IMG/VR virus record: IMGVR_UViG_3300044647_002005
Coordinates: 1 to 42,072 of that record
Origin: a virus
Direction: 5' to 3' (one strand)
DNA: 42,072 nucleotides
The translations under genes and the position numbers were made by a program. Numbering within the stretch: the stretch's first letter is position 1; the number at the start of each line of letters is the position of its first letter. This document shows, piece after piece, positions 1 through 42,072 of the stretch. The notes below the pieces were generated by a model that saw nothing but the letters and a program-made list of their open reading frames with translations, had not been told where the DNA came from and made no database searches.

Positions 1-372
1 CAATGTTTGTGCTGCTTTCTTGAGAGCGTCAGATATCGCCCCCTTGAATTCATCGCCAAGGTCAACAATTTGCCCCTGCTTGGTGCGCTTGATTTTCTGT
101 CCACCAAATCCATCGCGAGTAACAATGTTGAAGTCTTCACCCAATGCTGGAGTCCACTCAAGGCGCACATGGGCAACAACAAAATCTGGGTCTGATGCGT
201 CGCGTTCGCAACGGATAATCTTGAAAGACCACTTGTCAACACCGAGCACCTTGTTGAGACGAGTAATCACTTCGCTAACTGGGATGTATGTAAGAGCAGT
301 GCCACCCTTGTTCAGAATCTTTTCCATTTCCCGTGGGAACGATTCTGTAAGTTGCGGATAAATGTCGTTCAT
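1..372 (-). CDS. RAD52-like single-strand annealing protein (3' end outside window)
   Basis: Reading leftward from an ATG at 372-370 the frame stays open to the window edge, so the C-terminus is missing. The 124 visible residues begin MNDIYPQLTESFPREMEK and contain VITRLNKVLGVDKWSFKI and, near residue 110, a stretch ending FKGAISDALKKAAQTL. This layout (start-site helix, V-x-x-x-LN-x-x-x-G-x-x-W-S, then a late D-A-x-KKAA helix) is that of the RAD52/RAD22 family. Those proteins anneal complementary single strands during phage recombination. The start overlaps the upstream gene's stop as TAATG, so the two are translationally coupled. The family call rests on motif recognition; a profile search would settle it. 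Confidence 0.75.
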   Translation of the reverse strand, partial: MNDIYPQLTESFPREMEKILNKGGTALTYIPVSEVITRLNKVLGVDKWSFKIIRCERDASDPDFVVAHVRLEWTPALGEDFNIVTRDGFGGQKIKRTKQGQIVDLGDEFKGAISDALKKAAQTL

Positions 373-863
373 TACTTTGCCTCCCTGACGATGATACTTG
401 TTTTAAAATCTCCCTGTTCGCAATATGAATCAGGGTTCACTCCAATTTCTCCAAGTTTTCCAACTCGCCAGTACGAAACTGCTGCATAATCAAGCAACTT
501 AACAACCATGTCCTGTGCACTCATGACAATTTCGCCAGTGTCCATATCAACCGACATTTCTGATAGGCGTTCAGCAACACGGGTCGCCAACTCTGGGTGA
601 CGCCACTTCTTTCTGTCTGCTGCTGTTTTCTTCTCAATCGTGATTCCGCTTGCGGTCTCAATCATTCCGCTGGAACCCATGAGATTGCCAACGCCGTGGG
701 CAAATGAATCGTAGATAACAGACAGTTCGCGTTTTGCGAAATTCAGTTTTGCAAGACCCTCTGCCGCCTCATCAATATCTGGTTTTGAATCAATGTAGTT
801 AGTGAGTTCTTTGTTCAATTCAGTCAATGCTGAAGCAAAATCCTCTAGTGATTTGATAGCCAT
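372..863 (-). CDS. conserved phage protein of unknown function next to the RAD52-like gene
   Basis: This encodes 163 residues. The ATG at 863-861 has a good ribosome site (GAGGA about 6 nt upstream on the minus strand). The protein is soluble, with a helical, charged N-terminus (SLEDFASALTELNKELTNY) and a conserved-looking basic segment KKTAADRKKWRHPELATRV near residue 78. I see no signal peptide, membrane segment or catalytic motif. Its stop overlaps the start of the RAD52-like gene (TAATG), so a role in the same recombination step is reasonable, for instance as an accessory or exonuclease partner. That is inference from position only. Confidence 0.7.
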   Translation of the reverse strand: MAIKSLEDFASALTELNKELTNYIDSKPDIDEAAEGLAKLNFAKRELSVIYDSFAHGVGNLMGSSGMIETASGITIEKKTAADRKKWRHPELATRVAERLSEMSVDMDTGEIVMSAQDMVVKLLDYAAVSYWRVGKLGEIGVNPDSYCEQGDFKTSIIVREAK

Positions 864-897
864 ATGTGTCCTCGCTTAAGGTATTAGTAATAGTTAC

Positions 898-2217
898 CTA
901 GACGACGATACTGACTCTTTTCCTCTGTGGCAACCCGAGTCCTGTTAAATGTGTAAATGCCCCAACAGCGGAGTCAACTTGGTCGTCGTGATTGGTGGAT
1001 TCTGGAAATGAAGAAAGTTCGTCCATCCAGTCGCTCAGCCACGCTCCGCGAACAACCCTGACATTTCCGTTGGCTACAGCGGCGGCAAACGGTCTGGCTC
1101 TCGTCACCTTGTCGCCAGTGGAGCGAATTGCCCCAAAGTCGTAACCTGGGACTACATATCTGGCATATTGGTCCATAAGAGCCTTGCCAGACGAACCTGG
1201 CTCTTGCTCCATTCTGATTGGGACCAATTTCCCATCCTCGTAAGCCGTTTGAGCGATGAACTGCTCAACTTTCTCGTTCTTGACTCGCGCTTTTTTGACA
1301 TCAAGGATGTATGCAATTCCCTGGTCAAACATCATCAAGGTTCCAACCGTCCAGTCTGGGTCAGGCGTGGCGGAATTCGGCTCTGTCGCTGCAAGGTCCC
1401 AAAACCTCACCACTCTTGCCGAAGATGTGATTGGCGGTATTTCCTCATTGTCAATAATAACTATTGATGTTCTCTCAAACATGCTTCCGAGAGTCGTTGA
1501 CCACCAGTCGCCCTCTTCAAGACGGCGTCGTTCAACGGGGTCAAGGGCTGATAGGGCTTGGCGGTACGAAACAGCGTCAATTCCTGGGTTGTCCGTAAGT
1601 CGCGAAGGAACGAAGATTCGCCCTTTTTCCTGACCCTCAACGATAAACCTTTGACGAACCCAGTTCGGAGCGGGGTTGGATGCGCACCTCATGCGTAGTG
1701 GGACCTCGGACAATGGGCCACTGTTCGGACGGCGGAGACGGGAGAACATGTACCTGTAGTCGTTTTCTCGGATTTCCGTAACCTCATCCATTCCGATGAA
1801 TTGAAACTCAGAACCCTTGTAACGGAGATAGTCGCCAGTGTTGTTTAGGTAGCCGAATGAGATTCTCGCCCCAGATGGGAATGTCGCAACGAAACTGTTG
1901 TTATTCCAGTGAATGTCGTCGTGTGGAGCCATCCATGATTTAAAACGGTCCATTAGCGCTCCAGGCAGCGACAAGTCGGCGAATGTGCGACGAAAAAGAA
2001 TCGCAGAATAATTGGGCACATCTACATACTGAAGCGCTGACATAAGAAGGGCTGAAGACTTTCCACCGCCAGCGGCACCACCAAATAATGCCTCAAGTGA
2101 GTAGGTTCTTAGGAAAACTCGTTGATTTATTGACGGAGCCTCTGGCACATAGAGGGGCTCCTTCGGTTGCAAATACTCTAAAACTTTCGCCCAATTAGTC
2201 ACATTCGTCTCCAACAA
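898..2217 (-). CDS. terminase large subunit
   Basis: This 439-residue protein is the ATP-driven motor that packages phage DNA into proheads and cuts it. The N-terminal ATPase has a Walker A motif GGAAGGGKSS near residue 46 and a Walker B motif FIGMDEVTE near residue 140. The C-terminal RNase-H-like nuclease has VVRFWDLAATEPN near residue 270, whose Asp is a likely metal ligand, and DDQVDSAVGAF near residue 412. Length is normal for the family. The apparent start is TTG at 2217-2215, with another TTG as second codon. There is no Shine-Dalgarno, but a TACGAT box lies 5 nt upstream on the minus strand, so a leaderless start is likely. It is divergent from the portal operon, which is unusual, and no small terminase subunit is seen in this window. 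Confidence 0.95.
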   Translation of the reverse strand: MLETNVTNWAKVLEYLQPKEPLYVPEAPSINQRVFLRTYSLEALFGGAAGGGKSSALLMSALQYVDVPNYSAILFRRTFADLSLPGALMDRFKSWMAPHDDIHWNNNSFVATFPSGARISFGYLNNTGDYLRYKGSEFQFIGMDEVTEIRENDYRYMFSRLRRPNSGPLSEVPLRMRCASNPAPNWVRQRFIVEGQEKGRIFVPSRLTDNPGIDAVSYRQALSALDPVERRRLEEGDWWSTTLGSMFERTSIVIIDNEEIPPITSSARVVRFWDLAATEPNSATPDPDWTVGTLMMFDQGIAYILDVKKARVKNEKVEQFIAQTAYEDGKLVPIRMEQEPGSSGKALMDQYARYVVPGYDFGAIRSTGDKVTRARPFAAAVANGNVRVVRGAWLSDWMDELSSFPESTNHDDQVDSAVGAFTHLTGLGLPQRKRVSIVV

Positions 2218-2221
2218 GTTC

Positions 2222-2258
2222 TATCGTATGTCACAATTGTGCGCTAGGTTGTACACGA
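2222..2258. promoter_or_regulatory. divergent leaderless promoter pair between terminase and portal operons
   Basis: On the plus strand TAGGTT (2245-2250) ends 7 nt before the ATG at 2258. On the minus strand TACGAT (about 2223-2228) ends 5 nt before the TTG at 2217. Neither start has a Shine-Dalgarno. The spacing matches -10 boxes that place transcription initiation at the start codon. Clear -35 boxes are not seen. Confidence 0.45.
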
Positions 2259-2437
2259 TGAAAAAAATATTCAAGGCAATTGGCTCAAAGTTCACTAGAC
2301 CAACCTTCGCGAATTTACTGATGGCATCATTTATACTATTTACAGCGATTGGAGGATTTCTCATAGCACCACCAATCGGATTCCTGGTAGCAGGTTTGAC
2401 ATGCGGCATATTCGGATACATATTGGGCGCTGAGTAA
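2258..2437 (+). CDS. small membrane protein, two predicted transmembrane segments
   Basis: This encodes 59 residues from the ATG at 2258. An upstream in-frame ATG at 2228 would add ten residues, but it has no ribosome site, and the TAGGTT box 7 nt before 2258 favours the inner start. A basic N-terminus (MKKIFKAIGSKFTR) is followed by two hydrophobic stretches, about residues 19-36 and 38-57, separated by PP. It is the first gene of the rightward structural operon, just before the portal. It could be a holin-like or other envelope protein. Nothing in the sequence identifies a specific function. Confidence 0.6.
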   Translation: MKKIFKAIGSKFTRPTFANLLMASFILFTAIGGFLIAPPIGFLVAGLTCGIFGYILGAE

Positions 2438-2442
2438 GAATT

Positions 2443-4455
2443 ATGGCGTGGAATTCATCAACATCTAATAAAGGCGCGTCCGCGTCCAGTGGCAAGGCGC
2501 TTGGTCCTGGCGCGCCTGTAGCAATGAACCCTGGACTTGCCGGCAAGGCCTACCACGATATGTGGGATATTGAGCGCGCATACCGCGAAGGCATGCAGAA
2601 AGTCACCTGGGTTTCAAGGTGCATTGACGCCATTGCTGGAAACCAAGCACGACTTCCAATCATTTTGCGTAAAGACAACTCTAGAGATGGCGAGATTCTT
2701 ACTGGTCGTCGCGCTCTTCGCTCTCCATTACTGGAGATTCTGAACACAAAATCAAACATCGGCGAAAACTCTTTCATTTTCCGATACAGACTTTCTTCAC
2801 AATTGATGCTTAGCACCCGTGGTGCATTTATTGAAAAGGTGCGAGGCCGTGACGGAAGAATCATTGGTCTTAACCTGCTGCCACCACAGCACACATCTCC
2901 GATTCCCGACCCTCGCCGATTTGTTTCTGGATACGAAGTAACAATGCCTCAAGGCGACAAGATAATCCTCAAGCCAGAGGATGTGTGTTGGATTCGCCGA
3001 CCACACCCTCTTGACCCATATTTGTCACTCACCCCAATGGAATCCGCTGGCGTAGCGATTGAGATTGAGAACTTGGCAAAAGTTTATAACAGGAACTACC
3101 TCTTGAATGATGGTCGTCCTGGCGGAATACTTGTCGTTAAGGGCGAAATTGACGACGATGATAAAGATGAGTTGCGCAATAGATTCAGGGGCAACTTAAC
3201 TAGAGTTGGCTCTACGACAGTTATTTCTGCGGATGATGGCGTTGATTATGTTGATACATCTGCAAACCCACGAGACGCCGCTTATGTCCAGATGCGACAA
3301 ATTCAAAAAGAAGAAATTCTTGCAGCGTTTGGTGTTCCAGAATCGGTAATTGGAAATGCGTCTGGCAGAACTTTCAGCAATGCCGCAGAAGAACATCGCG
3401 TTTTCTGGAATGAAACGATGCTTCCACACCTTGACCTGCTGGGTCGTGCTTTGGATGAATTGGACGAAGTTAACTATGTTGACTTTGATACATCAAATGT
3501 TCCAATTCTGATTCTCTACAAACAGGAACGCTCGCGTTATCATCTTGATGAATTTAATGCTGGTCTGTTGAGTGCAAATGAGTATCGTGCCTCAACTGGT
3601 ATCAAAACAGTGAAGAGTGACTTGGCAGATTCTCTCTTAATGAATCCGAACCTAACGCCGATTGCAAATACCGAAAAAGAAATGGAACAGGCCGCGCAAG
3701 GCGCGATGCCAGGAATGCCACCAGGCGCTCCAGGAATGCCTGGGATGCCAGGAATGCCAGGTATGCCACCAGAAGGCGCAGGGGCTCCAGGCGTTGAGGT
3801 TGGACCAGACGGAAGCATGGCGAGTCCTCTTGACCCAAATACCATGGCTGGTTCTCTCGCGGCGGCACAGGGCGCGCCAGGAGGCGCAGCACCAGAGACG
3901 GGGATGGCACCGCCACCAGGGGCAGTCGCGTCCGCTGAACCATTCGGAGAAATTGAAACAAAACAGGAGAATCTTGAACTTGAGCGCTGGAAGGAAATCC
4001 TTGGACGGAGTTTTGAGCGCGTAATTGAGCGTCAACAGAGAGTGACCATGGAAAAAGTCAACGGGATGAAGTCAAAGAAAGCGCTTGCCGCTGGAACTTT
4101 GGATATTGAGTCAATCTTCTCCGTTGAAACCTGGAACAAACAAATGGAAGAAGATATTCGCCCAGTGCTCGCGACAATCATTCAGGACTCACAGGAAACT
4201 TCAAAGAAGTCGTTAAACAAGGTGGATGTGCTGTCTCAGATTGATTCACACATAGCGAAGTTCAAGCAGGTGAATACCGATACCCACGAGCAACTTGTTT
4301 CTTCATACATGGCGTCACTCCCAGTTCCTAACGAGGACAATAGAAGCACTGTCTTTAGGGCTTCCTGCGTAGGCATATTTACGAATCTTCTTGCAAAAAC
4401 TAGGTACGAGTTGTCTGAGACAGAAGCCAGGCGAGCATGGGGATTCGCAAGTTAA
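2443..4455 (+). CDS. portal protein with a long C-terminal extension
   Basis: This 670-residue protein forms the ring at the head vertex through which DNA enters and leaves. The first ~400 residues have the HK97-type portal pattern: VSRCIDAIAGNQARLPIILR near residue 55, then L-x-PxxxxPxPD, VCWIRRPHPLDPYLSLTPM, VYNRNYLLNDGRPGGILVV and ILAAFGVPESVIGNASGRTF. Residues 405-510 are a Gly/Pro/Met/Ala-rich, collagen-like region with repeated G-M-P units. They are followed by a helical C-terminal domain (ERWKEILGRSFERVIERQQR). The family is usually 400-500 residues, so this one carries about 170 extra. The start at 2443 lies 5 nt after the preceding stop. It heads the structural cluster and directly precedes the prohead protease, as expected. 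Confidence 0.93.
   Translation: MAWNSSTSNKGASASSGKALGPGAPVAMNPGLAGKAYHDMWDIERAYREGMQKVTWVSRCIDAIAGNQARLPIILRKDNSRDGEILTGRRALRSPLLEILNTKSNIGENSFIFRYRLSSQLMLSTRGAFIEKVRGRDGRIIGLNLLPPQHTSPIPDPRRFVSGYEVTMPQGDKIILKPEDVCWIRRPHPLDPYLSLTPMESAGVAIEIENLAKVYNRNYLLNDGRPGGILVVKGEIDDDDKDELRNRFRGNLTRVGSTTVISADDGVDYVDTSANPRDAAYVQMRQIQKEEILAAFGVPESVIGNASGRTFSNAAEEHRVFWNETMLPHLDLLGRALDELDEVNYVDFDTSNVPILILYKQERSRYHLDEFNAGLLSANEYRASTGIKTVKSDLADSLLMNPNLTPIANTEKEMEQAAQGAMPGMPPGAPGMPGMPGMPGMPPEGAGAPGVEVGPDGSMASPLDPNTMAGSLAAAQGAPGGAAPETGMAPPPGAVASAEPFGEIETKQENLELERWKEILGRSFERVIERQQRVTMEKVNGMKSKKALAAGTLDIESIFSVETWNKQMEEDIRPVLATIIQDSQETSKKSLNKVDVLSQIDSHIAKFKQVNTDTHEQLVSSYMASLPVPNEDNRSTVFRASCVGIFTNLLAKTRYELSETEARRAWGFAS
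3700..3795 (+). repeat. collagen-like G-M-P repeat inside the portal gene
   Basis: Codons for Gly-Met-Pro and Gly-Ala-Pro triplets recur about ten times, giving a low-complexity linker between the portal core and its C-terminal helical domain. It is in frame and probably an unstructured spacer. Confidence 0.8.
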
Positions 4456-4552
4456 TTTCAGTAATTGATTTAGTTTACTGAAACTATAAAAAATACTTGC
4501 GTCAATTTGTGTTGTCTGTCGTTTATTATCGTTAGTACGCAAGGACGGCATC
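4456..4552 (+). promoter_or_regulatory. intergenic region with AT-rich inverted repeat and ribosome site for the protease gene
   Basis: A perfect 9-bp inverted repeat (4456-4464 and 4475-4483, arm TTTCAGTAA, 10-nt loop) follows the portal stop. It is AT-rich and not followed by a T-run, so it is more likely an operator or processing site than a terminator. A TATTAT box at 4524-4529 could be a -10, with no convincing -35. AAGGA at 4541-4545 is a good Shine-Dalgarno for the ATG at 4553. Confidence 0.4.
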
Positions 4553-7500
4553 ATGTATAACGAAATTCAATTCAAAGCAAACTCTGGTCAGGTAAACATT
4601 GACCAGGCCGAGGGCATTGTTGAATGCTTCGTTGCTGGAATTGGGAACAAGGACTCCGTAGGCGACATTGTTCTGTCAGGTGCATTTTCAAAGAGCCTCA
4701 TGCGTCGCAAACCGCGTGTCGTTTGGGGCCACAACTGGAACGACCCAATCGGGAAAGTTCTGGAAATTTACGAAGTCCCACCTAGCGACCCGCGCCTTCC
4801 AGCAAAAATGAAGATGGCTGGGATTGGTGGATTGTTTGCAAAAGTTCAATTCAATCTCAACTCGGACAAGGGGCGAGAGGCTTTTGCCAATGTTGCGTTC
4901 TTTGGGGTTGAGCAGGAGTGGTCAATCGGATACAAGACGCTTGATGCAATTTTTGACAACACCCGTCAAGCAAACTTATTGCGAGAAGTTGAACTTTACG
5001 AAGTTTCCCCAGTTCTTCATGGGGCCAATCAACTTACTGGAACAATCTCCGTTAAGAGTGATGAAGAGAAGATGCACATGATGGGTGGCATGGGGATGCC
5101 TAACACAATTGTTATTGCACGACCGCAGGAAGAAGGCCCACAAGAGCCTCGCGACCCATTCGCAATGGGTATCGCTCAGCCGCTATCTGACGACCGTCGC
5201 GCAGGACTACAGCAAGAACTGGTCAGCCGAACTGGCGGACCGATTCATGTTCTTAAAGCAACAGAGTCATCTGTCGTTTTCATGAAGCCAGGTCGCGGAC
5301 TATTTAGGCTCAGTTACTACTTTGACGGCGAGCAATTCATGTTTGGCAAACCAGAGCCAATGGGTCAGAAGCCTGTTGCCGTGGTCCCAAGTGTTGGGCC
5401 GAAGCCAAATCTGTCTGGCCCGACATCAATTCCAGGAGTTAGTGGAAAGCCAAATATCCCATCTCCAGCAATGCAGTATGCGTCTCCGCCTCCAACAGGA
5501 GATGCAAGTTTGGTATTCGGAGAAGTAAGGCCAAAAGGCACTGAAAAATCGCTTGAAGACGAAATTGACATGCTGCTTGAAAAGATTGACAACGACGAAA
5601 AAATGTCAATCAAGTCTGATGCAATTGAAAAACTCAACTCAGTAGTACGAACTCTTCAAGAAATTATTGGAGTTGAGACAACTGAAAAATCTGAACTCCT
5701 GATTGAATGCGCCCCAGAACACGCTTTTGAGACAAAGCAACTCCTTGACCCAGTTTTTGAATATCATCAAGTTGAAACGCTTGTTACGGAAAACGGAATC
5801 TTAATTACATCGGACATTGACCTTGACGCATATCAGGCAATTGAGACTGCAACAAAGTCTTTGTTTGGGCGTATCGGGCGCAGAATAGGGCCTGGTGGTC
5901 CAAAAAAAGGTAGGCGCGCAACGCGCGCTCTCACCCAGATAGACGGAGTCCTAGACCCGAAAAAGCGTCGCGATGTTGATGGCGACGGCATGATTTTTGA
6001 TGGAACTTGGCGTGAAATGCCAGCCCCAGCAAAGCCATCATTCGCAACTGGACTTCAATCCAGAAAACCAAATACCGTTCCAGCCGCTGAAACGAAGTTA
6101 AATGTTCGCCTAACTCGCACGCAAGCATCAAAAATGCTTGATGGAATTAAAAAACTTTCTGGAAGCGAATCAGAAGGACCATTGAAGAACCTTCTTGACG
6201 AGATTGAGCGTCGCAAATACATTGGCGACCCAGATATTTCACCAAGCATGCTTGACTCAGCACTTGAAGAAATAGGAAAGCGAAAAGCAAACGGAGAGTC
6301 CGTTGATAAGTTCCTTGACGACGCATTAAATGAAATGAAAACCACTGGAGCGTTTGGTCAGAACAATGCGCGTAGTCGCGCTGGCAGGCCAACTGGTGCT
6401 GCTGCTCCGAAGAAAGAGGGGCAACAGAATTTTGCTGGTTACTCTTTTGAAAAGGTAAAGCCAGAGGGCTGGGACTTAATGTCTCTTGAAGATAAAGAAA
6501 ATTGGCTTGCCACATCATCATCTACGGCAAAATTGGCAGCGCGAGATAGGGACAGAATTCTTGCGCAGGTTTACGAGGAAATGGATAGGCGTGACCGCAG
6601 GGCTCAGGCGCGTCAACGGGCTGCTGGTCGCGCCGCGTCGGCACCTTCACCAAAGCCAGAACCAAAGCCAGAACCAAAGCCATCAGCAAAACCAGAGCCG
6701 AAGCCATCGGCACAAGACGATGACGAACTCACCATAGACCAGGCTCTATTGCGTAAAAATTACGCTTCCCTGACCGATGACGAAAAAGAAGAAGTTGATG
6801 CCTACGAGGCTGGGGTGATTGGCAAATTGACCGAACGCCTTCGCGCCACCAATGCCAAACTTAACGAGACTGGAAAGAATGATGTCGCCGAACTGGTGGA
6901 CGGAACTCTCTCCGAGATTGACAATGCCCTTGGTGATGGAGCAACCGAAGAAGCCATAAATGACGCGCAAGACGCCATTGCAAAACTCCTCAAAGAACTG
7001 AACACTTCGTATGGTCCAAAGCCAAAGAAGCCAAAGGCAGAGGAGGAGGGTCAAGAAGTAAAGCCAGACAAGATTTCTAGCGCTGCTGGAAAGTTTAGGA
7101 GTTATTTCACGACCGTTAACGAGGCCCTAGACAAGATGCTGGCGCGCCGTGCATCGTCAGCCGACAGAGGGGACGAGGGAGAACTGGACCTTTCCGAGCG
7201 GGCGGTATCTGCTCGCGTTCGTGGTTTTGATGAAACAGACTTGCCAAGCAAGTTTGAAAACTCACTCAAGTTTGCTCGCTCCTATCAGGATGCCCGTTCA
7301 CGCCGTAAGAGTTCTGGCGCTGGCATGGTTAGTGCAAATAGGACCCCAAGCGGGCTTCGTTCCGACAGGGGCAAGGTTGAACCACGCACAGAAATCATCG
7401 CCGAAGCCACATGGTGGAAGAAAATTGAAGATTCGCTTCCAAAAGAAATACGAGAATCAAAAGACAAGGCAACAACAGATGCCCTCACTAGATTGTCCAC

Positions 7501-7747
7501 GCTTCTTAAGCGTCAAGAGTCTGGAAAAACTGGTTCCCGCAGAACCAATGTTGGAACCCTGAATGTGACTCAAAGCGAAGCGGACTCAATCCTTGACGCC
7601 GTAATGACTGTTCTTGACCGACAGATAGAGAAGGGCGGTTCACGAGGAGAGATTTTTGCTGAACTCCTGGAGAAGATTGCACAATCGTCAATGTCTACAT
7701 TTATAGAAAAAGCAACCCCATCGGCAGAAAAACCTAAAAGAAACTAG
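4553..7747 (+). CDS. prohead serine protease with ~890-residue modular extension
   Basis: The first ~170 of 1,064 residues form an HK97-family (U35/S78-type) prohead protease, which trims capsid and scaffold proteins during head maturation. The catalytic His is in VVWGHNW (H60) and the Ser in EWSIGY (S124), followed by YEVSPVLHGAN. The family normally has 170-250 residues. The remainder has a Pro/Gly-rich linker and a helical segment. Next come the shared EF-hand-like module (5867-6028, loop D474-T485) and a linker motif TGLQSRKPNTVP. A long charged helical region follows, with a PKPEPKPEPKP repeat (6651-6716), a second linker SGLRSDRGK, and a final helical domain. The extension may act as scaffold or as cargo cleaved off by the protease itself. 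That is inference. Fusion of a protease to modules also found in the downstream giants is the key oddity. Confidence 0.9.
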   Translation: MYNEIQFKANSGQVNIDQAEGIVECFVAGIGNKDSVGDIVLSGAFSKSLMRRKPRVVWGHNWNDPIGKVLEIYEVPPSDPRLPAKMKMAGIGGLFAKVQFNLNSDKGREAFANVAFFGVEQEWSIGYKTLDAIFDNTRQANLLREVELYEVSPVLHGANQLTGTISVKSDEEKMHMMGGMGMPNTIVIARPQEEGPQEPRDPFAMGIAQPLSDDRRAGLQQELVSRTGGPIHVLKATESSVVFMKPGRGLFRLSYYFDGEQFMFGKPEPMGQKPVAVVPSVGPKPNLSGPTSIPGVSGKPNIPSPAMQYASPPPTGDASLVFGEVRPKGTEKSLEDEIDMLLEKIDNDEKMSIKSDAIEKLNSVVRTLQEIIGVETTEKSELLIECAPEHAFETKQLLDPVFEYHQVETLVTENGILITSDIDLDAYQAIETATKSLFGRIGRRIGPGGPKKGRRATRALTQIDGVLDPKKRRDVDGDGMIFDGTWREMPAPAKPSFATGLQSRKPNTVPAAETKLNVRLTRTQASKMLDGIKKLSGSESEGPLKNLLDEIERRKYIGDPDISPSMLDSALEEIGKRKANGESVDKFLDDALNEMKTTGAFGQNNARSRAGRPTGAAAPKKEGQQNFAGYSFEKVKPEGWDLMSLEDKENWLATSSSTAKLAARDRDRILAQVYEEMDRRDRRAQARQRAAGRAASAPSPKPEPKPEPKPSAKPEPKPSAQDDDELTIDQALLRKNYASLTDDEKEEVDAYEAGVIGKLTERLRATNAKLNETGKNDVAELVDGTLSEIDNALGDGATEEAINDAQDAIAKLLKELNTSYGPKPKKPKAEEEGQEVKPDKISSAAGKFRSYFTTVNEALDKMLARRASSADRGDEGELDLSERAVSARVRGFDETDLPSKFENSLKFARSYQDARSRRKSSGAGMVSANRTPSGLRSDRGKVEPRTEIIAEATWWKKIEDSLPKEIRESKDKATTDALTRLSTLLKRQESGKTGSRRTNVGTLNVTQSEADSILDAVMTVLDRQIEKGGSRGEIFAELLEKIAQSSMSTFIEKATPSAEKPKRN
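5867..6028 (+). other. shared EF-hand-like module, copy A
   Basis: The module has a Gly/Arg-rich basic lead (GRIGRRIGPGG...RR), then IDGVLDPKKRRD, then the loop DVDGDGMIFDGT and WREMPAP. The loop matches D-x-D-x-D-G-x-I at EF-hand calcium-ligand positions 1, 3 and 5, with T rather than E at position 12. Three further copies occur in downstream proteins. Confidence 0.85.
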
Positions 7748-7904
7748 TTTGACAAGAAATCGCGATTAAAGCGATAGTTCCGCCATATAACACGCGGTGA
7801 AGTATAATTTGTCAAATAGAAATTTTCATATAACGAGGTCAGTGGTGTTGTCGCGTCAGCGACTTCATTTCTTTCTGCGGCAACACTTCTAAGGAGTTAG
7901 TAAA
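7748..7904 (+). promoter_or_regulatory. promoter and structured leader upstream of the zinc-ribbon/DUF6582-like gene
   Basis: TTGACA (7749-7754) and GATAGT (7773-7778) with an 18-nt spacer form a good sigma-70-type promoter. A second consensus TATAAT is at 7803-7808. TTTGACAA at 7748-7755 and TTGTCAAA at 7809-7816 are an inverted pair flanking both. Downstream, GTGTTGTCGC (7845-7854) can pair with GCGGCAACAC (7877-7886). Alternatively GTCGC (7850-7854) can pair with GCGAC (7859-7863). The two foldings exclude each other. AAGGAG at 7891-7896 is a strong ribosome site. Confidence 0.55.
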
Positions 7905-9170
7905 ATGGGCGAGTACGGCGATAAAGCAGTAGTAAAGATTGATGCTGACGGTTCGGTGCTCAAGTGCGCTAAATCTCTTGGTGGCGATGAGTGTGGATTC
8001 ACTCCTGGCGCAAAAGTTTGCGGTAAGTGTGGAGCAATGCCTGTTCAAATGAAGGCAATGATGGAAGAAGACGAAGAAGAAATGCCAGAAGAGGAAATGA
8101 CTGAGGACATTTCTTCAGAAGAGGAAATGCCTGCTCCTGCGCCGAAGAAGAAGCCAGTTGTGGCAATGGCAGAAGAGGAAGAAGAAGAGGAAGAAGAGGA
8201 AGAAGAAGAGCCAGCATCAAATGACATGGAAGAAATGCGTACTCGTCGTCTTGCCTCAATGGGGATGAAGTCTGCAGATGTTGGTCGCACTGGATACCTC
8301 TGCGCCGTTGACCGCAAGGTTTACCCAGGCGGAACTGGAGTATGCGATGACTGCCCAGGTGGTTGTGTTTCCGAAAAGGGAATGCCAGGGCTGCTTCATG
8401 TTGAAGGTCTTGCAGAAGACATGTTTGAAGGAAAAGTTCTTGATTCTGGATACTCGGCAGAAGCAGACATGTTTGTTGTTGATGTTCAGGCAAAAGACGG
8501 TCGCGCAGTAGAAGTTTTCGTTGATGGAACAAACGGCGAAGTTCTTGGTTGGCACAAACTTGACCAAGATGCGTTTGAGCAAAAGTCACTTCTTGATGAA
8601 ATGATGCTCATTGACTTCAACGAAGCAGCAGCGATTGCAGTTAAGTCAATTGAGGGAAGCGTAGTTGCAGTAGAGCCAGATGTGTTTGAAGGCTACGACG
8701 CATACGCAGTTGAAATTGATGGCGTTGACGGCAAGTCTTACGATGTGTTCGTTGCTCTTGACGGTGAGGTACTTGGTTACGACAAGTACGAACCAGAAGA
8801 AGCAGAGGACATTGAGGCAGAAGCAGCAGAGATTGCTCTTAAGCGTGCATTCACGGAAGACCAGCGCAACGCAATGGCCGAAGAAGGAAATGCCCTTCCA
8901 GATGGTTCATACCCAATCGCCAGCAAGGCCGATTTGCAGAATGCAATTTCCGCATACGGACGGGCAAAGGACAAGGATGCGGCAAAGCGTCACATCATGA
9001 AGCGTGCAAAAGAACTTGGTGCTGAAACCATGATTCCAGCGAACTGGGTTGCTGGTGGCGCAGAAATGAGCAAGAAAGATGACGACAGCATTGAAGTCGC
9101 TGACAACAGTTTCATGGCATCACTGCTTGAGTTTGAATTGCTCAATGCCGAAGAAGATAACAACCTCTAA
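7905..9170 (+). CDS. acidic virion-associated protein: zinc ribbon, PepSY-like repeats, DUF6582-like domain
   Basis: This encodes 421 residues. Near the N-terminus CAKSLGGDEC and CGKCG form a probable zinc ribbon. Residues 50-105 are very acidic, including a run of glutamates (8172-8211). A second Cys cluster follows (CAVDRKVYPGGTGVCDDCPGGC). Two similar ~60-residue units, each ending in a V-F-V-(D/A)-x-x-GEVLG strand (around residues 160-220 and 235-295), look like PepSY-type folds. The C-terminal part (about 313-375, containing ALPDGSYPIAS and YGRAKDKDAAKRHIMKRAKE) matches the DUF6582 pattern common in phage head proteins. Its own promoter and strong ribosome site suggest high expression. 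A scaffold or capsid-associated role is plausible but inferred. Confidence 0.75.
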   Translation: MGEYGDKAVVKIDADGSVLKCAKSLGGDECGFTPGAKVCGKCGAMPVQMKAMMEEDEEEMPEEEMTEDISSEEEMPAPAPKKKPVVAMAEEEEEEEEEEEEEPASNDMEEMRTRRLASMGMKSADVGRTGYLCAVDRKVYPGGTGVCDDCPGGCVSEKGMPGLLHVEGLAEDMFEGKVLDSGYSAEADMFVVDVQAKDGRAVEVFVDGTNGEVLGWHKLDQDAFEQKSLLDEMMLIDFNEAAAIAVKSIEGSVVAVEPDVFEGYDAYAVEIDGVDGKSYDVFVALDGEVLGYDKYEPEEAEDIEAEAAEIALKRAFTEDQRNAMAEEGNALPDGSYPIASKADLQNAISAYGRAKDKDAAKRHIMKRAKELGAETMIPANWVAGGAEMSKKDDDSIEVADNSFMASLLEFELLNAEEDNNL

Positions 9171-9202
9171 AAAGAATCAACAACAGATTCTAGAAATTGG
9201 AG

Positions 9203-9216
9203 CCCGTCATGACGGG
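9203..9216 (+). promoter_or_regulatory. perfect palindrome centred on a start codon
   Basis: CCCGTCATGACGGG is a perfect 14-nt palindrome and the ATG of the next gene (9209-9211) is at its centre. In mRNA it can form a 4-bp stem with TCATGA in the loop, exposing or masking the start. GGAG (9199-9202) sits just upstream. Confidence 0.6.
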
Positions 9217-12200
9217 TAAATCACTTCGCCTTACACGCATGCTTGTAAGCAAGAAGTTTGCACCGCCAAAATCAGCAGACGAACGCGCTCTTGAATTCAT
9301 CGCATCTAAAAAAGAGATTGTTTCAAAGTCCTTTGACGCCGAACTTTCGGTCAAGGCACTAGGGAAAAATACTAGCAAGAAGCCTCCATCTGCGAACAAC
9401 AAAGAAAAGCGCAAGAAGGGCAAAGGGCCGAATACTAGATTTGGCCTTGCGGTTTTTGACCCTAACGCAAAAAAGAAAACAGGGCAGATTTTCATTCCCT
9501 GGATTGCCCAGTGGGGACGGACTGGAAGTGATGAGCATCCGAACTTTGGTTGGATAGACCCCATTAAGGAACTAAAGCCAAACCAAACAAACGCCCGAAT
9601 GTTTCAGGCCAGCGAGAAAAAGAAAAATGGAGTCAGCGCTACATACTCAGATGTTGTGCGCAATCCACGGACTGGCGAGTTTAATACGAAGTCTCTAGGA
9701 CGAACAATTGGTCAATTGGTTCCTGGCGGAGAAATAGCGACAAGAGCAGCATCTGCCCTTGGCCTTTGGCAGGACTCTGCTGGAAAGTTGCGTTGCCCTC
9801 CTGGCGTTCCTGCTGCCAACCAATTCACCGACTCATCTGGCTCAAACTGTTTTGACATCACCGAAGGAATGGCAAGCCGACTTTTAAGGTCTGCAATAAA
9901 TCAAGGCATGTCGCTGCTTGATGACATGTCACTCCTTAATGAGGCAATTTCTTTTGAGCGAGTAACACCGATAGACGGAAGAACTGCAAGATACCCAGAT
10001 AGACCTGAATACAGTCTTGCGGACATGGTTCGCGGGCTTGCAAGTGCAAAGCCGCGCAGAGAATTCACAAACGGCGAGCGAACTGTTTGGCTGCCCGCTG
10101 ATGATATGGACCTTATCACGGAAGCCGCAATTGATGGCTTTAGGCCAACTGGTCGCGTTGATACACCTGCATCCACTACGCCAATTATAAAAGTTGGTGC
10201 GGTTCCAGAGGAGCCAAAGTCGGCAGACGACCTAATCGGTCCTGACTCATTGCCGATTTCACGAATTGATGCCAAGTCTTTTGCCGAGGAAGTTCGTGCT
10301 CGCGTCCTTGATGCACACCCAGACATTACGCCAGAAGAACTTGACAGAATAGTCATGCTTGCCGAGCAGAAAGCACGAATGACAGACGCCATGAATGGGC
10401 GAATTGATGTTGCGCTCCAATTGATGAAGGACCTGGGAATTGATGTAGACCCAAGTAGCCCACAAAGCGTTAGCGCTGGATTTATGCGAGCAATGGAAGA
10501 ACTCCGCAAGTCTGGGTGGGATATCAACTTTGAGAACACGCTGTGGACAGATGTTGACAGGACTCTCTCACCAGAAGAGCAAGTTGCACAACACCACGCG
10601 AATGTTTTGAACATGATTGTTCAGAACATGGTCAAGGACCCAGAGGGAACGCTTGAGGCGCGAGATGCTTCTGTGGTGAAAAGACTATGGGCTGGTCTAA
10701 GCAAAAAGAAAAAAGAAGAAGCGGTTCGCAATGCGACTATGGCGTACCTCAATGGAGATGCTCCAGAAACACTAAAAACGGACCTTGAGAGAGCGCTTCA
10801 CCGCAACATGGCTCACAGAATGAACAACTACCTTGCTGCTGAGCATGGATTTATGTTGGGCATGCTCGCAGAGCACAAGATGAATCCAGGGAAAGCGGAA
10901 TTGCTTAAGCGCGTTGGCGTGATGGACCCATTGGACCCACGCAACGAGGGTCTTGAGGCAATGGTTATCCCAGACGCTGACGGACAAATATCCATGCTGT
11001 GGAACCCGCTTGGAATGATTCTTGCCGACAATCCACCAGCACCAAGGAACCCAAAAGCATGGCGCCTATACGGAACCAGTGGCAGCGGTCTTGAAGTATC
11101 AAAAATTGCAGAGGTAAAGAAGACCGTTGATTCAGCGACAAAGATGGCAATGCTCAACGACATGTTGGGTGGTGATGTTTTTGATGCAATAAAAACCCAT
11201 GGCTACATGGGCGATATTGCAAAGAAACACGGAGGCTCAATCGGACATGCAATGTTTGTTTTCCAGCATGAATTGACGCATGCACAGCAATACGCGATGG
11301 TCATGTATATGATTTCTCACGACAAAAAAGGTCGTCGCATAACCACTCTTTCAAATGTTGAACTTGCCAAACTTGCAGATGACATAATCACAGGTAATTT
11401 CCCTGGCTTGACTATGGAAATGCTTTTTGCTGATGAAAAGGCAATGGCTGCCGTTCATGGAAAAGTCGGCGTGGTCATGGACTCAATGGTCAGAGAGGGG
11501 ATGTCTGGTATCTACCCAAGGATGCACCTTGAAACAATGCACATCCTCAACAAGATAATGGGTCTTAAAGATGACGACCGACCAGGTTTTATCTCTGACC
11601 TTGAAGATAGATTTGCAACCCTTCGTGAGCGTGCTGGATTTGATAAAGACCTAACACCAGATGAACAGATGGAACTCAAAATCCTGAATCACGCAATCGG
11701 CACAATACGCGGAATTGATGAATTTGATGACGAGCAATTACAAAATTCGGTCAGGACTCAGCGTGCTTTGATGTTTGCAGAGTCGGCAGCAGAATTGAAT
11801 GCCGCACGAGCAATGGGGATAATTGACCCAACTGACGAAAAAGTAACTGCCGCACTTGCCCACCTAGATGCCCCAATGGACAAGGTTGCGAAAGAAGTTG
11901 TAGCCGTAAAAGAATCAAAAAAGCGTAAGTGGCTTGAGCGTTTGGTTAGTGCTGTTGAATTATACGACGAGTTAAAAAACTCAGAGTTTTCGCTTGAGCA
12001 AGCATCTTCTGGTGACGAGCCACTAACAATAAATCTTGTTCGCAGGAAGCGCTGGCGCGAAGGTTCCGAGATGTTCGTATCTGAATCAGTAGCAGAATTG
12101 TTTACAGTGTCTCTTGAGGAGAGCAGCGGGATACCTCTCGGGTTTTCAAAACTTACACCAGAAGGCGAGTACGAACCATTACGAGCAGGGGACATTCGCG

Positions 12201-14932
12201 GCTTTGCTGAATCAATACTGAGTGCTGGAGTGGAAAAAACTAAACCGTTCAAGGGTCGTGCATCCGCTCGTAGTCATGGCAAAAAAATGAGAGACGACCT
12301 AATGGCGGCTGCTACCCCAATGGAAATTTCCGCCATGGAAAAAACCATGCCAGAACGCATGGATGGAAGAATTCTCACAAGTCCTGCACATGTTTCATAT
12401 TCAGTTGCTGAAAGCGCAAAAATACGAAAAGGTTTGGCTTCAGGCAAAACATTTGACAAGCGCATTGAGGAAGATATTGCTCCGCTTCTGAGCGTCATGG
12501 ACAGACACACGCTTGACGACGACTATACGGTGATAATGGATATGGACATACCAGGTCGCGAGGGGTTGGTTACTGGCTCCTCGGTTGAAGTGTCCAACAT
12601 GTTCAGAGGAATTATTGCTGATAAAAAAACCGTGCTAACTCCAACTCGCGAAGAGTCTGGAACGAGAATGGTCCTCATGCTGCCTCGTGGAACTAGCGCA
12701 ATCCCAGATGAAGATTTCATGCCTGGAAGAAACAAGGAAAAATCTTATTCAGCGCTACTTATGCCTCCTGGAAAGATTGAAGTCGTTGGCCGCCAGGATG
12801 ATGGAACAATTGTTGCGCGCCTAGTTGAGCAGGCAAGTCCAAACGAAGCGCTTTCCAGCATGCGTGGACCGTTGGAAAAAATAATTGCAAATCCAAACAT
12901 TTCCGCATCACGCAAGATGGAAGCGCAGAAGGCCATCAACGCGATTGACGCCGCACGCTCAATCAACCTCCCAGTCGGCAAGCGAGGAGACGAACGAGTT
13001 GCGCGAATGTCTTCAGTTGGACTGTCTTCTGCAAAGGACCGCATTGGGGCAAAGTCGCATAAATATTTTGATGACGCATTGAAGCAGGTTGAGGAAGCAG
13101 CATCAACCTGGCAGGACATGAATCCATCAACAAAAAATGCAATCAAGTATGGAACCACAATTGCAATGACCGCTTCGTCCGCATGGCTCGGAAGAAAGAA
13201 CGCAAAGATATCCAATTGGATGGATGATTTTGATGAGCACGAAATTGACTTCGCAGAAGAATTGCTGAATGTCTGGGATGCTGGCGGACCAACTTTAACC
13301 GCTCACACAATCGCAAGTACAAAAAATATGATTTATCAGGCGCAGGACAGATTTGAAAAATCTGGAATGAAGGGTTCTGATTTCCGCGCAAAAGTTGATG
13401 ACATGTTTAACGGAATCAAAAAAGACATTACTGAAAAATTGGCTAATGGAAACCGTCGCTTGGGTGAAATGTCCACAAACCTACGAACCAACTTTATGGA
13501 GAACATAGACAGGGCGCTTTCTTCACTAAAAAAAGAAAAAGTTGACGCTGGCGAAGTGATTGAACTAGAGAGAGACCTTGGTCGCGGGCTTTCTAGTCGT
13601 CGTGGGTATTCAGTAGACACACCAAGTAGAGCCCCTCTAACTGGGTTGGCTTCACAAAAACACCCAGGTATCAAGCGACTTGCGAATGTGACTCCATTGA
13701 GGGCTCAAAAAGAAAATGCTGCAGATGTTGAAGAACTTGACACAATTGAAGTTTCGTCATTGTTAAAAGATGAAATACTTACCGACATATTTAATTTGGC
13801 AGAGGACACGGCACCTCCGACTACCGCCAAGTGGCTAAAGTTGAGGAAAGAAGCACTCGCAAAACCAGGTGAAAAAATTGGTTATCAAGACAAGGATGTA
13901 TTGGCCAGCGAGGCTAAAAGAATGGTTTCAGCACATATTGGGGACGCTTTATCGGAACAGTTCACCATTGATGAAATTGCAGAGGCAGGAAGATATCAAG
14001 AGAGTGATATGTTGCCAAGTTATGTTGATGGGAATATTTTTCAAACTATTGCCGACATTGCTGATTCATACAAGAACGGGAATGGTGAGCCAGAAACTTT
14101 TTGGTATGTTCCAGAAACTGGGACAATTGAGAGGGTGCGGTACCGCGGAACAGACGGAGAATACGAGTCATATACTTCTAACTGGATTGGGTACACTTAC
14201 CCAAGCGATGAAGGCAATAAAGCACTATACGACTTTGCAGCATCAACATTGGTAAAACAGTGGCAAATAACATCAAATGATTCAAATGTCACAAGCCTAA
14301 GAGTTCAAGATGTAGCGCGCGAAATTTTTGAACTAAATGATTCACTTGGTTGGCGTCTAAAGACTGGTCTCACCAATCGCGAATCGGCAGTTTTAAGTCC
14401 AGAAGAGCATTCTGCACTTCCGATATCTGATGCTCAAAAGAAATTGCTCACTGTATTCCTAAACGCTCAGTATGCTCAAACCCAAGAGTATTTAAACAAA
14501 AAGGGAATTAAAAAATTGACAGTTTATAGAGGTTTTACCGATGATGCGCTTGAGTACTCGCTAAGCGATAATGGCGACTTCCCTAAAGATGGTGTGACTA
14601 ATGCAGAACTTGAACTTAGACCACTGTCATCGTTCAGTGTTGACCCACGCATCGCATGGGCTTTTGGGCAATTGGTAATTGAATCTGAAATTGACGCCAA
14701 AGATGTAATTGCACTTCCGCTGACAGGAAGTGGATGTTTAAATGAATCGGAAGTTATTGTTTTAGGGAAAAGCGGTCTAACTGGAACAATTAGGGCAAAA
14801 AATGATTTTGCTAGACGGCTGTCTAAGATTCAAGCAGAAAAGACAAGCGCCTCACAGATGGCCGACCTTGACAAATTTGCTCAACTTTTGATTGATGTTC
14901 CACCACCACCAGATTGGGATGGTGATTTCTAA
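9209..14932 (+). CDS. giant multidomain protein: HExxH metallopeptidase motif and C-terminal ADP-ribosyltransferase
   Basis: This encodes 1,907 residues from the ATG at 9209; an in-frame TTG at 9197 is an unlikely alternative because GGAG at 9199-9202 serves the ATG. Near residues 196-214 is a CPPGVP...FTD...SNC motif shared with the gene at 20151. Zinc-metallopeptidase motif HELTH is at 687-691; a possible Glu ligand (E959 or E963 in SESVAELF) is far away, so the active site is uncertain. Linker motifs VGLSSAK, RGLSSRR and TGLASQK lie in the last third. The C-terminus has the R-S-E signature of VIP2/MuF-type ADP-ribosyltransferases: YRGF (R1774), SFS (1808-1810) and ESE (E1846, E1848). Such domains transfer ADP-ribose from NAD to a host target. 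It is probably a head-packaged effector, by analogy with T4 Alt. The stop overlaps the next start as TAATG. Confidence 0.8.
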   Translation: MTGKSLRLTRMLVSKKFAPPKSADERALEFIASKKEIVSKSFDAELSVKALGKNTSKKPPSANNKEKRKKGKGPNTRFGLAVFDPNAKKKTGQIFIPWIAQWGRTGSDEHPNFGWIDPIKELKPNQTNARMFQASEKKKNGVSATYSDVVRNPRTGEFNTKSLGRTIGQLVPGGEIATRAASALGLWQDSAGKLRCPPGVPAANQFTDSSGSNCFDITEGMASRLLRSAINQGMSLLDDMSLLNEAISFERVTPIDGRTARYPDRPEYSLADMVRGLASAKPRREFTNGERTVWLPADDMDLITEAAIDGFRPTGRVDTPASTTPIIKVGAVPEEPKSADDLIGPDSLPISRIDAKSFAEEVRARVLDAHPDITPEELDRIVMLAEQKARMTDAMNGRIDVALQLMKDLGIDVDPSSPQSVSAGFMRAMEELRKSGWDINFENTLWTDVDRTLSPEEQVAQHHANVLNMIVQNMVKDPEGTLEARDASVVKRLWAGLSKKKKEEAVRNATMAYLNGDAPETLKTDLERALHRNMAHRMNNYLAAEHGFMLGMLAEHKMNPGKAELLKRVGVMDPLDPRNEGLEAMVIPDADGQISMLWNPLGMILADNPPAPRNPKAWRLYGTSGSGLEVSKIAEVKKTVDSATKMAMLNDMLGGDVFDAIKTHGYMGDIAKKHGGSIGHAMFVFQHELTHAQQYAMVMYMISHDKKGRRITTLSNVELAKLADDIITGNFPGLTMEMLFADEKAMAAVHGKVGVVMDSMVREGMSGIYPRMHLETMHILNKIMGLKDDDRPGFISDLEDRFATLRERAGFDKDLTPDEQMELKILNHAIGTIRGIDEFDDEQLQNSVRTQRALMFAESAAELNAARAMGIIDPTDEKVTAALAHLDAPMDKVAKEVVAVKESKKRKWLERLVSAVELYDELKNSEFSLEQASSGDEPLTINLVRRKRWREGSEMFVSESVAELFTVSLEESSGIPLGFSKLTPEGEYEPLRAGDIRGFAESILSAGVEKTKPFKGRASARSHGKKMRDDLMAAATPMEISAMEKTMPERMDGRILTSPAHVSYSVAESAKIRKGLASGKTFDKRIEEDIAPLLSVMDRHTLDDDYTVIMDMDIPGREGLVTGSSVEVSNMFRGIIADKKTVLTPTREESGTRMVLMLPRGTSAIPDEDFMPGRNKEKSYSALLMPPGKIEVVGRQDDGTIVARLVEQASPNEALSSMRGPLEKIIANPNISASRKMEAQKAINAIDAARSINLPVGKRGDERVARMSSVGLSSAKDRIGAKSHKYFDDALKQVEEAASTWQDMNPSTKNAIKYGTTIAMTASSAWLGRKNAKISNWMDDFDEHEIDFAEELLNVWDAGGPTLTAHTIASTKNMIYQAQDRFEKSGMKGSDFRAKVDDMFNGIKKDITEKLANGNRRLGEMSTNLRTNFMENIDRALSSLKKEKVDAGEVIELERDLGRGLSSRRGYSVDTPSRAPLTGLASQKHPGIKRLANVTPLRAQKENAADVEELDTIEVSSLLKDEILTDIFNLAEDTAPPTTAKWLKLRKEALAKPGEKIGYQDKDVLASEAKRMVSAHIGDALSEQFTIDEIAEAGRYQESDMLPSYVDGNIFQTIADIADSYKNGNGEPETFWYVPETGTIERVRYRGTDGEYESYTSNWIGYTYPSDEGNKALYDFAASTLVKQWQITSNDSNVTSLRVQDVAREIFELNDSLGWRLKTGLTNRESAVLSPEEHSALPISDAQKKLLTVFLNAQYAQTQEYLNKKGIKKLTVYRGFTDDALEYSLSDNGDFPKDGVTNAELELRPLSSFSVDPRIAWAFGQLVIESEIDAKDVIALPLTGSGCLNESEVIVLGKSGLTGTIRAKNDFARRLSKIQAEKTSASQMADLDKFAQLLIDVPPPPDWDGDF

Positions 14933-15228
14933 TGAAAATAAGAATTGACAACGGACAGAATAATTCTGATTGGATTAAAACAAATGCTTTTGATTTTCCT
15001 GGAGTTAAAACGCTAAAGCAGTTTTACAAAATTTTTAATATCCCAGAAAAAGAACCAGAAAAATCCATAGCGATGCGACACCTTGCGACAATGAATTGGG
15101 TGGATGCCGCTCCAGAAGAGATTCGTCAAGAGTTGATGAAATACGCACCAGGCACACCAGAGCCATGGGAAAGCGTGTCAAACTATAGGTTGAGCCGTCG
15201 CCTAAAAGAGCAGGATGATAAGAAGTGA
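14932..15228 (+). CDS. small protein of unknown function coupled to the ADP-ribosyltransferase gene
   Basis: This encodes 98 residues. The ATG overlaps the preceding stop (TAATG) and its own stop overlaps the next start (GTGA), so it is translated as part of a tight cluster. It is soluble and mixed-charge with no Cys motif or membrane segment. Visible pieces include DFPGVKTLKQFYKIFNIPE and APEEIRQELMKYAPG. Its position directly after a predicted ADP-ribosyltransferase makes a chaperone or immunity partner conceivable, but nothing in the sequence demonstrates that. Confidence 0.65.
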   Translation: MKIRIDNGQNNSDWIKTNAFDFPGVKTLKQFYKIFNIPEKEPEKSIAMRHLATMNWVDAAPEEIRQELMKYAPGTPEPWESVSNYRLSRRLKEQDDKK

Positions 15229-18200
15229 AATCCGTACTTGTTGGAAAACTTGACAACAAAAAGTTGTACTACATCATTGATTCTGACGGCACACGAAACG
15301 ATGGCGTACTGGTTGACGACTTGGGCAAGAAAGAGTTAATCAACTTCTGGCAGTTTGTACGCAGTGAGCCGCGAGTAAAGCGGATGATGAATAGCGATTT
15401 CCACAAATTCCTTTGGCAAGATTCCTTGAACCAAAGAGAAAAAGCGCTTTGGAATAATGTTTTTATCGCAAAAGCATTCCCTCCAGATGACTCGCTTCTC
15501 ATGACTGTTCCAGTAAAAGACGACATTCTTGGACGCAAGTCGGTTCTTCATGGCCTGATGAATAGGGCTCTTGACTTTGATATTGCGAGGCGCTCCAACA
15601 CTCTTGAAGAAAAAGCAATACAAGGAAGAATTGGTTCCGCTATTGGTCGCGCGTTTAAACCACGACGGAACACTGGTAAAAGGTCTGTTCGTCGCTCAAT
15701 GGCTGAAATTGAGGGAGTCCTAGACCCCAAGAAACGCCGTGACAAAGATGGTGACGGAATGATTTTTGATGGAACCTGGCGCGAAATGCCAGACCCGTCA
15801 AGAACGATGGACGCCACAGCGGTGCCTTCTGGTCTGTTAATGAATGTTTCCACACCAGAAATAGACGGTCCACTAATCAGCGTTGACGCAAAAAGAAAAC
15901 GGATTTCAACACAGATTAGAGCAATATCCTCTTCAACTGGAGTGGATGGCAGTCTAAGGGCAGTATCGGATTTCGTCCGTGAAAAATTTGCATCAAAATT
16001 CGGGTTTAAAAAAATCAAAGAAAAACTTCAAGAGCACGAAGTTGAAGCATTTGAGCACTGGAATGATGGAGTAATTCCAAAAACAGTTGGCGATGCGCAT
16101 GAAATTCTTTCAAGGATTCACCCAACATACATAATGGATAGACCAGCAAAACATAGCGATTTACAAAAGCATGTTTCATTTGACTTCTTGATGGATAAAG
16201 ACGCATCGGAAGACTTGGAGTCTTGGGAAATATCCCTCTTGGCATCTCATCTGCTATTCATGAAAGAATCAGAAAATCTTGAAGACTCACCAATCGGACA
16301 TAATTTCTACTATGTAGACCTTGACAGGGCTGAAAAAATTTCTAAAAAAGTAGCCGAAGCAACAACGAAGTACATATTAAACGGTTCTTTTTCACCAAGC
16401 CCAACGCCTAGGGGTTTTGATGATTTCAAAATTGAAATACAGGGTCGGAGATATCGGGTGTCCAGCGCAACGGACATGGCGGCGCTTAGAGCATGGGTCA
16501 CTGGGCAGTATTTGCTAAGGCCAGACCAGGCTGACCAGGAAGAGTTCAAAAAACAGATAACTGAATTTGTCTTGCATTCAGCACAGCAGCATGTTGACTA
16601 CGAAAGCGGAGTTAGCGGATACTGGGGGTTCAAGCCTGGCGCAAAAATAAATGCAGATGGAAGCGTGAGCAAACTTTATGCTCCAGGACACATGATTGGG
16701 TACCAGCGAGCAGAAGGAAAATGGTTGAGCCAAATCGGCTTACCGCGAGAAGAGGCTGCAGACGATAGCGTTTCAATACTTGACCTACTTAGTCGCACGC
16801 TACAAACTGGCAGCAGAATCTCCATTACTGCATGGCTTGCAGATGAAGATGAAATCACCAATAAGAAACTTTCTGATAAAAAAGAAAAATTATCAAGCGC
16901 TGTAAAAAAATTAGAAAAAGAATTAAGAGACCTGGAAGGGGCGCTTAGGGCATCAGACGGCGATGGGGTTTTATCACCAGAGCAAAATATCAACATACAA
17001 AAAAACATTGTTGAAACTCGTCAAGAAATTAAAGATTTAATTGGACAAATTGAGGAAATTGAAAAAAATATTGATGTTGACACTCCAGAGCGCAGAAACA
17101 AGAAGGCGCGTAAACTTTCCGAATTGCTTGCTCTGAATACAGCGCATCATGAACATGGTCATGGGCATGAAAACATAGCAATTTACAACGAAATTAAAAA
17201 GGCTGTTCTCGCACGACGCGATGCGCGAATAAGCGAATTAAAGGCAAAAAGCGGGAAATTATCACTGAATGAACAACGAGAACTAAACACTCTTTCCTCA
17301 GCAGTGGACCATCGCGAATTATGGGACTGGTACCTATTTGACCAAATTCAAAACGGCCCAGAAACGACTTTCAAGGAGACTCTTAGTTCAGCGCTAGAGG
17401 AGATAGCAGCATATGGTCTTCTGGAGAGATATGAAACATTGTTCAACACCGACCCCGAGAAAGGTTTTGTTGACGGTTTTTACGGTCAAGTCCTCAACAC
17501 CCTGCAGAACAGCAGGCAAAGGGCTGTAAGTGAAATTGCGAATAATGGTCAATCAATACTCTTACTACAGAGACTGGGTGATTCTCGCTCACTGCAAATT
17601 GCTGAAAGTATCAAGGAAAAGACCAAAGAACTCAAAGACTACCTAACAAGCGTTGATTTTTTCCTTGACCAATTTAAAAAAGCAACTGAAAGTCTAAAGT
17701 CTCAAACACTCTTTGACCCAAAAACAAGGTCAACCATAAAAGTCTCAGATGAGCAAAAGAAAAAGTTTAACAAATTGATTACAGATTACGCCAGAATACT
17801 CAGCGATATGCCAGACAGCGTATTTGGTGCTCCGCGTGGAAGTGGCGTTGGCAAAATACTTTCCGAACAGATAAGCCAGGCAAAAATTACGGGCAACGAA
17901 TTAACAGTCGGTCAATGGGCAGAAATTTTGAGCGCTGGAAGAATACTGTCCAAGACAAATGTTGGATTTGGCGCAAGATTCATAACAATGAAGCAAGATG
18001 TAGACACAGCACCAGGCGTAAAGCGCACCAAGTTTGGTGCAGGTGCATCTAAATACGGCTCGGCAGTTGACGGATTCGCTGATAACAGTAACCAATTTGC
18101 AGTAATCAAAGACATGATGCGCAACGGACTGCCAGAGTTGTTTGGAGAAGGAACCGAAGAAAATGCAGCATTTATGAGAGCGCTCCAGTCAACGGGAATG

Positions 18201-19037
18201 ACAACACGAGCAAGTCATTTGGCTCAGTCCGCACAGAGTCCAACTGCTTTTGGTTTTGATGTTGACCCTCAAACTGGACGAACCGAACCTGGTCAAAATT
18301 TTGACCCTGTGGAAATTCTGTCTCATTTGGCAAATCTTGGAGATGTTGATTCATTTTTTGCAGAAGGAAGAAACTCCAGCGACACACCACATGATGGTTC
18401 AATATTGTTATTAGGGGACGGAGCAAATATAGGACTTGAGAATTTTATTGCGTCACTATATAGCGATGAAGACATCATGGAAAAAGCAAGAACAAAACCA
18501 TGGGGCGATTTATGGGATTCTCTGTCTCCAGAACAAAAAATTGGTGTTCGTAGAGCAATTGCCAAAGATGTAAGAGCCCATATGACGCAAAAATATGGCG
18601 CGGTCAACGGCCTCGGTCGCGGACATGTGCTTTGGGACAAGATTAGCCAGCAGTTCAGTTTTGACAATTTGGACGAAGACGAAAGGGTTGTAATAAAACA
18701 GGTAATCAAAAAAATGGCTGTTGCTGGAGGCGAGTCGTATGTTGAACGGGGGTACCGTAAGTCAACTGACTCCACAAGCGGACCGCTTGAACTACTCTCC
18801 TTTTTGGGTGAATATGGATACAGGGAACTTGCTTCTGAACTAAACTCGGCCATGAAATCTGGCATTAACATTCTTGGAGGGCAAAGTTTGACTCCAGATG
18901 AGCAAAAAGTACTAACAAAATATATGACATGGCTGCTACATGGTTCGCGAGAAGGTTTAGAGCAGTCAGTTAAATCAGGAAATCATATTTTTGTTGATAA
19001 CAAGAGAACGATAGTTGGAACAAGATGGACAAAATAG
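15225..19037 (+). CDS. giant protein with EF-hand-like module and HEHGH metallopeptidase motif
   Basis: This encodes 1,270 residues. It starts at GTG (15225-15227), with AGGA 10 nt upstream, overlapping the previous stop. The shared module is near the N-terminus (15624-15797, loop D173-T184). A long coiled coil follows at about 545-620 (KKLEKELRDLEGALR). Next comes HHEHGHGHE, a zinc-binding HExxH at residues 642-646, with SALEEIAAYG (E725/E726) about 80 residues later as a plausible third ligand in gluzincin style. The last ~500 residues are helical and unrecognised. It lacks the GL-x-S-x-R linkers seen in its relatives. Its modular kinship suggests head association. Whether the peptidase acts on virion proteins or inside the host cannot be told from sequence. 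Confidence 0.75.
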   Translation: MKSVLVGKLDNKKLYYIIDSDGTRNDGVLVDDLGKKELINFWQFVRSEPRVKRMMNSDFHKFLWQDSLNQREKALWNNVFIAKAFPPDDSLLMTVPVKDDILGRKSVLHGLMNRALDFDIARRSNTLEEKAIQGRIGSAIGRAFKPRRNTGKRSVRRSMAEIEGVLDPKKRRDKDGDGMIFDGTWREMPDPSRTMDATAVPSGLLMNVSTPEIDGPLISVDAKRKRISTQIRAISSSTGVDGSLRAVSDFVREKFASKFGFKKIKEKLQEHEVEAFEHWNDGVIPKTVGDAHEILSRIHPTYIMDRPAKHSDLQKHVSFDFLMDKDASEDLESWEISLLASHLLFMKESENLEDSPIGHNFYYVDLDRAEKISKKVAEATTKYILNGSFSPSPTPRGFDDFKIEIQGRRYRVSSATDMAALRAWVTGQYLLRPDQADQEEFKKQITEFVLHSAQQHVDYESGVSGYWGFKPGAKINADGSVSKLYAPGHMIGYQRAEGKWLSQIGLPREEAADDSVSILDLLSRTLQTGSRISITAWLADEDEITNKKLSDKKEKLSSAVKKLEKELRDLEGALRASDGDGVLSPEQNINIQKNIVETRQEIKDLIGQIEEIEKNIDVDTPERRNKKARKLSELLALNTAHHEHGHGHENIAIYNEIKKAVLARRDARISELKAKSGKLSLNEQRELNTLSSAVDHRELWDWYLFDQIQNGPETTFKETLSSALEEIAAYGLLERYETLFNTDPEKGFVDGFYGQVLNTLQNSRQRAVSEIANNGQSILLLQRLGDSRSLQIAESIKEKTKELKDYLTSVDFFLDQFKKATESLKSQTLFDPKTRSTIKVSDEQKKKFNKLITDYARILSDMPDSVFGAPRGSGVGKILSEQISQAKITGNELTVGQWAEILSAGRILSKTNVGFGARFITMKQDVDTAPGVKRTKFGAGASKYGSAVDGFADNSNQFAVIKDMMRNGLPELFGEGTEENAAFMRALQSTGMTTRASHLAQSAQSPTAFGFDVDPQTGRTEPGQNFDPVEILSHLANLGDVDSFFAEGRNSSDTPHDGSILLLGDGANIGLENFIASLYSDEDIMEKARTKPWGDLWDSLSPEQKIGVRRAIAKDVRAHMTQKYGAVNGLGRGHVLWDKISQQFSFDNLDEDERVVIKQVIKKMAVAGGESYVERGYRKSTDSTSGPLELLSFLGEYGYRELASELNSAMKSGINILGGQSLTPDEQKVLTKYMTWLLHGSREGLEQSVKSGNHIFVDNKRTIVGTRWTK
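15624..15797 (+). other. shared EF-hand-like module, copy B
   Basis: A basic lead GRIGSAIGRAFKPRR is followed by IEGVLDPKKRRD, the loop DKDGDGMIFDGT and WREMPDP. The loop is identical to copy A except at its second residue. Confidence 0.85.
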
Positions 19038-19510
19038 ATACAGATAAAATAGAGGGCTACGACGACCTGCCAGTGTGGCAGCAAAAATGGGTCCGAATTT
19101 TTGGCTCTGCATGGCCGACTACAAACATGGAAACCACTGGTATGTCAACATTTATTGGCAATCTCCGCGAGTTTGTTGATGGGAGTGACATCTACGCAAT
19201 GAGAAGAAACCAGATGAGAGATGGATTTGAAGATTCCCTTATCGCCAGCGCCCCTAAATCAAGAGGTAGAGATGAGGCATTTGCAAAACTGGTATTCTTG
19301 GATGACAGGGACATTGAGATTTACGAAATGTGGAAAGATGGGAACATCGTTTCTGCTGAAGATTTCATGAAATGGATTAAGCCAGGTCTTGAAGTATTTG
19401 CAAAAAAGGGTCCGAATAAACCCAGAAAAATTCAAACCGTAGAACAACTGCGCAAACAGGTTTTAGCCAAAAAGAAGATACGAGAGAAGCAAAAAAACAA
19501 TGAACAATGA
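19025..19510 (+). CDS. hypothetical protein in the structural cluster
   Basis: This encodes 161 residues. The start overlaps the end of the preceding giant gene by 13 nt and the end overlaps the next start, so it belongs to the same translational unit. Sequence features are an acidic N-terminus (DKIDTDKIEGYDDLPVWQQK), a central region with ETTGMSTFIGNLREF, and a strongly basic tail (VLAKKKIREKQKN). I recognise no domain or active-site motif. Confidence 0.65.
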   Translation: MDKIDTDKIEGYDDLPVWQQKWVRIFGSAWPTTNMETTGMSTFIGNLREFVDGSDIYAMRRNQMRDGFEDSLIASAPKSRGRDEAFAKLVFLDDRDIEIYEMWKDGNIVSAEDFMKWIKPGLEVFAKKGPNKPRKIQTVEQLRKQVLAKKKIREKQKNNEQ

Positions 19511-20135
19511 TTCGCGCGGTGGCAGTTTCAAAGCCGACCCACTTGGGGGGATAATTCCACAAGAGCGAGTCACTGGCGACATCCTCAAGGGCCGTGGTCC
19601 TCGGCGTGGGAATCTTGAGCGCCTACTGCGCTACTGGCGCCCAATCATGAAAAAGCCAGGCGGGTTTAGTCGTTGTCGCGTGATACTCGCAGACCATCCA
19701 GAACTTTATCCACTTGAAAACATCTGTGCATGGCTTCACCACGAAACGACTGGCTTGTGGCCAAACGAGGGCTGCCATCATCCAGGTATGAAAAACTGCA
19801 AGGGAAAGTTGAAGAAAAACAACTGGACAGATGCCGATTTTGCGCGACGGCTCACAAGACCAATCAATGCTCCAGGAAAACTTGGAGGGAAGAGTGAATA
19901 CGACGACGATGTTTTCTTTTCGCCAGCAGAGTGGAGCAATAGCGAAAGCAAAGCGAACCCAGTAGTAACTCAAGACGACCTTTCACATGCGATGAAAGTT
20001 CTTTCTGATTTTGTTGAAATGGAACCAGATTTTTCAGACTATCTTCGTAACAACGACAACTGGGAAACAGTTGGGGAATCGTTGGACGGCAAAATGATTA
20101 CAGCAGAATACATGCCAACCAAGTGCTGCGGATAA
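19500..20135 (+). CDS. conserved phage protein with an H/C-rich, RYWRP motif region
   Basis: This encodes 211 residues; the start overlaps the previous gene's stop by 11 nt. Residues 35-105 look strongly conserved. They contain GNLERLLRYWRPIMKKPGGF, an LADHPELYPLENICAWLHHE segment, and GCHHPGMKNCKGK. I associate this arrangement with head-gene clusters of other phages, from memory and not checked. Cys and His residues around 80-105 (ICAWLHHE, GCHHPG, NCKGK) could bind a metal. The acidic C-terminus ends TKCCG. No enzymatic function is evident. Confidence 0.65.
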   Translation: MNNDSRGGSFKADPLGGIIPQERVTGDILKGRGPRRGNLERLLRYWRPIMKKPGGFSRCRVILADHPELYPLENICAWLHHETTGLWPNEGCHHPGMKNCKGKLKKNNWTDADFARRLTRPINAPGKLGGKSEYDDDVFFSPAEWSNSESKANPVVTQDDLSHAMKVLSDFVEMEPDFSDYLRNNDNWETVGESLDGKMITAEYMPTKCCG

Positions 20136-20150
20136 CGGGTGGATTTTTAA

Positions 20151-22196
20151 ATGAATGAATTAATTACGGAAATCAAGACACTTGAATTTGCAAGTGCCTG
20201 CTGCCCAAACTCCATGATGACCAAGGTGCGCGTTGTATTCGCCGCAGAGAAAACCGCACCGAATAATGTGATGCGCTCGCTTCCAGCAAATCGCGGGGAA
20301 CTGATTACATTCAAAGCGCTGTTGAAGCGTAACGGTCGTTCTCGTGAGTACGAAGTAAAACGAGTTGGCTCAATTGGTTCAAGCAACCCACTTCTACAGG
20401 GCATTCAGGCTGCTGGCTCAATGGCTCTTCCTGGTGACTCAAGCATTCTAAGAAGCCCGATACGAAGCACTGTTTTTGGCGCACTCACCCCAGGTATGCC
20501 AAGCATCCCAGGAATCCCAGGACGAGGACTTGGTGGACGAGACAGGACATATCACTGCCCAGAGGGCTACCAGTACGGCGGAAGATTTACCGATAAGAAG
20601 TTCTCTAACTGTGGAGCAAAACTTTTTGACATTCCTGGACCGCTCGGTCTTGCTATTGCCGCAATACGAGCAGTACGAAACGCAATCAAACCAGGTCCAC
20701 AAACACAGAGCGAAGCACTGGGGGCTGGACAGTACCCAGAAAGCATCGTTGATTCTCGCGCACCACAGATTCCAAGGGTTTCACTTTCAAACCCGCAAAA
20801 ACTAAAACTTGAGGTAGACAAATTAGTCACTCCTCTAGGAAAGCAATCTTCACCAGTAGCGCGAATGGTGCGACGAGATGGGTTCGTTCTTGAGCCAGTC
20901 GTACCCGCTTCGGTTCTGAGAACAGTTCCAGACAATAGGAACATGGAGGGCGCAACATACATCTCCAACCATGCGACACCAGACACGATTGGCAAAGATG
21001 AACTAGGACTTCTTTCAAACACTGGGATTCAAAGTTTGAAATATGTTCTTCCAGGCGGCTCGGTGCTCACTCTTGAAAAGAAACGACCGCTAACCGTAGG
21101 CGAGCGAAGGAAACTTGGTCGCACGGTAAATGCTGCGATTGAATCGTCAAACGACAAAGACCCAGCATCACGACTGAAGATGGTTGCGACTGAAACTGGT
21201 GATGGAATCGGATATAGCGAAAAATTTGTCGGTATTTCAAACCCTAACGAGATTGGCCCAGACGGCAAAGAGCGTTGGGCATCTACTGCATTCAAGAAGC
21301 AGTCTGGCAAGCCGACGGAACAGCGCGAAGCGCAACCAGTACAGGCTGCTGCCGCATCGCAGACAGACATTGGAACAGTTGATGGAGCGATTAACCACAT
21401 CAAGAATGGTGGAAGTCTTGCCGATATCTCACCAGATATCCTTCAGGAAGTCCTCAAGAAAATGCGTGAAATCAAAACGCAAAAAATTAACGACCGTCAG
21501 TCGCTTGTGTCAATGCCAAACGGTGACAAACTGCTGCTGAACTCGTCGGTTAATAATTTTGACCACATTGGACAGCGTTTTGCCTCAGCAGTTCAAGAGC
21601 ACCTTGGAATCAAGGCTCCAGACATCTTCTTCGTTGGCGTTGGCGATAAGCGAAATTACCTTGCACAGGACGCGGAAACAGCAATTCGCGGAGCGAAAAT
21701 TGACAGAAACTCCAAGTTTGCTGATTCCAACCCGATGGATGTGACCAGGTTGATGTTTGCGGACATTCTCACTGACACGAGGAACCGAAATATAGGAACA
21801 ATTGCGATGCTTTCTGCGAAAGACAACAAGTACATCCTTGCCACATCAAACCCTGGCTCTGGACTTACTGGTCTTGATGAAATATCAATTACAAAACGCA
21901 CTGAGATGGGTATTCAGGAATTGCTCAACCCAGGTGAGTCTTCTATCTATATAAATTATTTCCAAACCCTTAAAGAACTACAGCGGTCTCAGTACCAGCA
22001 ATTTATTGCTACACTTATTCAGAGGGCAAGAGCCTTTAATTTCAGCAACTTTAAGTCAAACCTTTACAAAGACGGAAAATTGTCTCAAGGCGAAAAAATT
22101 CACTTGAACATCCTTGAGAAATTGTTTAATCAACGCCTTGGTCGTTTGACAAATGCACGAGATTCAATCTACGAAATTGTGAGCGCTAAGAAATGA
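20151..22196 (+). CDS. multidomain protein with CPxG/FTD/SNC motif and degenerate HipA/PI-kinase-like C-terminus
   Basis: This encodes 681 residues. An N-terminal ~75-residue WYL/SH3-like basic region (YEVKRVG) is followed by a Pro-rich stretch with RGLGGR. The Cys motif YHCPEGYQYGGRFTDKKFSNC (C136 to ~C155) is shared with the 9209 gene, then comes a hydrophobic segment LAIAAIRAVRNAIK. In the C-terminal domain MFADILTDTRNRNIG (M535-G549) resembles the catalytic D-x4-N loop of HipA/PI3K-like kinases (D542, N547). The usual D-x-G of the metal-binding loop seems replaced by TSNPGSG, so it may be inactive. The stop overlaps the next start (ATGA), pairing it with a gene whose kinase-like domain looks intact. 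Kinase kinship is moderate-confidence inference. Confidence 0.65.
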   Translation: MNELITEIKTLEFASACCPNSMMTKVRVVFAAEKTAPNNVMRSLPANRGELITFKALLKRNGRSREYEVKRVGSIGSSNPLLQGIQAAGSMALPGDSSILRSPIRSTVFGALTPGMPSIPGIPGRGLGGRDRTYHCPEGYQYGGRFTDKKFSNCGAKLFDIPGPLGLAIAAIRAVRNAIKPGPQTQSEALGAGQYPESIVDSRAPQIPRVSLSNPQKLKLEVDKLVTPLGKQSSPVARMVRRDGFVLEPVVPASVLRTVPDNRNMEGATYISNHATPDTIGKDELGLLSNTGIQSLKYVLPGGSVLTLEKKRPLTVGERRKLGRTVNAAIESSNDKDPASRLKMVATETGDGIGYSEKFVGISNPNEIGPDGKERWASTAFKKQSGKPTEQREAQPVQAAAASQTDIGTVDGAINHIKNGGSLADISPDILQEVLKKMREIKTQKINDRQSLVSMPNGDKLLLNSSVNNFDHIGQRFASAVQEHLGIKAPDIFFVGVGDKRNYLAQDAETAIRGAKIDRNSKFADSNPMDVTRLMFADILTDTRNRNIGTIAMLSAKDNKYILATSNPGSGLTGLDEISITKRTEMGIQELLNPGESSIYINYFQTLKELQRSQYQQFIATLIQRARAFNFSNFKSNLYKDGKLSQGEKIHLNILEKLFNQRLGRLTNARDSIYEIVSAKK

Positions 22197-25100
22197 AGCA
22201 ATACGCAATCCTAAAAGACGCAATCCGAAATGAGAACTTTGGAATAGTTGTCAAATCAGATGAAGCAACAAAGTTTTTTGGATTCACTGAACACGGCACC
22301 GAGTGGTCAAAGTGGGCGAATAGCGTAAAAAGCGCTGAATCAGTGCTACCAGACGGCATCACTGTTGGTGAATTCAAGAACCTCACCGAGGACATTTTGG
22401 CCAAGTTTGACATTGACTCAACAGAAGTAGAAGTCAAGTCTGAAGTACTCACCGAGTCACGCAGGTTTAACAAGTTTGTTGAATCAAAATCACTCAATAG
22501 CGCTTCAAAGTTGGTGAGCATTTCCGACACCCGATTGAGTGATTGCGGCGTACATAATTTCACAGCCGTTAACTTTAAGGCACGCTTGTTCCGCGGCGAA
22601 CAGGTAAGAGGAGAATTGGCGCTTAAGTCAAGGTTCGGACAACTTGCGTTCAATCATGAAATCAGCCGCTTTAACCCACGCCCTAATTCTGAAACAAAGA
22701 GTATTGAATTTGCAAATATCCGTAAAAAAATTAACTCTGGTGCAGAGCGCCGATTCGGCCAGCAGATTGTAAAGTCAATCAACAACTCAATATCTGAAGT
22801 AAAAGTTGAAGATGACTGGATGAAGCGTCGCGGCAAGGTTGGTGTCAACACTGCTGAAATCATTGAGTTCCACGAAAAAGGTCTAGGCCGTGCAATCGGT
22901 CGCGCAATTTTCGGTCGTCGCGGTCGCGGTCGTGGTATGGGTGGTAATGCGAGCAGATTTATTTCTGGTGTTCTAGACCCGAGCAAGCGACGAGATGTTG
23001 ACGGCGACGGAATGATTTTTGATGGTACATGGCGCGAAATGCCAGACCCAACAAGATTCAAACCAGGTGCGAGAGTTCCAAACAGAACCCCAGGAATGGG
23101 TGGCGACATTTTTAATACCAGAAAGCCATGGCGACCAGGTCAAGACACTGGCGCACCAGCGATTGTTGACGATATCCCAGGCATGGATGACAATTCATTA
23201 ATTGATGAATTTAATTATCTTGAAAACAGAATTTACCCAATCAATGGTGATGTGACCACTCCGCGTCAGGACAAAGAACGCGCTACGGCAATCAGGCGAG
23301 AATTGCGCAAACGAGGCATCCGTCAGAGAGACATTGAGGCAAGAGACCCTATCGCAAAGATGGGGGCACGACTCTTTGGCCAAGAGCAGTCAGGACTTCG
23401 CTCGCAGCGCGGTGACAAGAAACCAAATGTAACTCCAAAAGACAAGCCTGCAGAAAAGCCAAAAGACCCTTCAAAGATGACGAAGGAAGAAATTGACGAC
23501 CTTCTTTATGACTTAAGGACAGACTGGAAACAGCGCAAGCGCTCAATGGAAGCAGACCTCATGGAGGACATGTTCTATTGGGAAGATGAAGAAATTGCTA
23601 AGCGTTTCATGGACGAGTACGGAATGACAAAGCGCGAGGCAATGAAGGAAGTTGACAACTGGCGCGACCTTTACGACGAATACACGCAGGCGCAGATGGA
23701 CTACGACGAGCGCCGTGCCGAACTTCTTGATGCAAAAGAAAAAGCACCATTTGAAGACGATGTTGAAGAGGGCGGTAAAGAGCCACAACAGATGCGCGGG
23801 CTCGGTTCTGCAAAGGATAAAGTAAGCGACAACATTATTGACGAACTCCTTGATAGGGCTGATGGGGCAAACGACGGAATCACTCCATTGCTAGAAAAAC
23901 TCAAGAAGAACAAGTTGTCAGATGATGAAAAATCCAACCTTCTTGAAATGCTCAATGACGAATTCAACAACGGCGACCTTGCTGGCGACGAAAGACTTAA
24001 CAAGTTAATTAAGAAAATCAAAAAGGGACCACAAGACCAGAGCGGTCCAGACCTTGAAGGCCTTCGCAGGCAGTTCGGAAGTCGTGGTTTAGGCTCATCA
24101 AATGAAAACAGTGAAGTAATTGACGAACTACTAGAGAGCGCATCTGGCGCAAACGATTCAATAACGCCAAAGTTGCAAAAACTAAAAATCTGGCCTCGCC
24201 TTGACGACAACGAAAAAGCAGACATTATTGAAGAACTCACAAACGAGTACAACAATGGCGAATTAGCCGATGACCCGCGCCTGAAGAAACTTATTGATGA
24301 CCTTAAGGGCGGTGGAAGCACCAGTCGTGGGCTTTCTTCACGGCGGGTTAGGACGGTTGATGACGCCAAGAAAATAATGCGCGATAATTTCAATAGCGCA
24401 CAGGCTGGCGGTGCAGACCTTGACTCAGGAATTCGCGCTGTTGCAAGAGGTCTTGGACTTGATTCTGATACTGAAGACCAACTATCGCAACTCATCTACG
24501 ATGGTGGTCCAGGCGATTCTTTAATTAGTGAAATTGACGCAACAGATAAAGAAAAATCAATCTTGAGAGAAGCGGTTCTTGAGTTTGCATATTTGGATGG
24601 TGGTGCAAAACGCGGTCCTGTTTCAACTTCCGAGGATGCACGACAAATAATGCGTGACAGTTTCAGTAGCGCGCAGGCTGGCGGTGCAGATTTGGATTCT
24701 GGTATTCGTGCTGTTGCACGGGGGCTCGGCTTACCCAAAGACGCTGAAGACAAACTTTCTCAGTTGATTTATGATGGTGGTCCAGGGGACTCCTTAATTA
24801 GCGAAATCGCTAGAGACAAAGAAGAACGAAACATCCTGAAGGACGCTGTTCTTGAGTTTGCTTATTTAGATGCTGGAAAAGAAAGAGGCCCAATCTCCGA
24901 GAATGAAGCCAAAAAGATAATCCGAGATAGTTTTGAAAGCGCTCGGTCTGGTGGCGCTGATTTGGATTCTGGTATTCGCTCTGTTGCGCGAGGACTTGGA
25001 TTGCCCAAGGATGCAGAGGATAAACTTTCGCAACTAATTTACGACGGTGGCCCAGGGGATTCTCTAATTGGTGAAATTGCTAGAGACGACGAAGAACGAG

Positions 25101-28100
25101 ACATCCTAAAGGAAGCGGTTCTTGAGTTTGCAAGATTGGATGGTGGTAACGACGATATTGAGTCCGCCAATGATGCACGGAGAATAATTCGCGAAAGTTT
25201 TAATAGTTCCATGGCTGGAGGTGCTGACCGAGATACTGGCATTCGTCGCATCGCCAGAAGTCTTGGGATTCGTCCTGCCGATGAAGAAAAACTTGCAGAA
25301 ATAGTTAATGAAACCAGTGGTCCAGGTGATTCAACCATTATGGAAATCACGAATGACCCAGACAAGCGAAACATATTAAAAGAAGCAATTCTTGAGCAAG
25401 CAAGACTTGATGCTGGTGAAAGAAGGGGGCTTGCATCGCGCCGTCAGCGTAACGCTGTTCCACAGAACATGAGTTCGCGTCGTGCAACAGCAACGACCGA
25501 GCGAGCAGCAGCACCGCGAGGACTTGCATCTGACCGACCAAAGCCAAAGGTGAAGAAGAAAACCAGCAACGCTGTGCCTGGTGTTGACGCAGTTGACGAA
25601 AAAGACGGACGGTTCTGGAGCACGCTGACGCCAGAAGAGCGACAAAAGGCTCAAGCGGCGCTAGAAAAACACAAGTTGGAAATGGAAAAGAAACTCAAGG
25701 GTCGTTACGCAACATGGTGGCGTGGACAGGTTCGCGGAGCGCAGAAACAAGGTGTTCGCGGTGGAAGATTTGCGCCACGAGACGAAGACGATTCATTGAA
25801 CTTCGGCGATATCACAGAAATGCAGCGCCAACTTGATATTGCCATTGCAAATGGAACCGTATCCAGTGTTGCTGTTGATAAAGAAGGAAAGCCAATAATA
25901 AACAAAGATGGCACTCCAAAGCAATCAATGGCAGATGTATATCAAAAAGAAATTGACACTTTGAGCCTTCTTTTGAATATGGAAAAGGCAAAAGATTATT
26001 CAAAACTTGAACATCTGCATCCAATTCAGAAAAAAATTGTTCTTGAAGCAATCGGTAAAAAGGGTGGCGACAAGGAATTCAAGGGTGGCACAAAATCTTC
26101 ATACTTCGGACGCGGCGGTGGTGTAACACGCACAGCAGCAGATGTGACAGCAGCGGCAGAAGCAGCAAAAGACAAGAAGAAAGGTGATGCCGGAACAATC
26201 AAGTTCCGTCAGCGCATTCTTCGTGTTAATCCAGAGCGTGCGAGAAGGCGTGAACTACGAAAGAACCGAATCTCAAACAAGCCTGGACGACGAGGAGAAA
26301 TCCTTGACCCAACACTTGCGGCAAAGCAAAAGAAGTTGCGCGCGCAAGCAAAGATTCGCGGAATTAAGAGCAAGTTCAAGGGCAAGCGAGATGCTGCACA
26401 GGTGACAAAGCAGATTGAAGGACAGAGGGCAGAACTGCATCCATTGACATTTAATCCAGATGGAAGCATCAAGATGACCCCAGCATTCCCAGACATGCTT
26501 GCATTCTTGTCTGGCTCGCTACACGCGAACAAGAAAAAGGGTGAAAAAGCAGAGCAAAAGGTATTTGACAGACTGCTTGCCGACCTTTGGGAAAATACTG
26601 GTTTTGCACAAAAGCCGATTCTTATTAGGCCAGAAGAAATTGACGAACTCATCAAGGCTGGATGGCAACCAATCGTTCGCGGAACTGGTGGAGAAAAAGT
26701 AAACAGTGAAGGTTATGTTGAACAGTTCCTAACATCTGAAGGACGATTTATCCCTGGTCAAGGCGCACGCGCTTACGGTGTTGGAGAGTACTTCACATTC
26801 CCAGGAGAGTCGCGATGGGACAGTGGTTACACTGGAGGAGAAAACGCACGACACACGATTCTTGCGCTTGTGCCTCCTACGGCGAATATCGTTTCGCAAT
26901 CTGAACTGAGCGGTGAAGTTCGTAAACTCAAGGACCACCTAAATAAAATCAGCGAACGAGTTGGTGAAGTGGGTGGAAGAGATGCTGCAGCAGCCATGTC
27001 AACACCAGAGTTGGTCAAGGAGTTGCGCGAGGCCGTTGGCGACATGTCTGACGATACACGCGCATCGCAAATAATCAAGGGCATGATTGACATGCTTGAA
27101 GAAAAAGACAACGCTGGAGAGGACACCGCTCAATTGCGAGGCCAGGTTGTTGACGGCCTTGACTACATGAAGCGAATTGCTGACCACAACGACATCGGAC
27201 ATGTTGCTCCAATGCTTGGAGTTGACGGACATGAGCCAGATGGTGATTCTGGCGTATTCCTGCTTCACAACCGTGGTGCTGTTGCCGCTGTTCAGCGTCC
27301 ACTCACCCGTAAAGAAGGAAAAGAACTTGGACAGTTCAAGAAGTCGCTATGGAAGTCGTGGGGACGAGACAAAGTGACAAGCCCTATGCCAGAGTCTGCT
27401 CCCGCTGCATCAAAAGCACCAAAGGCACCAAAGGCACCGAAGGCAAGCAAGCCAGCAACGACAAACGCATACAGCAAGGTTGATGTGAGCGGATGGAAAA
27501 AAGTTGGTGGACAGAGGGGCTCAAACCCAGGCGGAACATTTGCTGACTCTGCTGGAGTTGAGCATTACATAAAGACGCCAAGCACTCCGCTTCATGCAGA
27601 AAACGAAAGCCTTGCGTCAACGCTCTACAACTTGGTTGGAGTAAACGCCGCTGATGTTCAGGTTGGCGATGATAACGGACAGGTTAAGACTGTTTCAAAA
27701 ATTGTTCAAGGCGCACGGTCTGCAACATCTAGCGACAAGAAGCAAATGCAAAGCGCGTTTGTTGCCGACGCATGGCTTGGGAACTGGGATGCGGTCTTGA
27801 ATGACAACACACTTATTGACTCATCTGGAAAACCAGTAAAGATTGATGTCGGTGGCTCAATGTTGTTCAGGGCGCGTGGCGGAGCGAAGGGCGCGCAATT
27901 TGGCGATACGGTAGGAGAAATTGACACCCTTCGTCAGCGAAACTCGGTCTATGCAGATATTACTGACGCACAGATTAGGGAGCAAGTAAAAGCCCTTAAA
28001 TCAGTCAGCGCAGACATGATTAAAGCCCAAGTAAAGGCGATTCTAACCGATTCTGCGCAAGCCACAAAACTTGCTGATACCCTTATTGCTCGTCGCCAAG

Positions 28101-28123
28101 ACCTTATTAACAGGTATGGCTGA
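22193..28123 (+). CDS. giant polyprotein: EF module, tandem repeats, ADP-ribosyltransferase-like and HipA/PI-kinase-like domains
   Basis: This encodes 1,976 residues. In order: an N-terminal ~220-residue domain; the shared module (residues 230-286, loop D268-T279); a charged helical region; two ~90-residue repeats each opening with RGLGS (535, 631); and four tandem ~90-residue repeats (722-1081). Then RGLASRR and RGLASDR linkers, a basic region with VRGGRFAPR, and an ADP-ribosyltransferase-like domain (PIVRGTGG with R1496, then AYGVGEYFTF about 1528). The kinase fold comes last: HYIKTP (K1794), LGNWDAVLNDN (N1864, D1866, N1872), and KIDVGGSMLFRARG (D1885). The last two motifs match the catalytic and metal loops of HipA/PI3K-like kinases found at the ends of phage proteins. 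Both terminal domains would modify host targets (NAD- and ATP-dependent). Packaging in the virion is inferred. Confidence 0.8.
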   Translation: MKQYAILKDAIRNENFGIVVKSDEATKFFGFTEHGTEWSKWANSVKSAESVLPDGITVGEFKNLTEDILAKFDIDSTEVEVKSEVLTESRRFNKFVESKSLNSASKLVSISDTRLSDCGVHNFTAVNFKARLFRGEQVRGELALKSRFGQLAFNHEISRFNPRPNSETKSIEFANIRKKINSGAERRFGQQIVKSINNSISEVKVEDDWMKRRGKVGVNTAEIIEFHEKGLGRAIGRAIFGRRGRGRGMGGNASRFISGVLDPSKRRDVDGDGMIFDGTWREMPDPTRFKPGARVPNRTPGMGGDIFNTRKPWRPGQDTGAPAIVDDIPGMDDNSLIDEFNYLENRIYPINGDVTTPRQDKERATAIRRELRKRGIRQRDIEARDPIAKMGARLFGQEQSGLRSQRGDKKPNVTPKDKPAEKPKDPSKMTKEEIDDLLYDLRTDWKQRKRSMEADLMEDMFYWEDEEIAKRFMDEYGMTKREAMKEVDNWRDLYDEYTQAQMDYDERRAELLDAKEKAPFEDDVEEGGKEPQQMRGLGSAKDKVSDNIIDELLDRADGANDGITPLLEKLKKNKLSDDEKSNLLEMLNDEFNNGDLAGDERLNKLIKKIKKGPQDQSGPDLEGLRRQFGSRGLGSSNENSEVIDELLESASGANDSITPKLQKLKIWPRLDDNEKADIIEELTNEYNNGELADDPRLKKLIDDLKGGGSTSRGLSSRRVRTVDDAKKIMRDNFNSAQAGGADLDSGIRAVARGLGLDSDTEDQLSQLIYDGGPGDSLISEIDATDKEKSILREAVLEFAYLDGGAKRGPVSTSEDARQIMRDSFSSAQAGGADLDSGIRAVARGLGLPKDAEDKLSQLIYDGGPGDSLISEIARDKEERNILKDAVLEFAYLDAGKERGPISENEAKKIIRDSFESARSGGADLDSGIRSVARGLGLPKDAEDKLSQLIYDGGPGDSLIGEIARDDEERDILKEAVLEFARLDGGNDDIESANDARRIIRESFNSSMAGGADRDTGIRRIARSLGIRPADEEKLAEIVNETSGPGDSTIMEITNDPDKRNILKEAILEQARLDAGERRGLASRRQRNAVPQNMSSRRATATTERAAAPRGLASDRPKPKVKKKTSNAVPGVDAVDEKDGRFWSTLTPEERQKAQAALEKHKLEMEKKLKGRYATWWRGQVRGAQKQGVRGGRFAPRDEDDSLNFGDITEMQRQLDIAIANGTVSSVAVDKEGKPIINKDGTPKQSMADVYQKEIDTLSLLLNMEKAKDYSKLEHLHPIQKKIVLEAIGKKGGDKEFKGGTKSSYFGRGGGVTRTAADVTAAAEAAKDKKKGDAGTIKFRQRILRVNPERARRRELRKNRISNKPGRRGEILDPTLAAKQKKLRAQAKIRGIKSKFKGKRDAAQVTKQIEGQRAELHPLTFNPDGSIKMTPAFPDMLAFLSGSLHANKKKGEKAEQKVFDRLLADLWENTGFAQKPILIRPEEIDELIKAGWQPIVRGTGGEKVNSEGYVEQFLTSEGRFIPGQGARAYGVGEYFTFPGESRWDSGYTGGENARHTILALVPPTANIVSQSELSGEVRKLKDHLNKISERVGEVGGRDAAAAMSTPELVKELREAVGDMSDDTRASQIIKGMIDMLEEKDNAGEDTAQLRGQVVDGLDYMKRIADHNDIGHVAPMLGVDGHEPDGDSGVFLLHNRGAVAAVQRPLTRKEGKELGQFKKSLWKSWGRDKVTSPMPESAPAASKAPKAPKAPKASKPATTNAYSKVDVSGWKKVGGQRGSNPGGTFADSAGVEHYIKTPSTPLHAENESLASTLYNLVGVNAADVQVGDDNGQVKTVSKIVQGARSATSSDKKQMQSAFVADAWLGNWDAVLNDNTLIDSSGKPVKIDVGGSMLFRARGGAKGAQFGDTVGEIDTLRQRNSVYADITDAQIREQVKALKSVSADMIKAQVKAILTDSAQATKLADTLIARRQDLINRYG
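22880..23050 (+). other. shared EF-hand-like module, copy C
   Basis: GLGRAIGRAIFGRRGRGRG leads to ISGVLDPSKRRD, the loop DVDGDGMIFDGT and WREMPDP. The loop is identical to copy A. Confidence 0.85.
23795..24325 (+). repeat. two ~90-residue protein repeats, each opening with RGLGS
   Basis: Residues 535-630 and 631-711 of the 22193 product align. Each has RGLGS, then IIDELLDRADGAND (or VIDELLESASGAND), (G/S)ITP-x-L-x-KLK, L-x-D-(D/N)EK, and a (D/T)NE-(F/Y)-NNG-(D/E)-LA-(G/D)-D tail. Confidence 0.8.
24356..25438 (+). repeat. four tandem ~90-residue protein repeats
   Basis: The units begin near residues 722, 813, 903 and 992 of the 22193 product (period 89-91 residues). Shared features are DA(K/R)-x-I-(M/I)-R, GGAD-x-D-(S/T)GIR-x-(V/I)AR-(G/S)LG, a GPGDS motif, and I-L-(R/K)-(E/D)-A-(V/I)-LE-x-A-x-LD. 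The first three are close copies and the fourth is diverged (RPADEEKLAEIVNETS). Confidence 0.9.
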
Positions 28124-28143
28124 GGAAATAGGAGATAGTTAAC

Positions 28144-28536
28144 ATGAAGAATCTTTCTGAAGGCGTAAAAGCACATATGGCATACGCAGAGATGCGTGAC
28201 GAAATGGTTGAACTCAAGGCGTACCCACCATTTAGCACCATGCCCAAAGACCCAAACGGCGACCTAGTGTTTCCAAGACCTACTTCAATTGGGGAAAAAT
28301 TTGACGCAGCAATAAAGAAAGAAATGAACCGCATTCATTCTCTCTCTAAGGATGCAGAAACAGAAAAAGATTTAACCCCCGAGATGTTTTCGCGTCCGTT
28401 CTCAACTCTGTCAATTGAATTTGCAGATGACCTTGAAGAAGCAAAACTCTATAAAAAGCGTTACAGCGACCCAATCGTTGCGCTTGAGGCTGCACAGGAA
28501 ATTTACAAGGAGCCAGAAACCGAGCCAAAAAAGTAG
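28144..28536 (+). CDS. hypothetical protein between two giant effector-like genes
   Basis: This encodes 130 residues from an ATG preceded by AGGAGA (about 28128-28133), a good ribosome site. It is soluble, helical and acidic towards the C-terminus (FADDLEEAKLYKKRYSD, then an E/P/K tail). Visible pieces include YAEMRDEMVELKAYPPF and a central KKEMNRIHSLSKDAETEK. There are no Cys, membrane or catalytic motifs. Its size and position are like a chaperone or antitoxin-type partner of the flanking kinase-like domains, but that is only a positional guess. Confidence 0.65.
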   Translation: MKNLSEGVKAHMAYAEMRDEMVELKAYPPFSTMPKDPNGDLVFPRPTSIGEKFDAAIKKEMNRIHSLSKDAETEKDLTPEMFSRPFSTLSIEFADDLEEAKLYKKRYSDPIVALEAAQEIYKEPETEPKK

Positions 28537-28545
28537 GTTTAGGTA

Positions 28546-31143
28546 ATGGCTGATGTAGAAAAATCAGAGACAAACAGCAAAGCGTTTGCCCTTCGTATTG
28601 CGCAGAATATTGGCTGCACTGGCGCGCATAAAAAAGATGGCAAGTGGATGCCATGTTCAACCATGGAAGAATTGCAAAAAATCTCCACAAGTGCTGAACC
28701 CAAAAGGAAAACTGCACTAGTAGAAGTTGAAGAAAGATTTAAAAAGCGAAGCCGAAAAGGCAAGAAGCGCCAATGGGAAAATCTTGGACAAAGAGGCGTC
28801 GCTGGAATTGACGCGATGGAAAGCGGCGGGATTGTTTCTGCCCCAATAGTTTCTGTTAAAGCAGGAATACCAGGTCTTGCACCACGAGATAGCGACGATG
28901 ATGTTTACAACGAAATTGAATCAGCAAGAAAGCGTTCAGTTCGCTTAGGTTGCATCGGGGTAAGACGACTTGTTTCTCAAAGCGGACGAACCGTATGGAT
29001 GCCATGCACCACTAATACTGATTACGCACGACTTGCTGGAACCACCGCTCTAGGGAGAAGGCATCAGCGTCAAGCAGCAAACTTGGCAATTAGAAAAATT
29101 GTTAGCGAGCAACTTAAGAACCCGCGTCGCAAAAAATCATTATTTGATGAAATGTACGAAGAAAAAGGTCTCGGTCGCGCAATCGGTCGCGCAGTCGGTT
29201 CTGGTTCAAGACGAGGCAAAATCCGTCGCGCCATTGAAGTCATTGACGGAATACTTGACCCACGACTAAGGCGAGATGTTGACGGAGACGGTTTCATCTT
29301 TGACGGAACATCAAGAGAAATGCCAGACCCAACTCGTGCTATTCCAGATACTGGCGAAGGACTCACATCAATGCGTCGTTCAGAGAACAGACTTTCCGAT
29401 TACCGAGATAGAGGCGTAGAGGCGTACGACCCAACAAAGCCAAGGAAGCCAAGCAAGCCGACAAGAGTTAACCCATCGGACATTTCTGTTGGTGGAAACT
29501 TGAAAGCAAGAGAAATTTTGCGTTCCGACAGATTGCGCAATAGGAGCCGACAAGACCAGGCAACCATGCTTGGTGTTTCTGTTGATGTTATTGAGCAGAT
29601 GGAAAAGCCAGACGCAACAATTGACCCATACGCAGCAGACAGACTTGCTGATGCACTAAACCTTCACCCAACTGCAATTTGGGGCGATGATTGGCTGAAG
29701 CCAGATGTTACTGAAGAAGCCGCTCCGAAAAGAACACGCAGAATGCGCGAACTTGATGATAGGGATAGGCAAATCCTCAAGATGCGTGATGAAGGTAGAA
29801 CGCTTGACGAAATAGGAAAAGAATTAGGGATTACAAAAACTCGCGTAAACCAACTTCTCAAACGAGCAATTGAATCAAACTCGCGTGAATTTGATAAGGG
29901 TTCAAGGAAGCCAAATACAATTCCAACCAGAGTTGCGAAATCATCTGGAATGGTTAAGCGTGACGCTACTGGAAAAGTAATCATTGAAAAAGATGTGCGC
30001 AAGGAAGTATTTGACAAAACAGTTGAAAGTCTCAAAAAAATTGGAATGTCAGACGATGAGATTGACATTTTGCTGGGTGGAAAACGAAATGCCAATGTGA
30101 CACCAGAGTCGGCAAACGCTCCATCGGTGTTAATGCTTGACAATCCAATGACTGGTCTAAGAAGCGCTCGCAAAAAGAGCATCCCACCATCTGAATGGCC
30201 AGAGAGCGAAAAGAAGCATTATCTTAACTGGGCAAATGCACGACCAAGTTTTGTCGTTCCTTACAGCCTTGTTGTCAAGTACAACAAAGATAAGTTTTTG
30301 TCCGATAAGGACTGGAGACTCCTAAAGCAGTTTTACGACCGCTACGGTGCAAACTCTCGTTCAAGGAATGTGACCCCTATGGGTCTCCGTTCAACATCAA
30401 CATACACTGGAACGCCAAATGTTGGTGCGAAGAGAATGGGGCAAATTATTCTTGGTCGCGTGCAATCAAAGTTCAAGGGTGACAGGCCAGGACAGCGAAA
30501 GCATCACGCAATTATTGGCGCTCCAGGAATGGGCAAGACAAGCCTTTACGACTTTCTTTCGCGAACAGCGATAATCCCTGGTGACTCAGAAGCAGCCCAT
30601 ATTGACCCAGACTTCGTGAAACAGGGAATGGAAGGGTATAACGGAGGCGCTGGTGCTGGGAACATCCATAGAGAATCAGCAATGGCGGCAATGCATATCT
30701 ACAGGGACGCCGTGAAAGAACAGATGGATGTCGTAACCGAGGGAACTGGTAAACGCCTTATGGACTACCTCAATCTGGCTAAGGGGTACGAGATGGTTGG
30801 GCATGCGGCATGGATTCCTCCGTCTGGTGCAAAAGAAAGAATTCGCAAGCGAAAACTAGAAGATGGGCGAGAAATAGCCGAATATATCGTTGACCATATT
30901 GCGGATGTTTCGTACGACTTGGTCGCTCGTCACCTGCGGAACGGCGAAATGAGCAGTTTCTACCTCTGGGATACCGATGTTCCAAAAGGTGCTGCGCCGA
31001 AATTGATTGCAAAGGTGGAGGGCGGCGTTTTCGTTGTCAACGACGAGAACAAATTCAAATCCTGGTCAACTGGTGGTCGCGGTGGACAAACTGGCGACAA
31101 AAATTTGTCTTACTTCAAGAAAAAGTACGCGAAATCACAATAA
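28546..31143 (+). CDS. multidomain protein: Cys motifs, EF module, two helix-turn-helix segments, zeta-toxin-like P-loop kinase
   Basis: This encodes 865 residues. The N-terminus has two related Cys motifs, IGCTGAHKKDGKWMPCST (C24, C37) and LGCIGVRRLVSQ...WMPCTT (C136, C154). The shared EF module follows (residues 208-262, loop D244-T255). An XRE-type helix-turn-helix lies at about 321-385 (RQDQATMLGVSVDVIEQME), and a sigma-region-4-like one at about 400-443 (RTLDEIGKELGITKTRVNQL). Linkers TGLRSAR and MGLRSTS precede the kinase. The C-terminal domain has Walker A GAPGMGKT (658-665, K664), HIDPDFVK (D687, D689) and EGTGKR (732-737), the pattern of zeta-toxin/chloramphenicol-phosphotransferase-like kinases. 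Zeta toxins phosphorylate UDP-sugars for cell-wall synthesis. The target here is unknown and no epsilon-like antitoxin is visible nearby. Confidence 0.8.
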   Translation: MADVEKSETNSKAFALRIAQNIGCTGAHKKDGKWMPCSTMEELQKISTSAEPKRKTALVEVEERFKKRSRKGKKRQWENLGQRGVAGIDAMESGGIVSAPIVSVKAGIPGLAPRDSDDDVYNEIESARKRSVRLGCIGVRRLVSQSGRTVWMPCTTNTDYARLAGTTALGRRHQRQAANLAIRKIVSEQLKNPRRKKSLFDEMYEEKGLGRAIGRAVGSGSRRGKIRRAIEVIDGILDPRLRRDVDGDGFIFDGTSREMPDPTRAIPDTGEGLTSMRRSENRLSDYRDRGVEAYDPTKPRKPSKPTRVNPSDISVGGNLKAREILRSDRLRNRSRQDQATMLGVSVDVIEQMEKPDATIDPYAADRLADALNLHPTAIWGDDWLKPDVTEEAAPKRTRRMRELDDRDRQILKMRDEGRTLDEIGKELGITKTRVNQLLKRAIESNSREFDKGSRKPNTIPTRVAKSSGMVKRDATGKVIIEKDVRKEVFDKTVESLKKIGMSDDEIDILLGGKRNANVTPESANAPSVLMLDNPMTGLRSARKKSIPPSEWPESEKKHYLNWANARPSFVVPYSLVVKYNKDKFLSDKDWRLLKQFYDRYGANSRSRNVTPMGLRSTSTYTGTPNVGAKRMGQIILGRVQSKFKGDRPGQRKHHAIIGAPGMGKTSLYDFLSRTAIIPGDSEAAHIDPDFVKQGMEGYNGGAGAGNIHRESAMAAMHIYRDAVKEQMDVVTEGTGKRLMDYLNLAKGYEMVGHAAWIPPSGAKERIRKRKLEDGREIAEYIVDHIADVSYDLVARHLRNGEMSSFYLWDTDVPKGAAPKLIAKVEGGVFVVNDENKFKSWSTGGRGGQTGDKNLSYFKKKYAKSQ
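29167..29331 (+). other. shared EF-hand-like module, copy D
   Basis: GLGRAIGRAVGSGSRRGK leads to IDGILDPRLRRD, the loop DVDGDGFIFDGT and SREMPDP. It is the most diverged copy (F for M in the loop, S for W after it). Confidence 0.85.
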
Positions 31144-31288
31144 ACCATTTACACACAGTAGTTTGTGTAATAAAGTATTAGTTCCACTGGAGTATGACGA
31201 AACTCGGATACTCTTGATAACTAAGGGCTGGGTGCTTACCTGAGCCGTAAGTAAAACAACAATCCCTCAAATCTCTAAGGAAAAAAAC
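31144..31288 (+). promoter_or_regulatory. leader region of the major capsid gene with two hairpins
   Basis: TTACACA (31149-31155) pairs with TGTGTAA (31164-31170), an AT-rich stem directly after the preceding stop. A second hairpin sits at about 31220-31252. GGCT (31226-31229) pairs with AGCC (31243-31246), GGT (31231-31233) pairs with ACC (31238-31240), and the loop is GCTT. Outer bases pair imperfectly. AAGGA near 31278 is the ribosome site for the ATG at 31289. Promoter boxes are not obvious, though one is expected for such a highly expressed gene. Confidence 0.5.
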
Positions 31289-32620
31289 ATGTCAGAAGAC
31301 AAAGCAAGACTTAGCGAACTGCAAAGTGCACTTCGCGCAAAGATGGCAGACAACAAGACCATCGCAGACTCGTTCAAAATTGAAGACGGTAATGTCGTTG
31401 TATCCAGCGCACAGAAGACCGCATTTGATAAGAACATGGTTGACATCAAGGAAATCAAGAGCCTCATCTCGGGCCTTGAGCAAATGAGCGAAGTTGACTC
31501 ATGGGGCTCGCAGGCAACTGGTGAATCAGTTGCAGCAGCAGCAGCAGCAGGTTCTTCATTTTCAAACAGCCTCCGCAGCGAAACAATCGGCGAAGCATTC
31601 TTGAACTCAGCAGAATTCAAGTCGCTCGCAAATGGTCGCAACGGCGCAAACATGCCATCACCTTTCAACTACGGCGGAAGCCTTGCTGGTGTTAGCGGTT
31701 ACGGCGTAAAGGATGCTTACACGGCAATGCCAAGCGGTTTCCCAACACAGTTCGGCACCGTACAGCGTGACCCAATCGTCATTCAACCAAAGCGCACCAA
31801 GCGTGTTCGCGACTTGTTCCCAACTCGCACCACGACTGCTGCAATCATTGAATACTTCCGCATGACTGGTTTCACCAACAACGCGGCAGCAGTTGCAGAG
31901 CGCAACGCAGGCAACACTGCATTCGCAGCGAAGCCACAATCCAGCATGTCGTTTGAGGGTGTACAGACTTCGGTCAAGACCCTTGCACACTGGGAAGCAG
32001 CACACCGCAATGTTCTCGCTGATGAGCCACAACTACGCTCAATCATTGACAACGAGTTGATGTACGGCCTTCGCTTGCAGGAAGATGCACAAATCCTCAA
32101 TGGCGATGGAACTGGCGAAAACCTTCAGGGTGTTCTTCAGACTCCTGGCATCCAGACATACGACTGGTCAGATGGTGCTTACTCATCAACACCTGGTCTG
32201 AGTGACTCAAAGGCCGACGCAATCCGTCGTGCCGCTACCCTTTCGTTCTTGGCTTACTACGAGCCATCGGGTGTTGTAATGCATCCAAACGACTGGGAAG
32301 ACCTTGAGTTGACCAAGGACGGCAATGGCCAGTACCTCATCGCAGTTTCGGTTGCAATGGGTGGCGAGCCAAAGGTATGGCGTTTGCCAGTCGTAGAGAC
32401 TCCAGCAATGACCGAAGGCGAAGCACTTGTTGGTTCGTTCGGTCAGGGCGCACAGTTGTACGACCGTGAGCAGGCTTCAATTCGCATCAGCGAACAGCAT
32501 GCTGACTTCTTCATCCGCAACGCAATTGTGATTCTTGCAGAACAGCGCCTAGCGTTGGCTGTAAAGCGTCCAGAGTCGTTCGTGAAGGTGTCGTTTGACG
32601 CCGCACCAAGCGCACCGTAA
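31289..32620 (+). CDS. major capsid protein, HK97 fold
   Basis: This 443-residue protein builds the icosahedral head. The N-terminal ~85 residues form a charged, helical delta-like region (SELQSALRAKMADNK) that the prohead protease would normally remove. An Ala/Gly-rich stretch and then the HK97-type shell follow. Recognisable pieces are FGTVQRDPIVIQPKRTKRVR and a YFRMTGFTNNAAAVAE segment where the E-loop and spine helix are expected. Later come DNELMYGLRLQEDAQILNGD, GENLQGVLQT and LTKDGNGQYL. Length is typical with the delta domain included. It has a good ribosome site and a strong terminator 17 nt after the stop. It lies about 23.5 kb from the protease gene, whereas these genes normally adjoin. 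Confidence 0.95.
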   Translation: MSEDKARLSELQSALRAKMADNKTIADSFKIEDGNVVVSSAQKTAFDKNMVDIKEIKSLISGLEQMSEVDSWGSQATGESVAAAAAAGSSFSNSLRSETIGEAFLNSAEFKSLANGRNGANMPSPFNYGGSLAGVSGYGVKDAYTAMPSGFPTQFGTVQRDPIVIQPKRTKRVRDLFPTRTTTAAIIEYFRMTGFTNNAAAVAERNAGNTAFAAKPQSSMSFEGVQTSVKTLAHWEAAHRNVLADEPQLRSIIDNELMYGLRLQEDAQILNGDGTGENLQGVLQTPGIQTYDWSDGAYSSTPGLSDSKADAIRRAATLSFLAYYEPSGVVMHPNDWEDLELTKDGNGQYLIAVSVAMGGEPKVWRLPVVETPAMTEGEALVGSFGQGAQLYDREQASIRISEQHADFFIRNAIVILAEQRLALAVKRPESFVKVSFDAAPSAP

Positions 32621-32636
32621 TCAGTAAGTAATTAAC

Positions 32637-32676
32637 AAAAACCCCGCTCTGGCCGAAAGGTTGGGGCGGGGTTTTT
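32637..32676 (+). terminator. strong intrinsic terminator after the major capsid gene
   Basis: The sequence from 32637 folds into an uninterrupted stem (with a few G-U pairs) closed by a GAAA tetraloop at 32655-32658. The core arm is CCCCGC/GCGGGG, flanked by A5 upstream and T5 downstream. This is as clear as an intrinsic terminator gets. Confidence 0.95.
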
Positions 32677-32703
32677 GCTTTATAGGCATTAATCTGTTTG
32701 GTC

Positions 32704-32718
32704 TATACTTGTCTTATG
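32704..32718 (+). promoter_or_regulatory. leaderless promoter (-10 TATACT, 6 nt before ATG)
   Basis: TATACT at 32704-32709 is followed by six nucleotides and the ATG at 32716, with no Shine-Dalgarno. Transcription from this box should begin at or beside the start codon. Confidence 0.65.
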
Positions 32719-32952
32719 AAAAACAAAAAGGTTTTTACTGACAAAGAAATACAGTTCATGCGCAACGAACTTGTAATCAACTCGGCGCAGGAACAGATGG
32801 AAGATGCTCATCAATTGGCGGTATTCGCTTCAGACGGAGAAGAAGACTCGGAAGAAATTTACCTAGCGACCCTGTATCACTATTCGCGTAAAGAGAACCG
32901 CAAGGAACTTCAAACTGCAATGAAGCGCCTCTCCAATGGCGGCAACGCTTAA
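32716..32952 (+). CDS. small acidic hypothetical protein
   Basis: This encodes 78 residues from the ATG at 32716. An in-frame TTG at 32698 would add six residues, but the TATACT box between them argues against it. The product is helical and acidic (FASDGEEDSEEIYLATLYHY), with KNKKVFTDKEIQFMRNELV at the start. No family is recognised. It is the first gene after the capsid terminator and has its own leaderless promoter, so it is expressed independently of the head genes. Confidence 0.65.
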   Translation: MKNKKVFTDKEIQFMRNELVINSAQEQMEDAHQLAVFASDGEEDSEEIYLATLYHYSRKENRKELQTAMKRLSNGGNA

Positions 32953-32954
32953 GG

Positions 32955-32972
32955 TATAGAATTGTAATTATG
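32955..32972 (+). promoter_or_regulatory. leaderless promoter (overlapping TATAGA/TAGAAT -10)
   Basis: TATAGA (32955-32960) or the overlapping TAGAAT (32957-32962) ends 9 or 7 nt before the ATG at 32970. No Shine-Dalgarno is present. Confidence 0.5.
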
Positions 32973-33155
32973 CCAAACAGGCCGAAAGACGAAGATTTTA
33001 CAAGCGAGTACGCAAAGTTTGCGCTCAACTCACGCGGAGTCCCTGACGACTTTGACACATGGGTAACAGACATTGGCGGAAGAGCACTAAGAGAAGTCTC
33101 TAAGAAGAAGAAGAACCGTGAAGGAAGAAGGATGCGCGACAGTGGTGACATTTAA
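32970..33155 (+). CDS. small basic hypothetical protein
   Basis: This encodes 61 residues from the ATG at 32970, with a leaderless-type -10 box directly upstream. The N-terminal half is acidic (PKDEDFTSEYAKFALNSRG) and the C-terminus is very basic (REVSKKKKNREGRRMRD), which suggests nucleic-acid or capsid contact. There is no recognised domain. The 3' end overlaps the start of the next gene. Confidence 0.6.
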   Translation: MPNRPKDEDFTSEYAKFALNSRGVPDDFDTWVTDIGGRALREVSKKKKNREGRRMRDSGDI

Positions 33156-33303
33156 TCCAGAGTGGGCAGCAAAGAATCCAGAAAAAGTAAAAGAGCGCGT
33201 GGATGCTTTCTACGAACGCCAGCGTCAAGCAGAAGAGCGAAGCATTCAAAACGCAAAGGCTCTTGCAAAGAAATACGGAATTGACGAACGAGAAATTTTG
33301 TGA
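33142..33303 (+). CDS. small helical hypothetical protein
   Basis: This encodes 53 residues if translation starts at the GTG at 33142 (GTG at 33145 is equally possible, GTG at 33118 less so). A purine-rich GGAAGAAGG lies at 33121-33130. The product reads NPEWAAKNPEKVKERVDAF then a long charged helix (ERQRQAEERSIQNAKALAKK) ending GIDEREIL. It overlaps both neighbours (next start in TGATG). The function is not recognisable. Confidence 0.55.
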   Translation: MVTFNPEWAAKNPEKVKERVDAFYERQRQAEERSIQNAKALAKKYGIDEREIL

Positions 33304-34619
33304 TGTCTGAATTTGGAATCTTAAGAGGCACTACAGCGACTGGTGTTGACATGAATGGTCGCAAGAAGAAGGGCACCCGTAAGGCCAAAAATCCACGGGA
33401 TATAAATGATATCGCTGGAGTTCTTGCTGAAGAAAAAGATGCTATTGAGCCAGAAAATGAGAACGAGATAAAGGCACTTGCCTATATTGACGGAATGTCG
33501 GACGATGATTTTATGTCAATGTTTCCAGACGAAAATGAAGATGACGGCATTGAAGAAACAAAATGGATTTTTGATGTAGGGGCTGCTTTTTTGCGAAGAG
33601 CGATTACTGGAAGAAGAAAGAAAAGAAAAAAATCAGAAGTTGAAGAATGCTGCAACAACGAAGAATTTGAAGAATTAGAACTAGAACAAAAAGTACTCCC
33701 ATGCTGGGAGGGGTATGTTCAAGTAGGAATGAAAAAAGGCAAGAATGGCAAGATGGTGCCAAATTGTGTTCCTATGGAAGAAAAGTCATTAACCCAATGG
33801 TTCAAGGAACAGTGGGTTGATATATCACGGCCCAAGAAAGACGGTGGATACGAAGAATGCGGACGAGCCGACGCAGGAAGTGGAAAGTATCCAAAGTGTG
33901 TTCCAAAGTCTCGCGCGGCTCAAATGTCTGCAGAAGATATTGCTTCTGCTGTTCGTAGAAAAAGACGAGCGGAATCAACAGAAACGCGAATGGATAAGAA
34001 GCCAATCAATGTTTCAACTGACAAAAAAAATGACGAATTTGGCGAAATCAATGAAAAGTCTGCAATTCCAACGAATCCAGAATTGTACTCTCGCGTGAAG
34101 GCGGAGGCGAAGAGGAAGTTTGATGTCTATCCTTCTGCGTATGCAAATGCTTGGCTCGTAAGAGAATACAAAAAAAGGGGCGGCGGCTATCGTTCTGGAA
34201 AGTCCGATGATGGCGATTACGAAACAGCAATGTGTGACCTCACTGAAATGCAACTATCAGATTTCTTTGACTGGATTGACGAAAAGGGCGGAAAGCAGCG
34301 CTTGAGAGACCCTAAAGGCGGACTAACTGCTGCTGGTCGCGCGCACTTTAAACGCACAGAAGGCGCAAATCTCAAGCCTGGAGTAAAAGGCGCAGCAGAT
34401 ACGCCAGAGAAAATGCGCCGCAAGGGTTCATTCCTAACGCGCTTCTTCACGAATCCTTCAGGACCGATGAAAGATGACAATGGCAAGCCAACGCGACTAG
34501 CGCTGTCTGCGGCGGCATGGGGCGAACCAGTCCCACAGGATGCATCAGATGCAGCAAAACTCGCAGCAAAAGGTCGTCGCATGCTTGAGCGTTACGAAAA
34601 CTCAAAGAAGAAGGACTGA
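33303..34619 (+). CDS. DUF5872/DUF6321-like phage protein
   Basis: This encodes 438 residues; the ATG at 33303 overlaps the previous stop (TGATG). It has an acidic N-terminus and a basic patch AAFLRRAITGRRKKRKK. A Cys pair segment follows (LPCWEGYVQVGMKKGKNGKM, then NCVP). Next, WFKEQWVDISRPKKDGGYEE with CGRADAGSGKYPKCVP and LYSRVKAEAKRKFDVYPSAY fit DUF5872. The C-terminal part, GGLTAAGRAHFKRTEGANLK through KGSFLTRFF and LSAAAWGEPVP, fits DUF6321. Both families occur in viruses and have no established activity that I know. The stop overlaps the start of a nuclease gene. The DUF assignments are from pattern memory and should be checked by profile search. Confidence 0.7.
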   Translation: MSEFGILRGTTATGVDMNGRKKKGTRKAKNPRDINDIAGVLAEEKDAIEPENENEIKALAYIDGMSDDDFMSMFPDENEDDGIEETKWIFDVGAAFLRRAITGRRKKRKKSEVEECCNNEEFEELELEQKVLPCWEGYVQVGMKKGKNGKMVPNCVPMEEKSLTQWFKEQWVDISRPKKDGGYEECGRADAGSGKYPKCVPKSRAAQMSAEDIASAVRRKRRAESTETRMDKKPINVSTDKKNDEFGEINEKSAIPTNPELYSRVKAEAKRKFDVYPSAYANAWLVREYKKRGGGYRSGKSDDGDYETAMCDLTEMQLSDFFDWIDEKGGKQRLRDPKGGLTAAGRAHFKRTEGANLKPGVKGAADTPEKMRRKGSFLTRFFTNPSGPMKDDNGKPTRLALSAAAWGEPVPQDASDAAKLAAKGRRMLERYENSKKKD

Positions 34620-35020
34620 TGCAACGATTTTGGTATGGGGCTACTGTTCTTGATGTCGTTGATGGTGACACCATTGACCTGATGATTGACCTTGGTTTCA
34701 ATATTCATCACAAAATACGGGTAAGGCTTTACGGTGTGAACACACCAGAATCCCGTACAAAGGATTTGGCCGAAAAAGAGATGGGCTTAAAGGCAAAGGC
34801 GTATACAAGCGACTGGCTAACAAAGCACAAATGGGTATTTGTCAACACAATTCCAGATAAAAACGATAAATATGGACGAATTCTGGCACGAATCTACACT
34901 TCAGACAAAATTGACGACCCAACAACAGCCTGTCTGAATAAGGATATTGTCCAGTCTGGGCTTGCCCGAGAGTACTTTGGGGTTGGCGACAAGACATGGT
35001 CAGAGTTCAAAAACAACTAG
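34619..35020 (+). CDS. staphylococcal-nuclease-like (thermonuclease) protein
   Basis: This encodes 133 residues, the usual length of the SNase fold core. Active-site elements are VVDGDTIDL (D15, D17), VRLYGVNTPE (R36, N41, E44) and KYGRILARIY for the second arginine. The calcium ligand equivalent to Asp40 of the S. aureus enzyme is Asn here. No signal peptide is present, so it acts inside the cell or the virion. It would cleave DNA or RNA phosphodiester bonds. The start overlaps the preceding stop (TGATG), so it is coupled to the DUF5872/DUF6321-like gene. Possible roles are host DNA degradation or genome processing. Confidence 0.88.
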   Translation: MQRFWYGATVLDVVDGDTIDLMIDLGFNIHHKIRVRLYGVNTPESRTKDLAEKEMGLKAKAYTSDWLTKHKWVFVNTIPDKNDKYGRILARIYTSDKIDDPTTACLNKDIVQSGLAREYFGVGDKTWSEFKNN

Positions 35021-35076
35021 TTTCACTATGTTAGAATTGACCTACAAGTTAAAGTCTCAAAACTCAAGGAGCAGAA

Positions 35077-35493
35077 ATGTCCGCAGCAGCACCAACAATT
35101 ATTAACCTCCAGGTTCCTGGAACAATCGCAACCACAAGCGCAGTTGCAATGCGTATGCCATTCGGTGGCCGCCTTGTCGGCGTAACCGCAGCAGTTGGAA
35201 CCGCACCAGTTGGTTCGGCTCTTACGCTTGATGTGAAGACTGGCGCAACTGTAAAGGCTGCAGTTTCAATCGGAGCAGCAGCAGTCAGCGCAGCAGGAAC
35301 ACTCGTTGCAGCACAAGACATGTTCGCTCAGGGCGATGTTGTTGAAGTTGATGTCACCGCAGTAGGTTCTAGCACCGCAGGTGCAAACCTCGTGGTAACA
35401 CTTGTTGTTGACCAGAGCGCAGACCAGACTGGTCAGAACGAGTACGACATCGCAGTACTCCGTGGCAGCCATGATGGTGGCGTACAAGCCTAA
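35077..35493 (+). CDS. probable capsid decoration or other abundant virion protein
   Basis: This encodes 138 residues with AAGGAG 8 nt before the ATG and a private intrinsic terminator, both marks of high expression. The composition is Ala/Val/Gly/Thr-rich with alternating beta-strand patterns (GGRLVGVTAAVGTAPVGSA, ANLVVTLVVD) and few charges, typical of a beta-sandwich virion surface protein. Codon choice resembles the major capsid gene (many GCA/GTT/ACC codons). A TATGTT box at 35027-35032 may be its -10. It could instead be a fibre or tail-associated protein; decoration protein is the best guess. Confidence 0.6.
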   Translation: MSAAAPTIINLQVPGTIATTSAVAMRMPFGGRLVGVTAAVGTAPVGSALTLDVKTGATVKAAVSIGAAAVSAAGTLVAAQDMFAQGDVVEVDVTAVGSSTAGANLVVTLVVDQSADQTGQNEYDIAVLRGSHDGGVQA

Positions 35494-35512
35494 TTAAATC
35501 CTCCTCGGGTTC

Positions 35513-35550
35513 AAAAGCCGCCAGCGATTAATTTCGTTGGCGGCTTTTGC
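35513..35550 (+). terminator. intrinsic terminator after the decoration-like gene
   Basis: A 15-bp stem pairs 35513-35527 with 35534-35548 (core GCCGCCA/TGGCGGC, one G-U pair). The loop is TTAATT and the descending arm ends in TTTT. Confidence 0.9.
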
Positions 35551-35573
35551 ATTTGTGGGATAATGGGTACATG
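35537..35573 (+). promoter_or_regulatory. leaderless promoter embedded in the terminator's 3' arm
   Basis: TTGGCG (35537-35542), a 16-nt spacer and GATAAT (35559-35564) precede the ATG at 35571 by six nucleotides. The -35 box lies within the terminator stem, so termination and initiation are packed into about 60 bp. Confidence 0.6.
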
Positions 35574-35843
35574 AAAAAAGATTTACTTGTTAATGTCTTA
35601 CTTAGAATTCTTGCTACTTTCGCCGCATCTGGTCTTGGCGTTATCGGTGCAGGAACTATCGCTGGCGTTCCAGTACTCAAGGCTGTCTTCATGGCTGGAA
35701 TTGCAGGGGTTGCAGTAGTAATTGAAGGTCTCTCTAGGGCATTTCTTGAAGATGGAAAACTTTCAAACTCTGAAATCAACGATGTTTTCAACAAGGTTGA
35801 CAAGAAGGCTCCAGCGAAAGCAAAGGCGAATGAAGCGGTTTAG
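35571..35843 (+). CDS. holin-like small membrane protein
   Basis: This encodes 90 residues from the ATG at 35571, six nucleotides after a GATAAT box; an upstream alternative start at 35547 would lie within the promoter. A short basic N-terminus (MKKDLL) leads into two hydrophobic segments, about residues 8-33 (LLRILATFAASGLGVIGAGT) and 34-52. A cytoplasmic tail with LEDGKLSNSEINDVFNKVD and a Lys/Ala-rich end follows. Size and layout resemble actinophage holins, which permeabilise the membrane at lysis. No endolysin is seen beside it, so the call is tentative. The end overlaps the following lipoprotein gene. Confidence 0.5.
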   Translation: MKKDLLVNVLLRILATFAASGLGVIGAGTIAGVPVLKAVFMAGIAGVAVVIEGLSRAFLEDGKLSNSEINDVFNKVDKKAPAKAKANEAV

Positions 35844-36048
35844 TCTTGTTCTCATATCCATACTTGCTCTTGCTTCTTGTGGTTATAATGGAAAGTATCG
35901 CTACGAATGCCAAGACCCTGCAAATTGGGGCAACACAGAATGTAATCCACCAGCATGCAAGGTAGATGGCGCGTGCACAGAAACGCTGCTTGGATGGGAC
36001 CCGAACGAAGCAACAGAAACGACAACAGAAGAAACGGTCGCCCCATGA
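35830..36048 (+). CDS. small cysteine-rich lipoprotein
   Basis: This encodes 72 residues from the ATG at 35830, which lies inside the end of the upstream membrane-protein gene. The N-terminus is a classic lipoprotein signal: MKR, hydrophobic SLVLISILAL, then the lipobox LASC-G. The mature part is short with four more Cys (YECQDP, TECNPPACK, ACTETLLG) and a Thr/Glu-rich tail. It should be exported and lipid-anchored. Lying between two membrane-protein genes, it could be an Rz1-like spanin or a superinfection-exclusion lipoprotein. Its stop overlaps the next start (ATGA). Confidence 0.7.
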   Translation: MKRFSLVLISILALASCGYNGKYRYECQDPANWGNTECNPPACKVDGACTETLLGWDPNEATETTTEETVAP

Positions 36049-36326
36049 AAAATCGTTTGACACCTGCAGAACTTGATGCCCGACTGAAGTTCATTATCGG
36101 ATGCATGCTTGGATTTGTTTTGATGATTACCACGATTGGCGTTTTATGGGCTCTCGTATTTGTTACACAACCAATTGGCGCTCAAGCAGAAAATGACAAG
36201 ATGTTCTTTGGTGTGCTATCGTCGGTTGCGACATTCATTACTGGAACACTTGCTGGCTTAATGATTTCAACTGGTCGCAATACAGAAGACAAGAACGGCA
36301 ACGGCATCCCCGATAGCGAAGAGTAA
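36045..36326 (+). CDS. membrane protein with C-terminal EF-hand-like motif
   Basis: This encodes 93 residues, coupled to the lipoprotein gene by an ATGA overlap. Two transmembrane segments (about residues 16-40, GCMLGFVLMITTIGVLWALV, and 54-72) are joined by a short loop. The C-terminus ends in DKNGNGIPDSEE, a good EF-hand/thrombospondin-type-3-like calcium loop. With the preceding holin-like and lipoprotein genes it forms an envelope-directed cassette, possibly for lysis. Which member is the true holin cannot be decided from sequence. Confidence 0.6.
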   Translation: MKNRLTPAELDARLKFIIGCMLGFVLMITTIGVLWALVFVTQPIGAQAENDKMFFGVLSSVATFITGTLAGLMISTGRNTEDKNGNGIPDSEE

Positions 36327-36328
36327 AA

Positions 36329-36682
36329 ATGACACACGACACATGGGGAACATATACTGGCAAAGTTCTTGGCTTCAGTTTTGAAGACCCGACGACAATC
36401 AATCCGCCTTACTATCACCCAGCCGAACAAGAATTTGTATCAGCGATGCAAATTATCGTCCGCAAGTATGGGAAGTTAAAAGACCACGACGACAAAGGAC
36501 TATGGGTTGGCTACGAATCAAGAGCCGAAAATGAGAACTACTCAAAAGGTGTCCGTTGTGAAAATTGTGCCCAATACGAGTCTAAAAATGTATGTAAAAT
36601 AATTGAAAGAGCAATTGAGCCTGGTGGATATTGCCGTTTTGCGGCTATTCCTTCTGAAAAAATCAATAAGAAAAAGAGTTAA
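36329..36682 (+). CDS. four-cysteine protein resembling high-potential iron-sulfur motif
   Basis: This encodes 117 residues. The C-terminal third has VGYESRAENENYSKGV then CENC, followed by CKIIERAIEPGGYCRF. The C-x2-C-x8-C-x11-C spacing and the G-Y-C-x-F ending closely resemble the cluster-binding region of HiPIP-like phage proteins, which hold a [4Fe-4S] cluster; zinc binding is an alternative. The N-terminal part is unremarkable and mixed-charge (YYHPAEQEFVSAMQIIV). It starts 2 nt after the preceding stop. Its role in the phage is unknown. Confidence 0.6.
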   Translation: MTHDTWGTYTGKVLGFSFEDPTTINPPYYHPAEQEFVSAMQIIVRKYGKLKDHDDKGLWVGYESRAENENYSKGVRCENCAQYESKNVCKIIERAIEPGGYCRFAAIPSEKINKKKS

Positions 36683-36688
36683 GGCGCC

Positions 36689-37339
36689 ATGCCTGAACTA
36701 AATGCAAACACACCACCAGTCCACTGTTATGTGCGAGGCAATTTTTTAAGGAATCAACTGGATAGTCACGAACTGAAATTCCCAGTCGTTATTTTTGGTG
36801 TTGCCTCCATAACAGATAGAGCGCCAGTTTTTCACTTCCTTATGGAAGATGGAGGGGTTTGGTGGAGGGCACCAATAAGTGCTTTTTGCATGAATGAAGA
36901 TAGCCCTGCTGTTGACATCCATGATTTAGTTATGTGGAACTGTTTCTCCCCATACATCACTGTCACCACATTTGAACACATGCGTGGTCGGTCAATGACC
37001 TATGTAGACCGCCATAAAAAAGAAATAAACGGCAAGTATTTGTTCACCCTTGACTGGCATCACCCAGACAACAATATTGTTGATTCCAATTACTCAATAA
37101 ACTCTGCCAATCACAAATGTGGTCATGTCATCTTGCGGGAAGATGGCAATTTTGCGATACAGCCAAACAACAGAGTGCATCTCTGGGACCCATCGCACAC
37201 CACAAAGAAGGGCGTCCATCTGATTGACCGCGAAGTTAGTGATTACATCTGGGGCGTTGAAGACGGAAGCAAGTGGCTTACATCAGACGACAATAGTTAC
37301 GAATACGGTGTCACATCTTTTGATAGTGACAAAAAATAA
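36689..37339 (+). CDS. conserved phage protein of unknown function
   Basis: This encodes 216 residues from the ATG at 36689, 6 nt after the previous stop, preceded by a weak AAGG. The protein is beta-rich: VVIFGVASITDRAPVFHFLM, GGVWWRAPISAFCMN and LVMWNCFSPYITVTTFEHM are followed by GKYLFTLDWHHPD and FAIQPNNRVHLWDPS. I recall this pattern from uncultured aquatic phages as an uncharacterised virion or early protein, but cannot name a family. It is the last gene of the rightward block and runs into a convergent gene with no terminator between them. Confidence 0.6.
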   Translation: MPELNANTPPVHCYVRGNFLRNQLDSHELKFPVVIFGVASITDRAPVFHFLMEDGGVWWRAPISAFCMNEDSPAVDIHDLVMWNCFSPYITVTTFEHMRGRSMTYVDRHKKEINGKYLFTLDWHHPDNNIVDSNYSINSANHKCGHVILREDGNFAIQPNNRVHLWDPSHTTKKGVHLIDREVSDYIWGVEDGSKWLTSDDNSYEYGVTSFDSDKK

Positions 37340-37498
37340 CTATTGATACAGCCCTGTTTTGGTGGATTGAAACTCACGCCAATCACGGTGACTCTCTCGC
37401 GAACCGTAACCGTCGTAGTTGTTAACTGACCTCATTACGAAGGCATGGAGTGAGCCAATAATCATCATCGCTGCAGTAAAAAAAATAATAAATTCCAT
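37340..37498 (-). CDS. small single-pass membrane protein
   Basis: This encodes 52 residues from the ATG at 37498-37496. A TTG start at 37525 is possible, but it lies within an upstream terminator, and the CATAAT box 7 nt before the ATG favours the inner start. It has one strongly hydrophobic segment (FIIFFTAAMMIIGSLHAFV) followed by a polar tail rich in Ser, Arg and Tyr. No family is recognised. It ends immediately after the stop of the convergent plus-strand gene. Confidence 0.5.
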   Translation of the reverse strand: MEFIIFFTAAMMIIGSLHAFVMRSVNNYDGYGSRESHRDWREFQSTKTGLYQ

Positions 37499-37511
37499 AG
37501 CGTAAATTATG
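37499..37511 (-). promoter_or_regulatory. leaderless promoter for the small membrane protein
   Basis: On the minus strand CATAAT (37511-37506) is followed by seven nucleotides and the ATG at 37498. There is no Shine-Dalgarno. Confidence 0.45.
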
Positions 37512-37523
37512 CCAGCAATCTCC

Positions 37524-37552
37524 AAAAAAGATACAAGATAATGCGTGTATCT
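37524..37552 (-). terminator. intrinsic terminator of the leftward reductase operon
   Basis: Read on the minus strand, AGATACA (37552-37546), a 10-nt loop and TGTATCT (37535-37529) form a 7-bp stem followed by T residues to 37524. It sits 23 nt after the stop of the gene ending at 37575. Confidence 0.7.
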
Positions 37553-37574
37553 CTAAATTAGATTGCCGCAATCG

Positions 37575-37856
37575 CTATAGGGGATACCAATCTTGAAGAA
37601 GGTCTATTGGTATGCCGTTCTTATAGCACAAGTCCGCATACGCATGGTCTGGACTTATCCCAAGACCAACCGTCTTCTTGTACTCGTCAGTAAACAGGTC
37701 AACCGCATCGCAGTCGTCGCCATAGAAGTAATCATTCATTGCTTCTGTGAATTCGTCGCATTCAGGAAATGCAATCCACTGCGCGCCCTCGTATATTCCC
37801 CCATACCGCGCTTGTCGTATTACGACTGGATATAGGTCAATGAGTTTTTTAGTCAT
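37575..37856 (-). CDS. small conserved phage protein downstream of ribonucleotide reductase
   Basis: This encodes 93 residues; the start lies 4 nt after the reductase stop, so it is in the same leftward operon. The product is acidic with KLIDLYPVVIRQARYGGIYE at the N-terminus and ECDEFTEAMNDYFYGDDCDA in the middle, and it ends DLLQDWYPL. No domain is recognised. Co-transcription with the reductase suggests a nucleotide-metabolism or general early role, by position only. Confidence 0.65.
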   Translation of the reverse strand: MTKKLIDLYPVVIRQARYGGIYEGAQWIAFPECDEFTEAMNDYFYGDDCDAVDLFTDEYKKTVGLGISPDHAYADLCYKNGIPIDLLQDWYPL

Positions 37857-37860
37857 GCGA

Positions 37861-39780
37861 CTACTTTATCGGGCATGCTCCAGTTGCGCAATCGTCCATC
37901 TCAATCAGACCGTCAAATGAGCGCTGAACGAGTGGGATTGATGTGTCAATCTTTGCAATCGCCTTACGGTACTCAGCCTCTGTGATTTCCTCGTATGGAG
38001 GAAGCACGAAGTTGTGGTCGCTATGCAAGAGGAACGACACGGACTTAACGCTCTTGTCGTAGTGTTTGGATAGCCAATCTTGAATCGCTGGAAGTTCTTC
38101 CTTGCGGTAGTAGACAGTGACCGAAACAGCGTTATCTGCCCATTCGGTTTGCATCTTCTTCACCCAGTCAAGTTGCTCAACTGCTGTCATGCTCGCGGCA
38201 AGAACTGAACCCTCTGGCGACTCGCAAGGGAAGTCCACAACATAGCGCGTGTGGTCTTCTCTGCCATCAAGGCCCATGTCCCACTGAACTTTGTACCCAC
38301 GCTTGCGACAGGCCTCTACAAGAGGGTCTGACGAGCCAAAACGGACACGGCGGGTGTAGAAACGAGCGTACGCTGGGTGGATTCCTGGAGTCACTCCTGG
38401 GAGCAACGACAATGTCCCAGATGGCTGAACGGTCGTTAAGCGGACCGATGCTGGGATGTTGTTTGCATCAGAGAAACTCTTATCAAATTCTTTGAGCGCG
38501 ACATATCCAGGGCTGAGCCATTCAAGTTTTTTGGGGTCGCACTGCAAGATTCCTGTTACAGACTGTCCAAGACGAGCATTCTTGCGAACAATTGAAGTTG
38601 TCTTTTCGTATGGATAATCCATGCGGGTAATTTGCTTTTGAACCTTGTAGAGAAGTGTTGAAATTTCAACAAACTGCTCGTATGACTCAATGTTTGGCAA
38701 GAACAATGTTGCCAAGTTGCATGATTCACCGTCGGCAAGTGCTATTTCGGCACATGGGTTAAATCCCTCAATTGAGTTGTCTACATTAACCTCTCCAGCG
38801 CGTCCATAGCGACGAGCAAGGCGACGGTTCAGCAAGCCATAAGGCTCTCCAGTTCCGTCGTAGCCCTTCCAGAGTTCTGGTTGAATTTCTTCGTAGTAGT
38901 CGGCATAGATGCTGTTGTTGGAGTTCGCTCGCCATGCTGGAACATTTCCAGAACCCCAGTTCTTTGCACGAAGGAAAAGAACATCATCTGGGTCGCCCAT
39001 TGCGATTTGCGCAGAACGACGCGAAGAACCAGATACGACGATGCGGCCGATGATGTTGCAAATATCAAGAACATCAATTGAGCGCAGTTTCTTTCCAACG
39101 CGATTATCCATCACTCCGCAAATATCTTTAATTCCGTCAATCAATGCACCAGGGCCAGAAGCCGTACCACCGAATGTATTCAATGGTGCACCGTATTCGC
39201 GAATCAAAATTGTTGAGTAGGAGAAAGATTTCCCAGTATGGAAGTACGACTTCAGTACGGCATGTAGCAGGCGCTTCCAGCCCTGTCGCGAATCTGGAAC
39301 AATGATGTCGGCATCATTTGAACGCTCGTGGGTAATTGTCACTCCAGTTTTGACCTTTGGCAAATCATGGATTTTTGAACGCTCTACCGAGAAACCAACT
39401 CCGCCGCCGAGCATCAGGTACTCAAACAGGAGTTCAAAGTCTTCAATCTTTTCAATGTTCGTGAAGTAGCAGTTGTTTAGGGAAGTTCCGTTGAGTTTCT
39501 TTACAAGCGGAGTTCCAAGTTGCCAGAGCGAGCGACCAGAAAAAGATGCCCGCAAGTTAAAGCAATGGTCAAATAGTTTTTGCGCTTCTTCATCGGTCAA
39601 CTGGGCGCCAATTTCAATTGCTCCATTGATTACGCGCTGCAGGGTTTCGTGCCAGAGTTCTGTGTCGCCGTTCTCCTTTTTGCGACTATAGGTACGCAGG
39701 AAAACAATCTCACCAAGGCCATTAAAGCCCCATGGGGCTGATTTTAGGGAATACGAATCTACAAATGACTGGTCAAGCAT
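37861..39780 (-). CDS. nrdJ: adenosylcobalamin-dependent ribonucleoside-triphosphate reductase (class II, monomeric)
   Basis: This 639-residue cytoplasmic enzyme reduces ribonucleoside triphosphates to deoxy forms using a B12-generated thiyl radical, supplying dNTPs for phage replication. Key motifs are LNNCYFTNI (first active-site Cys, about residue 104) and NPCAEIALADGESCNL (radical Cys about 341, Glu about 343, partner Cys about 352, with the 11-residue spacing of the Lactobacillus leichmannii enzyme). Others are TVQPSGTLSLLPGVTPG and the C-terminal redox pair CATGACPIK. It is somewhat shorter than the ~740-residue bacterial enzyme. An AAGGG lies about 9 nt before the ATG. The host must supply or import cobalamin for it to work. 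Confidence 0.95.
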   Translation of the reverse strand: MLDQSFVDSYSLKSAPWGFNGLGEIVFLRTYSRKKENGDTELWHETLQRVINGAIEIGAQLTDEEAQKLFDHCFNLRASFSGRSLWQLGTPLVKKLNGTSLNNCYFTNIEKIEDFELLFEYLMLGGGVGFSVERSKIHDLPKVKTGVTITHERSNDADIIVPDSRQGWKRLLHAVLKSYFHTGKSFSYSTILIREYGAPLNTFGGTASGPGALIDGIKDICGVMDNRVGKKLRSIDVLDICNIIGRIVVSGSSRRSAQIAMGDPDDVLFLRAKNWGSGNVPAWRANSNNSIYADYYEEIQPELWKGYDGTGEPYGLLNRRLARRYGRAGEVNVDNSIEGFNPCAEIALADGESCNLATLFLPNIESYEQFVEISTLLYKVQKQITRMDYPYEKTTSIVRKNARLGQSVTGILQCDPKKLEWLSPGYVALKEFDKSFSDANNIPASVRLTTVQPSGTLSLLPGVTPGIHPAYARFYTRRVRFGSSDPLVEACRKRGYKVQWDMGLDGREDHTRYVVDFPCESPEGSVLAASMTAVEQLDWVKKMQTEWADNAVSVTVYYRKEELPAIQDWLSKHYDKSVKSVSFLLHSDHNFVLPPYEEITEAEYRKAIAKIDTSIPLVQRSFDGLIEMDDCATGACPIK

Positions 39781-39844
39781 GATAGGCCCTTATCTAGTTG
39801 TGAGTGGGTAATGAGTTTACACTACCCGCAAATACTGAAAGAGT

Positions 39845-40156
39845 CTAAAGTAATCCTAATTTTTCCGCTTCGGCAATCGGAATTTGTTTTCCCTTTGGGT
39901 GGACAAGAATTTTTGTCTTTGTGAAAGGTGTCAACATTATTTCTTCCCAGATATCTTCTTCAACCAATACCGTTTGACTTTGTTTCAACGATTCAATTTG
40001 ATTAAAGCCAGCAATGTGTTCTGGTTTTTTAGATTCACCAACACAATCCCCAGTTGGGTGTCCACACACAGGACATGGTTGCCTGTCTGCTCTTGAGAGT
40101 GGTATGTTTCCACCAACAAATGTCTGTGCGTAACTATCTTGTCGGTAAAAGGTCAT
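39845..40156 (-). CDS. small zinc-ribbon-like protein
   Basis: This encodes 103 residues. CPVCGHPTGDC near residue 28 is a half zinc-ribbon/knuckle; a full four-ligand site would need His or a partner chain. The rest contains EEDIWEEIMLTPFTKTKILV and a Lys/Pro-rich end. The start codon lies six nucleotides after TATACT on the minus strand, with no Shine-Dalgarno, a textbook leaderless layout. It is probably transcribed together with the reductase operon 65 nt downstream. Function is unknown. Confidence 0.65.
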   Translation of the reverse strand: MTFYRQDSYAQTFVGGNIPLSRADRQPCPVCGHPTGDCVGESKKPEHIAGFNQIESLKQSQTVLVEEDIWEEIMLTPFTKTKILVHPKGKQIPIAEAEKLGLL

Positions 40157-40168
40157 ACCAACAGTATA
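40157..40168 (-). promoter_or_regulatory. leaderless promoter (-10 TATACT, 6 nt before ATG)
   Basis: On the minus strand TATACT (40168-40163) precedes the ATG at 40156 by six nucleotides. Sequence and spacing match the promoter at 32704. Confidence 0.65.
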
Positions 40169-40169
40169 C

Positions 40170-40244
40170 GCCCTCGTATCGGCTCACTCTTATAAGGTGT
40201 GGAAACCGTAGGGGTACACGGTGGTTCAATTCCACCCGAGGGCA
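40170..40244 (+). tRNA. tRNA-like element, non-canonical or degenerate
   Basis: GCCCTCG (40170-40176) pairs perfectly with CGAGGGC (40237-40243) as a 7-bp acceptor stem, followed by A as discriminator; CCA is not encoded. GGTGG (40220-40224), loop TTCAATT and CCACC (40232-40236) form a perfect consensus T-arm. The total of 75 nt is tRNA-sized. No normal D-arm or anticodon arm is found in between. The best candidate is TCACT, loop CTTATAA, GGTGT (40184-40200): four pairs, anticodon UAU if real, leaving no room for a D-arm. It could be a decayed tRNA, a D-armless tRNA, a tRNA mimic or an attachment-site remnant. Confidence 0.5.
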
Positions 40245-40865
40245 CTAAAACTCCTGAATATGAAATCCAGTGCTTAGTAGGAGTTCCACCATTTCTTCAT
40301 CCAGGTTATCCACAGTTTCTCCACAGGGATATTTCAAAACTGTGTATAACATTTTTGGATAAGAATATGTTGCTACAACTTCGGCAGCGTTTTGAGAAAA
40401 CGACCTTAAATTCCCCCAAACCACTTCGCGTCCAATTTTGTATTCATAGGGCATGGCAAACAGATAGATGTCTGGAGTATCGGAGCCTGGACGCATCTCG
40501 CAATGCATAATTGTAAGGCACTCGTGCACATCTGGGTCGTTTTCAACAAATGCTTCTGGCAGCGGCTTTTCGTGTTTCTCGTTTGACACATACCCCTCCG
40601 CGATAAAAGTAACCGCATCCATGCCCAGTTTCAAGCGGAACATTTTGACCAAATCAACGCATCTTAAAAACCTATCCCCAGGCACTTCTTTCATGTACTG
40701 GCTGTCCATTTGGGCACATATTCTTGGCACGGAATCACGCCAAGCGAAAAAATTGAAGGCTAGTTCCTCGCCGATTCCGTCCTCTTTGACAATCTGATTC
40801 TTGGCCACCTGGGTTGCCGTGAGCGTCAATGCAATCTTTGAAAAACTGTCTTCGTATAAATCCAC
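40245..40865 (-). CDS. hypothetical protein, GTG leaderless start
   Basis: This encodes 206 residues from a GTG at 40865-40863. A TAGTGT box lies six nucleotides upstream and no ribosome site is seen, matching the other leaderless starts. The product has mixed alpha/beta character: ELAFNFFAWRDSVPRICAQM, RFLRCVDLVKMFRLKLGMDA, then VTFIAEGYVS and ECLTIMHCEMRPGSDTPDIY. No domain is recognised. Its stop codon directly abuts the tRNA-like element, and two DnaA-box sequences lie within its 3' end. Confidence 0.65.
   Translation of the reverse strand: MDLYEDSFSKIALTLTATQVAKNQIVKEDGIGEELAFNFFAWRDSVPRICAQMDSQYMKEVPGDRFLRCVDLVKMFRLKLGMDAVTFIAEGYVSNEKHEKPLPEAFVENDPDVHECLTIMHCEMRPGSDTPDIYLFAMPYEYKIGREVVWGNLRSFSQNAAEVVATYSYPKMLYTVLKYPCGETVDNLDEEMVELLLSTGFHIQEF
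40306..40349. promoter_or_regulatory. pair of DnaA-box sequences, inverted
   Basis: TTATCCACA at 40306-40314 and TGTGTATAA (reverse TTATACACA) at 40341-40349 both match the DnaA consensus TTATNCACA exactly. They face each other 26 bp apart. They lie in coding sequence, so function is uncertain; a replication origin or DnaA-titration site is possible. Confidence 0.35.
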
Positions 40866-40877
40866 TGCCGAACACTA
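40866..40877 (-). promoter_or_regulatory. leaderless promoter (-10 TAGTGT, 6 nt before GTG)
   Basis: On the minus strand TAGTGT (40877-40872) ends six nucleotides before the GTG at 40865. A GATAAT for the divergent plus-strand gene lies at 40902-40907, so this is a back-to-back promoter region. Confidence 0.5.
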
Positions 40878-40901
40878 GCAATAGTTTCACTACTGGCGGC
40901 G

Positions 40902-40919
40902 GATAATGCGCTAGGGTTC
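40902..40919 (+). promoter_or_regulatory. promoter -10 (GATAAT) for the Lys/Ala-rich protein gene
   Basis: GATAAT at 40902-40907 lies 12 nt before the ATG at 40920 and 18 nt before a second ATG at 40926. There is no clear -35 and only a weak purine stretch (AGGG) before the first ATG. Confidence 0.4.
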
Positions 40920-41156
40920 ATGGTTATGGCAACTAAAAAGAAAACAGCAAAAAAAGCAGTCAAGAAGGCTCCAGCAAAAAAGGCTGCGCCAAAGAAAAAG
41001 GCTGCTCCAAAAAAAGTAACAGCAGAAGTAACTCTTGAAATTCCTGCAGCAGTTGAGGAAGTTCGCGAAAAACTTACGCAACAAATCAACGAAGCAATTG
41101 CGATTGCTGAGCGTAAGGGCATCCTGAAGCGCCTGCGGAGTTGGCTGTCCAAGTAA
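40920..41156 (+). CDS. Lys/Ala-rich, histone H1-like basic protein
   Basis: This encodes 78 residues (76 if the ATG at 40926 is used). The first ~35 are almost only Lys, Ala and Pro (TKKKTAKKAVKKAPAKKAAP), as in histone H1 tails and bacterial H1-like proteins that bind DNA without sequence preference. A short amphipathic helical region follows (VTLEIPAAVEEVREKL) and a basic end (LKRLRSWLSK). It may compact phage or host DNA, or act as an internal DNA-binding protein. The stop lies 2 nt before the next start. Confidence 0.7.
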   Translation: MVMATKKKTAKKAVKKAPAKKAAPKKKAAPKKVTAEVTLEIPAAVEEVREKLTQQINEAIAIAERKGILKRLRSWLSK

Positions 41157-41158
41157 TC

Positions 41159-41326
41159 ATGAGCAAGAACCGCTCGTCAAAGACCTTTAGGTCGCGTATG
41201 GCGGGCATTCTTGGTATTTCCCCAACTCAAATCTCAGAGGACGACGCGAAAAAGGCTCGTAGGGCCTTTTCCCTGCATCGCGATGAGGTGAAGATTGCTC
41301 CACCAGACTTCATGAAGCCAGAATAG
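41159..41326 (+). CDS. small hypothetical protein
   Basis: This encodes 55 residues from the ATG at 41159, two nucleotides after the previous stop, so it is co-translated with the basic protein. The N-terminus is basic (MSKNRSSKTFRSRMAG), followed by ILGISPTQISEDDAKKARRA and an acidic/proline end. No family is recognised; a nucleic-acid-binding role is possible from charge and context only. Confidence 0.6.
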   Translation: MSKNRSSKTFRSRMAGILGISPTQISEDDAKKARRAFSLHRDEVKIAPPDFMKPE

Positions 41327-41371
41327 GGAATAAACTCCCGTTTCAGGGTTGTCATTTTTCATTTTTACCTG

Positions 41372-41412
41372 TAGACAGTAACTAGTACTATCACTAGTTA
41401 ACGAGGTAAAAA
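41372..41412 (+). promoter_or_regulatory. promoter with overlapping inverted-repeat operator
   Basis: TAGACA (41372-41377), a 17-nt spacer and TAGTTA (41395-41400) form a promoter. AACTAGT (41380-41386) and ACTAGTT (41393-41399) are perfect inverted repeats separated by six bases, covering the spacer and -10, as a repressor operator would. GAGG (41402-41405) is a ribosome site for the ATG at 41413. Confidence 0.55.
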
Positions 41413-41637
41413 ATGGCAAGAGTCCACGGCAACAAATCAATCATGAAGTTTGTAAGAGAAATTGAAAAAATTGGGTTCACGGTTATAAACAAGAACAATA
41501 AGTTCAAAATGTACCCTCCCGCACACTTGGGGACTAGGGTTTACACGACTCACGGAACACCAATGTCAATTAAACCGCTATGTGCGGATTTTGAGAAGAT
41601 TTACGGCGTTGTTCTTGATGCAAAAAACTTCTTATAA
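41413..41637 (+). CDS. HicA-like small protein lacking the catalytic histidine
   Basis: This encodes 74 residues. KFVREIEKIGFTVINKNNKF followed by KMYPPAHLGTRVYTTHGTP and a final helix (CADFEKIYGV) follow the alpha-beta-beta-beta-alpha order of HicA-type dsRBD-fold proteins, including the late T-P turn seen in phage members. HicA toxins are mRNA interferases with a catalytic His in a G-x-H turn. Here that turn reads NNKFK, so activity is doubtful. No HicB-like partner is adjacent. Its own promoter with an inverted-repeat operator suggests tight regulation. Confidence 0.5.
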   Translation: MARVHGNKSIMKFVREIEKIGFTVINKNNKFKMYPPAHLGTRVYTTHGTPMSIKPLCADFEKIYGVVLDAKNFL

Positions 41638-41648
41638 CGAAAACGCTG

Positions 41649-41858
41649 CTAATCCCCTGTGGGAAATGCCAAATTTATTGAAGACACATCAACAAACCAG
41701 ACCGTTTTTCCAAATCTGTCTTTCTTGCTCTTGATTTCACCATTTGGGTAGTTGTTTTTAACCCATTCCGAGATTTCGTCATCGGACATACCTGTCGTTT
41801 TATCAATAAAGCGGTTCCATATTGAACCGGCGACCTTATGGCGGGCTAATCCGCTCAT
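41649..41858 (-). CDS. small hypothetical protein
   Basis: This encodes 69 residues. The ATG (41858-41856) overlaps the stop of the upstream gene, so the two are coupled. Pieces are LARHKVAGSIWNRFIDKTTG, MSDDEISEWVKNNYPNGEIK and a strand-rich end (TVWFVDVSSINLAF). There is no recognised family, Cys motif or membrane segment. It converges on the HicA-like gene with only 11 nt between the stops. Confidence 0.6.
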   Translation of the reverse strand: MSGLARHKVAGSIWNRFIDKTTGMSDDEISEWVKNNYPNGEIKSKKDRFGKTVWFVDVSSINLAFPTGD

Positions 41859-42072
41859 TTCGCCTCTTCTTCTTCCATCGGACTGCCGTTGATTAATTCT
41901 TCAACAATCAACTTTGCGTAACGGCGGCGCAGTTTCCAGATTTTTCCATTCAACTCAAGCATTGCCTGTGTGTTGCGAGCCTTCTCTGTGATTTTTGAAT
42001 CGTAAAACCCATACTTTGCAAACATTATTTCATCTAAATCTGAATTTTCAATCAAAATATCCGAAATCCAAT
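41855..42072 (-). CDS. hypothetical protein, 5' end outside window
   Basis: The leftward frame is open from the window edge to a stop at 41855. A TTG at 42055 could start it, but coding sequence continues upstream (codons for W-I-S-D-I-L directly before), so the true start is probably beyond the window. The visible part is charged and helical (LELNGKIWKLRRRYAKLIVE), ending in an acidic tail. No function is recognised. Confidence 0.55.
   Translation of the reverse strand, partial: WISDILIENSDLDEIMFAKYGFYDSKITEKARNTQAMLELNGKIWKLRRRYAKLIVEELINGSPMEEEEAK

Follow-up and report, generated by a model that had tools for sequence, protein, structure and literature searches.

Which proteins does a phage encode between its prohead protease and its major capsid protein when this interval is filled by giant genes, and are these proteins cargo of the head? 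We addressed this question in the window, i.e. the whole analysed stretch of viral DNA (42,072 nucleotides; positions 1 to 42,072 of IMG/VR record IMGVR_UViG_3300044647_002005), and in related phages.

Layout of the head block

All features with coordinates were located on the plus (+) strand. The portal protein (2443..4455; PHROG portal, E 1.1e-61; Pfam Phage_portal, E 1.2e-52) was followed by the prohead protease (4553..7747), which has an S78 catalytic domain (Pfam Peptidase_S78, PF04586, residues 19–174, E 1.8e-10; PHROG 80, E 7.3e-29) and a long C-terminal extension. Downstream were g3 (7905..9170), conserved in the block and with a PepSY domain (Pfam PepSY, E 2e-6), the giants g4 (9197..14932; 1,911 aa) and g6 (15225..19037; 1,270 aa), the small conserved block protein g8 (19500..20135), the conserved core protein g9 (20151..22196; 681 aa), the giant g10 (22193..28123; 1,976 aa), g12 (28546..31143; 865 aa) and the major capsid protein (31289..32620; Pfam Phage_capsid, E 4.7e-48). 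The head block is filled by very large in-frame genes, as an earlier note on this DNA had claimed, with products of 681–1,976 aa for g4, g6, g9, g10 and g12. The distance of about 23.5 kb given in that note applies from the end of the protease gene to the start of the capsid gene; from the protease start, where the note had placed it, the distance is 26.7 kb.

The order of the giant genes was largely conserved among 31 related IMG/VR contigs. Relatives of g8 were encoded in 341 IMG/VR stretches, and 0 matches to g8 were found at E 1e-3 among 50,697 phage records. The closest capsid relatives were those of Brevibacterium and Gordonia phages (~45–48%), and the host may accordingly be an actinobacterium. 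The phage group is large and known from metagenomes only.

Effector domains in the giant genes

The earlier note had assigned several host-modifying enzymes to the C-termini of the giants. Both kinases were upheld by structural models. The zeta-like kinase of g12 (residues 617–846; 30394..31083) is predicted to have a zeta/PezT fold (zeta 1gvn, Z 16.4; PezT 2p5t, Z 15.8). The g12 model was weak overall (mean pLDDT 54.6). Pfam Zeta_toxin was not listed for the window g12 (only AAA_33, E 0.0028) or for its near-identical counterpart in contig G009. Among 50 related contigs, nine had a Zeta_toxin match that passed the cut-off, always in a gene that had g12 as its best match in the window. Two DUF3721-like segments are also present in g12, and an HTH, a sigma region 4 and the predicted zeta fold are combined in this one polypeptide. 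NCBIfam rows were obtained for g12 alone (sigma-factor and HTH models), and the single PADLOC row, a weak mads_8 match, was also for g12.

The C-terminus of g10 (residues 1756–1976; 27458..28120) has the fold of a CtkA/HipA-like kinase according to the AlphaFold2 model and fold comparison (CtkA 3akk: Z 15.1, rmsd 3.6 over 203 residues; HipT: Z 11.7; HipA: Z 9.6–11.1). A PDB sequence search with the profile of this C-terminus gave no match. Repeats are also present in g10. A second HipA-like kinase at the C-terminus of the conserved protein g9 was not supported (hhalign probability of 23).

Of the two ADP-ribosyltransferases (ARTs) claimed, the one at the C-terminus of g4 is likely, judged from the sequence: residues 1758–1857 (14468..14767) matched Pfam DRAT just below the cut-off (E 2e-5; 24.4 bits vs. 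25) with intact motif residues. YRG, SSFS and ESE were kept in 4/4 intact g4 genes listed with the domain, a count that omits the ART part of G008, where the g4 frame is interrupted. No match was obtained when the ART region of g4 was searched against PDB sequences. The second, a possible ART-like region at residues ~1480–1700 of g10, had no Pfam match. The kinases listed in the fold comparison of the g10 model were for residues ~390–611 and do not bear on this candidate.

Both HExxH motifs of the earlier note were present, at residue 691 in a zincin-like region of g4 and at residue 642 in g6 (HEHGH, a bare motif). The zincin evidence in the window consists of these HExxH motifs. Among 17 g4 sequences (window included), all had at least one HExxH, and in 15 it was at a common alignment position.

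Protease polyproteins in related phages

In related phages, the prohead-protease gene itself encodes a polyprotein of 2,489–4,307 residues, which can include ArdC and UvrD. ArdC was found in all five long protease polyproteins scanned, each with MPTase-PolyVal (E 1.5e-43 to 1.1e-37) and ArdcN. The G014 protease polyprotein combined S78, ArdcN, MPTase-PolyVal, UvrD and a sub-threshold sigma r4. As cargo is fused to the prohead protease in these relatives, its entry into the prohead is plausible. Pfam recognised no effector in the C-terminal extensions of the window and G001 proteases, which are 1,064 and 1,225 aa long in all.

Overall, the giants of related phages contained ArdC, UvrD helicase, RNase T-type exonuclease, NUDIX and DnaJ. 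In 50 of the 58 contigs initially selected, ArdcN was found in 31 and Zeta_toxin in nine, with no contig having both (the contigs are fragments).

These enzymes argue against the reading that the giants are late structural or scaffolding proteins which act in the producing cell or are removed at head maturation: although the giants lie within the late head block and the conservation of g8 and g9 resembles that of core structural genes, it is not evident what use a scaffold would have for ArdC, UvrD, zeta and ADP-ribosyltransferase chemistry, and the effector content differs among lineages. We regard this reading as very unlikely.

A module shared by four proteins

The protease, g6, g10 and g12 have a DGDG module in common. 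Its core was located at residues 467–490 in the protease (5951..6022), residue 166 in g6 (15720..15791), residue 261 in g10 (22973..23044) and residue 237 in g12 (29254..29325), i.e. at residues 166–490 and away from the terminus. The distant giant genes of G001 (3,355 aa) and G014 (2,583 aa) contained a DGDG-like module together with the linker motif of their own phage (see the following subsection). Of 44 DGDG modules, 36 were in motif-bearing proteins and eight in motif-less proteins, g6 among them. The motif was found ≤60 residues downstream of the module in 23 of the 36 proteins (expected: 6.5).

The module was not found in phage records (E up to 1) or in the bacterial and archaeal genomes searched, and it was absent from the head blocks of 11 of 12 further phages. 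Hence, it is no general targeting signal. Of the shared targeting modules proposed in the earlier note, the sharing is supported, with one module in four giants including the protease.

A linker motif that differs between lineages

The giants of the window contain the repeated motif GLxSx[RK]: two copies in the protease extension (residues 500 and 934), five in g4 (280, 1079, 1275, 1464 and 1483), five in g10 (401, 536, 713, 1079 and 1110) and two in g12 (272 and 537), plus GLRSTS at residue 613 of g12. It is lacking in g6. The head-block giants of the window had 14 motifs, compared with 0.4–0.6 in residue shuffles. Other lineages had other versions (GLxSxT, LRSxG, RGAxS, LxSGR, RFSSG, GFxSR and LGSR), usually with the core [G/R/S/T]-[L/F]-x-S. 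Several proteins of one phage share its motif, and the motif differs among lineages. Moreover, orthologous sites varied in concert, e.g. the g12 sites near residues 275 and 620. A protein of ~1,600 residues encoded outside the head block also had the motif of its own class. A role as tape measure protein was not supported (Pfam PhageMin_Tail in 0/10 contigs, no match in phage records).

In 27/27 contigs, the motif count was higher than in any of 300 local 15-residue shuffles, with patterns picked from the same data. The local composition of the linkers was thereby ruled out as the origin of the motif. The 27 contigs are not 27 independent cases, because the window, G009, G017 and G018 are closely related; G010 and G019 are one head block, of which G010 alone entered the test. 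A repeat at the DNA level was ruled out by the varied synonymous codons, including both serine codon boxes, which means that selection acts on the protein. Locally, a codon skew was observed, with serine TCT in 15 of 19 cases in G005 and serine TCA in 10 of 12 in G040.

The motif was not found everywhere. With the first filter, no top motif was obtained for G008, G012, G015, G016 and DSL-LC01 among the first 21 contigs. On closer inspection, G015 had five I[ST]GxM (as its sister G013) and G016 five GLxSxT, both barely above the shuffles. The fragment G008 had four GLxSx[RK], the fragment G012 three to four GLRS-type motifs (below the shuffles) and DSL-LC01 none, although a giant gene in the head block of the latter encodes the same kinase. 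In a survey of 80 loci, 15 from already-used contigs were dropped and 30 were kept after length and redundancy filters. An L/F-x-S-core top motif above the shuffles was found in 13 of the 30 loci, and the others had none or other patterns. In 12 further phages, which were all protease-matched ones among 16 chosen contigs, the top motif exceeded the shuffles in 12/12. In the earlier 30-locus survey, eight of these 12 had a motif, G046 was at shuffle level, and G049, G050 and G052 had none.

The motif sites were located between domains. None of 134 sites was within a Pfam domain (~17 expected, two sets combined). The first set comprised 75 sites (0 within matched Pfam stretches, 7.2 expected), based on strict patterns and the best stretch per Pfam family in 14 proteins including weak rows; it omits a weak profile match that falls within the UvrD stretch of G014 (2704, score 4.5). 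The second set comprised 59 sites from four further protease polyproteins (0 within Pfam stretches, 10.2 expected). The sites were at domain borders: ArdC, RNase_T and UvrD units were bracketed, and ArdC started 4–17 residues past a site in 5/5 proteins. In g12, the zeta fold alignment started directly behind the motif at residue 613, and all three motif sites were in model stretches with pLDDT <50.

Candidate enzymes for a cut at the motif

If the motif is a cut-site, the likeliest reading enzyme is the S78 prohead protease. The S78 domain was 77–89% identical across motif classes (with G013, G014 and G015 apart) and had no class effect (identity of 87.8 within and 86.8 between classes), which would be surprising for an enzyme that reads the changing residues. 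Close to the presumed mature start of the capsid protein, there is an L-x-S, R-S or K-S. Its flanks did not follow the motif class, and no co-variation of the capsid protein as a substrate was seen in them.

A serious competitor is the zincin-like domain of g4, although we consider it unlikely to be the enzyme. According to this reading, the motif is also a cut-site, and the sole difference is that the zincin-like metallopeptidase of g4 does the cutting (self-processing). Its HExxH position is shared by 15/17 g4 sequences, the motif also occurs outside the head block, and Iyer et al. propose that embedded zincin peptidases set the domains free (PMC5512222). When the enzyme was sought by class-specific divergence, the zincin region was class-dependent, with identities of 52 within and 28 between classes (35 pairs). 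For instance, residues 601–800 of g4 were 27% identical between G010 and G005 vs. 52% between G010 and G002, while the S78 domain was 89% identical in both pairs and the portal about equally close. However, other fast segments (g4 1201–1400, g10 1401–1600 and the N-terminus of g6) were class-dependent in the same way. The zincin divergence may thus be phylogeny. S78 proteases usually act on a site in the capsid protein, and the L-x-S, R-S or K-S at this place argues against the zincin as well.

It is less likely still that the motif serves for docking or scaffold binding, as a tag which retains the giants in the prohead and is not cut. The numerous copies per protein and phage, the co-occurrence of module and motif and the S78 domain, which does not follow the motif, would fit a tag. 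However, a tag would not need copies in so many joints, and sites that bracket ArdC, RNase_T and UvrD or directly precede the zeta fold are what cut-sites predict.

Proposed mechanism and its meaning

We consider it somewhat more probable than not that the products of the giant genes are polyvalent-protein-like cargo of the head, which is brought into the prohead and cut at lineage-specific sites. Packaging, cutting and delivery are inferences. The internal-head polyproteins of the earlier note are supported in part, by several unrelated effector chemistries, by the shared module and by the repeated linker motif, which fits a processed polyprotein.

The DGDG module, or elsewhere the fusion to the protease, would bring a giant protein into the prohead. 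A phage protease would cut at the motif, probably directly before the serine. The freed domains would remain inside the head until they are passed to the next host along with the DNA. Within one phage, the sites and presumably the enzyme reading them would have changed together, giving each lineage its own cutting code.

A private and fast-changing code is a more tentative proposal with a somewhat less than even chance of being right: one viral enzyme and up to ~20 cut-sites, distributed over several giants and a protein from outside the head block, would switch specificity in step. If it is true, the code would not be shared between related phages of separate lineages, and in a co-infected cell neither phage could process the cargo of the other.

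If the mechanism holds, the loaded proteins and the borders of each effector could be read from sequence alone. The phages would provide a natural series of enzyme–substrate pairs, with a protease and ten or more sites changing together, as well as a list of anti-host enzymes with likely delivery (ArdC, zeta, HipA-like, ADP-ribosyltransferase and UvrD).

Comparison with known systems

The following comparisons refer to the available parts of the cited papers. The earlier note had suggested that this would be a new system. Precedents exist in polyvalent proteins (PMC5512222), phage P1 (PMC12810830) and T4 Alt, and the locus is a variant of a known theme rather than a new system.

The term polyvalent proteins (Iyer et al. 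2017, PMC5512222) refers to large multi-domain effectors that are believed to be packaged and injected. Like the giants, they are phage proteins of great length that combine unrelated enzymes, zincin/ArdC, ADP-ribosyltransferase and zeta-like kinase among them, and are located in a virion-gene neighbourhood, and packaging, injection and splitting by embedded peptidases were proposed for them (PMC5512222). Correspondingly, at least two unrelated effector or enzymatic domains were found per long polypeptide (G014 protease polyprotein, window g12), the relatives had a zincin-like MPTase/ArdC-N hub domain, and the genes were between S78 protease and capsid with an order largely kept in related contigs. 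The word HipA had 0 occurrences in the text of PMC5512222. Unlike the polyvalent proteins described there, the cargo here lies between prohead protease and capsid, is partly fused to the protease and has a DGDG module (one lineage) and a lineage-specific linker motif.

MuF toxins are similar in that they couple effector domains to head proteins from the DNA packaging module, and delivery by the phage was proposed (PMC5576092). MuF-based delivery was rejected for the window giants, which had no Pfam Phage_Mu_F row at E up to 1.

Phage P1 has a head-packaged anti-restriction set trimmed by the prohead protease (PMC12810830). Several internal head proteins are ejected with the DNA against restriction, and the N-termini of DarA and the capsid protein are cut by the prohead protease, which resembles the system proposed here. 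In contrast, the available part of this source describes separate proteins with a single N-terminal DarA cut, and no multi-site polyprotein with a variable code.

The T4 Alt and internal proteins and the SPN3US and phiKZ ejection proteins are also head-packaged, and a prohead protease cleaves off their propeptides at a motif (PMC10052503, PMC5694885). Cleavage follows AXE in SPN3US, where serine is preferred at P1', and SXE in phiKZ; related phages can therefore differ in their cleavage motif (PMC10052503, PMC5694885). Unlike the giants, these are N-terminal propeptides (10–20 residues in T4, 20–254 in SPN3US), the motifs end in glutamate, and SPN3US and phiKZ differ at one position (PMC10052503, PMC5694885).

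In titles and abstract starts of the open-licence PubMed Central literature, we found no co-varying prohead cleavage motif and no fusion of a prohead protease with ArdC. New observations are the shared DGDG module, the lineage-specific motif and the protease gene as a polyprotein that can include ArdC and UvrD in relatives.

Gene block and its distribution

The window stems from an uncultured tailed phage (42 kb record). On its plus strand, the portal gene is followed by the S78 prohead protease gene (4553-7747), whose product bears a long C-terminal extension, then by g3 to g12 in numerical order and by the major capsid gene (31289-32620). The large plus-strand genes in between are g4 (1,911 aa), g6 (1,270 aa), g9 (681 aa), g10 (1,976 aa) and g12 (865 aa). 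The coordinates of the earlier note hold, but its gap of 23.5 kb begins where the protease gene ends and not at its start region.

The order portal – protease – g3 – g4 – (g6) – g8 – g9 – ... – capsid was largely kept in 19 and in a further 12 related contigs, fragments apart. In IMG/VR, the g10 query yielded five loci, the query with the DGDG module (see below) 47 loci and the g8 query 341 stretches, with 80 loci kept. No match to g4, g8 or g9 was found at E 1e-3 among 50,697 phage records. The capsid protein matched Gordonia and Brevibacterium phages at about 45–48%.

Outside the block, a terminase-like large subunit was seen by eye at 898-2217 (minus strand), transcribed in the opposite direction to the portal. 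The gene g14 (33300-34619, plus strand), 3' of the capsid gene, carries DUF6321 and DUF5872 domains, and a small endonuclease-like protein follows at 34619-35020 (plus strand; PHROG 452, E 1.5e-37). A 639-residue protein at 37861-39780 (minus strand) appears ribonucleotide reductase-like by eye.

Effector domains

The two kinases proposed earlier agree with comparisons of predicted structures. The g12 C-terminus adopts a zeta-toxin fold, matched by 1gvn at Z 16.4 (209 residues, rmsd 3.0) and by PezT at Z 15.8. The g10 C-terminus adopts the kinase fold of CtkA and HipA, with CtkA at Z 15.1 (203 residues aligned) and HipA at 9.6–11.1 (mean pLDDT of the model 70.2). Nine of 50 related contigs had a Pfam Zeta_toxin hit above the cut-off, always in a g12-type gene; g12 of the window and of G009 gave no such row. 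Both HExxH motifs are present. As for the two proposed ADP-ribosyltransferases, the g4 C-terminus is likely one, judged from its sequence: Pfam DRAT scored 24.4 bits (cut-off 25), and YRG, SSFS and ESE, which we take to be the R-S-E residues of this family, occur in all four g4 genes listed with a DRAT domain. The g10 candidate resembles such an enzyme by eye only.

In relatives, Pfam matches in the same genes or the same kind of gene comprised ArdcN with MPTase-PolyVal, UvrD, RNase_T, NUDIX, DnaJ, Zeta_toxin and ADPrib_exo_Tox. ArdcN was found in 31 of 50 contigs, ADPrib_exo_Tox in 4 and ArdcN together with Zeta_toxin in none; absences weigh little here because the contigs are fragments. The g10-type kinase domain also occurs in 86–96 kb phages of Pseudomonas, Aeromonas, Morganella, Yersinia and Enterobacter, where four of seven such proteins carry the annotation ADP-ribosyltransferase.

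A lineage-specific linker motif

The giant proteins of the window contain 14 copies of GLxSx[RK] (0.4–0.6 expected). A pattern-free search returned a separate top motif for each phage group: GLxSxT, LRSxG, RGAxS, LxSGR, SL[SA]SG and I[ST]GxM. The contig-by-motif table was nearly diagonal: motif-bearing contigs with more than 7,000 giant-protein residues had 8–21 copies of their own motif and 0–3 of the others, while G012, G015 and the related phage DSL-LC01 showed no own motif in this count. In all 27 contigs, the motif count exceeded the maximum of 300 shuffles within 15 residues, although not every contig is an independent case and the patterns were derived from the same data. Among twelve further phages, a selected set, the top motif was above shuffles in all 12: RFSSG, GFxSR (two), GLSSG, GLxSG, R[LF]xSG, LGSR, RLSSG, RLxSG, LSSG (two) and GLRSxT.

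Orthologous sites change in concert between phages; the site behind the g12 module, for example, reads GLTSMR, RLASST, SLRSSG, RAARSVS, RLASGG or GLASET. The fixed residues use varied synonymous codons, including both serine boxes, and the constraint therefore acts on the protein. In the head region of G040 (L206-L207), a gene of 1,759 residues, located 3' of the capsid gene at position 34723 in the reversed piece, has five GFxSR; its product is possibly further cargo or a tail protein.

The motif avoids the domains that Pfam matches. Such stretches contained none of 75 sites in 14 proteins, against 7.2 expected, and none of 59 sites in four further protease polyproteins (10.2 expected). The strict pattern was absent from three UvrD spans of about 500–700 residues. 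Sites flank RNase_T on both sides in g4 of three contigs (G001, G005 and G007), and ArdC starts 4–17 residues past a site in five of five proteins. In g12 of the window, the zeta fold aligns from residue 617, directly after the motif at 613, and all three motif sites are in model stretches with pLDDT <50.

Shared module and protease fusion

A module of ~60 residues ending in LDPxxRRDxDGDGMIFDGTWREMPDP is common to the window protease, g6, g10 and g12 (58–65% identity to the g10 copy). We presume from sequence resemblance that it is calcium-binding-loop-like. Proteins bearing the motif contained 36 of 44 such modules, and in 23 of these 36 the motif followed within 60 residues (6.5 expected); g6 has the module and lacks the motif. 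DGDG-like modules also start giant genes distant from the head block in G001 (3,355 aa; 80836-90900, plus strand) and G014 (2,583 aa; 155108-162856, plus strand). These second giant genes have 7–8 motif copies each and HExxH by eye, and in that of G014 RNase_T and, weakly, GNAT were matched as well.

The module is not general across these phages: within the fetched head regions of the twelve further phages, a DGDG-like one was seen in G051 only. In these phages, a large share of the cargo forms part of the protease protein. The protease gene encodes 2,489–4,307 aa in 11 of the 12 and is two shorter frames in G051. ArdC was present in all five long protease polyproteins scanned, and UvrD too in three. 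Cargo fused to the prohead protease should enter the prohead, because the protease works there. The layout, with a presumed signal module, then motif, domain, motif and domain, fits a polyprotein from which the single parts would be cut free.

Candidate enzymes reading the motif

S78 domain identity was 87.8% within a motif class vs 86.8% between classes; for the g4 zincin region, it was 52% vs 28%. Likewise, the pairs G010-G005 and G010-G002 both had 89% in S78, and 27% vs 52% in the zincin region. Other fast-evolving segments behaved in the same way, so the zincin divergence is no proof that the zincin is the enzyme.

Like the near-constant S78 domain, the motif-free g6 and the lack of the module in most further phages, two more observations speak against a simple version in which the prohead protease would free packaged cargo at the motif. 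A ~1,600-residue protein encoded away from the head block, possibly a tape measure protein (minus strand; G001:9242-14182, G003:958-5751, G008:31958-36613, G014:92600-97543 and others), contained the motif of its own class in seven of ten cases, with 11 hits, all at residues 586–711 (local shuffles gave 0.94 on average and at most 5, mismatched classes 0.68 on average and at most 2). This means that the motif reader is not confined to head cargo. Moreover, between its portal and capsid genes DSL-LC01 encodes a protein of 3,289 residues (L052:15003-24872) that shares the g10 kinase domain (40%), and no motif was found in it.

Comparison with known systems

Both the HK97 protease and the herpesvirus assemblin cleave on the N-terminal side of a serine. 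The usual motif core, [G/R/S/T]-[L/F]-x-S, recalls these sites and that of SPN3US gp245, and close to the presumed mature start of the capsid proteins there is an L-x-S, R-S or K-S. For gp245, serine is favoured at P1' (PMC10052503).

The earlier note suggested that the arsenal would be a new system. This goes too far, as the packaging idea is already covered. Polyvalent proteins are giant multi-effector proteins proposed to be packaged, injected and split by embedded zincins (PMC5512222). Head packaging with prohead-protease trimming is described for the Dar proteins of phage P1 (PMC12810830) and for head proteins of T4 and SPN3US (PMC5694885, PMC10052503). A limited literature search found no prior title or abstract start on either prohead-protease fusion or a lineage-specific linker motif. 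We place the window genes and their relatives as head-block polyvalent cargo, distinct by the shared module in one lineage, the prohead-protease fusion in others and the lineage-specific linker motif.

What the first reader, a model, noticed from the sequence alone, without database searches (positions are those of the whole stretch)
26640..28123. ADP-ribosyltransferase-like and HipA/PI-kinase-like domains fused in tandem at one C-terminus
PIVRGTGG and AYGVGEYFTF resemble the Arg and aromatic-turn motifs of ADP-ribosyltransferases. LGNWDAVLNDN and KIDVGGSMLFRARG match the catalytic and metal loops of HipA/PI3K-like kinases, with a candidate ATP lysine in HYIKTP. One chain with two different modifying activities, next to targeting modules, is a strong effector signature.
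Basis: partly seen in the sequence, partly recalled or inferred. Interest (0 to 1): 0.68.

Follow-up and report, generated by a model that had tools for sequence, protein, structure and literature searches.

The report
Phage head protein: ADP-ribosyltransferase plus kinase
A giant protein encoded among the head genes of an uncultured bacterial virus ends in a likely ADP-ribosylating domain followed by a clear HipA/CtkA-like kinase; this kinase is a large, apparently unnamed phage family that has been joined to ADP-ribosyltransferases many times, as if viruses inject the two enzymes together to rewire host cells.

Summary
The window is a 42-kb IMG/VR record of a tailed phage whose nearest isolates infect actinobacteria. 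ORF 22193-28123 (1976 aa) lies in a block of giant ORFs between the prohead protease and the major capsid protein. Residues 1762-1976 are a kinase: AlphaFold gives pLDDT 90, and the best PDB match is H. pylori CtkA (TM 0.65), with HipA lower down. The Lys, Glu, Asp, Asn and second Asp are nearly invariant over 180 relatives. Residues 1436-1705 look like an ADP-ribosyltransferase (ART) with an Arg-Tyr-Asp triad; motifs and weak PARP and ART-PolyVal matches support this, but no PDB fold match is significant. The kinase has at least 581 viral and 69 bacterial relatives and no family model of its own. Of 169 kinase ORFs, 76 also carry an ART, of two clades and on either side, needing at least 16 label changes on the kinase tree. 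I read it as a new variant of the 'polyvalent' injected phage effectors: packaged, ejected with the DNA, each domain modifying host targets. Activity, substrates and packaging of this protein are inferred. The upstream gene carries a probable pseudokinase.

The parts
22193..28123 (+). ORF of 1976 aa carrying both domains
   Evidence: intact orthologues of 1948-1983 aa in L001, L003, L004
22868..23128 (+). shared head-cassette tag (residues 226-312, RRDVDGDGMIFDGTWREMPDPTR)
   Evidence: blastp within the window, E 3e-14 to 2e-17 with S78, g15225, g28546
24344..25432 (+). four repeats of about 83 aa (residues about 718-1080)
   Evidence: read directly from the translation
26498..27307 (+). ART-like domain, residues 1436-1705; R1496 at 26678, Y1533 at 26789, D1678 at 27224
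   Evidence: alignment of 20 relatives, AlphaFold pLDDT 81.7, Foldseek
27476..28120 (+). HipA/CtkA-like kinase domain, residues 1762-1976; K1794 at 27572, E1805 at 27605, D1866 at 27788, N1872 at 27806, D1885 at 27845
   Evidence: conservation in 180 domains, AlphaFold pLDDT 89.8, Foldseek CtkA E 4.6e-6
20151..22196 (+). g20151, 681 aa, overlaps the start of the ART-kinase ORF; C-terminus (residues about 440-681) is a probable pseudokinase
   Evidence: conserved neighbour; HHalign to the kinase N-lobe E 4.4e-5
4553..7747 (+). S78 prohead protease carrying the same tag
   Evidence: Pfam Peptidase_S78 E 1.8e-10; tag
31289..32620 (+). major capsid protein
   Evidence: phrog_10 E 9.7e-69

Best explanation
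The 1976-aa protein is a polyvalent effector made with the head proteins, packed into the capsid and ejected into the bacterium with the DNA. Inside, its ART-like domain (R1496, Y1533, D1678) transfers ADP-ribose from NAD to host proteins, and its C-terminal HipA/CtkA-like kinase (K1794, E1805, D1866, N1872, D1885) phosphorylates host proteins, so that host functions such as transcription or translation are turned towards the phage before new genes are expressed. Shown: the kinase family and predicted fold, conservation of both active-site motifs, the head-gene context, the shared tag, the repeated ART-kinase linkage. Inferred: ART activity, packaging and ejection of this protein, action on host proteins, and the two activities serving one purpose.
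For: Kinase: conservation in 180 domains, model pLDDT 89.8, CtkA, HopBF1, PI4K and HipA matches, HipA motif alignment. ART: motifs, PARP and ART-PolyVal matches. Linkage: 76 of 169 kinase ORFs carry an ART; 39/85 against 7/201 and 25/58 against 0/135 in control ORFs of the same loci; unbiased Pfam scan; at least 16 changes on the tree. Packaging: position between prohead protease and capsid protein, tag shared with the protease, kinase ORFs fused to Mu_F, portal and minor capsid domains, a relative with both domains annotated as particle-associated. Precedents: T4 Alt and T7 kinase, as cited in PMC5512222.
Against: No significant PDB match for the ART-like domain and no Pfam match in the window protein itself. 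No activity, substrate or virion data for this phage. Many kinase ORFs lack a detected ART and some ARTs of this family lack the kinase, so neither needs the other. One close relative (L005) has lost about 58 residues of the kinase after the metal loop.
Confidence: 0.6

Rival explanations
1. The kinase is a switch in cis: it phosphorylates the ART domain (or itself), keeping the ART silent in the producing cell and capsid and freeing it after injection. The upstream pseudokinase g20151 would take part in this control.
For: Two domains in tandem in one chain; conserved, overlapping pseudokinase-bearing partner gene at every window-type ART locus whose upstream DNA is held.
Against: The same kinase pairs with two unrelated-looking ART clades on either side, and with NUDIX, phosphatase or no detected partner, and also stands nearly alone (L013, 272 aa); the g20151 partner also goes with ARTs that lack the kinase (L193, L194, L196).
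Confidence: 0.15
2. The two domains act in sequence on one target: the kinase phosphorylates a residue or an ADP-ribose that the ART has placed, or its substrate is a small molecule or lipid rather than a protein.
For: Recurrent linkage to ARTs; NUDIX and SAK-type phosphatase domains in some kinase ORFs and a NUDIX gene two genes downstream in Aeromonas phage ST4 and Morganella phage Mecenats66, all enzymes that can handle ADP-ribose or phosphates; PI4-kinase among the fold matches.
Against: No direct evidence; the closest fold match, CtkA, and HipA are described as protein kinases (titles; annotation); injected proteins commonly combine unrelated activities (PMC5512222).
Confidence: 0.13
3. 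The ART-like region is not an ART: a helical head-protein domain with look-alike motifs, so that only the kinase is an enzyme.
For: No significant PDB fold match, no Pfam ART match in the window protein, HHalign to ART profiles not significant.
Against: RGT, GxGxYF, GxD and NRG are kept in order over very divergent members, one of which matches PARP at E 5e-4; the named Foldseek matches nearest the top are ART or PARP; other kinase ORFs carry clear ARTs in a comparable place.
Confidence: 0.12

Closest known systems
Polyvalent proteins of phages and conjugative elements (Iyer et al. 2017, PMC5512222)
   Same: Very large, multi-domain, coded beside virion genes, unrelated enzyme activities in one chain, ART among the commonest domains
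   Different: The polyvalent ARTs described there have H-Y-D; here R-Y-D. The kinase described there lacks the C-terminal subdomain and is from Verrucomicrobia, Chlamydia and Bacteroidetes; the present one is HipA/CtkA-like with its C-terminal helices, and 'HipA' does not occur in the paper
HipA (PF07804) and H. pylori CtkA
   Same: Predicted kinase fold, with Lys, Glu, Asp, Asn and second Asp in matching order
   Different: No HipA_C match for the window domain; a longer catalytic loop (Asp to Asn 6 or 8 residues; HipA's 5); part of a giant phage protein, not a HipBA pair
ART-kinase proteins of Pseudomonas phages Jeremy and Dolphis, Aeromonas phage ST4, Yersinia phage fHe-Yen8-01
   Same: Same kinase family in one chain with an ART
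   Different: Their ART is of the exo-toxin clade (PF03496 E 6e-8 in Jeremy) and lies after the kinase; the records name only the ART, not the kinase
MuF polymorphic toxins of temperate phages (Jamet et al. 2017, PMC5576092)
   Same: Head protein with a C-terminal effector, ARTs among them; 7 of 53 kinase ORFs carry Mu_F
   Different: The window protein has no Mu_F match; no kinase is mentioned in that paper
Phage T4 Alt
   Same: ART coded with head genes and injected (as cited in PMC5512222)
   Different: Alt has an R-S-E site and no kinase domain is described for it in that paper

Membership tests
Polyvalent phage proteins | several domains of unrelated activity in one polypeptide | tested here: met
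   ART-like domain and kinase in one ORF
Polyvalent phage proteins | coded among virion genes | tested here: met
   between S78 protease and capsid protein
Polyvalent phage proteins | packaged in the virion and injected | not testable with these tools
   only a relative's annotation as particle-associated
ART-PolyVal (PF18760, H-Y-D) | histidine in strand 1 | tested here: not met
   arginine (R1496) in all 20 members
ART-PolyVal (PF18760, H-Y-D) | match to the family model | tested here: not met
   no match in the window domain; one member at E 0.15
ART superfamily | strand-1 R or H, a second motif residue, third-strand acidic residue | tested here: met
   R1496, Y1533, D1678 conserved; the roles are inferred
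ART superfamily | ART fold | tested here: inconclusive
   PARP15 E 0.37; ART-PolyVal models E 0.013 and 0.03
Kinase domain of polyvalent proteins (Iyer 2017) | loss of the C-terminal subdomain | tested here: not met
   four helices follow the metal loop in the model
HipA/CtkA-like kinases | kinase fold closest to HipA or CtkA | tested here: met
   CtkA first, TM 0.65; HipA 0.48
HipA/CtkA-like kinases | ATP-binding Lys, catalytic Asp, metal-binding Asn and Asp | tested here: met
   98-100% conserved; order matches HipA
HipA_C (PF07804) | score above the family cut-off | tested here: not met
   no match in the window protein; 3 of 22 members, best E 0.002
HipBA toxin-antitoxin | HipB-type antitoxin gene beside it | tested here: inconclusive
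   the neighbours are g20151 and g28144, neither with a HipB match; g28546 has an HTH_3 match further on
MuF polymorphic toxins | Mu_F domain in the same chain | tested here: not met
   no Mu_F match in the window protein

The most novel reading that the evidence does not exclude
Phages have repeatedly built a coupled ADP-ribosylation and phosphorylation machine, in which an unnamed HipA/CtkA-like virion kinase and an ART act in sequence on one host target or on ADP-ribosylated products, with a pseudokinase-bearing partner as regulator.
Probability: 0.12. Interest if true: 0.85.

Novelty: new variant of a known kind. Interest (0 to 1): 0.6.

Why it matters
It points to a common phage head-region kinase family (at least 581 IMG/VR matches; present in isolated phages of Pseudomonas, Aeromonas, Gordonia, Morganella, Yersinia and Enterobacter) without a Pfam, NCBIfam or PHROG model of its own that the scans could find. 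The domain it is most often seen with here is an ADP-ribosyltransferase. If both are injected, phages deliver two protein-modifying chemistries before any of their genes is expressed, and cultured phages such as Jeremy on Pseudomonas putida make this directly testable.

Tried and rejected
Pfam, PHROGs and NCBIfam on the window protein and the kinase members gave no confident family. Sequence search against PDB chains found nothing significant for either domain; a weak match to the LepB N-terminus (E 0.16) was noted and not used. HHalign of the ART profile with one ART-PolyVal sequence and with exo-type ARTs was not significant. ART-PolyVal was not found in 22 kinase-bearing records, but the control also rang nowhere, so this says little. 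Full-text searches for HipA-like kinases in phage virion or polyvalent proteins found no description; the library holds open-licence papers only. The exo-ART profile was trained on kinase ORFs, so the counts lean towards them; the Pfam counts do not have that bias. GLxSx[RK] as a protease site was considered, but no such motif is seen in the capsid protein, so it stays a guess. No RNA family in the window.

Full report
What the window is. The window is a 42,072-base IMG/VR virus record. It encodes a terminase (898-2217, minus strand), portal (2443-4455), S78 prohead protease (4553-7747) and HK97-type major capsid protein (31289-32620), with a ribonucleotide reductase further on. The nearest isolates by capsid protein and terminase are Brevibacterium phage Cantare and Gordonia phages, 42-48% identical, so an actinobacterial host is likely. 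Between protease and capsid protein lie about 23 kb, mostly very large ORFs. The finding is the C-terminus of one of them, 22193-28123, 1976 aa.

The observation.

The kinase. Direct search with the last 227 aa found 18 IMG/VR loci and 19 phage records. AlphaFold on 13 sequences gave mean pLDDT 89.8, pTM 0.88. Foldseek against PDB gave CtkA of H. pylori first (E 4.6e-6, TM 0.65), and further down HopBF1, PI4KIIIbeta and HipA. In 180 domains K1794, E1805, N1864, D1866, N1872, D1885 and the GG after it are 98-100% conserved. HHalign with E. coli HipA pairs the lysine of HYIKTP with that of HipA's HIIKLP, the NE motif with NE, and the WL before the catalytic loop with HipA's WL, at a modest E of 0.049. 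No Pfam, NCBIfam or PHROG family covers the domain with confidence.

The ART-like domain. Residues 1436-1705 belong to a family found both with and without the kinase. Twenty sequences share RGT or RG (R1496), GxGxY (Y1533), Y1546, GxD (D1678) and NR (1693-1694), each in all or nearly all. One distant member matches PARP at E 5e-4 and one matches ART-PolyVal at E 0.15. The AlphaFold model (pLDDT 81.7) has a helical stretch of about 100 aa between the strands. PDB matches are not significant, the best being PARP15. Against viral models six uncharacterised phage proteins match at E < 1e-3, and the first ones with an informative name are ART-PolyVal proteins at E 0.013 and 0.03. I take it as an ART with an R-Y-D triad, about 85% likely; polyvalent ARTs were described as H-Y-D (PMC5512222).

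ART and kinase go together. Of 169 non-identical kinase ORFs, 55 carry an exo-toxin-type ART and 21 an R-Y-D ART; none was seen to carry both. Order varies: the R-Y-D ART comes before the kinase in the window's kin and after it in L047, L064, L068 and Gordonia phage GodonK; the exo type mostly comes after it. A Pfam scan of 53 non-redundant kinase ORFs, which does not depend on my profiles, gave ADPrib_exo_Tox in 16, Mu_F in 7, NUDIX in 6, ART in 3, portal in 2 and minor capsid protein in 2 (one protein can count in several families). In the same loci an ART occurs in 39 of 85 viral kinase ORFs against 7 of 201 other large ORFs, and in 25 of 58 against 0 of 135 in bacterial genomes (Fisher p 2e-17 and 1e-15; rows are related and the exo profile was trained on kinase ORFs, so these p-values overstate). 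On a quick kinase tree the ART label needs at least 16 changes; for the 'none' label well-supported branches force 8. Linkage was therefore made or lost many times.

Delivery. A module of 40-75 aa with RRDvDGDGmIFDGTWREMPDPtR occurs in the prohead protease, g15225, the ART-kinase protein and g28546 and in their relatives. A variant, DGDGDGvIFDGTpqERPAP, lies on both sides of an ART-PolyVal domain and after the pyrophosphatase domain of a portal-pyrophosphatase fusion in an unrelated phage. GLxSx[RK] occurs 14 times in four head-cassette proteins where about 0.4 are expected from shuffles. A head-targeting tag and processing sites are the obvious readings but are untested. The relative in Yersinia phage fHe-Yen8-01 is annotated as a particle-associated ADP-ribosyltransferase toxin and carries both domains.

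Partner gene. g20151 overlaps the start of the ART-kinase ORF. A homologue of 647-692 aa sits at the same place in the ART-first and kinase-less loci whose upstream DNA is held. Its C-terminus aligns with the kinase N-lobe (E 4.4e-5, probability 69) but lacks most of the catalytic residues: a probable pseudokinase.

Mechanism and verdict. Best reading: a virion-packaged, injected two-enzyme effector of the polyvalent kind, each domain modifying host proteins (0.6). Rivals: the kinase as a switch in cis, sequential chemistry on one target, or an ART look-alike. Shown: homology, predicted kinase fold, conservation, gene context, recurrent linkage. Inferred: packaging, injection, activities, targets. 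It works like T4 Alt plus a HipA-like kinase in one chain; it is not an ART-PolyVal, Kinase-PolyVal, HipA_C or MuF member by the tests run. It is a new variant of a known kind.

Noticed in passing
5921-6040, 15690-15809, 22943-23062, 29224-29343: A shared tag (GVLDPkkRRDvDGDGmIFDGTWREMPDPtR) occurs in four head-cassette ORFs including the prohead protease, and a variant recurs beside effector domains in an unrelated phage. Candidate head-targeting or processing module.
   Followed up: partly
S78 4553-7747, g9197 9197-14932, g22193 22193-28123, g28546 28546-31143: GLxSx[RK] motif 14 times in four proteins, about 0.4 expected from shuffles; kept in close relatives. Possible processing sites between domains.
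   Followed up: partly
20151-22196: Conserved, overlapping upstream gene whose C-terminus looks like a pseudokinase of the same family.
   Followed up: partly
9197-14932: 1911-aa ORF whose C-terminus weakly matches DRAT, dinitrogenase reductase ADP-ribosyltransferase (E 2e-5, just under the cut-off): possibly a second ART in the same head cassette.
   Followed up: no
28546-31143: 865-aa ORF with DUF3721, sigma-70 region 4 and other HTH matches and a C-terminal AAA_33-type P-loop, resembling zeta-toxin proteins that lie beside the tag in L270.
   Followed up: no
L005:2-2149: A close relative lacks about 58 residues of the kinase after the metal loop, in frame: natural loss or assembly error.
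   Followed up: no
L119, L158, L121, L125: The same kinase, without a detected ART, in chromosomes of Pseudomonas syringae-group and Endozoicomonas bacteria; whether these are prophage genes was not checked.
   Followed up: no
20151-22196 and 9197-14932: A short Cys-pair module (RCPEGyQyGGRFTDnrfStCGqkLF and a looser copy) recurs in two head-cassette ORFs.
   Followed up: no
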